Part shown: positions 1 through 64,000 of the stretch, in pieces
Numbering within the stretch: position 1 is the stretch's first letter
Layout of the letters: each line of letters begins with the position of its first letter
Assembly (NCBI GenBank): GCA_964035015.1
Contig: OZ036006.1
Location: 9,560,951 to 9,624,950 of the forward strand
DNA length: 64,000 nucleotides
Origin: Corallium rubrum
Lineage: Eukaryota; Cnidaria; Anthozoa; Scleralcyonacea; Coralliidae
Direction: 5' to 3'
Program-made: the position numbers and the translations under genes
The notes under the pieces: generated by a model
What the model was told of the DNA's origin: nothing
The model's database searches: none
What the model saw: the letters and a program-made list of their open reading frames with translations, nothing else

Positions 1-551
1 TAATAGGGATTTCTAGCTTGTGATTTTTGAAATATAAAATATGTTTTTGCACCTGTCATACTTTTTATACACCAGTCTTTTCGACATCTATTTATATTGA
101 CATTTTAAATCCGTGTTTTTCTTAAGATCTTCTCCTAGTTTCCATTACTTATTTGATAATTTTCTTTTCTTTTAAATTAAACGGGCTTTGAAGCAGACAA
201 TTTCTGAGTTTCAAGTTTAGCATGAGCCTATCTTTTTGTTGCTTTTTGTAATTGTGGTGAATTGATCGAAATATAATTTTGAACTTATACTTTTTAGTAC
301 GTTTAATAAAGCAAGTGTCTTGCAAATTGTTTTATTTTATGCTAATGTGTATGTGGCTGATTTGTTGTCATGCATGTATCCAATTTATCCCTATGAAACG
401 TCCTCCAATTCTTTATTTTGAAAGGCGATCATTGTTGTATATATACCCCACCCCTTGCAAAATTCAAAATGGCGGATCTATAAGGGCAAAATAAAATTTA
501 ATTTGGACACCTGTCACGTGACAGAGCACGCATTCTAGGTTTATTATTTCT
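1..551. other. AT-rich sequence, nothing recognised
   Basis: I find no domain-like translation on either strand. The missing second half of vWA13 is not here. Short ORFs (for example 279-494) have no recognisable similarity. Confidence 0.5.
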
Positions 552-656
552 ATGAGTCTAACGTTTCGAGAGAAGGCCCTTCGTCAGGGAGGGCACCAGA
601 TAAAGAAGCGATTATTCCTATCCCTCTCTGACGAAGAGCCTTCGCTCGAAACGTTA
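552..656. repeat. Hairpin element, arms about 30 bp
   Basis: The arm GAGTCTAACGTTTCGAG with CCTTCGTCAGGGAGG is repeated inverted as CCTCTCTGACG and CGAAACGTTAGACTC. This is a foldback MITE remnant. The same CGAAACGTT-with-CTTCGTCA theme appears in another family at 18.2-19.5 kb and 38.8 kb. Confidence 0.7.
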
Positions 657-770
657 GACTCCTACGTTCTCTGTTTCGGCAGTATATCTAACCTTACTAT
701 ATTTCGATTGTTGTTTCTACACTGCCTACGCAGCACGCTACTTTGATTACACTATTTGGTTTTCAGTTAA

Positions 771-1214
771 GGTGGCTCCATACAGTTTCTTGAAAAATTA
801 AAAATACAAGTTTGAGAGTCCAAAACACGGACATAAACAATTCGGAAAAAGAATAAAACTAAATGTTATGCCTAATCAAACAGTCTGAAATTCAAAAACT
901 GTTATCAAATACATACCAACAGTTGTTGCTATGGCAACAAGCAACAATGACGTTTCAAAATGGCTGCCAATTACCCTTCAAACTTATTTAATTCGAAAAA
1001 AAACTTTGCTGACCCCCAATTTTTTTTCATTAAAACTTTTCGTGAAGTATGAATAATCAATAGGCCGATTTTAAAAAAAATTCTGTAGAACGAATAATTT
1101 TTTTCTTCGGCGGAAAAATCATTTCGTTTTACAGAATTTTTTTTAAATCGGCCCATTGATTACTCATACTTCAAGGAAAGTTTTAATGAAAAAAAAATTG
1201 GGGGTCACGTAAAG
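771..1214. mobile_element. Truncated TTAA-flanked MITE (copy of the 7850 element)
   Basis: It begins TTAA then GGTGGCTCCATACAG, the same end and inner sequence as the full element at 7850-8515. It includes the long internal inverted repeat around AAATCGGCC, but lacks the right terminus. It lies just past the point where the vWA13 exon loses similarity. Confidence 0.75.
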
Positions 1215-1276
1215 TGACGTAAAGAGCGATATATTTAATAAATAATAAATAATAAATAAAGCAATCTTTTTTCAAC

Positions 1277-1608
1277 CTTTGGTGCGCCTGGTCTTGAACC
1301 ATGTTCGGTTTGAAAAACTTTGTCGGCCACTAGTCTCAGGGCTTTATCAGTCATAACTCCTTGACCGCGAGAGGGTTGGATCCTATCAACAGCTTCCTTA
1401 AGACGATCAGGATTCGTGAAGTCGTCCAGGGTAATTTTCACAGCTGGTTGATCACTGAACTCCACGACTGCTACATGTGATCGAGACTCAGAGACAGCGA
1501 GATTGTCTATCGAGGATTTTACAAACGTTTTGAAGTATTCGAATTGTTTTGGAGTCAAGTTCTTTGATCCTTCCAAGACGAATGCTATGTCGATCACGCT
1601 CTCTGATA
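1277..1608 (-). CDS. Exon 24 (incomplete): first half of vWA domain 13 (type A)
   Basis: About 110 residues: SESVIDIAFVLEGSKNL, SHVAVVEFSDQPAVKI, PSRGQGVMTDKAL, then GSRPGAPK, where similarity stops. Every other vWA domain here is encoded whole in one exon, and would continue with the hydrophobic strand and TDG. Here the frame runs into AT-rich sequence and stops at 1235. A possible donor GTTGAA exists but would be phase 0, unlike the rest. A truncated MITE lies just beyond (771-1214). The rest of the domain is not found in 1-1276. The acceptor (atattttag) is good. Confidence 0.75.
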
Positions 1609-4600
1609 CTAAAATATAATTCAAAATATATAACGCTATATAATATATAATATATATGAAAGTGGTCTTTTGAAGAAAAGCTCGGTGCTCACAATTAAGG
1701 ACTATCCCCCTAGCACCCTATTACACTGAGAAAAATTTAAACCAAGGGTTCCCAAAATGGGGTATTTCCACCCCTTGCGAGTGTGAGACATGGCCACATG
1801 GGTCTTGAGGGTGTGGCCAACAGCATCAAGACAAGGAATTTTTCTTTATTTTTATGTTTCCATACTTTATAGTTTTAAGCAAATGTGCATTAAAAATATA
1901 AAAGATCATCTTACCACAAGGTCCAATGTGTTTTACATTAACTTCAACTTTGTTCTTACAAGAGTAGACTGTCAAAAAGCAAACATTGATGTATGTTTGT
2001 CTGTCTGTACCGCACACAGGTTTCTGATCACGTGAACAAGAGGACACAGTTGGACATTCACAGCTGGATGAGTCGTCAACGTGGGCAATACAACGACCAT
2101 GGTACGCACAACGAACAGCAGCACAGGGATCTGTGTGAGAGAAAATTAACGGTATTAGACAACCATGATACATTACCTTTTAATTGAATATTTAATTAAT
2201 TATAAGTAATAACATGACTTGAGGGAAATTAGCGATTAAATTTCCCCGCCGCCGAGGGAAGATTTGTGAAAGGGCCGCAGGCCCGAGGACTTTTACAAAT
2301 CTTCCCGAGGCAAAGGGGAAATTTAATCGCTAATTTCCCGAAAAGTCATGTTATTAGTTTGTATAATATTATGATCGCCGAGGAAAACTTTGAGAATCTT
2401 ATCGACAGGAAATTTACACGGTTGATCAGAGAAGTTGCATCTAATTTTCCCGTGCATGTTGATGAGGGAAAATATATGCAAGCGGGAAATTTAGAAGAAG
2501 ACAAAGATTTCTTTGCCTTCCAATTTTCCCTCATCAACATGCACGGGAAAATTAGAAGACAAAGGATAAATTCCCCTCTTGCATGAGCGATGAGGGAAAT
2601 ACGAGGTTTACATTCCCTCAGAGAACAAACGAATCCGAGGCGATCATAGTGTTACCTTAATAATAAACCCTTGTGTGTATGTGTAACATTTATTCATACA
2701 GCAACTTGTTTATTTTGCATAGATAATTTTAAAAGATCTTAAGAATTATATTAGAAAACACCAGTTTTCATCTAATATCTTGGGCTTTACTGGAGTATCC
2801 AACTTCAAATCAAGTGACTGAATGAACTACTGTAATTGGCTGATTATCTCATGAGTTATTATGGAAATGAACATTAACAGCACCTTTTAAGGCAATGCTT
2901 CCAGTCTTATCGCCAACGTCAGTGACGTCATCCGTTATCTTGCCGCGAACTGTGGTGGATGTTATCGAGGTAATCTCCTGATCATCCACGCGATCGCCAA
3001 TAGCAACAACGATAACCTTTACTCCTAAACCATTCAACATGCTAGCAGCTCTCCGAAGAACAGTTAAATCAGTATTTAACTTATCATTAATAAACATCAT
3101 TAAGATTTTTCTTGATTTGATATCCTTTTTAAATACATCCTTTGCCTTCAAGAACAAATCATTTATACTGTCAGCGTCTCCTTGCCATGAAATAGAATCA
3201 ATGTACTTTTTTAGTTTTTCGTCATCCTTGAAGTCGTCCAATCCAACCAATGTTTGGGATCCGTCGTGGTAAGTCAGAACAGCATAACGTGTTTTTGCTG
3301 TCTTGGGCAGCTCGATCACATGCTTCACAATCTCTTTCTCAAAGTTAAACACTTGCACAGCATCTCGTCCCGATGCACCGAGGCCAAAAATGATATCAAG
3401 TTGGTCGTCAATATCTAAGAAATCGGAACAGAAATGTTCAAGATTTTAAAAATTCTAATTTGCTTAAAAGTCATTTTGCGTTATATGTATTTGATTTTAT
3501 CTCTTGAACATGGTGATAAATCCAGTGTCACCATCCATGGTCAATTGTTATCAAATTCAGCCCAATCCAATCCATCCTAACTAACTCTATCAAAACTACT
3601 CCATTCCAATCTGGCACAACCAGTCTCCACTCCACTCCACTCCACTCCACTCCACTAGACTCCACTCCACTTCACGCCACTCCACGCCACTCCGCGCCGC
3701 GCCACTCCATTCCACTCTACTCCACTCCACTCCACGCCACTCCACTCCACGCCACTCCACTCCACTCCACTCCACTCCAATCCACTCCACTCCACTCCAC
3801 TCCACTCCACTCCACTCCACTCCACTCCACTCCACTCTACTCTACTCTACTCTACTCTACTCTACTCTACTCTACTCTACTCTACTCTACTCCACTCTAC
3901 TCCACTTCACTCCACTCTAAGCCAATAAAGTCCACTCCACTTCAATCGACTTCACTCCAATCTAACCCATCCACTTGACCACTTCACTCCATTCCAGTCC
4001 AATGTAATCCAATCCAATCCACTCCAATCCACTCCACTCCAGTACTGCAATCTAGGCAGACACTCCGATTAAATCCAAAATCCATCCAATTTCCCCACCC
4101 TTAACCTACGCTCACGCCCATCACATCAAACTAAACCTTACCAGAACAATCATCTAAACAATAACTACTGGAGCAAAAATCCAAATCGCTTCATACGGTT
4201 AATACTTCGTTACCTTTCTGAGTGTCGTCAATATCCATGGTAACATTGCGTACAACCATTGGCAAGTCAGTCGTGGTAGTAACCACATAAATATGATCCC
4301 CGTCTCCAGAAATATTCCTCAGTGCAGTCGAATCCAAGTTCTTTCCAATTCCAACCACATAGATCCCAACACCAGCTTGCTTCAAACCAAGAGCAGCGTC
4401 TTCGATCCCTTGGCTGGCTTTACCATCGGTTGTTAAGACAATCAGTACCTTAGCAACGCCAGGTCTTCCACCACCGATAGGACTAAACAGCTCTTCGCGG
4501 GCTAACTTCAGGGCTTCGTCCACGGCGGCAGTTCGTCCACGAGATGGAGTAATTTGGTTAATGGCTTGCTTCAGGGTATCTACGTTGTTCTTGTCTTTAA

Positions 4601-7600
4601 AAGATATCGAGACTCTGGCGTCGTCGCTGTATTCGATGACTGCAACATGAGTTTCCACCTCCGATATTTCGTACTTACTGATAACGCTGGTGACGAATGC
4701 CTTTAGTTGATCAAAGTCTTGTCTGGTTAGTTTTGTTGAACCATCCAAGGCAAATGCCAAGTCGGTAACTTTTAGCGTTCGGTAATCTAAAAGAGAAAGA
4801 GAAACGTCAGTTACTAATTGAATCAAGGAGGCATGGGTGGCATAAGCAGTTACCCCGCTGCCTCTCACTGCTGAAGTTAAGCGCGGTCGAATGGGGTTAG
4901 TACTTGGATGGGTTACCTACACTAGCACAAGCTGTTAGTGCGCTGCCTCTCACTGCTGAAGTTAAGCGCGGACGAATGGGGTTAGTACTTGGATGGGTTA
5001 CCTACATTAGCACAAGCTGTTAGTGCGCTGCCTCTCACTGCTGAAGTTAAGCGCGGACGAATAGGGTTAGTACTTGGATGGGTGACCTACACTAACACAA
5101 GCTGTTAGCGTACTGCCTCTCACTGCTGAAGTTAAGTCAGGTTGAATGGGGTTAGTACTTGGATGGGTTACCTACACTAGCACAAGTTGTTAGCTCACTG
5201 CCTCTCACTGCTGAAGTTAAGCCAGGTTGAATGGGGTTAGTACTTGGATGAGTGACCTACACTAGCACAAGCTGTTAGCTCACTGCCTCTCACTGCTGAA
5301 GTTAAGCCAGGTTGAATGGGGTTAGTACATGGATGGGTGACCTACACTAGCACAAGCAGTTAGCTCACTGCCTCTCACTGCTGAAGTTAAGCCAGGTTGA
5401 ATGGGGTTAGTACTTGGATGGGTTACCTACACTAGCACAAGCTGTTAGCTCACTGCCTCTCACTGCTGAAGTTAAGCCAGGTTGAATGGGGTTTGTACTT
5501 GGATGGGTTACCTACACTAGCACAAGCAGTTAGCTCACTGCCTCTCACTGCTGAAGTTAAGCCAGGTTGAATGGGGTTAGTACTTGGATGGGTTACCTAC
5601 ACTAGCACACGCTGTTAGCTCACTGCCTCTCACTGCTGAAGTTGGGCGTGGTCGAATGGGGTTAGTACTGGGATGGGTTACCTACACTAGCACAAGCTGT
5701 TAGCTCACTGCCTCTCACTGCTGAAGTTAAGCCAGGTTGAATGGGGTTTCTACTTGGATGGGTTACCTACACTAGCACAAGCTGTTAGCTCACTGCCTCT
5801 CACTGCTGAAGTTAAGCCAGGTTGAATGGGGTTTCTACTTGGATGGGTTACCTACACTAGCACAAGCTGTTAGCTCACTGCCTCTCACTGCTGAAGTTAA
5901 GCCAGGTTGAATGGGGTTTCTACTTGGATGGGTTACCTACACTAGCACAAGCTGTTAGCTCACTGCCTCTCACTGCTGAAGTTGGGCGTGGTCGAATGGG
6001 GTTAGTACTGGGATGGGTTACCTACACTAGCACAAGCTGTTAGCTCACTGCCTCTCACTGCTGAAGTTAAGCCAGGTTGAATGGGGTTTCTACTTGGATG
6101 GGTTACCTACACTAGCACAAGCTGTTAGCTCACTGCCTCTCACTGCTGAAGTTAAGCCAGGTTGAATGGGGTTAGTACTTGGATGGGTTACCTACACTAG
6201 CACACGCTGTTAGCTCACTGCCTCTCACTGCTGAAGTTGGGCGTGGTCGAATGGGGTTAGTACTGGGATGGGTTACCTACACTAGCACAAGCTGTTAGCT
6301 CACTGCCTCTCACTGCTGAAGTTAAGCCAGGTTGAATGGGGTTTCTACTTGGATGGGTTACCTACACTAGCACAAGCTGTTAGCTCACTGCCTCTCACTG
6401 CTGAAGTTAAGCCAGGTTGAATGGGGTTTCTACTTGGATGGGTTACCTACACTAGCACAAGCTGTTAGCTCACTGCCTCTCACTGCTGAAGTTAAGCCAG
6501 GTTGAATGGGGTTTGTACTTGGATGGGTTACCTACACTAGCACAAGCTGTTAGCTCACTGCCTCTCACTGCTGAAGTTAAGCCAGGTTGAATGGGGTTAG
6601 TACATGGATGGGTGACCTACACTAGCACAAGCAGTTAGCTCACTGCCTCTCACTGCTGAAGTTAAGCCAGGTTGAATGGGGTTAGTACTTGGATGGGTTA
6701 CCTACACTAGCACACGCTGTTAGCTCACTGCCTCTCACTGCTGAAGTTGGGCGTGGTCGAATGGGGTTAGTACTGGGATGGGTTACCTACACTAGCACAA
6801 GCTGTTAGCTCACTGCCTCTCACTGCTGAAGTTAAGCCAGGTTGAATGGGGTTAGTACTTGGATGGGTTACCTACACTAGCACAAGCTGTTAGCTCACTG
6901 CCTCTCACTGCTGAAGTTAAGCCAGGTTGAATGGGGTTTGTACTTGGATGGGTTACCTACACTAGCACAAGCTGTTAGCTCACTACCTCTCACTGCTGAA
7001 GTTAAGCGCGGTCGAATGGGGTTAGTACTTGGATGGGTTACCTACACTAGCACAAGCTGTTAGCTCACTACCTCTCACTGCTGAAGTTAAGCGCGGTCGA
7101 ATGGGGTTAGTACTTGGATGGGTGACCACATTAGCTTCATGTGAGTAGAGTTGTTGGTACTCTCCTGTGCCTCGAGCGTTTTTCACCGGGTTCTCCAGTT
7201 TTCCTCCCTCCGCAAAATCAACACCATAGTTTCCCCTAGACTTTCTCAATGTCCTTTTCAAACATTTTTGACCTTTCGACATTTTTTACCTTTCGGTTCC
7301 TCGTTGAAAAGGACATTTCACACCTGCAGCGCGCCAAAATTCACCGGTGAATTTTTCGACCGGTGACTTAATTCGGATCCACAGTATCTAATGTCCGTGA
7401 TTTAACATTCTTTGGAAGTTGGAGTTAAACAGACTCTTGAAAACGTTTTATAGGGGTAGAACCACTTTCCATTGCATGTACGACAACCCGAAACACGTCA
7501 AAACAGGGCGATGTACATTTCAGCGATTTCCCGCCAGAATATTTAATTAGATTCAAAAACCTGCAAGCGAAACAAGTCTGCCTCTTTCCTCCCGCCTTTC

Positions 7601-10600
7601 CGCTCTGCCGCCTTTTCGCCCGCCCTTTGAGTGATCCCTTTTAGCCGAAACCCTAGAATACTGGCAAAGCATTCTGGTAGTTGTAGTCACTCAACGGCAA
7701 CGCCATCTTGCGTCATTGTGCAAATGGCCTAATAAGTTGCCAATGGGAAAGCTTTGGTGTCGGATTTTTGCAAATGTTTGTTCCTGGTTCGGTCTTATTA
7801 TGTATGGAATTTAACATTCGAAATTTTTAAAAACACGCGTGAACATTAAGGTGGCTCCATACAGTTTCTTGAAAAATGGAAAATACAAGTTTGAGAGTCC
7901 AAAACACGTAATTAAACAATTCGGCAAAAGAATAAAACTAAATGTTATCCATAGTTAAACAGTCTGACAATCAAAAACTTTACCAAATAAATACTGCAGG
8001 CTGCCAGTAACCCAATAAACAGGCTGCCAGTTACCCTTCAAACTAGTTTAGTTCGAAAAAAACTTTGGTGACCCCCAATTTTTTTTTCTTTAAAACTTTT
8101 CTTGAAGTATGAGTAATAAATAGGCCGATTTAAAAAAAATTCTGTACAACGAAATTCTTTAAAAATTAACAAACATGATTTTTCCGGGGGGAAAATTATT
8201 CCTTCTACAGAATTTTTTTAAAATCTGCCTTTTGATTTCTCATACTTCAAGAAAATTTTTAATGAAAAAAAAAATGTGGGTCACCAAAGTTTTTTTCGAA
8301 TTAAACTAGTTTGAAGAGTAATTAGCAGCCATTTTGAAACGTCATTCTTGCTATAGAAACAACTGCTGCTATTTATTTGGTAACAGTTTTTGATTGTCAG
8401 ACTGTTTAACTATGCATAACATTTAGTTTTATTCTTTTTCCGGAATTTTTTATGCACGTGTTTTGGACTTTCAAACTTGTATTTTACGTTTTTCTAGAAA
8501 CTGTGTGGAGCCACCTTAATTGGTGTACGAAATTTCTCGTTTAGTTCGTTTATCTTTGGTATATATAACTCGTTACATGTTTCTCCGTCCGTATGTCCTG
8601 TCGAGTGACTATACGAAATTCGCTACAAATTTCGCCGTTTGTACTAGTCAGCTTTTCAACTCACTACACCATTCCTCCATTTGCCATGTGGACTTGTGCT
8701 TAGATTTTGAAAATATTACAATTTAAACAGGGCCAAATGGCAAAATCGGTAGCGAGTTCAATATAACGCGTCCCACAAAGCAGTCCCGTAATTCCACGTG
8801 AGCTGCTAATTCGTCCCCAGTCCCTGCAGTTTCTGAAGTGGCTAATTTGACGACATATTTTGGAAAAGTCGCGGAAGGAATGGACGGCTCACTTTGAGTG
8901 ATCCCTTTTAGTCGAAACCCTAGAACAATGACAAAGCATTCTGGTAGTTGTAGTCATCCAACGTCATCTCGCGCAAATGGCCTATTAAGTTGCCAATGGG
9001 AAAGCCTTGGTGTCGGATTTTTGCAACTGTTTGTTCCTGGTTCGGTCTTATTATGTATGGAATTTAACATTCGAAATTTTTAAAAACACGCGTGAACATT
9101 AACACTACCGAACGTCTGTTACATTACACCAAGCTCACAGATGTCCCACATGCACCAGTACCACTCATAAACAAACAACATCTCAGAAAGCAGAAATATC
9201 ACCAACACTTTGCTAATCATCATTAACTGCAGAATATGCGTTGTTTGGAGGTAGGTGCCGTTGGTGACCAGGCTAGTCAGCAATCTAGCCTTGTTAGCAA
9301 GCAAAGTAACTGTAAGCAATTGGGCCATGAGCAAATAGCCAGCAAACTAAGCAATAGCAATTAGGGTAATCAGAGAAGCAATAGGTGTTTGCCATGACAA
9401 CTCTGCCAAGGCAGACCACCGGCACCAGTCACACTGACAAGTCAGTGGAATAACATATACGATCTATAGGATTCTATACTTCGTATCTAACACGGGTGGG
9501 GAAAGGGCGAAGGGGGAGCACAAGCTGACGCTACTTGCAGCAAAGCAACAGACGCTCAATGAATTTCGAATGCGCGGGAAACCCCTCAAAGTAAGTGACG
9601 TAAGGGACTCCCCTAATAAGGAGAACCGCAGGCCAACTACATCAGCAGTTAACTTCGCTTAAATATATCCTATATTTAACCACATCTATACACGAGATAA
9701 CGAAGAGTAGCTTTTGCGAACGAAACTTGAGCCAAAAACATACCACATTTTCCAGGAGATCTTTGAGAAATATCTTTGCCAGCTTTACATGCGGCTACTT
9801 TCATTGCTTCCAGATTACTGTACGTCTTTAAGTCAGTTCCACAAACAGGATCATACGTGTCGGGGTAAGACTGTGCACATTTACAACTAGGATATCCCTG
9901 CTCATCAGCAACACACACTCCGTAGTAGTCGCAATCGACAGACGAACATGGATCTGTGACTAAGATCTTGACAGTTTTCTCAACGGCTGGTTTGGTACCT
10001 AAGATTTAAATGAAGTAAAGAGCGCTACTTTCATTATCTGATTTTGAAAATCTTGTCGAAAGACTTTAGCCAATTAAAAATATCCTTCTACTTTTACAGT
10101 TAGTTCATCTCACCTCATCTCATCTCACACCATCTTATCTCATCTCGACTCGTGTCATCTCATCTCATCTTATCTCATCGCATCGCATCGCATCGCATCG
10201 CATCGCATCGCATCGCATCGCATCGCATCTCATCTCATCTCATCTCATCTCATCTCATCTCATCTCACACCATCTCATCTCATCTCATCTCATCTCATCT
10301 CATCTCATCGCATCGCATCGCATCGCATCGCATCGCATCTCATCTCATCTCATCTCATCTCATCTCATCTCATCTCATCTCATCTCATCTCATCTCATCT
10401 CATCTCATCTCATCTCATCTCATCTCATCTCATCTCATCTCATCTCATCTCATCTCACCTCACCTCATCGCATCTCATCTCATCTCATCTCATCTCATCT
10501 CATCTCATCTCATCTCATCTCATCTCATCTCATCTCATCTCATCTCATCTCATCTCATCTCATCTCACACCATCTCATCTCATCTCATCTCATCTCATCT

Positions 10601-13600
10601 CATCTCATCTCATCTCTTCTCATCTCATCCCATCCCATCTCATCTCTTCTCATCTCATCTCATCTCATCTCATCTCATCTCATCTCATCTCATCTCACAC
10701 CATCTCATCTCATCTCGACTCGTGTCATCTCGTCTCATCTCATCTCATCTCATCTCATCTCATCTCATCTCATCTCGTCTCGTGTCATCTCATCTCATCT
10801 CATCTCACCTCACCTCATCTCATCTCATCTCATCTCATCTCATCTCATCTCATCTCATCTCATCTCATCTCATCTCATCTCATCTCATCTCATCTCATCT
10901 CATCTCATCTCATCTCATCTCATCTCATCTCACACCATCTCATCTCACACCATCTCATCTCATCTCATCTCGACTCGTGTCATCTCATCTCATCTCATCT
11001 CATCTTATCTATCTCATCTCATCGCATCGCATCGCATCGCACCGCACCGCATCGCATCGCATCGCATCGCATCGCATCGCATCGCATCGCATCTCATCGC
11101 ATCGCATCGCATCGCATCGCATCGCATCGCATCGCATCGCATCGCATCTCATCTCATCTCATCTCATCTCATCTCATCTCATCTCATCCCACTACAGCTC
11201 ACCTCACTTGATCACCTCACCACACCACACCTCACTACACCTCACCTCACCACACCTCACCTCACCACACCTCACTTCACCACACCTCACACCACACCTC
11301 ACCTCACCTCACCTCACCTCACACCACACCACACCACACCACACCACACCACACCACACCTCACCACACCTCACTTCACCTCACCCCACACCACACCACA
11401 CCACACCACACCACACCACACCTCACTTCACCTCACCTCACCTCACCTCACCTCACCTCACCTCACCTCACCTCACCTCACCTCACCTCACCTCACCTCA
11501 CCTCACCTCACCTCACCTCACCTCACCTCACCTCACCTCACCTCACCTCACCTCACCTCACCTCACCTCACCTCACCTCGTCTCATCTATCTTACCTCCA
11601 GTGAGAGTCACACGAATCACGTAGTCGCGTTTGTTCGTGATTCTCGTAATTTCATTGCTGTCAGCATTGCTCCCGATTGGAATCACAAGAATGTTCACAC
11701 CGTTGCGAAGGAGTTTTCGTGATTTTTCCCTCAGTCCCGTAAGTGACGCACCGGTTTTCGCATTGACGAAGAGAACGAGAACTTTCCTAGAATGTAATGG
11801 AGATGTTTCTTGGAACAGCACATAAGCCTTCTCAAGAGCGTCTTCGAGTGCCACGCCATTTTCTGACCAATCAATGAAATCGATAAACTCCTTCAATCTC
11901 GTTTTGTCTCGGAAGTCGTTGAAAGATACTCGAAGGTCCGCTCGGTTACCGTACGTCAATAAACTGTACCGTGTTTTGACTGGTTGTTCAAGCTCAATCA
12001 CTTTCTTGACAATCTCCTTCTCGAAGTTAAACACTTCAATTACCTGAGGTTCACTTGCACCGATTATGAAAGCGATGTCGAGCTGACCTTCATTCTTTCC
12101 TAAAATAATTAACAGAAAATCATTACATGCACGGCAGTCTTTGGTTTCATAAACGTTCTTAAATAATTACTCGGTTATCGTACAAAACACTGTCCGTCCA
12201 TCAGTCCGTCTGCCTGTCCGTCTGCCTGTCCGTTTGCCTGTCTGTCTGCCTGTCCGTCCGTCCGTCCGTCCGTCCGTCCGTCCGTCCGTCCGTCCGTCCG
12301 TCCGTCCGTCCGTCCGTCCGTCCGTCCGTCTGTCTGCCTGTCTGTCTGTTGATATTTCCCTCTGACAATCGTGTCCTTAGTTTTGTAGCGCAAATAAATA
12401 AGACATAAAACTTTCTCCGAGTAACACATCAAACCAACAAACTCACTTCTTTTGATATCTTCGTTTACACTCCTTACGACAACCTGCGCCAGCCCGGGCA
12501 CCCCGCTTGGTGTTCCTACAGGATAAATAGTACGTTCTCCAGATGCAATGCTCTTCAGTTCCCGCGTATCCACACGGTTTCCTATACCAACGACATAGAC
12601 TCGCACACCAGCATCCCTGAGACGTCGAACGGCTTGATCTACAGGCACGGAACTTGTTGATCTACTGTGGGTGATTAGAACTAGAGCTTTTGGAACGCCT
12701 GGACGTCCTCCATCATTGAAGATATCCCTCGCTGCTTCTTCTAATGCTTCGCTTGTTACACTGCCATAGCCTCGAGATGGTGCAAGACCATTTATAATCC
12801 GTATCACCTCACTCTCATCTTTGTTGTCAGTCAGTTTTGATACAATTCGTGGATGGTTGCTGTATTCGAGAAGACCCACGCGAGTGCTACGCGGGGAGAT
12901 GTCGAAGGATTTTACAACCGACGTCGCAAATTGTTTAACGTTCTCAAATTCTTCTTCGGTCAAGCTGTCAGAACCATCGAACACGATTGCTAGATCTAAA
13001 GGATAGAGTGGACCTGAAAAGATAAAGAAAAGATAAGAGATTAAGAGTGCGCTTGTATTAAAGTACAAGAGAGAAGGTATTTACTACACACGAAAAATAC
13101 ATGAGTTGAAGGCAAAAATGAAAAATGAAAAACGAAAAACGAAAAACGAAAAACGAAAAACGAAAAACGAAAAACGAAAAACAAAAAAACAGAAAACGAA
13201 AACGAAAAACTAAAAACACGGAAAACAAAAAACGAAAAACGAAAAGCGAAAAACGAAAAACGAAAAGCGAAAAGCGAAAAGCGAAAAACGAAAAACAAAA
13301 AACGGAAAACGAAAAACGAAAAGCGAAAAACGAAAAACGAAAAGCGAAAAGCGAAAAACGAAAAACAAAAAACGGAAAACGAAAAACGAAAAAAATTAAA
13401 AAACAAACAAACGAAAAACAAAATCATACCACATTGTCCTACGTGAACAATCTTTATCTGTTTCTGAGTCCGGCACATTTCTGCTATCAAATAACATCCG
13501 TTGGTGTACGTCTTGCCATCGCTTGCACATAGGGCATTTTGCGTGAACGAACACGCGTGTACCGAGGGACACACGCAGGAGACTGTGTCATCAGGATTAG

Positions 13601-16600
13601 CTTCACACACAGCTCCGTAAAGACAACTCGCCACTGCGCATGGGTCTAGGAATAGACAAAGAAATAAATAAGTTAAAGGTGAAATGCAATGAATTTTCAC
13701 TTAAATTTTGGTTAAAACTATAGAATATACTTTAACCCATTGCTGCCTAGGATGTCTGAGTATTCTTCCTTTGATGAGTAAAATCGTTTGGCGTTAGACA
13801 GAGTAAAACAGTAAAGGCCGTTTTTGGCCAGCTAAGGAAGAAACGGGTTATTAATCACTAGCTTGTTGACTCATTGCTGTCTAAGATGTCTGAGGGTTCG
13901 TCCTTTGATGAGTAAAATCGTCTGGTGTTAGAAAGATTAGAAAAATAGAGGCTGTCTTAGGCTGGCAAGAATATGTAAATTATCACTTGACGAAATTTGA
14001 AATATCTGATTAGTATAGGTAATAGCTTGGTTTCGAGTGTAATTTGGGAAAAACATGCACAAGTGAGTTTTTCAAAGACTATCAAAATTGCACGAGTACG
14101 AAGGACGAGTGCTATCTGAGGTCTTTGAAAAACTTACGCGTGCGTGTTTTTTATTCTCAAAATTGCACGAGAAATCATGCTATTACTTTATTGAATTAAT
14201 AATATACATGAAAATGTTAGACAAATGTTCTTCCAGCTACTAAGTTACATACCATTCATTGCTACACTTCTCGATGCTTCAAATGGTTTAAAACTGCTTT
14301 GCTTCGTTCACTAAAATGTCAAACGTTTCACTCATAGCATCTAACCTCTTCTAGTCTTCTTGCAGGGACTTTAATGACAATATTAAAACAAAATTTCTTC
14401 TGTATTTCATCGAAATGTTTTTCGACAACTCTATGCTTTGGTCGCCATATTGGATTTTCTCGTGAAGAAAAAACCATCCTTCAAAATCCGCATATACATT
14501 TCATCGGCTTTCCGGTAGTTTCCGATTGTTTATTAGCCAATCAGAGTGCTATTTGCACTGTATTACATTTTTCTGCACTGTATTACATTAAAATTGCACT
14601 CCTCTCGACCAATCTGGATGCAGTAATTCATGTATATTATTAAAGAACGAATATGATAAATATTTAGGCGTGTGTTAAACGTCGCACAATAGACGTATTT
14701 AATTCAGACGAATTTTATTCGAATTAACTTCGTCTGTAATGCGACGTCGAGTTAGACGTCGAAGTTCAGTCGAATTTAATTGTTTTTACTTGGATTCGTG
14801 GAGCCTGAAAACGACTTCTTGAAAACATGGTGCCGAATTGTCAGAGACAGAAGAGAAACATTTAATTGGACGCGACGATAATTCGTCGTGTAACTCGAAC
14901 ACGCATTATCGTCGCATTATCTGTCTGACTCAGACGAATTTAATTGCCGAGACGAATTTAATTCGTGTGTCGAATTCAGGGACGTAGCCAGGGGGGAGCC
15001 CCTTTTGATATAAAACGACAGACATGTAACTACAAAACTGATGCAATACGAATTGTGTCAGGAAATAAACTGTAAACAGTGTATTCAATCTATTGAATGT
15101 ATTCATTTTGAGTATCTATGCGACGTTTGCGTGTTTTGAGTCTGTAAAATCTTCCTCCAAAAGCCAGGAAATGGCATTTCAGCGACTCTCGATTTCAAAA
15201 TTTCCCGGGGGAGCATGCCCCTGGTCCCCCCTAAAAATTTATTTCAATTTCGCCTCCCCGCCTTTCAAAATCCTGGCTACATCCCTGGTCGAATTTAATC
15301 GAGTTATACGCCGCAGTTCATCGAATAAAATTCAAATAATTAAATTCGTCGATTGTGCGACGTTTAGCGCATGTCTGACCTTTAAAGAGAGCCAAGGAAA
15401 TCTTGTAAATATCATTCTCTGTTGGTGTTCCACTTGGTTTAATAATGTTGTCTGTGTTTTCAGAAATGACGCTAAGCTGATCGCTATCGACACGGTTGCC
15501 GTAACCAACAAGAACCACCCGAACACCTTGATTTGTTAACGACCTTACTGCCTGACGCAGAGTTGACAAAGATGCTGACGCCATACCACTCATGAATAGC
15601 ACTAAGACTTTGTTTGAGTCAGGTTTAGATGTCCTGAATAAAGAGTACGCTGACCGCAAAGCACTTTCAACGCCCGTCCCATCACCTGGCCATTTAATGT
15701 TGCGGATTTGATCTTTCAAGCGATAGAGGTCTGTAAACGTTTGCATAGGGATCTGAGTTCTAGCGGTATTGGAGTATGTGATGACGCCATAGCGAGGAAC
15801 AATGCCTTTCTGAAGGTCAATCAATAAATTCGTTAGCGCCCTCTCTTGTTCAAACGTAGTCTCGCCGTTAGGATCGGAAGCACCGAGAGCAAAAACGATG
15901 TCGAGGTTGACTTCTGATTTTCCTGTTTTAAAAGAAGAAGGTTGAGTAAGAAATGTGAGGTGGTGTGAAGAGAGGTGAGATGAGGTGTGTGTGGGTGGTG
16001 GTGGGGTGTGGATAGGACCAATTGAGATAAGGTAAAGTGTGGTGTGATTGGGTGGAATGAGACGGGCACACGCGTAAAAAAAAGTTGTTACAGCATTGTT
16101 GCCTGGACAATCTGTAACAACGTTGTTATCATGTGTGAACAACCTTGATGAATTAACAATACTGTTCATCATTGTTTCAACATGTTGTTACAGCTTTATG
16201 AAACAACAACAGTTGTCCACTCATGTTGAAACAACCGAAGGACGTGTTGATACACCAGTCATGTTCACAGTTGTTGTAACATTCTTGTTCAGCCTTGTTA
16301 CTTCATCATGCTGTTACAACATGTTGTATCATGTGCGAACAACGTTGCTGGCTAGAAAAATGTGCTGTTAGAACAACTTGTCCCATGATTTATCTGTGAA
16401 CAAGTTGTTCGAACTATAAGTGAACAACTTGTTGACAACTTGTTCACGGGGTGCAGCACAACGTACATTGTCCACGGCGGGCAGCACAACATTGTTCATG
16501 CCTGTTGACAACCGTGAACAAGTTGTGCGTTTTTTACGCGTGACGTGTGGTGTGAGTGGATAAGATGAAATGGGTGGAGTAAAGAAAAGTAAAATTAAGT

Positions 16601-19600
16601 GAGCTAAGGTAAGATGGGGGTAATATGGGTGGGGTAACGTCAGATTGAGAACGTGAGGTGAGATACATGTATGTGGAAAAGGTGAGGTGAGGTGAAGTGA
16701 GATGGGGTGGGGTAATATGTGAGGTGTGATAGGTGGAAAAAGTAAGATAGAGTGAAGTGAAATAGGGTGAGGTGAGAGACGTTTAGTGGATGAGATAGAT
16801 GAAGTGAAGTGAAGTGAAGTGAAGTGGAGTGAAGTGAAGTGAAGTGAAGTGAAGTGAAGTGAAGTGAAGTGAAGTGAAGTGAAGTGAAGTGAAGTGAAGT
16901 GAAGTGAAGTGAAGTGAAGTGAAGTGAAGTGAAGTGAAGTGAAGTGAAGTGAAGTGAAGTGAAGTGAAGTGAAGTGAAGTGAAGTGAAGTGAAGTGAAGT
17001 GAAGTGAAGTGAAGTGAAGTGAAGTGAAGTGAAGTGAAATGAAGTGAAGTGAAGTGAAGTGAAGTAACGGCAGCTGGGGAGAAGTCAGATAAGTATAGGT
17101 AAGTTGATATCTAAATAAAAACAAAAACTTACTTTTCTGAGTATTATCAAAAATGTCCTTGACAATACGTGACGGCAATTTAATCATTTCATAAACATTC
17201 TTCACGGAATACACCTTGTCATCCCCGGATGTTAAATTTCGAAGTTCGTTCTGATCTGCAGCTGGTCCTACGCCAATCACATACACTGAGGTTCCAGTCT
17301 TTTTCAAAGGTCTCACAACTCTCGCCAGAGACTCTCTTCCGGTCGACTTTCCATCGGTAACTAAAAGAACAACATTAGGAATTCCCGGGCGGTCGCCACC
17401 TTCGCGGGTAAACACCCGATTTATAGCCACCTGCAAGGCCTGATCTGTAACGGTGCCGGAGCCACCGGATGCTTGAACGTCATCAATAGCGTCCTTGAGT
17501 TTGCCTTGGTCATAATATTCATTCAAGGGGAATTCTAAGGTAGCTTTGTCGCTGTACTCGATCAGACTCACCCGGGTCGATGTTTCGCCAATGGCCAGTG
17601 AGTCGATAATTGATTTAATGAATACTTTTGAAAGTCTAAAGTCTTGAGGAGTTGAGCTCGAAGAACCGTCCAGAATAAACAGTAAGTCGAGGACGGGTTT
17701 GGATTCTATAGAACCACAAAAAATTGTGAAAAAAAACGCATTCTGTCAGAAGATTCATTTAAAAATCATAGACGAGAAAGAGTGTTTTATCAGGATATCC
17801 AATTTCCAAATACCGAGACGTTTGTTGAAAACCAAGGTTTTTGAAACAAACTTCAAGGTGTTTGGATATCCTGATGAAACACTCTTCTGAGTGTTTGATA
17901 TAGCATCTCAAACAAATCTGTATTTTAAGAGAAAATCGAGGTAAAGGTTTGCTTAATTTATGTAATTTCTTCCACCGATAGCCAAATCACCAACATAGTA
18001 CTGATTTCTTTTGTTTTCTCCTCATGAATTATTAATGAGTTTGAAATAGGTGGAATAAAATCGTATGATTTGTATTAAGGTCAAAATAAGTTTCCTTCCG
18101 GATGGACACGATCAACAGTTATTTTGGCTAACGTAAGACGGTTTTATTTGTCTCATCCCATCTAATTCAATCTGTGTGTTTCCCATGTCTCCAAAGTCAA
18201 GTGATATATCGTCCGCCGCGTAAAAAGAAATGAGAAGGCTGGAAACGAGAACAAGGCTTATATAGCAATAACGCGAAGTGAAAAGATAGTAAACTGCTGA
18301 GAATAGTTTTGATAACGAAATACTGACGTTTCAAGCAGAGTCCTTCATCACAGTAAAAAGTAGAGTGTTGTGTAGGCAGTGTTTTAGATAGAGCAAAGTG
18401 AAAAGATAGTAAACTGCTAAGAATAGTTTTGATAACGAAATACTGACGTTTCAAGCAGAGCCCTTCATCAGAGTAAAAAAGTAGAGTGATGTGTAGACAG
18501 TGTTTTGGATAGAGCAAAGTGAAAAGATGGTAAACTGACGAGAATAGTTTTGATAACGAAATACTGACGTTTCAAGCAGATCCCTTCATCAGAGTAAAAT
18601 GTAGAGTGCTGTGTAGGCAGTGTTTTAGATAGAGCAAAGTGAAAAGATGGTAAACTGCTGAGAATAGTTTTAATAACGAAATACTGACGTTTCAAGCAGA
18701 GCTCTTCATCAGAGTAAAATGTAGAGTGCTGTGTAGGCAGTGTTTTAGATAGAGCAAAGTGAAAAGATGGTAAACTGCTGAGAATAGTTTTGATAACGAA
18801 ATACTGACGTTTCAAGCAGAGCCCTTCATCAGAGTAAAAATGTAGAGTGCTGTGTAGGCAGTGTTTTAGATAGAGCAAAGTGAAAAGATGGTAAACTGCT
18901 GAGAATAGTTTTAATAACTAAATACTGACGTTTCAAGCAGAGTTCTTCATCAGAGTAAAAATGTAGAGTGCTGTGTAGGCAGTGTTTTAGATAGAGCAAA
19001 GTGAAAAGATGGTAAACTGCTGAGAATAGTTTTAATAACTAAATACTGACGTTTCAAGCAGAGTTCTTCATCAGAGTAAAAATGTAGAGTGCTGTGTAGG
19101 CAGTGTTTTAGATAGAGCAAAGTGAAAAGATGGTAAACTGCTGAGATTAGTTTTGATAACGAAATACTGACGCTTCAAAAGGAACGCTTCAACAGAGTAA
19201 AATGTAGGCAGTGTTTTAGATAGAGCAAAGTGAAAAGATGGTAAACTGCTGAGATTAGTTTTGATAACGAAATACTGACGCTTCAAAAGGAACGCTTCAA
19301 CAGAGTAAAATGTGGTGAAGGGCTCTGCTTGAAACGTCAGTATTTCGTTATCAAAACTATTCTCAGCAGTTTACCATCTTTTCACTTTGCTCTATCCAAA
19401 ACACTGCCTACACAACGCTCTACTTTTCACTCTGATGAAGGGCTCTGCTTGAAACGTCAGTATTTCGTTATCAAAACTATTCTCGACACTTTACCATCTT
19501 TTCACTTTGCTCTATCTGAAACAGTGCCTACACAGCACTCTAATTATATAGCAATACACTCACCACACACTTTGTCGTGTTTCACAGTCAATGCTTTCCC

Positions 19601-22600
19601 CTGACGACACGAAGCCAACTCCAAGGCGACTAGGTTGGGGTATGTTCGACCATCACTGGCGCAGATTGGTGCGTAGTTGGTGCTAACTCCTTTATCGACG
19701 CACTCACAAGTCACTGAGTCATCGACTTGGCTTACACAGATTGCATTAAACTGACATTTAAGAGAATGACAAGGATCTAGAATTAAGAGAAAAGATAATT
19801 CAGAAGAACATTTAAAATTACATAGATATCTACAAAATTATTTATAGGCGGTAAACTCACTATTGGGAAAGATTGGCGTATACGGCTAAAGCTAGGCAGT
19901 AAACCCACCAGGTCAGGTTAGTGTAATAGTTAGGCGGTAAACACACTAGTGGGTCATTGAGTCAGATTAACGTATAGTAAACACGCTAGTGAGTCAGGTT
20001 AGTGTATAAGCTATAGGTGATAAACACACTAGTGGGTCAGGTTAATGTATAAGCTAGACAGTAAACACACTAGTGGGTCAGGTTAGTGTATAAGCTATAG
20101 GTGATAAACACACTAGTGGGTCAGGTTAATGTATAAGCTAGACAGTAAACACACTAGTGGGTCAGGTTAGTGTATAAGCTATAGGTGATAAACACACTAG
20201 TGGGTCAGGTTAATGTATAAGCTAGACAGTAAACACGCTAGTGAGCCAGGTTAGTGTATAAGCTATAGGTGATAAACACACTAGTGGGTCAGGTTAATGT
20301 ATAAGCTAGACAGTAAACACACTAGTGGGTCAGGTTAGTGTATAAGCTATAGGTGATAAACACACTAGTGGGTCAGGTTAATGTATAAGCTATAGGTGAT
20401 AAACACACTAGTGGATCAGGTTAATGTATAAGCTAGACAGTAAATACACTAGTGGGTCAGGTTAATGTATAAGCTATAGGTGATAAACACACTAGTGGGT
20501 CAGGTTAATGTATAAGCTATAGGTGATAAACACACTAGTGGATCAGGTTAATGTATAAGCTAGGTAATAAACACACTAGTGAGTCAGGTTAGTGTATAAG
20601 CTAGGCAGTAAACACACTAGTCAGTCAGGTTAGTGTATAAGCTAGACAGTAAACACACTAGTGGATCAGGTTAGTGTATAAGCTAGGCGGTAAACAGGTG
20701 ATAAACACACTAGTGGGTCACATTAGTTAGAAGACAAATCGCGTAATTACATCACTGAATCTCTAACTATATTATTTTTTCACACAAGCATTCCGAGACG
20801 CGTGAACGCATTGCGTGCCTATTTTTTGATAATCTTGCAGACATCTTGAATAAGGCCTGGTTACACAGGCAAATGTCAAAAACTGAGCCCACAATATTAT
20901 TCTGCCATCCGCAATCCAACACCGCTGCCAAACGTTTTGCGCATGCGCGACGTCCGAGCTCGTCCCAGGCTCGTCCTCAGAAAAAGAGCGGGAAAACACT
21001 GAAATCTTTGGACTTGTCCAAGAGTCCGACACAAAAGTTAAAATTATAAGCATACTACCAAAAAGATAAGGTAGGTAATTTGTGCATGGCTTCTTTGTCA
21101 ATATTGTAACATATTCTGAATTTACCCCTTCGTAATTTTCTTTACCCTTTTTTTAAAACACAAATGAATAGTCGAGTCTTACTTAGTCTTCACTGTCTGG
21201 TTGTTGTCGCCACGGCTAGTTCCCACTTCTCTTGCAATGTTTACTCAGCGAATTCACGCATGCGCAAACGTTTGGCAGCGGTGTTCCGCAATCCAGGTAT
21301 AATAAGTCAGCAGTTATAACGGCACAGGCCACGCGGTCAAATGAGCCTGAGTCGGGCCAACGAACATCAACTCTATAGGCGAATTTCAGGGTATTGCGCG
21401 GGCATCATTTTGCAAAGGAATTGGCGTGCTCTTGGCGAGCTTCCCACAAAGTAAGCAATGGCAAACAGACTTGCTAGCGAGCCAACAACAGCAGAATAAC
21501 AATGTTAAATATCCAGAAACTGTATCTATACTTTGTTTATTTTAAACAGTCTGTTTATTTTGAGTGGACCTTGCCAGTTGTTTTGAAAAATGATGAGCGC
21601 GCGACACCCTGAAACTCGCCTATTGTTATAATAATCACAAAACCCTGACAAACCTTTGAACAAATGTAAGGCTATTCGACTTCCAATCAGATTATTCCTG
21701 TCCGTTAAAGACCACGGGAACAGATCCCCTGCGGTCGAAACAATCTCTCCTAATCGCCTACGATCCCCACTGTTCCCGGAGAACACCACCACGACTTTGA
21801 CGCCCTGGTTGCGCAGTTTCTTAGCAACCGTCAACAGCTCGTTGTATGAAATAAACGACAAGCTATTTGCAAACAGGACGAGGACCTTTCTTTTGGCAGT
21901 ACTTGACTTAAATTCATCGCTCGCTTTCTCCATAGCTGATGTTAAACTCCTACCACGAGAACTCAGTGTGCGCGATTGAACAAACTGCTTAAAGTTAGCG
22001 TTGTTGGTAAACTGCGATAATTTTCTCTGGATCTCTGCCGAGTTCGCTCCGTATTGGATGAGTCCGTACTTGGCGTCCGTTGTTCGTTGTCTGTCTATAA
22101 TAGCTTGGATGATTTCTTTTTCTTGATCGAACACCTGGTACGCGTTCGCTCCGTATGCACCCGTGGCAAAGATTATGTCGACGGAAGATTTTGGAAGGCC
22201 TGAAAAAAATAGAAGAAAATTGTTCATCATTACCAGAAATTTGGGACAAGATGGTGGCGCGCGTGCGTATTAAGGACCATAATAATGGAGATAATAAGGA
22301 GAGCACATAATAATTCAAATTTGCTTAAACAGTGACATATTTCTTCTTTGCCCGACTCCATCTGACTTCAGCATGGACTAAGCAACAGTTACAACTAAAA
22401 AAAAGACAAAGTACTTCCGTAGCTCGTCTTATTTTTGCACTGAAAATGCCACTAGCCATAGTGTTAGCCATAGTAATCTTTGTAAACAGGTGCTAGAAAT
22501 TGGCCAAATTGACCAACAACGTTACGGGCGATGTGGAGTGCCCGACTCGCGGTGCATTCGGCATGAGTCAGTCTACTTCGAGAGCACATAAAAGTCCTCA

Positions 22601-25600
22601 TTTGTCCTTAGCATAGTACTTCCAAAAGCGTTTGAACTTGCTTGATTTCACAGTCCTTGTGGTCGTTTACAGGTTGTTTATATATACATACATGCACGAT
22701 TTAGGCGAATTCTAAAGAACTCAATGGCCTGAATAATGAGAAACACTAGAATACAGTAGAATCACACTCACTAGAAATTCTAGAATACATAATTATATTA
22801 TTAGGCGAATATAGCCGCTGACCGAGAGCAGCGGCACAAATGACCCAAATTTCTGGTAATGTTCGTGCGTCTCTTTTGATGTACCGCGATATATGTTCAT
22901 GGGAACGAGGTTGACAATGCCTACCTTTTAAATCTGTCACAATTTTCTCGACAAGCGAAGGAGAAACCAAACTAATAGTGTCGAAATCGTTTGTTTTATA
23001 AATATTACGATCAGTTGGAGTAATATCTTTTAGTTCCTGGTCATTGATCTGACTTCCAATACCAATTGTATAAACAATTACTCCTTTCCTGAGTAAGCCC
23101 TTCACCGCTTGCCCTACGGGTACTCCTCCTGTAGATGCACCATCAGTTACCAGAATCAACACTTTGGGGACACCAGGTCGGGCTCCCTTCTCAGAGGTAA
23201 AGAATTCCCGGGACGTAAAGTTCAAAGCATCGCCAGTTCTCGTACGTCCCCCAGAGTCCCTGATGCTACGGATTTCCTCCTGGAGTCGCTTCGAGTCTTG
23301 GAAGTCGTCCAATTCGATTTTAATGACTGGTTTATTGCTAAACTCGACGACACCAACTTGGGTGGTTTCTTTGGAAATGTTGAAAGAGCTTACGATTTGG
23401 TTGACAAAACTCAAGATATGTGTGAAGCCATCTTGACCGACACTTCCAGAGCCATCAAGTAGGAAACCAATGTCCACGGCAGCTCGAATGACTTAAACAA
23501 AAAAGAACACACGTATTAAAATAGGTACGCACTGCGTACATGCGTCTAAAGATTTAAAACTGCTGTGTGTCACATGGTGCAATTTTTTCGTGAAACTGCA
23601 ATTTTTTCGTAAAACTGCAATGGTTTGTGAACCAAACGAAGCGAGACAAGTTTCACGAGGAGTGTTACAGATGTGTATGGTTTGTGAAATTTATCACGCA
23701 ACGGCGTTCAGTGTACATAGATAGATAGATAGAATAACTTTATTTAACCACGCTGACCCCGTCAACCGAAGCTGATTTCCACAGGGGGCGTTTAAAAAAT
23801 AGGAATACAATACTTAAAGTTATATAAATAAATAAGCCCTGTGTAAACACCACGCAAAATATTTCTTTTACGTGGCGTTTCCACAAAACTCATTCATCCA
23901 TGTTACTCTATTAATATTTAAAGAATTAATATTTAAACTTATTTACAAAATATGAGGCACAGTTACAGTGTCCAACAAGCAACAGAGCAATATTCGAAGT
24001 ATTTACAAGATGTGAGATATAGAGAGATGTACGATGTGAGATATACGAGGGTGACATAATAATCTTAATTATGTCGCTTGTCATATCACGCGTCTGGGCG
24101 ACCTGTGCCTTGACGAAATATAGTCAGGCACATAGAGATCATATAAATAATACTAGAGGGGGCAACCAATTGAATCTTGGATTTTTTTGGAGGCAAACAT
24201 TAGGCGCGTTGGTTGGCAAAGGACTGGGTCTGGTACATTTGCCAACCTATTAACTGAAATGTCATAGGTAATGGTAATCTCGTTCCCAGACCCTTCTCAC
24301 GCGGGCGGGCACGGCCCGCGTGAGAAGGGTCTGGGAACGAGATTGAGGTAATGGCGGCTGCCATGTGGTTACCAAATTTTCCCGCCAGTGCTCCCCTCTA
24401 GTATTTATATGATCTCTATGGTCAGGCACATAATAGAAACATCCATGCTGCTATAGCCTGGTCCTCACATGTCGTAAGAATCGTAAGAATCGGGGATTTT
24501 TCCTGTCCTCGATCGTCTGGGATTGTTACGACAAGTGTGAACATGGTTGAAGTAACGTCCCAGACAGTCGCCGATCTGATCGGAAGCATCGCAAGAATCG
24601 GAATCATTTCTATTTGGAAAATGCATCCCAGACGGTCGCCGACGATCGGGGATTCTTAGGACTAGTTACGACATGTGTGAACACTGAAACCACTCGTCTG
24701 GGACAATCGGGGATGATTCTCGATAATACAAGATGGCGTCCAGCAAAAGCTACCTGAAATCTCTAGCAGGAAAGTCCAGAAACGGTGAAGACACCGCGTT
24801 TTTGGAAATTGTAAAATAATTCCCTTGTCTGTATAATAGGAGCAGCGCACAATTCAAGGATAAAAACTTAAAATTGAATTCATGGAAGAAGATCACTGCT
24901 TTGCATACCACCGAAGGCAGTCATGAAACAGAAGTTCTTTATACTTGCAAGCAAAGATATGAGAGTATTCGTACTGCCTTTTCTCGTTATTTAAAAAAAT
25001 GCAGACTGCCTTCGGGTTCAGGGAATGTCGTTGTCCGTGTAAAATCATCCGTCTGTTTAAGGCCGCCATCTTTAAAGTTTAAACTTTGGCGCGAATTACG
25101 ACAAGTCACGACAAGTGTGAACTTGGCTGTCGTAAGAATCGCCGACGATCAGGGATATAGACTGTCCCAGATTCTCACGACAAGTGAGAACTAGGCTTAA
25201 TTAACATAACGCTACATGGTTGCATAAACGCAATCTGTAGACGTAAAAACTGAACAGAATGAACAGGTACATTAATGCAAGTCTTTCTTAAGAGTGAGAT
25301 TGTCTTACCACATCGCCCGGTGTGTTTAACGTAAACATCACTTTGTTGGTTGCAGATATCTATTCGGAACGCACAATGGTTGTCGTATGTCTCCCCATTA
25401 CTGCCGCAAACAGGCCCTACGTCTGGAATGGAGGGGCAGGAAGTCGGGCACTTGCAGGTAACAGAGTTATCAGGATGAGGTGTACAGGTTCCAAAGTAGA
25501 GGCATCCTGATCCATAACATGGAGCTGCGAAAGAATGTGGAAATCTTTCAATAAAAATGTATCAAACAAACAAACAAGCATGCAAGCAAAACACAACACA

Positions 25601-28600
25601 ACACAACACAACACAACACAACACAACACAACACAACACAACACAACACAACACAACACAACACAACACAACACAACACAACACAACACAACACAACACA
25701 ACACACCACACCACACCACACCACACCACACCACACCACACCACACCACACCACACCACACCACACCACACCACACCACACCACACCACACCACACCACA
25801 CCACACCACACCACACCACACCACACCACACCACACCACACCACACCACACCACACCACACCACACCACACCACACCACACCACACCACACCACACCACA
25901 CCACACCACACCACACCACACCACACCACACCACACCACACCACACCACACCACACCACACCACACCACACCACACCACACCACACCACACCACACCACA
26001 CCACACCACACCACACCACACCACACCACACCACACCACACCACACCACACCACACCACACCACACCACACCACACCACACCACACCACACCACACCACA
26101 CCACACCACACCACACCACACCACACCACACCACACCACACCACACCACACCACACCACACCACACCACAAAACAAAACAAAACAAAACAAAACAAAACA
26201 AAACAAAACAAAACAAAACAAAACAAAACAAAACAAAACAAAACAAAACAAAACAAAACAAAACAAAACAAAACAAAACAAAACAAAACAAAACAAAACA
26301 AAACAAAACAAAACAAAACAAAACAAAAAAAAAAACAAAAACAAAAACAAAAACAAAAACAAAAACAAAAACAAAAACAAAAACAAAAACAAAAACAAAA
26401 ACAAAAACAAAAACAAAAACAAAAACAAAAACAAAAACAAAAACAAAAAGCAAAAAACAAAACAATACTGACATTAAAATACCTCTATATACAATAGTCG
26501 CAATGTGAGATACTGATTTTTTTCTGTCGGCGTTTCTTGGATCAGCGTCAACAACATGCGAAGGATCTGGTACCCAACTTGCTAAGCGCCTACGATCAGT
26601 TCGTGCACCGGTCGTGACAACTACAACCTTGATGTCACGGCGAGTCAACTCTTTGGCAGCCGCCGCGAGTGGTCTGAGATTAGAAGGTAGCAAGCTATTT
26701 GTGAATATAACCAGTATTTTGTTCGCGTGGGTGGCACTGGATCGGAAAAGGTCTGGAGCTTTTTGGAGCACAGCGAGTAAATTGCTCTCTTCAGAGTCTG
26801 GTAACGAGAGACTCCTTACGGTTTCCAGGAAAACTGAATCGTTGCGGAAATTCTCGAAACGACTTTGAATGTCAGCGGTATCACCATATCGAATGAGAGC
26901 GTAGCTTCGGTCAGTGGTAACTGGAAGGTTGACGATTTTCTCAACGAGGTCCTTTTGTAAATCAAATATGGTCGATTTGACTTGGCCAGATGCACCAACT
27001 GCAAATGCTATTTGGTATACAGGACTGTTTTCTAACAAATAAAACAAAATGTTACCACAATGTTATCTAATAGATCAAACACGAGTTTGAGTGTTTCATC
27101 ACGGCATCCAAACACGAGAAAACAAATGAAAACTGAGGACGTAGCCCCGAGGTTTTTATTGTTTTCGAGTTGTTTGGAGTCCCCTGATGAAACACAATAA
27201 ACGAGTGTTTGATCTTGTTTCTCATGAAACGAGTATTCCAATCGCGATTTGCGGTGTTTTCTTCATTGATTTCAATATGCAGATTAAGAAATGTGATCCA
27301 GTTCACTAGGAAGTTTCCTACAGGTTTTCATTGGGTACCAAAACTCATGCATGTGATGTGGTATACGTTCATGGATAGGCTACGATAATTCATGAAATAT
27401 TAATGAGTTTGAGAATAAAACATCAATTATCGCACGCGAAGGTATAAATCTGGCACGCAAGTTATCAAGTGCCCAACGCAACTTAATAAGGGTGGCGCGC
27501 AAATAATCGAGTTTTACACGCTAATTATCCGGTGCCGAACTCAAGTTACCAAACGTGGCGCGCAAATTATCAAGTGTGGCACGCAGGTTTTCAAATGCTA
27601 AACGCAAGCGTGGCGCGCATGTTATCTAAGACTAAACGCAAATTATCAAGAGTGGCACGCAAATTTACAAACGCATGTCGTCTAGTACGTAACGCAAATT
27701 ATGAAGAGTGGCACGCAAATTATCAATCGTGGCACGCATGTTCTCTAGCACCAAATGCAAGTTACCAAGTGTAGCTCGCAAATAATTAAGGGTGACGCGC
27801 AAAAAATAAAGCGTAGCGCGCAAATAATCAAGGGTGGCACGCATGTCATCTATAGCACCAGACGCAATGTGCCAAACGTGGCGCGCAAATAAACGAGAGT
27901 AACGCGCAAATAATCAAACGTGGCGCGCAAATAATCAAGCGCGGTGCGCAAATATTCAAGCGTTGCGCGCATGTTAGCTAGTACCAAACGCAAGTTACCA
28001 AGCGTGGCACGCAATTACTAGTTTGTTAAATAACATACACACCTTTGTCTTGGTCTTTAATGGTCTTAATCGTCTGAGTAACTGTTTCCTCTGCACCAGT
28101 AAATCTATCGATGGTAGTAATTGTCCCAGTTGGAGTTAGTGTTCGAAGACGTCTTGCATCTGGTTTCTCAGAACTGATTACAAACATTCTGACGCCATCT
28201 TCTCGTAATTCTCGAACAGCGCGTTGAAGATCGCTATCTTGACCGCGATAGTTGCTGTTCGCAATCAACACAGCTATTTTACTAACACCCGGTCTCGATC
28301 CTCTTCCGATCGTAAACAACTCGCGGGTTTTCGTCAATGCACGGTCAAGCCTCGGGTAGCCACCGCTCGGGAGAAGATTGTTGATGAATGTATTTATCAA
28401 TGATTCCTCTTGTAGCCAATCGAACGCTAGAGCTATCCTAGCCGTGTTTCCATACTCCACAATGCCAACGTGTACTTTGTTTTTACCTACTCCAATGTTA
28501 GAAACAAAGAATTTGAGAAACTCTTTGATGTCGTTGAAGTTAAAACGACTTTCGCCCGAGCCGTCAACAATAAATGCGATGTCGAGGAGTGGGCCCGACG

Positions 28601-31600
28601 ATGCTAAAACAAAACCAGAAAATGAAAAACGTTAACATTTTACTCTGTCTAAAATCTCTTTTCCAGTCAATGGCCGTTTTTATACTACAGACGTATTATG
28701 CGTCTGGGCGTACTTGGGCAAAGTCTGAAACGAAAATTAAGTTTGTCTCATTTGAAAGAACACTTAAAATTATAGAGTAACATCTTTTGCAGTTTTCGTT
28801 TCCTTGCTTCGTTCTTGAGATATTTCAGTTTGTTTGATATGCAAATTAAACATTTTGACGTCACACGTGCATAATGAGTTGTCGAAAAATTTCTATATCT
28901 TAGATATTATCAAAATATAATAATCACTTGAAGATTTAAATGTTTAGTGTTGTGGGCGAAACACATCCACATGCCTCATCCATAAATTAGTTTGGTTTGA
29001 TAATAGAAAAGATATCTAACCTTCTCCGATAGCTCATTTAACGACGTCAGAATGTTTAATTTGCATATCAAACAAACTGAAATATCTCAAGAACGAAACA
29101 AGGAAACGAAAAACTGCAAAAGATGTTACTCTATACTTTTAAGTGTTCTTTCAAATAAGACAAACTTAATTTTCGTTTCATAGGTACTTTAAAATGTCGT
29201 CTTGTATAAAGACGGGCATTAGACGCATTATGCGTCCAGACGAACTGTATGCTTTAATGCGTCTTTATCGACGCACTAAGGGCCTGTTTATATGATCCTG
29301 GTGTACCGGGATGTCCCGGTTGCCCGGGATGAATTTCATCCCGTGCTTATATGGAGTAAACAAAGTGCTCGTCCCGGTTGACCGGGATGAATTTCATCCC
29401 GGGTCAAAAAGCGCGGGAATTTAAGGAAATGGACAAAAAAGCAAAAACTCACCCTAATTCTACAATGTTAGAAGTTATTTCACTTTTATTCCGTGTTTTG
29501 TCTTTAGACCTGACCGTTTGGACGAAATTCTGACCGTAATATTCAAAGTTACAAGCTTTGTAGTTCAGTAAACTTCATCCCGGTGTACCGGGATGTCGCG
29601 TTTATATGGGAAAAAATCTGTCCCGGTGTACCGAGATCTCGGTTGATTCAACCGGGATCCCGGTACACCGGGACGTCCCCGGTCTCCATATAAACGCAAC
29701 CGCGAAAATAACCCGGGACGTCCCGGTACACCGGGATCATATAAACAGGCCCTAAGTCATAGAGGTACACAAATATGGCGGGCAAAAAACAAATGCTCAT
29801 ATAAAGTGTAGTTTCAACCAGAATCTTTAAATTGTACATCAGATCTAATTAGACATCTCTTCTAAAGCTTAGCCAAGCATAGAATGTTCAGTTGTGTGTA
29901 CAAGGTGGCTTATGCTAACGTCAGCAATAATATAATTCAAAACTCTGTAACAAGAAGGAATGGTTGAATCGACTTAACATTTTCAGGAAGACTCGTAATA
30001 ATGATCTACAAAATATATAAAACAACCAACCTTTTAGGTTTAATAATAAACATTTTAGAATCACAGTGAAAACCACCTATAGAAGCACGTAACACCCATT
30101 CTTCTCTCACAAACCAAGCCATACCCCATTTATCCCAATTCAATAAAGCTAAACCTTTACCTTTCCTAGTCTTTAGGATATCTTTAGCAACTGATGGTAC
30201 CAGGCGTCCCAAACTGCTGCCTTGATTCACAGCATAAAAGTACTCAGTCGGGCTCATAACCTTGGTCAGGCTTACTACATCTGGTCTATCACCAACAGAC
30301 ACCACCAAAACACGAGTACCATTCTGTTTTATATAACCAGCTTCGATCTGTGGATTATCACCATCATTTTGTTTACCATCTGTCACAATCACCAACACTT
30401 TCGGAACACCTGGACGGCTTCGTCCCTCTGGGGTGAACATCTTCGTTCTCACAAGTCGAATGGCTTGCTCCGTGCTCGATGTTGTTCCTTCACTGGGTTT
30501 GATAAGCTTTATTGCTTCTCGAAGATCTGGTGTGTCGAAATACTCGTCCAAGTCAATCTCGTCGTAGGCCTTATCACTGTATTCTACGACTCCAACGTGT
30601 ACCTCTGTCTTGGATACAGGCAAATAAGACACAATATTCCTGACGAAGTTCTTCATTTGGGTGAAACGAAGGGGGTCGGTCTTCACGGAGCCATCGATAG
30701 CAAAGATTACATCAATAGGACCTGATTTACCTATAGGAATATTAAACAGAAAATATAACAATAATCATCATTGTGAAATTCATTACTTACTTTACTTTAA
30801 TAACTTTATTGCCTATTGCAACTGGTGGTCAAACAGAGCGAAATGCCCCAATTGAGTATGACTACCATGATGTAAGTGTTGGTTTTACGGAGGGGAGAAC
30901 CGGCGAAAAACCCTCGAAGCACAGGAGAGATCAACTACAACTCTACTCACATTAGTTTCCAGCTCGACAACGGGGTCATTCCCAAACGGTCACCCACCAC
31001 TAGTGCTTGTAACTAATTAGCATCTCAATATCCCAAAGGGATTTTTACTATTCATTCATTTCACAAGTTGTTTACAACACTCGCGTCCTTGTTGTATTGA
31101 ATATACAGGGTGTATCAAAAAAAAGGCTACCCTTAGAAAATATAATTAACATTCTTTTCAAATAACCTATTGTATATTGACAGCCCTGTGGTCAGTTGAA
31201 CCATTTTTAATCGAACTGATATGAATATAATTAACATTTTTATTTCAGTTATGCTCCTTCATACGTTTAGAAGTTATCGTAATTTCCCAGGTGTATACGA
31301 CCATTTGTTTTTTACGCATCCGTGACTTCAGAGGTGTCCAGGGCTGTCAATATACAATAGGTTATTTGAAAAGAATGTTAATTATATTTTCTAAGGGTAG
31401 CCTTTTTTTTTATACACCCTGTACAATCACTCGCCTTCGGCTCGTGATTGTATATTCAATACAACACGGCCGCTCGTGTTGTAAACATTACTTAGTATTA
31501 TCATCAAGTTTATTTCTGTCAGTATTTCGATACTAAAAATCTGGGCACAGTCGGTAGTAAAATCATCTTTTCGTTTTGCTTTATCTAAAACACTGCCTAC

Positions 31601-34600
31601 ATATCTCTCACACAAGTGAGTAGGATCTGCTATTGCAGAATTGGTATCTTGCTTAAAATACGAATGCATCTATTCTTGGTTTGAAATTTGGCATCATGGC
31701 GGTCATGTTGGAGGAACTTCAACTTTAATAATAATATTCATTAAAGAAGTTTGTTCTAAAATAAAAAGCCTCAGAAACGACACATATCTCTCACACAAGT
31801 GAGCAGGATCTGCCATTGCAAGTAGAAGTGACTGGTTTTCTTCACAAGCTACTAGAGAACGTAAACCTGATTTATTTATTGTACATCCAGAAACTGAGGT
31901 TGTACTTGTGGGATACGCGTCACATTTTATATGCTGTATCTGACATGTGCTAAGTACAAGGATTTGTTTTGATTTAGGGATTGATTGCAAACCATTGATA
32001 CCATTATGCCACAGTCATTTTCGCCAGTCTTCCGCCGACAGTACAAAATGTCCTGGCTAACGAGGATAATGGGATCAATGCAAATCTTTTTGCTTGGCGC
32101 ATGTCAGATATACATTATCCGTATCATTATCAGTATCCCATAAGTACAATCTCAGGTTTTAAGATGTACAATAAATAAATCAGGTTTACGTTCTCTAACA
32201 GCTTGTGAAGAAAGCCAGTCACGTCTGCTTGGAATGGCAGATCCTGCTCACTTGTGTGAGAGATATGTGGCATTTCTGAGGCATTGTTATTTTAGAACAA
32301 ACTTTTTTAATAAATTTTATTATTAGGCCCATTGTCAAAAGAAAAGTGCACAAAAAACTTTAGACTTTACAGTCGATACAATGAGCCTAACAATATTATT
32401 TATTAAAATAAATAATTTTAAATAATTTTAATAATTTAATAATTTAAAATTTTTTTAATAGAGCCTAATAATATTACTTATTACTTAATAAAAACGTTTG
32501 TTCTAAAATAAAAAGCCTCAGAAGCGCCACATATCTCTCACACAAGTGAGAAGGATCTGGCCATTGCAAGCAGAAGTGACTGGTTTTCTTCACAAGCTAT
32601 TAGAGAATGTAAACCTGATTTATTTATTGTGCATCTAGAAACCCAAGGTTGTACTTGTGGGATACGTGTCACATTCTATATGCTGTATCTAACATGCGCC
32701 AAGCACAAAGATTTGCATTGATTTAGGGTTGATTGCAAAACAATAATACCATTATGCCACAGTCATTTTCGTCGGTCTTCCGCTGACGGTACAAAACGTC
32801 ATGGGTTCCAATCTCAAAGTCATTCTTGCCGTATGCGCATCAGCGCATGTCAAATACAGCATATAGAATGTGACACGTATCCCACAAGTACAACATCGAG
32901 TTTTAAGATGTACAATAAATAAATCAGGTTTACGTTCTCTAATAGCTTGTGAAGAAAACCAGTCACTTCTGCTTGCAATGGCAGATCCTTCTCACTTGTG
33001 TGAGAGATATGTGGCATTTCTGAAGCTTTTGTATTTTAGAACAAACTTCTTTAATAAATATCAGTATTAGGTTCATTGTCAAAAGAAAAGTGCACGGGAA
33101 AAGCTTTATTATTGACAATGAGCCTAATAATTAGCAATTATTCGCCGAAGGCGAGGTGAATATCGGTGAATAATAACCGAGACGAAGTCGAGGTTATAAT
33201 TCACCGATATTCACTGAGCCTGAGGCGAATAATTGTTTTAGTATAAATACACATTTTCGTACTTTTAGGATCAACATTTTCTTTAAAATTGTTCATTTCC
33301 TCGTCTGTCGCATTGACAACTTGGCTGGCGGCCATTTTGGATAAACGCTGTAGGTGATTATCGAGAATTAATCGGAAGTAGCTCGACCAGTCAGCGCGAG
33401 CGATTTTCTATAATCACCTGTGTAATTATACTAACAATATTTATTAAAAAAGTTTGTTCTAAAATAAAAAGCCTCAGAAACGCCACACATCTCTCACACA
33501 AGTGAGCAGGATCTGCCATTGCAAGCAGAAGTGACTGGTTTTCTTCACAAGCTATTAGAGAACGTAAACCTGATTTATTTATTGTACATCTTAAAACTTG
33601 ATATTGTACTTGTGGGATACGTGTCACATTTTATATGCTGTATCTGACATGCGCCATGTACAAAGACTTGCATTGAATTAGGGATTGATTGCAAAACAAT
33701 AATACCATTATGCCACAGTCATTGCGGTGCCCTGAAAGTTGGCTTGCGGGCGAGTTCGTTCGTTCGTTCGTTCGTTCGTTCGTTGGGACTCAATAGTATA
33801 TTTTTGACGCGACATTTTTAACGCGATATTTTGAACGCCACAGGGCACCGCTTTTTAGCACTGTGTCTGGTTTTCGTTGGTCTTCCGCCGACGGTAAAAA
33901 ATGTGCTGGATACGAGGATAATGAGATCAATGCAAGTTTTCGTACTTAGCGCATGTCAGATACAGCATATAAAAGTGACACGTATCCCACAAGTACAACA
34001 TCAGGTGTTAAGATGTACAATAAATAATTCACATTTACGTTCTCTAATAGCTTGTGAAGAAAACCAGTCACTTCTGCTTGCAATGGCAGATCCTCCTCAC
34101 TTGTGTGAGAGATATGTGGCGCTTCTGAGGCTTTTTTATTTTAGAACAAACATTTTAATAAATATTAGAATTTGACTCATTCTCAAAAGAAACGTTCACG
34201 GGAAAAGCTGGTGACTTTAGTCGATACAAGTACAGTCGCTTGCACCTAAGTGGAAACACCGCCCGTCAAAACATGTTCTATTTCAACGTCAAACATAAAA
34301 GTTTTCCTTGGAAACATGTTTCCCTTCGGTACGTACATGTTTTTGCTCTTAGCCGATCACGTCTTGCCAATACCACGGTGTCAATTTCAAAACGGTTAAC
34401 TTTTGAACATGTTTTGAAGGGCGGTGATTCCACTCGGTTGCAAACGACAGTATAATAAATAGCCTAAACAGGGACGTAGCCAGGATTTTCAAACGGGGGG
34501 AGCCGAAATCCAAAATAATTTTAGGGGGGTCCGGGGGCATGCTCCCCCGGGAAATTTTGAAATCGAGAGTCGCTGAAATGCCATTTCCTGGCTTTTGGAG

Positions 34601-37600
34601 GAAGATTTTACAGACTCTAAAGGTTAAAAAACGTCATATAAAATACTCGAAACACGCAAACGTCACATAGATACTCAAAATGCATACACTCAGTAGATTG
34701 AATACACTGTTTATACTGCATCAATTTTGTAGTTACATGTCTGTCGTTTTATGTCAAAAGGGGGGGCCGCGGTCCCCCCCCCCTGGCTACGTTCCTGAGC
34801 CTAAACAAGATGCGCCTAGACTGCAGTTTAGCTGAGTAGCGAATACCACTCATCCGCTCACCTCCTAGGAAGTGTCTGGGGTCAAAATTTATGTGGGGTT
34901 GAGCCTACAGTCTTGGCGCCCGCTCAGAGGCGTAGCCAGAAGGGGGGCCGGGGGCCCCGCCCCCTCTGGCAAAAGTGCTGCCCCCCCCTGAGAAATTTTG
35001 GCTTCATATGCCTCTTCCTGGCCCAGAGGCGTAGCCAGGATTTTTTGTCAAGGGGCGCCCGCTAAACTGCCGTTGCACCCAAGATGTCAGAGAATACACT
35101 AGCATACTTACATGGACCAGTGTAGGCAACAGAAACGTAAATCTGATGTTCACAAGACCATTTTCTCAAAGAACATTCATTTTCGTAAACTTGCCCGTTA
35201 CTTCCACACACGAGTTCTACGCGAGTACTACACGATGTTGGACACACGCAGTGCGCATTGCCTTGGTTGTTAACTTCGCAGAAAGAATAATAACCACAGC
35301 TGACACGCTTACAAACAGCATCTAAAACGAAATGAAAATAATATATTGTGGAAATGATTGTGGTACGACGATACGACTATGTAGTCATGTACGAAGAAAT
35401 AAACATGTACATAAACAAGTTCAGGTGCACGACGCGTACACGCACACTTACACGACACGCACGCACGCACGCGATACATAAACGAACACGTACACGATAC
35501 GCACGCGACACGGACACGTACACACTTGCAACACGTACACAATACACACGTAACATATATACGACACGCACGCAATACGTAGACAACACGCAAACAACAC
35601 TCACGCAACATGACACGCACACGACACAGACACGGACACATACACGTACACGACACACACGCGACACGTACATTACACGTACTCGACACACACGCGACAC
35701 CTACACGATACGCAGACGACAAATTAACGTACACGACACGCACCCGATACGCACACGACAACACATACACATACACATACACGTACACGTACACGTACAC
35801 GTACACGTACACGTACACGTACACGTACACGTACACGTACACGTACACGTACACGTACACGTACACGTACACGTACACGTACACGTACACGTACACGTAC
35901 ACGTACACGTACACGTACACGTACACGTACACGTACACGTACACGTACACGTACACGTACACGTACACGTACACGTACACGTACACGTACACGTACACGT
36001 ACACGTACACGTACACGTACACGTACACGTACACGTACACGTACACGTACACGTACACGTACACGTACACGTACACATACACATACACGCGAAAAATACA
36101 ACACTTAAGAAAAAGATTAAAATAAAAACGGGTACAAAAACACATTCAAAACAAGCAGATGTACAGTGTGTTAATTAAATTTTAAATTATTAGGTAAAGC
36201 TAGATATTAATAAACGCACCAGTAACACAAGCTCCTTGTTTTGATCTAATAAAAGTCTTCCTCAGACACGACTCACGAATGAGACGTTCTTTATTGATGT
36301 AAGTTTTCCCGTTACTGCCGCACACTGGATCCACGTAATCAGCTGCAACTGGACACATACATTCTGCTCTTCCAATTCTGTGTTGAACGCAGTAGCTGTA
36401 ATATTGACACCGAATCCACTGGCAACTTTGTAAACCTGTGTAAGCACAACACCTAACGTCAAACATTGCCTCGTTCCAGGTTGGGGTTTTTATGGTAATA
36501 TCTATTTCTTTATTTTTTACGCCATTCTTTCTTTGTTGTTTGTTTGTTTGTTTGTTTGTTTGTTTGTTTGTTTGTTTGTTTGTTTGTTTGTTTGTTTGTT
36601 TGTTTGTTTGTTTGTTTGTTTGTTTGTTTGTTTGTTTGTTTGTTTGTTTGTTTGTTTGTTTGTTTGTTTGTTTGTTTGTTTGTTTGTTTGTTTGTTTGTT
36701 TGTTTGTTTGTTTGTTTGTTTGTTTGTTTGTTTGTTTGTTTGTTTGTTTGTTTGTTTGTTTGTTTGTTTGTTTGTTTGTTTGTTTGTTTGTTTGTTTGTT
36801 TGTTTGTTTGTTTGTTTGTTTGTTTGTTTGTTTGTTTGTTTGTTTGTTTGTTTGTTTGTTTGTTTGTTTGTTTGTTTGTTTGTTTGTTTGTTTGTTTGTT
36901 TGTTTGTTTGTTTGTTTGTTTGTTTGTTTGTTTGTTTGTTTGTTTGTTTGTTTGTTTGTTTGTTTGTTTGTTTGTTTGTTTGTTTGTTTGTTTGTTTGTT
37001 TGTTTGTTTGTTTGTTTGTTTGTTTGTTTGTTTGTTTGTTTGTTTGTTTGTTTGTTTGTTTGTTTGTTTGTTTGTTTGTTTGTTTGTTGGACACATCTTT
37101 CTTCCTTCCTTCCTTCCTTTCTTCCTTGTTTCTTTCTTTCTTTCTTTCTTTCTGTCTTTTCTTCCTTCCTTCCTTCCTTCCTTCCTTCCTTCCTTCCTTC
37201 CTTCCTTCCTTCCTTCCTTCCTTCCTTCCTTCCTTCCTTCCTTCCTTCCTCCCTCCCTCTTCCCTTCTTTCCCACCCTCCTTCCTTCTCTCTCTATCTCT
37301 CTATCTCCTTATCTTTCTTATCCTTCGTTTTCTCCTTCCTTTCAACCCTCCTTTCATTTCCTCCTTTCTTACCGTAGACGTATTCACCCTAATACTGTCC
37401 TTCTTCCTTAACCATCATACCCAGCAATTTCTTCTTTAGTTCCTCATACTCACCTAGAACTATTGCATTCGCAACGTTAGGCGTCTCCAGCGGCACCTGC
37501 ACGTCATACATTGCCCAAAAGCTGTAAATATCTCCAGAAGCTGCAGGACGCAGCTGATCATAATACGTTTTAGTCCCGACACCTAACACCACCACCATTA

Positions 37601-40600
37601 CTCCCAGGTCTTTTAAAGCTTTGGCCGCTCGTTCAAAATCCCCAGTGTTAATAATAGACTGCCCATCACTTGCAATAAGCAGTACTTTAGGAACACCTGA
37701 GCGGGGATAGCCACTGGTTAACATCGCGCTGAAGTTTCCATGCAACTCAGTTAAGATCGTTTCCAAGGGTTTTCGGTACGGATTGTTGGGAAAGTTTTCA
37801 ATGTTATATTTTAAGGTCTCAAGGCTTTGTCCATTCTTCATCATTTCGACCCAAGAAACACTGCCTCCTTGACGTATGTAACCTAGTTGATTTCTCGATG
37901 AAGAGAAGTCGAAGAAACTTAACAAGCCTTTTAGAAAAACGTTCGTTTGTTTTAGCATTGCTGTTCGCTGGCTTCCAGTGAAGTCCGTGAGGTAGATAAG
38001 GTCGACGGCGTGGTCGCTCACTTTAAATAAAAGGGAAAGTAGAAAAGTATTAGAAAGGAAGGGAAGGAGGGAGGAAGGGAGGGAGGAAGGAAAGGAGGGA
38101 GGTAAGGAGGGTGGGGGAGGGAGGGAGGGGGAGGGAAGGAGGGAGGGAGGGAGGGAAGGAGAGAGGGAGGAGGGAGGGAAGGAGGGAGGGAAGGAGGGAG
38201 GGGAGAGGGAGGGAGAAAGGGAAGGGAGAGGAAGGCATGGAGGGAGGGAAGGAAGGAAGGAAGGAAGGAAGGAAGGAAGGAAGGAAGGAAGGAAGGAAGG
38301 AAGGAAGGAAGGAAGGAAGAAAGGAAGGAAGGAAGGAAGGAAGGAAGGAAGGAAGGAAGGAAGGAAGGAAGGAAGGAAGGAAGGAAGGAAGGAAGAAAGG
38401 AAGGAAGGAAGAAAGGAAGGAAGGAAGGAAGGAAGAAAGGAAGGAAGGAAGGAAGGAAGGAAGGAAGGAAGGAAGGAAGGAAGGAAGGAAGGAAGGAAGG
38501 AAGGAAGGAAGGAAGGAAGGAAGGAAGGAATGATAATACGATATGATAATACGAAGACAGTTTAAAGACAGATAGAACCATACATACCACAAGTTCCAGT
38601 CTTCACAATCGTAATTAGAGTTTTCCTGGAACATGCTTCTTGTTGCATTAAACATTCGTTGTCATAGGTCCGTCCATCACTGCCACAAACTTGTGCGATC
38701 ACTTTAGGGCAACCACTGGGACAGACACATTTATATCCTAGTTCTGAGTTCGGATGGCGAAAACAGATGGAGTAGAAAGGACAACTTGTTCCTTTGCATG
38801 GATCTAAAACAAGAAGACAACACTTAACAAAAAGTTACTACAACCCAACGTTTCGACACTACGATCTAGTGTCTTCATCAGGGGGTGAGTTGTTGTGAAC
38901 ACAAGTCCCTAACTAAAGGTCTTCGTATAGGTTTTCAGTGTCATTTCTGTAAAGCGCTCTCAATTCGTCAGAATTTATGCCACAAAAATAAAATAGATAT
39001 CGTTAGAAAGCTATGAATTTGTAGAATACAATGGTGTCTTTGGTTTCGCGATAAACACAAACCGTTAATAGTTGTGATTTTTTTAATTAAAACAAGAGAG
39101 CTTCACTCGGGGCGACTTAAGAACAAAGCGTTTCATTTTGTTCAAAAATATTTTTCGCAGTTCGATTCCGAGATAAATGTCCAGCAAAAATGTGTCAGCG
39201 TTTGTTTATTTATTGCCTGGTTTCGAATTATGACTTATTTTGTCCGAAATTTTAACTCTGACAATGAATTTTCGCGTTGTGTTCGCGCTTTATCGCATTA
39301 GAGTAACTATTATTTTACAGTCACTTGCTATTCACTTTCGCAAGTTCGTTGGGAAGTTCAAAGTTCGTTTTAAACTGCGCATTTGATTGACTTCTTCCCT
39401 TCTTGGTTCCTAGTAGCCGGCAATCAATTGCCTAGTTCAAAACGAACTTTGAACTTCCAAACGAACTTCGTAACGAACTTCTGAACATTTTGGTGAAAAG
39501 TGACAAATGAGTTGCAAATGACTACAGTTGTCTTTGTAAATATGTGATACTGTAGTTTTAGACAAAATCTTTTGTAAAAATGAGAGAATCTGTCTTAAAA
39601 AATATGTTTTAAAATCTTCAAAATTTTGCTCAAATATGATGTCAGGTCGCGGGAAATGCCATGGCAGACTCAATTTTCAAAAATTTTCCGGCGGAACATA
39701 CCCCCGGACCCCCCTAGAAATTTGGCAGTCTTACTGCCCCCCTGACTAAAAAATCCTAGCATCTAAACGAACAAATTTTACAAACATAAGATTATGGCGT
39801 ACCTTGTTCTCTGAGACACTCGTCCTGCTTTAATTTCATCCCTCCAGATGGTCCACAATGTCCGCACCATCCACCGCATTTTGCCGAGACTACACGACCA
39901 TTTCTCGACCTGTAGTAATCTTGCATCTTTATTCCAGGAGGGAAACTAGTCCCCACCCACTTCACGTCTTGGTCAATACTAAGCCCTGTGTTCGTCAAGT
40001 CAATTTTAAAACTACCCTTCCTACAGTTGCCTTGATTGGCTGAGAAGCAATCACCGGCTGTGCCAAACTCCACAGGATTTCCACCAGGGTCTACGGTGGC
40101 AAAACTGTAATCCTCTGAAACAATCGACATTTTTGTAATATCCAACCTGACTTTGGCGAACTTAGTCTTGCCAGCTTGCGAGTACAGCATTTTGCCTGGG
40201 TTACCATCACAACGGTAACGTTCGTAGACTGGAGTTGTGGGTAATCTTTCTGCGTAAACAATGGCATAGTTGTTTTTGTATCCTCTTGGTAAGGTGAGGT
40301 ACTCTTTCGGTTGCGAGGTGTTCATTCCATGACAGTAGATCCTGACTGGTATCTGACATTTTGAGTCTATCTGAAGAGCATATTCCCCATCATCTTTGCC
40401 AAGTTCTTCCGTAAGAACGTCTTTGCAACTTGAAACTCCTGTTGAGATGAAATTTTGTTGAGACAACGTGCATTAAAGTGAAGTGAAGTGACGTGACGTG
40501 ACGTGACGTGACGTGACGTGACGTGACGTGACGTGAAGTGGAGTGGAGTGGAGTGGAGTGAAGTGAAGTGAAGTGAAGTGACGTGACGTGACGTGACGTG

Positions 40601-43600
40601 ACGTGACGTGACGTGACGTGGCGTGGCGTGGCGTGGCGTGGCGTGACGTGACGTGACGTGACGTGACGTGACGTGACGTGACGTGACGTGACGTGACGTG
40701 ACGTGAAGTGAAGTGAAGTGAAGTGAAGTGAAGTGAAGTGAAGTGAAGTGACGTGACGTGACGTGACGTGACGTGACGTGACGTGACGTGACGTGACGTG
40801 AAGTGAATTGAAGTGAAGTGAAGTGAAGTGAAGTGACGTGACGTGACGTGAAGTGAAGTGAAGTGAAGTGAAGTGAAGTGAAGTGAAGTGAAGTGAAGTG
40901 AAGTGAAGTGAAGTGAAGTGAAGTGAAGTGAAGTGAAGTGAAGTGAAGTGAAGTGAAGTGGAGTGAAGTGAAGTGGAGTGGAGTGGAGTGGAGTGAGGTG
41001 AAGTGAGGTAAAAGTGAAGCAAGGTGAGGTATTAAAATGCAACTTGTTGAATTATCAAAGCAATCCTTACCGCAATGACCATAGTGAACAATAGTAATGT
41101 TTCGTTGTCTTAAGCATGATTCGTACTTCACAACACATGGATTGGGAAATGTTCTACCATCTGAACCACAGACGGGATCGTATTCTTTGGTACATACAAT
41201 GGGGCAGCGGCAAATAGCTTTTCCAGTCGGGAGCATAATGCAGAACCCGCCCTGGTGGCACTTGAAGTCTTCATTACAATTACTCGTCTCGACAGCTGCA
41301 TAATCCTGAATGTCGTCACTTTCACCAAATTCGGTACCAAGAAGTTTCTCTATAACACGTACAATGATATGAAGTCATCACCAGAAATTTTGGTCATTTG
41401 TGCCGCTGCTCTCTGTCGCCTAATAATATAATTATGTATTCTAATGCGTTTGATTCTATTGTATGCTAGTGTATTCTCATTATTCAGGTCATTGAGTTCT
41501 TTAGAATTTGCCTAAATCGTGCATGTATGTATATGTAAACAGCCTGTAAACGGCTATAAGAACTGTGAAATCAAGCAAGTTCAAACGCTTTTGGAAATAC
41601 TATGCCAGGGACAAATCAGGATCTCTATGTGCTCAGGAAGTAGACTGACTCATGCGCAATGCATGCATTACTGTTGAGAATCTCCATTATTATGATCGTT
41701 AATGCGCACGCGCGCCACCATCTGGCAATGTGCCATTTAGCCTGGTACCCTGGCCCAATTTCAAAAGAAATATGGGCCAGGTAACCACTAATCTTATTCT
41801 CGCGTCATCAGGGCTAAATCCACTTATGACGATTGCAATTTCACCCATAGACACTAGAAACGCGTGAAATTTCAACCAATATATGAAAGCAAAAGTCTTC
41901 AGTGGTTACCTGGCACATATTCTTTGATTGGGCCAGGGTACCAGGCTATGTGCTAAAACCTCGTCCCCAGGGCATTTTGCCTCCACGTTGGGAGGTCGGC
42001 GAAAATGGCCCTGGCATCGGCTGGTCACGTGACACCCAGAATTTTGGGGTGTTTTGGCAAGAAAATTTATGCGGTCTTTGTGTTTTGTTTTTGTATAATA
42101 CGTATACATGAATAATAAATAAGAAATATTTAACGCTCTGCCGAATCACTCATGTGAACCTTTATCATAAATGCAACTGGCTAGCATTATTCATCATGAT
42201 ACTCCCCACGATTATCCAGGATACATTTAAATGTCGGGAAGAAACATATATCTAATGTTGTTCTTGACTTTAACCAAAGCTATCGTTACAATTCTTTGGA
42301 TGAACTTCGCAGAGTGGATTTATTGCAATTCATATTTTGATGAATAAATTACACTGTATCTGAATTAATCAAGTTTTTAAACCGGCCAATCCGATTATAG
42401 AATCGACCAGCCAATGCCAGGGCCATTTTCGCCGACCTCCCAACGTGGAGGCAAAATGCCCTGGGGACGAGGTTGTATGTGCTATTCTGAGTGACGAACC
42501 ATACCAGGTAAGGAGAGAAAACGCTACTCGGCTGGGATTTGAACCAACGAACTTCGGTTTACTAGTCCGACGCTCTAGCAACTCACGATTACATGGACAT
42601 TTCTATCCCAGTTAACCTAGCTAGCCCAGTTGCGACAACCGAGTTACAAGGTCAAGTTGGGAGCAGGGTCGTGGAATAATGGTACTTACATTTGATATTT
42701 CAAAACTGAAATCTAGTTTCTTCAATATCGAGAGACCTAACTCTTCATCTTACGTTGTTGGAATAATTATGGGACAGCGAAATCGGTTGACTGGTTGACC
42801 CTCAAGTCCCGTCGTCTGCACTTGAAATATTGCTGCTTTATCAACGTAACTTACCATTTGAACCAAAGCTCCAGTCGTTATAAAACACGATGAACTTGCT
42901 TTTTGTTTCCGTTTCATATTCCGGCACAATACATGGATCGCGAATCTCGACTGCGCATCAGAATGACGCGTTCTGAGTCGGGATAAAACTTATTTCAATT
43001 TATAACATTAGGCTGAGGAATTCAGTGCAATGAGTTCAGAAATGAAAATGCAAATGAAAACTGCAGCTTTAGCCTGGTGTTATAAAGTTAATTCAAGCTT
43101 TATTCCGACTCAGAACGCATCATTCTGATGCGCAATCGAGATTCGCGATCCATGTATTGCTTGCACACCTGACGTATTACCTACCGTCTGGGGGCCCCCT
43201 TGACTACACCACTGCACCTAATATCATTATTCATCTTGTTTGTGTAATTTATAGTTTATATTTTGAAAACACATTCTTGGTAAGGCTAGCCCTCTTTGCC
43301 GAGATCCGGCATATCTCAGTTGTTTAAAGTGTATATGAAACGAAAATGAAGTTTGTCTTATTTGAAAGAACTCTTAAAATAATGGGGAATATCAATTTAC
43401 AGCTTTTTCATATTTTACTTAGTTCTTGAGATATTTAGACTTATGTGATATTCAAATGTGATAACTTATGGTTCGTTTTTTTCTAATTAACATATTCGAA
43501 AATCGTGAATATTTTTAAGATTATTGATCAAAATCACTTGTAACTTGTCTTTCATGTTTAGTTGCATGAACTGTAGCAATATGCAAGTGATTTGGTCCCC

Positions 43601-46600
43601 CTAGGAGACCGAGGTTCTTCCCCCCCCCCCCCCCCTCCCTAAACCCACTCCGAGTGACGAAGATATAAGAATATATGTATGGTTCGTCACTCAGAGTAGC
43701 ACTAGCTTAATATCATTATTGGCTGTCCCACAATAATTACTCAAACAAGATGAATATTTCAACACCCAAATCCAGTTTCTATTTTAAACGGAGAAGTTTT
43801 TGGAAAGGTCAATGACGTCAGTCTGTTGCGATAAACAAACTTGTGTCAGCCAAGTTGATGACAGTGTTGTCTGTTAGAATATCAGTTTCATCGAAATGTT
43901 TGCCAAAAATTGAGAAACGCAATAACGTAGAGTTCAATTGATGTAATTCCACTGGGTGTTGTTTTTTCTAACAAAACCAAAACTAAACTAACTTTATTTA
44001 TACTGGATAACTAGTTCTTCCTAGAGGTTCAGTAAGAGCCATCCCACATTGGTCTAATTTCACTACAGAAAGAAACCAGAGTATTAACTAAACTAACTTT
44101 ATTTATACTAGACAACCTATCAGTCATATCTAAACAACTGTTCTTCCTAGAGGTCCAGTAAGGACCATCCCTCATTGGTCCAGTGTTACTACAGGAGGAA
44201 ACCAGAGTAAACTAAACTAACTTTATTTATACTGGATAACCCTATCAGTCATATCTAAACTGTTCTACCTTGTGACGTCAACGGTTTGGCAAGTTTAAAT
44301 ATAAAAATAAAGCACTTTCTAAACACGTAAACAAAGTCAGCATATGTAGCAATATCAGCGATTTCTATATTTTTATATTACGAAATAAAGAAATTATCGA
44401 AAATTTCATTTCATAAGCACTTTAACCTTGGCCTATCTTTTAATGAGCACCGTGTGACGTCAAATAGTTGTTGTGGCCGCATTGTTATTGTGTTGACGTT
44501 TCACGGCCCTTAGCTATCAACTTTGAACTGAAAAATAAATTTTTTTCCAAAGACGTAAATATTAAATGAATATATCATATATGTACGAATATCAGAATTT
44601 TCTATATTTTTATATTATCAAATAATATAAAAAGCAAAAATTTCATTTCATAAGCACTTTAATATTGTTTTAGTTACTCCATCGGGCAGGAATGAAATCG
44701 GGGTCACCGTGGTGAAAGACACAATTGATTAGCCCAGATTATTATTCTACCTTTCACAAGCTTTAATGACGTTGATAATATAAAATAATGTCATTTCAAC
44801 TGAATCATAATGTTAGATCACCCACAAAGAGTATTTTTATGGATATACAGTCAAATAAACCTTTATTAATATAGTTTTTGAAAAAAAAACACATTGCGTT
44901 CCTAATCGAATTTGCAAAGAAGGAAATTTCAAAGCCACAAGGAGGAAATTGGCCAAGACTTATTACACAGCACAGTGTAAACAGATTTATTTCTTAACAG
45001 ACTTTAAAATAAAACGATTAACGTTGTTTACACTCGAATCGGGATTGAAAGTAAACGATTTTTTTGTAGTATAGGCTGGTATTTTTGTTGTTGCTTTTCT
45101 TTTTTTTTGTTTTCTCTAATCGAGCAACCAATATTTTTATGTGATATGTTGTACGTTTTCATGTGATGCATGTGTCACGTTTGCGAGCTTGGTGTAATGT
45201 ATTTTTGAATTTTGAATTTATTAAATTTGCCACTTAACGTGTGGCAGGAGAGAGGAACAGAACTTTCGTCCCAATTGACACCAAACTCCTATGTGTAGAC
45301 AACTAAGACCTAGGTGTTGATTTTACGGAGGGAGGAAAACTGGAGAACCCGGCGAAAAACCCTCGGAGCACAGGAGAGACCAACTAAACTCTACTCACAT
45401 AAGTCCCAAGCTGGCGGAGTACGGGGTTATTCCCAAACGGTCACCCATCCAAGTACTAACCCCGTCCGACCGGGCTTAACTATTGGTGAGAGGCAGCGCC
45501 CTAACAGCACACGCCATCCGTGCTCCCCATGTAGGAGCACATATGACTAACAAACGTCTGTTAAGCGGTAACGTCCATGAATTTGCAACCTTAGCCCTCC
45601 ATCTGAGCCTCAGCAGCTCAATGGTTTTAGCGTCTAACTGGTCATTAGAAGGTTACAGGTTCGAATAAAGGAACGCTGCTGTTGGTTGATTGCTTCATTA
45701 TACCAAAAATGCAGCATGTTCAGCAAGCATGAAGCTGCACAAACGTGAACAAAAACTTAGAATAAAGACTTTGGCCACGTTTCCAGACAATTTATTTCTT
45801 AATTTCTAAGGACTATGTCTATATGGTAGAACTCATGAAATCATTTCAACTGGACAACTGCTACCTCGTCCACAGGCGTTTTTTGGGCGAGGAGATCCCT
45901 ATGAAAGGGACTGGGGGGGAAATGGAAATAAACACAACTGGTAACAATCGTGCGCGCGCACGATTGCTACCGTGGTGTATAGTGAAACACGCTGTGACGC
46001 GTAAAATCATGCGGCATTAGCCAGAATAAAATACAGTCTTCCTAAATCTCTTTTCCAGAACAAGGGCGAAAAAACCTCGATCAAAAATCTCCGATAAAAC
46101 TGAAACATAATTAATTAAATACCATAATATTATGGTATCAGTTGTTGAACATGACCTTTTGCACTAAAACATTCAATGGCTATTTTAAATTACTTTGTTT
46201 TTTTGCCGGTTCAAAATAATATGGAGTTGCTATGTATATTTCTTATCGGAAGAAACAGAGATTATCACAATCGACAATCGTATAATTATTTAAACGTTTA
46301 AAACTTCGTTTGTTGCATAGTCAATGGAGATATGGTCTAGAAACTCGGCAAACTTCAAAGTGCCTATAATGAGCTGTGGTTTTATGTTGAACCGTACCTT
46401 ACACCGTGCACATCCTTTGTTTTAGGTTTATTAATATTTGAACTGAAACATTGCTAATAAACGTTGGATAATTGTTCATTATACTAAATTACAATGGGTT
46501 CGGTGATCGTACACCGTGTACAAAAATGCATAAAGGCGAACAAAAAGATAGAACAGACTTTAGCTGAGTTTCCAAACGTCGTTGGAAGTGATAAAGTATT

Positions 46601-49600
46601 GGAAATCCAGAAAACTTCAAAGCGCCTACAATGAGCCCTGAATTTATGCTGGAACGGTTCTTGCAAAAAAAATTTTGTTTTTTGTTTATTAATATCTATA
46701 CATTGTCCTCACGGTGCAGCAAACAAATTAAGTGAACAGACTTGGAACAGACTTTAGTCGAGTTTCCAGACCATATCTCGATTGACTGTGATTATTTTAA
46801 AGCTGTTTTGTATATATTCCTTGAATCAAGATGTTACTATATATAGAAACGCTATCTCATCACTTCACTTGCAGACTGTCGAATGCATACCACTGTACCG
46901 CCCACAAGGAGATATGATATATGTAACGCTAATTTTAACCAAGACTGTCTTGTTTTCAAATTATGAGTGCAAACCTCAAAATTAAACTATACATCACGCT
47001 CATAATAACGACTAATTCGCATATTCTTTTGTGTACATTTTTTATAAGCCTTTCTTGCCTCGTTTGTGTCTGCAATTCAATAGAATTTTGCTTCATAACG
47101 AGGCCAGAAAGACTCATTTAGATGGACCGATAAGATAAAAAAAACACATTTAAGGCCAGTTAAAATAATATGTCTGTTTTTCATCACTTTTTTAGAAAAA
47201 AACAGGGCGGGAGGATGGAATTTATTATTTTTTTTATTTTTGTTTGTAGCCTATTTTGCTTTTAGAAAACGGGTTAAAGGCTGTTTTCTATTTAGTACAC
47301 TTCCTCCCACAAAGTCAAGTTAAGCCCCGGTCAAACGAGGATGAGAGTTGATGAGAGTCTATGAGAGTTGCAACTCTCCGCGTTTGACCACTAACTCTCA
47401 TCGACTCTCATGCACTCTTATCAACTCTCATCAACTTTGAGCTGGTTCAAATTTTAATGAGAGTTGATGAGAGTTGATGAGAGTTGATGAGAGTTGATGA
47501 GAGTTGATGAGAGTTGATGAGAGTTGATGAGAGTTGATGAGAGTTGATGAGAGTTGATGAGAGTTGATGAGAATTGCAACTATCGGCCGCGTTTGACCAC
47601 CAATTCTCATCGACTCTCATGCACTCTTATCAACTCTCATCAACTTGGAGCTGGTTCAAATTTTAATGAGAGTTGATGAGACTTTTTGCTCGTTTGACCG
47701 GTCATGAGAGTTGGCATATGAGAGTTGATGAGAGGTCTTTCTTTTGGCCGACAAAGGCATTTTGCCGTCTTGCCTTTCCTTCTCATGAAATTGTTTTGAC
47801 TGTATTCGTGACTTTTCGAGACAAGAAAAATATATCTGTCTATTTATTTGTCCAGTACGAGATTGTAAAAATACGAACTTTGTTTTCCTCGAAATTCGTT
47901 CCTAGTCTCCCTGCTACGCGCGGTAAATCCTACAACTCTCATCAACTCTCATCAACTCTCATCAACTCTCATCCTCGTTTGACCGGGGCATGAGAGTTGA
48001 GAAAACTCTCAGACAAACTCTCGCTTGCCAACTCTCATCAACTCTCATCCTTGTTTGACCAGGCCTTTAAGCTTTGTACGCTCTACCCTCTTGTCCAGTT
48101 TGTGTCCCAGCCTTGTGCTAGTTTGGGCCACAACGAAAGGCAAGGTTGGCAATAAAAACATAATTTACCGCTCTTTGCTAACACATTGCCGCCAATGTTC
48201 GGTTAATTCTGGGCGGCCAATTTTTTTGGGGCGGGCTGCGATGAAAAACAAAAATATTATTTTAACTGGCCTAAAGTGCAGGCCTTTATGAAAGTGGTCT
48301 ATATATATATACTGAAAGTAATATTGGGCATTTCACTCGATTACATAACATATTCTAGGGATTTATGGTGAAGGAAAATTCGAGTGTAGAATATATACAT
48401 TATAAGACCAAACTGGGACCTGTTGCGAAAAATGCAACTACACAGGCCTTCCGGCAGGAATTGAACCCACGAGCTTGTGATTCTAGTGCAATGCTCTGAC
48501 CACTGAGCCACGGAGGCCGTTACCGAGAGCTTGATCGCGAGTTCTGTATATATTAAGGTGGTAATGCCAGGAGAGAATTGGGTTTATTAGAAGTAATATT
48601 GGGCATTTCACTCGATTACATAGCATGTTCTAGGGATTTATGGTGATATATATACCATAAATTATTAATTGGGTTTATTAGAAGTAATTATTATATTACT
48701 TATAATATACCCAATTCTCTCCTGGCATTACCACCTTAATATATACAGAACTCGCGATCAAGCTCTCGGCAACGGCCTCCGTGGCTCAGTGGTCAGAGCA
48801 TTGCACTAGAATCGCAAGGTCGTGGGTTCAATTCCTGCCGGAAGGCCTGTGAGTTGCATTTTTCGCAACTGGCCCCGGTTTGGTCTTATAATGTATATAT
48901 TCTACACTCGAATTTTCCTTCACCATAAATCCCTAGAAGATACATATATACGTTGACTCAATTACAAAATACGAGTCGCCCAAAAATTATGGAAGATTTT
49001 TCGAAACATAGAAAAACAACATGGAAAACAAGAAAAGGTTTTCCCACAAATTGACCTAAACTATAGCCGCTTGGATATACTGCCGGAACAGGGAACGATA
49101 GAAGTCTAACGTTTCGAGCGAAGGCCCCTGCAACCTGCTTCAATCTTGCTCGATTTTGAGATTCCTATGGTGTCTCTTTTCGGTTTTTATATTTTCGAAA
49201 ATCGTGCGTGTGAGAGTATAGATCTCTTGCACATCACGTCAAAACTGGAGGACAACTTCAAGTTCCGGTGTTCAACAAAATAAATAAATAATGAATGGGA
49301 ATTTTGTTATTTATGGGACAAGGTTGTTTATAGGACAAATGTCCTCCGTCACAACGCGGCCGATCAGGAGGACAACTTCAAAGTTCCGCAGTTCAACAGA
49401 GCGAAACAATTTTATTGTTCAGAAGCATTTTTCCTCCACCAAGGGAATAAGTGCAAAGGGTCTATACAATAGAATTTTTCTTACACAATGATTTTTAGTC
49501 CCAATTGTGACTTAACGTCGCCTGCGTGCCGACTCATATTACATGATAGTGATGATACGATATAGTATGAGTCTGTACGTACAACGTTATTCAGATCATT

Positions 49601-52600
49601 TTCACGTCTTCAGGCCAACGTTAACTCGTGAAAACGGCGAAACCTGTTGGTTGAGTCAGGGGCGTAGGAAGCGGGGGGGGGCCGGGGGGGCCGCGGCCCC
49701 CCCAATATTTTATAAAGGGGGGCCGGAATAGCTTTCGGCCCCCCCAAAAAATAATTGAATTTAAAAAAATTGCATTATAAGTGCGACTTCGATTGCGCTG
49801 ATCGGCCAATTAATAGTAATAATCCATCCTGACTCACGGACAGCATAGACTCACAAATTATAATGAAAGAATTAATGAAAGGGCCCAACGAAAGAGGTAG
49901 AGGAGACTCTGAAAATGCCATTTCCGACGATCTAGAGACTCCAAATTTTCAAAAATTTTCCGCTCGGCGCCAACCATGGTGGCGCCTCGTGGGAGTCGGC
50001 CCCCCTAACTTTATCAAGCTTCCTACGCCCCTGGGTTGAGTTTGACTTCAAACCGATGTGACAAAATCATTTTAGAAGTTAGAATTCTATAAGCTTTTGG
50101 ATTTCGAAAAACAAACACTAATAAGTATTCAATTCTTGGTAAATGATTCATTGTTTGTGCTAGATACTGAAGTTTAGATTGCCGCTTGATTAAAGCCTAG
50201 TTCTCATATGTCGCCGACCGTCGCCGATCCATGATTCAGATGCATGTTAAGTAATGAAGAACAATGCAGAAAAGCACTGCTTTCTGCATTGTTCTTTATT
50301 ACTTTTCTTTTTTACCGTTTTAACATGCATCTAAATCACAAATCGGCGACCGTTGGCGACATATGAGAACTAGGCTTTAGATGCATGTTAAAACGGGAAA
50401 TGCAGCAGCATGTTAAAGAACAATGCAGAAAAGCAGTGCTTTTATTCTTTTACTTAACATGCATCTAAATCATGGGTCGGCGACGATCGGCGACATATAG
50501 CCACATTTTGTTTGTGTCGGATATGCAAAATGTAGCGTGATACTGACAGGTCCTTTCACTCCGCAGGAGTACCATTTAGTATTTTAAAAAGTAAAAGTGC
50601 CGCGTAGACGTGATAAAGAGCTTAATTAAACCCTAAATGTGTTGCGCCGCAGTCAAAATGGCTCATTGAAATCTCGGCAGCGCATGAAAATGAAGCGTTC
50701 TGAGTCGGGATAAAAGTTAAACTTATTTCAATTCATAACATCTGGCTGGGGTATTCAGTATAACGAATTTGCAAGGATAAATGAAAATCGAAATGAGTCC
50801 TGCGCCCTTGGCCTTAGCCTGATGTTATGTATTGAAATAAGTTTTACCCCGACGCATGACGCGTCATTGTGATGCGCAGTCGAGATTGCAAACTGGTTTA
50901 TTGACGAAATACTGACGTCTCCGAGCCAAAACACTGCACCAAGGCGTGTGTATATCGCGATTAGTGACAATTTACCGCAACAGCATGTAAGACGAAAGAA
51001 GAACGAAACAACAGAAAAATCGTGGCACTCAAATCTCGACACAAACACTCGAAGACTATCATGGTTTAACATCTGATTCGCTGTTTCATTTTTGTATTAA
51101 AAATGTTTTAGCTGCTACAAGCTATACTAAGATTGAATGACTGAAGCTAGTTTCGTCTACTGCTTTGGCTAATACTGCTCTAGCTGATCTGAATGATCAG
51201 ACGCTATCAGTGGAAGGCGCAGATGTGAAATCGTCAGTACGTGATACACCGTTGAATTCGTGTAAACAAGGTGCTTACTTATCTTGATGCGTCTTTTGAA
51301 ACATTAGAGTGTGGTTTAACTTTACCGGTAATCTATTTTCCCATACACTACACTACACTCTGCATTCTGCGCATGATTCATAAATATATCATGTGAAGTA
51401 CGGCGTCCGAATCAAACTAAATTATTCTTGCGCACTTCACGGAAGCACATGCTCCTTCAAATGGCAGTGCTTCACATAAGCCATAACAAATGCAAAAATA
51501 AAGTTGTCCGGCAATAAGTAACAATGCGCGCCAAAGGGTTTAATTATCAGCTCTCCCTGAGAAGTAAAATGATCTTGCGCTAGAGAGTTGAAAACAAAGA
51601 AAATAAAGTCGCCCCACAAAAATGTGCGAGAAACTGAAAGAGTTAAAGGCACAGTGTCACCAATGACGCAAACTTGAAAAACTTCGTGGATAAATTCAAG
51701 TTCACATGATTACAATTATGGTGAATATCACACACGTCAAAACTTGCACTAAATAATCCGTAAGAAAAGGCACTAAGAATATTATTATTTTTCTAATAAT
51801 ATAATTTTTGTCTCGTGCATAATTAAGCGGTAATTTAATACCTGATGCGAACAGCACGCCAGTGTTTAGCACTGTGCTACCAGACATCAGATTTCTCACA
51901 AATGTTTCGTTCCATGCCTAATTTCGTCCTGCACATGCAGTATAGTCCTGCATCAGACTCTTATTAAAATATATAGTGCTGTGCAAGCCGTGTTCTGATG
52001 TAGCAGTTAACAAAAACGTGGTGAATCTGTCGAGATTATCTTCCTAACGGAATACTGGTGTTTCAAATAAAATACACCTTCTCCGCCTATAGGTCCGACA
52101 TTGACAGAACGCGTGCGCAATACAGTTTATTCCGACTTTGCTTGTGGAATCTTTTCAACAACATACTAACTAGTATAAGGTCCGACATTGTTTGGTCTTT
52201 GGCTTGAAAGATCCGTGGAACAGAACACATGGATATTTACCAATAAAACTGAACCCGTGTGGCACGGCAATCGGCTTCGTCGCACAGAATATGTACTTCA
52301 GTAGGTATTTATACCGACGTTTCTCGTTCGTAAGACTTTCTGCTTATTTAGTATTTACGGTACATTTACGGTATTCGACAGATAAGAAAAAGGAACATAG
52401 ATACTCGTTCATTCAAGCAACCTAAATTAAAACCAGTTCAAAGTAGAAAACATAAACTTCCAACTTCCAAGAGAAATTTAAATTCCATCGGCGTCGCAGT
52501 AACTGCATAGTTTATACTCGTAATCTTTTTCTTTGTGACTTTATCGGATTCCCGCGTGTTGTATCAAGCTTTTAGCGTTTCAGATTCGATTAAGACAGAA

Positions 52601-53960: not shown

Positions 53961-54190
53961 CACGGCTTCGCTCACCGCTTAAGAGCGGTCCTTGAATATA
54001 TTCTTCTTTATAAACTGAGTTCGGAATCGTGGTGGATAAAATCCGCACTGTATATATCCCGTGGAGGCTGTCAGACGGATCGTTGTAATTAATGTGAAAC
54101 AACTTCCAATTCTCAAACGCAATCCCTGTAGATAGTATAGATATACTGTTAATACACAGAATATATATTATATTATATATAATATAAACT
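53961..54190 (-). promoter_or_regulatory. 5' UTR and possible promoter or UTR intron of the matrix gene
   Basis: No ATG in the NtA frame lies between the in-frame TAA (about 53980) and the start codon. Further upstream (minus-strand sense) is a candidate acceptor, ctatctacag, with exon start near 54124, and beyond that TATA-rich sequence (54160-54190). Either a TATA-type promoter or a 5' UTR intron would fit; the sequence alone does not decide. Confidence 0.3.
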
Positions 54191-54239
54191 TTAAACCACG
54201 CTTTGGTATAAAGAATCGCAGAGAGCCCCAAGACAGGTT

Positions 54240-55070
54240 TGATCTCTAGGGCAACCTATTGGCTAATGCACTGTGGCTAATGACAGGGCACTCTGCGGCG
54301 GTTGCACGGAAGTCGCAAACACGACCTACCCAATTAAAACAAGCCTGGCATGACATGAACCCGTTTTCACAATCATAAACAATGCTCGAGATTGTTCTTT
54401 AGTCGTATGACGCGTCAAAAAACACATGCGCAAGGTTTTTTATTAGTTAAGCCATTGTATAAGAGGATTTGTTAACCCATCCTTACCGTGAGAAGTAGGC
54501 TAAAGATATATCACTAACTGTGAGGCCTGTCTAATGATTGACCAGTCACTGATCGCCCTCCTTGAGCGTAACACGATTACACGAAGAAATCTGATAAGGA
54601 AACACACATGGAGGGTATTGCGTATATAGGCAGTCTATGTTGTGCGATGTATAGAAAAGGTCGGTGAACTTAATACTGCTGAGAAAAGGTGGTGAACTTA
54701 CTGCTGAGATTTTAGTGAAAAAAGTACTGAGATATCCAGGCAAAGCCATTTGTCAGAGTAGATAAACATAAAAGTTAAAAAAACATAAAAGTTTCACGCT
54801 CGGCTTGAACCAAACCAGAGTACTGAAAATGAAAGTCAAGTGCCGTGCAGGTCATTATATTATAGTGAACTGCCAACATTTTAGAGAACGAGATACTTAA
54901 AGTTTTGAGCCAAAGTCCTTCATCACTCATCATCAGAGTAAATCAAGGAGTCTGAATATGTATATAGATATACAAGTAGAGCTGCGCAGGCTAGTTGGGT
55001 TGCGATGCAGATGTATAGAAAATGAAAATCGTAAAGGTGGTGAACTGCCAACTGCGAAAATTTTAGAGGA
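54240..55070. other. Upstream region, no gene recognised
   Basis: 54880-54960 is one copy of a repeat (TTGAGCCAAAGTCCTTCATC, CAGAGTAAATCAAGG) that recurs at 55463 and 55686. The rest is unique and non-coding. Confidence 0.45.
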
Positions 55071-55071
55071 A

Positions 55072-55466
55072 CAAATGGGTAAAATGGCACCGGAAAAAAT
55101 GGCACCACAACTTTGACTAATACGGAAAAAATGGCACCACAAAGGTTATCTGGAAAATGACATGCATTGACACTTTCTCTGCTCCGCTGACAAGTTTCGG
55201 TGATGCTTTTTAACATGTTACTGACTCATTCGCGTCTATTTTTAAAAAGCATTCACCGAAATGGCGAAAGCGCTTGTTACCGTTTTGCATTGGAACGGGT
55301 ATTGTCGGAGAGTATTCATGGCGGTGGTCGGCATTTGAATGAGTCATTGCTTATTGTTGAAGAGTATTCATGGAAGCGCGTTGACAACGGTGCCATTTTT
55401 TCCGTATTAGTCAACTTCGTGGTACCATTTTTTCCGGTGCCATTTTTTCCGCAATTCGAACAAATG
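55072..55466. mobile_element. Foldback around GGAAAAAATGGCACC
   Basis: AAATGGCACCGGAAAAAATG and CACAACTTTGACTAATACGG on the left recur inverted near 55388-55455. Confidence 0.8.
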
Positions 55467-55505
55467 AGTCAAAGTCCTTTATCCGTCATCAGAGTAAATC
55501 ACAGA

Positions 55506-55506
55506 G

Positions 55507-55559
<53 letters not shown>
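55506..55559. repeat. TA dinucleotide repeat
   Basis: About 26 TA units, within a copy of the 120-bp-like TTCATCACTCATCAGAGTAAATC repeat. Confidence 0.98.
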
Positions 55560-55561
<2 letters not shown>

Positions 55562-55709
55562 AGTAGAGCTCAGAGCTGCGCAGGCAGTGGCAGTGCGTTG
55601 CAATGCTGATAGTAGGAAATGAAAATCTATTCTTAAACGTGTTGAACAACTGCCAAGATGTTAGAGAACTAAATACTTCGGTTTTGAGCCAAAATCCTTC
55701 ATCACTCAT

Positions 55710-56685
55710 CAGAGTAAATCATAGAGTAATAGTGTATGATATGCCAGTATAGAAAACTGATGAAAATCTTAAAGTGATTTCGTTTGATAACAGCAGAGCT
55801 AGATAGGGTGTCGTTGGGTTTCCGTAATAAAAAAAATTCTACAGAGAGGCATAGTATTGTTTATATATGTATGTTTTACGACCGCTCCGCTGTCAGACGG
55901 AAACTGTTTACATTTGCACCGAAAGCATTTTGGAACGGATCAAACACGAGGAAGGGTGTTTCATCCGATATCCAGTCACCACAGTCTAGCTTCTCAAACA
56001 AATCAGTATTCTATGAAAAAATCTGGTTGAAAGTTGGCAAAATTCTATGCTAACTAAGACCGGGTTTCCAGTTAATGAGTTTGAGAACGGAGCATAAAAC
56101 TCTTTGAGGTGAAGTTTACGCGCTCGCATCAAACGCGAACACACCGGAATCTTCGACAAAGTTCTTGGAACCGAACTCAATTAACAAACGTATTTTATAA
56201 AACAAACTTCTAGACGTTGTGTAAAGACCAGACGCAAAAACAATTACTGGCATGAATATTTTTAAAAACATTTGTATCAGAAACGATTTCAGATTTGCCT
56301 CCCCGGAAAATTGATGATGTGTTGTTGATCGTTTCACAATTTGCAGTGAAAGTGTGAGTGCGTCAATGGTTGCGAGTTATTCTGAGGCTTTGATAAAGCT
56401 GGGATTAAATACATTGTTAATTACATAAATACATCAAGCGTTTCTGTAGGAAATCTGATAGTAACAAACTGCGTGAGCAAAAAAACACACACGCATATTA
56501 AAATACTCACTAATAATTCATGACGAAAACACAAAATAAATCAATACCGTAGCAGTGGTTGTAAATCGGATACAGCTCGTCCTGATTTACATAAACTTTA
56601 GCTTCGATTTTCTCGGCTAAAACAAACCGTATCCCAAAAATAGCTGGCGAACTTGATTACTTAGATGCATTTGTATTTTAAGAAA
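55710..56685. other. Upstream region, no gene recognised
   Basis: A fragment of the GATCAAACAC hairpin family occurs at 55937. No domain-like translation is seen. Confidence 0.45.
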
Positions 56686-56781
56686 GATACAGCATTCGCA
56701 GCCGAGCTGTATCTGATTTACTACGGCTCGCTTGCAGCTCGCTTTGTAAATCAGATACAGCTCGGCTGCGAATGCTGTATC
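56686..56781. repeat. Hairpin with 40-bp arms
   Basis: GATACAGCATTCGCAGCCGA, then GCTGTATCTGATTTAC, and the exact inverse. Confidence 0.9.
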
Positions 56782-58002
56782 TATTACTTGCAATCTACCA
56801 GAAAACCACAGAATCCCCCAGCCGGAAACTCGACATTAGTCTATCAAAAAAGCGTTCAACACTCTATTTCTAGAGCACAGGATTTGGCATATAGGCGTTA
56901 GGTACGGACAGAAGTTTAATAACCTAGCCCGAAAGTCACGACAGCGTTTGGGCGTTTGTCTCGGATACATTTTCAACTGACTTTCAGTGAGACAATCGCG
57001 AATGTTCGTCTGTCATATCTGGAAGCTCGTACTTGCATTAAAAAATGAGTATCGTATTGTCAATTGGGGGTTACTACTAATGTATAGCACATATGTCTAA
57101 ACAATCGAAATTAAACATAACTGTAAGTCTAGTTCTGTACTTTGAAGTGTCTTGGCAGTTGTCTAGTAACTCTTCTTTCAATGCTTCTTGAATCATCGGA
57201 TCCAACGGATTATCAGGAGATGAGTTCCTTCACATGTTGTTTGAGTTTTATAAATGTTGAAATATAACCTCATCTGACTTTGATTAACCCAAAGTTAACC
57301 TACACTAGCAACACGTAGTTGGGTTCAAATGTGTTAAACGAATTATATCACGTTATTTTTAACCCATTCTGGCACAAACACCCAGTTCCTGAAATAGAAC
57401 AAAACCTCACGGTTTTAAAAGTGAAAAACAAATACAAGAAATCACTGGAAATCCAAACATGAGTATGAATGGTCAAAACTGAAGCGAGATTGAAACGGAT
57501 TTCGAATACAACATCTCGCGGACTTGATTTGTAATTTTCTGTTGGTCAGACAGAAATCAAGTTTAGATCAATTTGTATATTTCCTTAATCGTTTCCCATC
57601 TGTCCTGATTTTTCTTGTCAATATACATGGCTTGCCTATGTCTCCCCTTGGCATTGACGAGTACAATTGTCTGGGGTTACGGGGTTACGTCACAGGACAA
57701 AGTAAAAAAATATTGTTGCATGTCGATGCACCAGTCAGTGCGACAACAGTGCGTGTGGAAGGGTTAACCTTGGACGCAATGGCCTTAGGTAAGAATTTGC
57801 TGATCAATGATCAAGTGATGAAGCGCGAGAGAGTTTTTTAATTAATTGGCCGGGGAGTAATAATTCGTATTGAAATATGGCGTGCGTTGAATGGTAACGC
57901 CCAACAAATGACGACACGAATTAGAGTATCGAAAGAAACATGTCTTGTTAATAACTGCTTTAAATGTCGCGTCAAAAATGTCGTTTTCTGTTAATTCCGC
58001 AG
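56782..58002. other. Upstream region; unassigned ORF at 57524-57841
   Basis: The 105-residue plus-strand ORF contains LGLRGYVTGQSKK and HVDAPVSATTVRVEGL, but I recognise no family, and start and splice context are unsupported. Otherwise no features. Confidence 0.3.
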
Positions 58003-58188
58003 GAACGAACGAACGAACGAACGAACGAACGAACGAACGAACGAACGAACGAACGAACGAACGAACGAACGAACGAACGAACGAACGAACGAACGAACGA
58101 ACGAACGAACGAACGAACGAACGAACGAACGAACGAACGAACGAACGAACGAACGAACGAACGAACGAACGAACGAACGAACGAACGA
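58003..58188. repeat. GAAC tetranucleotide microsatellite
   Basis: About 46 perfect GAAC units ending in GAATGAACGCG. Confidence 0.98.
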
Positions 58189-58384
58189 ATGAACGCGAAT
58201 ATAAGCTGCCTGAGAACTCAGTCAGGTCATTGGATTGGAGATATAGAAATATATACATAACCGCTGACTTTTCTCTGATAAATGAATTTATAACTGGATT
58301 GCATGAGGGGACTGCTGGTGAGATTGAGCCCACAGTCAAATAAACCTTTTAGTGGGGACAAAGTACCCATATCTCACCCGCAAT

Positions 58385-59010
58385 CCATGTTATATTATAA
58401 CATAGCTTTGATATAGCAACGTTTTTGATTGGCTGTTGTGCGTGCTCCATTAATAAAATACGGTTTAATTGTATTTCGTTCCTTACCATGCATTAAAAAT
58501 CTTCATGCCATATTTTGTGGCGTTTTTAGTTTTCTCAGGGATAGAATTTTCTATCAAACTCTCAAAAAATTCCTCCAAAACGTCTGCAAAACGAGAGTTT
58601 ACTGCCATATTTTTTCAGGTTTGTTTTCATTTTTCTCAAACGTTGTCCATCACGAATAGACAACGGTTGAGTAGCCAATCAGAATGCAGGATTTGTAATA
58701 GACGATGGTTGGGTGTATACTAAAACTCGATGGAGCACGGTAAAAAAGCGCGGGGGGAAATTCAAAACAAAACTGAGTTTTAAATTGACTTTTTATGGCC
58801 TTTTATATAATCAAAATACCGAGTCATTTAATTTTATTGAGTAATAAAGAACAACGACCCAGAAGACTTAAACTCGATCTGGATAACCGAGTTTAAACTG
58901 TCGTTTTGGTTGGATTTTATTGAACAAAAAAGACTTGGCTACGAAAGTAGAAAAATACAACAACCAAAACGATTCGCCGGCTTGTGAAAGGACTTAATGC
59001 TATGTTATAA
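58385..59010. other. Upstream region with repeat-like sequence
   Basis: GTTTTCTCAGGGATAGAATTT and similar stretches look like dispersed repeat fragments, but no clear ends were found. Confidence 0.35.
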
Positions 59011-59021
59011 AATAAATGGCT

Positions 59022-59157
59022 CATGGTTTAGTGTGCTCCATCGAGTTATGGATGCACTCGGGAAATTTGGAGAGCACTCAAAAATCTAGAATTTTTCGCG
59101 CTCTCCCAATTTCCCGCGTGCATCCATAACTCAATGGAGCACGCTAAACCATGAACC
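59022..59157. repeat. Hairpin MITE
   Basis: GGTTTAGTGTGCTCCATCGA, then GTTATGGATGCACTCGGGAA, and the inverse with TTCCCGCGTGCATCC. Confidence 0.88.
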
Positions 59158-60009
59158 ATTTCTTAAATAGTTCAGTGTTCTGGACAGGTATTCAGCTGCA
59201 TCCAAAATGGCACGATTCTGCAATTTTTGGCAATTATATTTGTGCAACGATTTGACAATTTGTCTGGCGCGATTCTAAACCTTACACAGCCGTTACACGC
59301 AATTCAGTTGCGAGACAAGGTGCATGCAATATTCGGCAACATGTAACAGAGCCTTACGATAATTGTCAACGAAATCCAAAGGTTAGCTCCTTTTTAGTCC
59401 TTGTATTGACGCGTATCGCTGATTAGCTTATTTAACAAAAACCGGAAAGTTGCGTGCACCGGATAGGCGTGCAGGTGTCACGAAAAGCCAGGAGACAAAA
59501 AAATGGCGAATATCTCTAGTTCTGAACGCTAAAAACTACCCTGCGAGAAGAGCCTTCTTTTCCTTTGTTTGCCTTTTAGTACGTTGTAAGCGAGGGACAT
59601 TTTTCGTGCAGTGCAGCCGGATGGCGCGCACAGCTCTGGTCAATTTCGGAACTTCGCCTTTTGTTGTTTTAGAAAACATGAGTGAAAAGCTTATCGCAGC
59701 TTGTGGTGAACGGCCGAGTGGAAATGAATATGAATATCCTGCAAAGAATTCGAATGACCCAAAAATAGTAACCCTTTCAGGGCAGTATGTGATTTTCAAA
59801 ACTTTAGACAGTGTTTAACGACGTTTAATACCTGTTCCTACGCACCCTAATTATGAAGGCAAAGTGGCACCAAGTGATTGAAATCGTGGCCTTCTTCTGT
59901 GAAGATCAACTTTTGCTCATTGTTCTCGATAATACTAAAAATTTTTGACTGGTACTTGCGACAAGAAATTATCTTCTTGAACAAAAGAAAATCGGCGTAT
60001 TGTAAACGC
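59158..60009. other. Upstream region; unassigned ORF at 59450-59818
   Basis: The 122-residue plus-strand ORF has no recognised domain; the AACGERPSGNEYEYP stretch is not low-complexity but is unmatched. Treated as unproven. Confidence 0.3.
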
Positions 60010-60014
60010 ATACA

Positions 60015-60670
60015 CTGAACTGGACTTTGGACTGGATTAGTGAGACTGGACTTTGAACTGGACTTTGGAATTGACTTTAAGACTGGACATTGTAGTGGAC
60101 TTTGAACTCGACTGCAAACTGAACTGGACTTTGGACTGAACTTTGGACTGCACTTTAGAATGGAATTTGGACTGGGCTTTGAACTGAACTGGACTTTAGA
60201 CTGGACATTGAACTGGACTTTAGACTGGACTTTGGACTGGACTTTGAATTGGACTTTGAATTGGACTTTGAACTGAACTTTGAACTGGACTTTAGACTGG
60301 ACTTTGGACTGGACTTTGAACTGAACTGGACTTTAGACTGGACTTTTGAAATTGACTTTAGGACTGGACTTTTGACCTGGACTTTGAACTGGATTTTGGA
60401 CTGGACTTTGAACTGGACTTTTGAGTGGACTTTGGACTGGACTTTGGGACTGGACTTTAGACTGGACTTTGAACTGGACTTTCGAACTGGACTTTAGACT
60501 GGACTTTGAACTGGACTTTTGAGTGGACTTTGAACTGGACTTTGGGACTGGACTTTTGAACTGGACTTTGAACTGAACTATGAACTGCACTTTTGAACTG
60601 AACTGAACTTTGGAGTGGACTTTGAACTGGATTTTGGCTGGACTTTGGGACTGAACTTTGAACTGGATTT
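60015..60670. repeat. Minisatellite of 12-bp unit GGACTTTGAACT
   Basis: About 50 imperfect units (GGACTTTGGACT, GGACTTTAGACT). Single-base slips break the frame often, so the apparent 82-residue ORF is an artefact. Confidence 0.92.
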
Positions 60671-61974
60671 TACAGGGAAAAAATTGGCCATTTTTACGAT
60701 GCCAGTTATTTAGTGACAAAAATATTCTGTCCCTTAGTCTGGAACAGAGTCAGGGTTTTGAAGATGCAGCGGTACACCCTTAACCTGGATTCCAGAAAGT
60801 CCCCCCTCCCCCCCTCCCCCCCTCCCCCCAAAGAATATATTCTTAAATCTGGAATATGCTGAAGTAGCTAGTTTATTTCACGGAAATTCAAAATCACAAA
60901 GTTAACCACTTAGAATACGTAGAAGCGTTTCTCAAAACACGACAAAACTCTTCTACATATCAATAATGTATGTTTGACAGCTCTCAGCCTCTCGCCACAA
61001 ACTACATAAGATGATAGAGTTTCCAGCTTCTGATACTCGCTGGCCATTTTGTCTATCTTTTAAATTGAAAATACGTTTGTATTTAATTATTAATTAAAGG
61101 GCCTATATCCACCCCAAAACTTGCCAACCCTTCAAATTCTATGTTAATAGCTGGGGTTCTGCTTCCCAAGTAACTGTAAAAATCATATTGAACACAGTTA
61201 AAAACAGTTTTATCCACAAGCAAATCTCAGTATTTATACGCTTGCCAAAATATAACAACACAACCATCAACATTATTAGCTGTACCTACTGACATTTACA
61301 CATTCAAAAATACGCTTCCCTTATCAAAAGTGTACATTGTTCGCCATATAAACATTTCACCTACCATTTAATTGCTAGATATGCTAGAATTATTCAAAAT
61401 GAAGTTCTTGTTTGTGGTATTTTCCTCGTCTCGTCCTTTGAAAGCTCTCAAAACAAAAGACGCTCGTTCAGGCAGTTTCACGAAAGGTTTTGGCGCGAAA
61501 ACTCATTAGCCAATCAAAACGCTGGATATAGCTGCCTCTTCACCAGGCTCTCACCCTGTCACGCGCGGCCTTGCAGGTCACGCAAACGCTGGCTATTCCC
61601 CCTATTTTATCTTTTTACTTTTTAGAGATAAAACGAACCCTTTATTCGTGGCGGAAAAATCAATAAAGGCAAGCACTGTATTTATATAAGAAAGAAAATT
61701 AATTCTTTGAAGAGCGGTAGACACCTAAACCAGCCCCTTTGAAATTTCAACAGTTTGGTGTCCCAATACAGAAAACGCAAGAACACACACGTTGAAAATA
61801 GACTGTAATCGGTTTGGGATAAAACTATTAAGCTTAGCTAGCGCTCTCACAGAAGATTATCTCATAAACTAACAAACCTTTTTGATTCACCTCATTAGCG
61901 TATTTTTAGCACACTAATTATTTTGTTTTCTGATGACTTTTGAACAGAACGCCACTCGCAGTGCATTTGGTTTC
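60671..61974. other. Upstream region, no gene recognised
   Basis: There is a C-rich run near 60800. The rest is AT-rich single-copy-looking sequence without coding signal on either strand. Confidence 0.45.
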
Positions 61975-62794
61975 AGACCCCGTTTACACGATGCCGGTAC
62001 AATTTGAAAACGGAACAAAATCATGCCGTTTAGGCCTTGCGCTTACACGGTACCGGCACAAAAATAACATGAAAACGACACAAAATGAAGACGGGTTCCT
62101 TGACGGCATGAAATGAAAACGGAACACAAACCGGGTATCGTGTAAACGGCCGTGCCGTAACAGTTTGATGACGGTATATACGACCACAGTATTCGGGTCA
62201 GCAGTATTCACAAAGTCTTCTCAATAGACGACTTTCACAATCATGCGCAGTAGCAACAAATATTCAAATTTTCGTCGGAGATAAAAACAACTGTTTTAGC
62301 TGGAACGAGCATATTGAAAATAGTAGAAGTGCAGAGTTTGAAACGAATTGCTTAACAAATGGAAAAAGTTTCACAAGCGGAAAGTTGACCATTCCAACAG
62401 GGATTTATTAGTGATTTAATAGGGATTTTGGCTTGGCGGGCGGGAGTTGCACGCCAAGCCAAAATCCCTATTAAATCCCTAGTGGAGAGCAAAACTTCCG
62501 AAGAGCGTAGCTTTCGCACTATTTGTCTGATTTATTTTAAACTTTGCACTTTTACTATTTTTAATATGATCTTTCCAGCTAAAACAGTTGTTTTTACCTC
62601 CGATGAAAATTTGAAGTAAAGTTGCTACTGCGCATGAGCCTGAAAGTCGTCTATTCTCATTGGACATTGGAGGGGAATAACCGTCATTATATTATACCGG
62701 CACCGTGTAAACGAAGACTTTTTGGCCTGTATTTGCATACCGGCATGATTTTGTTCCGTTTTCAAATTGTACCGGCATCGTGTAAACGGGGTCT
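61975..62794. mobile_element. 820-bp MITE with ~55-bp near-perfect inverted ends
   Basis: AGACCCCGTTTACACGATGC, CGGTACAATTTGAAAACGGA and ACAAAATCATGCCG are repeated in inverse at 62740-62794. A smaller palindromic element is nested at 62393-62486. No transposase is present. Confidence 0.9.
62393..62486. repeat. Nested hairpin
   Basis: AATAGGGATTTTGGCTTGGC and its inverse GCCAAGCCAAAATCCCTATT face each other around GGGCGGGAGTTGCAC. AATAGGGATTT also begins the window (position 2). Confidence 0.88.
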
Positions 62795-63100
62795 CAGTCA
62801 CCCGTGAGTCGCCCGCAAGGACCCAAAAACTTTCAATACGGAAATCAACGAGGGTTTCTTTTCTTTATTACAAAAATAACTGTTAAAAAAAGGACAAATA
62901 CTAACACCTACTATAATTACAAACGAAATTTTTTTCAAAAAAACATGAATATTCAATCTATTTTCTACAAGAAAATCTTTTCACAAATACTTAGAGCCAA
63001 CATGACGTCAAATCAGCTCTGTTTTTCACAACAATGCGCTGTCTATAATACACAATTATTTTTCTCTAGTTAGTGCCTAGTTTGAAACAACCTACCTCTA

Positions 63101-63395
63101 TACAGTGTATAAAAAAACCCGGAACCCTTAGAAAATGAATTAGTATTCTTAAAACAACCTATAACTGTAGTAGTTTGAAAGCCCTAAAAGCGCTGCGTTG
63201 TAAATTAATCAGCACATAAGTTAAACAGGAAGAGAAAAAGCTTTTAAATACTTTCACCATGTATACACTTCAACTTATCTTAATTTCCCAGGTGTATAAG
63301 ACCGTGTTTTTTTACGCATTCGTGGCTCAGAAGTGTTTAAGGCTTTCAAACTACTACAATAGGTTGTTTGAACAGAATACTAATTCATTTAAATA
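63101..63395. mobile_element. Diverged relative of the 31106 mariner-type MITE
   Basis: TACAGTGTATAAAAAAACCC and CCCTTAGAAAATGAATTAGT are repeated inverted near 63330-63395. The right terminus is replaced by the 20-bp minisatellite. Confidence 0.75.
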
Positions 63396-63982
63396 AATAT
63401 ATAAATGTAGCTATATATAGATAAATGTAGCTATATATAGATAAATGTAGCTATATATAGATACATGTAGCTATATATAGATACATGTAGCTATATATAG
63501 ATAAATGTAGCTATATATATAGATAAATGTAGCTATATATAGATAAATGTAGCCATATAGATAAATGTAGCTATATATAGATAAATGTAGCTATATAGAT
63601 AAATGTAGCTATATAGATAAATGTAGCTATATATAGATAAATGTAGCTATATATATATAGAGAGAGAGACAAATGTAGCTATATATAGATAAATGTAGCT
63701 ATATATAGATAAATGTAGCTATATATGGATAAATGTAGCTATATATAAATGTAGCTATATATATATATATATAAATATAGCAATATATAGATAAATGCAG
63801 CTATATATGGATAAATGTAGCTATATATAGATAAATGTAGCTATATATATAGATAAATGTAGCTATATATGGATAAATGTAGTTATATATGGATAAATGT
63901 AGCTATACATAGATAAATGTAGCTATATATAGGTGAATGTAGCTCCATATTTAGGTAAATCGAGCTATATATAGGTAGATGT
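63388..63982. repeat. Minisatellite ATAAATGTAGCTATATATAG (20 bp)
   Basis: About 28 units, with TA-number variation inside each unit and a GAGAGAGAGAC interruption near 63660. It starts at the truncated end of the MITE. Confidence 0.95.
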
Positions 63983-64000
63983 TTCAAACATTGTCTTGGC

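Follow-up and report, generated by a model that had tools for sequence, protein, structure and literature searches.

A run of 24 exons with NtA-like, FS/Kazal, GON and serial vWA modules as the probable 5′ part of a very large matrix protein gene in red coral

The window, i.e., the whole stretch of 64,000 nucleotides analysed here (C25:9560951-9624950), probably constitutes the 5′ part of one very large functional gene, of which it holds 24 exons and which would encode a secreted mosaic protein of the matrix or adhesion type. The modules, their open frames, the exons with phase 1 at both ends (1-1 exons), the alternation of vWA classes, the same-strand continuation of the array and the purifying selection on downstream exons are observed. 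We infer that the window exons are spliced into one transcript; the product would be exported, and the 3′ end of the gene would lie outside the window. The genome examined comprises 474 Mb in 312 contigs.

Exons and modules of the window

The first-pass annotation, made from the sequence alone, had described a run of 24 exons on the minus strand, and its exon number and module counts were borne out: one start exon, nine follistatin/Kazal (FS) modules, one GON and 13 vWA modules. All modules of the last three kinds gave Pfam matches over the cut-off (Kazal 9/9, GON 1/1, VWA 13/13). In the order in which they are read on the minus strand, the exons are as follows (class A and class B of vWA are defined in the next section):

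53591..53960, minus strand: exon 1, putative signal peptide and NtA-like domain, 123 aa; ATG open reading frame from 53960
41071..41349, minus strand: exon 2, FS1; Kazal_2 E=2.7e-13; phase 1-1
39803..40438, minus strand: exon 3, GON; Pfam GON E=2.6e-55
38588..38803, minus strand: exon 4, FS2; Kazal_2 E=6.2e-13
37454..38020, minus strand: exon 5, vWA1, class A, divergent; VWA E=3e-10 (scored with the earlier end 37422); best donor after 37454
36220..36435, minus strand: exon 6, FS3, Cys6 and Cys8 lost; Kazal_2 E=1.1e-07
35112..35321, minus strand: exon 7, FS4; Kazal_2 E=2.1e-09
30161..30730, minus strand: exon 8, vWA2, class A; VWA E=1.1e-36
28043..28603, minus strand: exon 9, vWA3, class A; VWA E=7.3e-28
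26483..27031, minus strand: exon 10, vWA4, class B; detected by the in-window vWA HMM; VWA E=1.5e-12; weak donor (1.1)
25309..25524, minus strand: exon 11, FS5; Kazal_2 E=6e-11
22925..23491, minus strand: exon 12, vWA5, class A, complete metal site D-S-S-T-D; VWA E=4.9e-45
21654..22199, minus strand: exon 13, vWA6, class B; VWA E=1.1e-14
19564..19776, minus strand: exon 14, FS6, Cys6 and Cys8 lost; Kazal_2 E=2.6e-10
17133..17705, minus strand: exon 15, vWA7, class A, complete metal site; VWA E=2.2e-43
15380..15922, minus strand: exon 16, vWA8, class B; VWA E=1.5e-19
13430..13645, minus strand: exon 17, FS7; Kazal_2 E=1.1e-09
12447..13013, minus strand: exon 18, vWA9, class A; VWA E=7.8e-39
11596..12099, minus strand: exon 19, vWA10, class B; VWA E=5.2e-17
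9744..9998, minus strand: exon 20, FS8, Cys6 and Cys8 lost; Kazal_2 E=1.7e-07
4214..4786, minus strand: exon 21, vWA11, class A; VWA E=7.9e-40
2884..3414, minus strand: exon 22, vWA12, class B; VWA E=2.2e-12; weak donor (0.1)
1915..2130, minus strand: exon 23, FS9; Kazal_1 E=4.2e-11
1277..1608, minus strand: exon 24, vWA13, class A by motif, first part only; VWA E=3.1e-24 over 1-106 of 174

None of the 23 complete exons contains a stop, and a splice model without vWA4, with the earlier vWA1 donor and ending in the partial vWA13, yields 3,171 stop-free residues. The part of vWA13 that lies in the window covers positions 1-109 of the in-window vWA model, the remainder being outside. The donor of exon 1 (GAG/gtgagt, phase 1) is strong with a score of 7.7, and in all 22 complete internal exons the best-scoring acceptor and the best-scoring donor are both in phase 1; low scores occur at the FS1 acceptor (0.6) and at the two weak donors listed above. 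Over the window and the downstream array together, the best sites are 1-1 in 110 of 121 module stretches (109/120 without exon 1, whose acceptor means nothing); among the control ORFs this is true of 28/400, or of 28/163 when only those with both sites are counted. The agreement of phases, which the first-pass annotation had put forward for a single run of exons, holds throughout the window, but it is weak evidence for one gene, because every complete internal exon is 1-1 and any two of them could be joined in frame. The phases therefore show that the symmetric exons are real, from which a single transcript does not follow. In all 24 exons the codon-usage scores are low (0.055-0.347 bits per codon), and they carried little weight in the analysis.

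The first domain is designated NtA-like on the basis of sequence comparison and is unconfirmed as Pfam NtA. Exon 1 matched no Pfam family at E<=1, agrin was absent from its PDB sequence search at E<=10, and PF03146 was nowhere over the cut-off in the genome, where its one match (E=0.09) is on another contig and contains a stop. In a pairwise alignment with the agrin NtA domain 1jb3_A, exon 1 reached a local score of 51 (shuffles: mean 26.6, sd 4.6), which 2 of 5000 shuffles attained, and an end-to-end score that none of 3000 shuffles attained. Since this is a single comparison, picked for apparent likeness, the exon is named NtA-like and not NtA; the NtA label originally given to it stands as a pairwise likeness beyond that of shuffles and falls short as a Pfam assignment. 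A genome search with exon 1 matched only itself and no relative. A 100-residue part of the exon, modelled with AlphaFold2 from the single sequence, had a pLDDT of 46, which is too poor to help; a fold search of the PDB with this model returned 635 matches at E<=10, none of them at E<=0.001, with neither agrin nor TIMP among the best 50 of the 635. The N-terminus of exon 1 is hydrophobic, as assessed without a signal-peptide program.

The introns harbor long tandem-repeat arrays (window positions 4840-7135, 10105-11579, 25592-26465, 36528-37088, 38055-38530, and 40476-41019), several of which yield long open frames that lie in another frame or on the plus strand and make no sense as coding sequence, and many introns contain microsatellites. 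Intron 1 carries a pair of tRNA-Ser (AGA) genes or gene copies, one on each strand (48445-48517 on the minus strand, 48775-48847 on the plus strand), beyond which Rfam and tRNA scans gave nothing.

Repeating unit, extent and growth of the array

In a tree of 63 nearly complete vWA domains, the 27 copies whose metal motif begins with G in place of D/E (class B) cluster together with a support of 0.999. The complete metal site (D-S-S-T-D, five positions) is present in 14 of the 36 class A copies, vWA5 and vWA7 of the window among them, and in none of the 27 class B copies. Adjacent vWAs alternate between A and B in 41 of 46 pairs, which 0 of 20,000 shuffles reach; two partial vWAs that we read as B were scored as A by the script, which lowers this count. 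The vWA that follows an FS is of class A in 18 of 18 cases (reached by 1/20,000 shuffles). Among the FS modules, Cys6 and Cys8, which form a pair in Kazal folds, are jointly lost in 4 of 28 copies, three of which are in the window (FS3, FS6, FS8). Fisher's test gives p 2.4e-4 for the joint loss, whereby the FS copies are related and the events are not independent, and the p value keeps as discordant the row of FS f9529793, which apparently lacks Cys6 alone and has a Cys one column away that we read as shifted.

The flank examined downstream comprises 200 kb to the left of the window on C25, of which 69,950 of 200,000 bases are N, and starts or ends within these N blocks are invisible; judging by their sizes, the blocks are probably not assembly gaps. 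The array continues there on the same strand to at least C25:9,364,789, which is 250 kb from the start exon (~70 kb of it N), so that window and downstream array amount to 121 module stretches with 16,272 residues. These comprise 76 vWA (a number that includes halves of split domains), 28 FS, 14 Ig-like, 2 GON, and 1 NtA-like stretch. What the window shows is the head alone; the whole array is over four times longer. At C25:9531-9539 kb some of the downstream vWAs are split over two exons near model position 82-90, and the complete ones of the window are unsplit. The 14 Ig-like modules (C25:9506484-9515167) are of the Big_13 type, 1-1 in phase and arranged in tandem blocks within the FS/vWA array, with a longest self-match of 2,902 bp at 97.6%; the one copy that was put to Pfam matched Big_13 with E=6e-06 and 27.1 bits against a cut-off of 27. 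The stretch that they occupy had at first glance been a module-free gap and a candidate gene boundary, which was rejected on account of these modules.

The two longest self-matches of the region, one of 6,317 bp (93.4% identity) and one of 5,544 bp (96.2% identity), are located at 9400-9424 kb and include introns; the array has therefore grown recently. In the same part (C25:9391-9424 kb), recent tandem copies of an FS-A-B-A-B unit, introns included, were observed, and lysine-rich tails are present on several of its class B vWAs. In nine groups of similar downstream exons, none of them including a window exon, raw pN/pS is 0.20-0.37 (pooled 0.30; uncorrected, with pairs that are not independent), which shows purifying selection on those exons.

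GON matches over the cut-off number 22 in the genome, counted by exon and spread over 7 contigs. The GON of the window was compared with three others from C25:

C25:9379119-9379718: second GON domain of the array
C25:6705401-6705979: GON domain 2.9 Mb away
C25:10115156-10116458: further GON domain

These three are 42-50% identical to the one in the window, and nine Cys columns are invariant in all four. The GON at 6.705 Mb sits between FS modules, so that the order FS-GON-FS recurs, which counts for the joining of FS1, GON, and FS2 in the window; no vWA was found near it among the matches listed, where counts are lower bounds. The second GON of the array is followed by vWA, FS, FS in a layout that resembles that of the window, and its vWA groups with vWA1 (tree support 0.77). 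The FS that succeeds GON in the window was not seen there, and the two layouts are not identical. The GON exon found no relative in the bacterial/archaeal and viral collections and, by sequence, no PDB entry at E<=10. Elsewhere in the genome, further large vWA clusters are present at C32:4.10-5.06 Mb, C35:6-125 kb, and C8:47.58-48.06 Mb, as is a single exon of the GFP family (E=1.7e-8), which is in keeping with a cnidarian but no proof of one.

One gene, several genes or a separate first exon

For the reading of the window as the 5′ part of one gene, we counted the open frames, the Pfam matches, the 1-1 sites, the same-strand continuation, the pN/pS values, the regular A/B alternation, the joint cysteine losses, the donor of exon 1 as the best among the start-exon candidates, the PDB matches of FS2 to agrin and of vWA5 to collagen VI alpha 3, and FS1, whose open frame has no in-frame ATG upstream. 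Against it we counted the downstream N blocks, the length of intron 1 (12.2 kb), exon 1, which has no relative found in the genome and scores lower in codon usage (0.055 bits per codon) than any of the 23 others, vWA13 and the downstream vWA at C25:9523460-9523852, which are without a usable donor, and the vWA-FS-FS succession behind the second GON, which suits a paralogous gene. The last two points would fit a tandem cluster of paralogous matrix genes, in which the window gene ends near vWA13 or at C25:9523460 and the modules beyond, the second GON included, are neighbouring copies. We consider such a cluster rather unlikely, though a serious contender. The lone donor candidate of vWA13 (after 1277) is weak (-2.9) and in phase 0, and otherwise its frame reaches a stop, as does that of C25:9523460-9523852, so that either could be a last exon. 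The similarity of the vWA behind the second GON to vWA1, the other GON and vWA loci on the same contig and the N blocks, which could conceal start and stop exons, point in the same direction. However, no second convincing start exon was found in the visible 194 kb. A scan over 264 kb for signal-peptide exons with a phase-1 donor, with thresholds chosen when exon 1 was already known, gave five candidates on the minus strand and none on the plus strand. Exon 1 has the best donor of the five, although its start is not the most hydrophobic one. Among the remaining four, three proved to be Ig-like copies that stand behind an intron tract, and the fourth resembles, by eye, an FS piece in the same kind of position. 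Several genes are also disfavored by the 1-1 sites of nearly all other module stretches, by the Ig-like modules in the boundary-like gap and by the differing layouts behind the two GON domains. A general scan for further 1-1 exons picked up a single one, which is an Ig-like copy on the minus strand, and nothing on the plus strand; since it missed the 13 other Ig-like copies, its silence elsewhere means little.

It might also be that exon 1 belongs to another gene or is an alternative first exon, and that the start of the FS/GON/vWA gene lies at another place in intron 1. The distance between exon 1 and FS1, the uniqueness of exon 1 in the genome and its phase 1, which suits any partner, would allow for this. 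A codon test of the intron for further exons, in which the best candidate totals only 5.9 bits, speaks little to the question, because exon 1 itself totals 6.8 bits and the weakest FS 7.1. Nevertheless, we judge a separate exon 1 improbable, as FS1 needs an upstream start and exon 1 provides a start, a putative signal peptide and the matching phase, no other start exon in the gap passed the same scan, and NtA followed by FS is the order of agrin. That the locus is a decayed pseudogene or an assembly artefact of repeated vWA and FS exons, for which the intronic microsatellites and a few truncated modules could be cited, appears very improbable indeed in view of the stop-free complete exons, the downstream pN/pS and the concerted loss of two cysteines that pair in Kazal folds.

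On the preferred reading of one gene, the protein would begin with a signal peptide and an agrin-like head, i.e., the NtA-like domain followed by FS, with GON inside the FS stretch, and would continue past the window as a beads-on-a-string array in which FS - vWA(A) - vWA(B) is the repeating unit. By analogy, those class A vWAs whose metal site is complete may bind matrix partners, and class B vWAs, which lack a complete one, may act as spacers or as the second half of an A-B unit; the FS modules would serve as disulphide-stiffened linkers. The agrin NtA domain anchors to laminin, and the NtA-like head together with FS might similarly tie the molecule to a basement-membrane partner. The array would have grown via unequal exchange within introns, since units of 1-1 exons are gained or lost without a break of the frame. 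In its widest form, the reading takes in the whole array as one gene that begins with the NtA-like exon, covers at least 250 kb and has module exons numbering ~120 or more and >16,000 residues. Its product would be a giant matrix filament with an agrin-like head and GON, along which vWAs with (A) and without (B) a metal site alternate; an Ig-like segment would lie inside, and tandem duplication of FS-A-B-A-B would still be lengthening it. We put this forward tentatively, as a possibility that falls short of an even chance.

Comparison with known matrix proteins

All parts of the window are known matrix modules. Their combination, which the first-pass annotation had proposed as new, is real at the DNA level, with the restriction that the first domain is NtA-like, and no protein joining NtA-like, FS, and GON modules and a vWA array was found in the open-access literature searched. 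In length, the array may rank with the longest arrays of this type. If the reading is true, the locus would show how symmetric 1-1 exons let a matrix protein grow by exon copying, offer a natural series of vWAs with and without the metal site in which the role of that site in a filament can be tested, and provide a setting outside proteases for studying the role of GON. Interest would be high if one transcript spans the array.

The N-terminal half of agrin would be matched by the succession of a putative signal peptide, an NtA-like domain and FS modules, provided that exon 1 is joined to FS1, and FS2, the only one of the nine FS modules that was tested, has its best PDB match in agrin (8s9p_A, 6 stretches, E=7.4e-45). 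In contrast to agrin, NtA remains below Pfam detection here, GON lies within the FS stretch with FS1 alone in front of it, a vWA array follows, and the 24 window exons contain no laminin G, SEA or over-cut-off EGF match. GON domains are found in ADAMTS9/20 and in C. elegans GON-1, with which the window shares this domain; unlike in those proteins, GON is flanked by FS, and the 24 exons show no metalloprotease or thrombospondin type 1 match. Matrilins are vWA-rich secreted matrix proteins with EGF modules. The richness in vWA is shared, whereas here FS takes the place of EGF (EGF matches in the window are all below cut-off and inside FS exons) and the array is far longer. The second-best PDB match of vWA5 is the mussel proximal thread matrix protein 1 (PTMP1; 4cn8_A, 2 stretches), a vWA protein with a chain of 454 residues, which is not known to contain FS, GON or NtA.

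Collagen VI alpha 3 resembles the window in its serial vWAs, which gave matches over the Pfam cut-off in 13 of 13 window copies, and vWA5, the only one of the 13 that was tested, has its best PDB match there (9han_C, 8 stretches, E=2.9e-138). Unlike in collagen VI, FS modules stand between the vWA pairs, A and B alternate regularly, and no collagen triple-helix match is present in the 24 window exons. A beads-on-a-string arrangement of vWA is described for collagen VI (PMC3919171). Finally, the agrin-like proteins of the red coral skeleton, for which vWA, GON or NtA are not named in the passages of the source that describe them (PMC7853314), have in those same passages FS/Kazal modules, a place in the cnidarian skeletal matrix and large repetitive loci.
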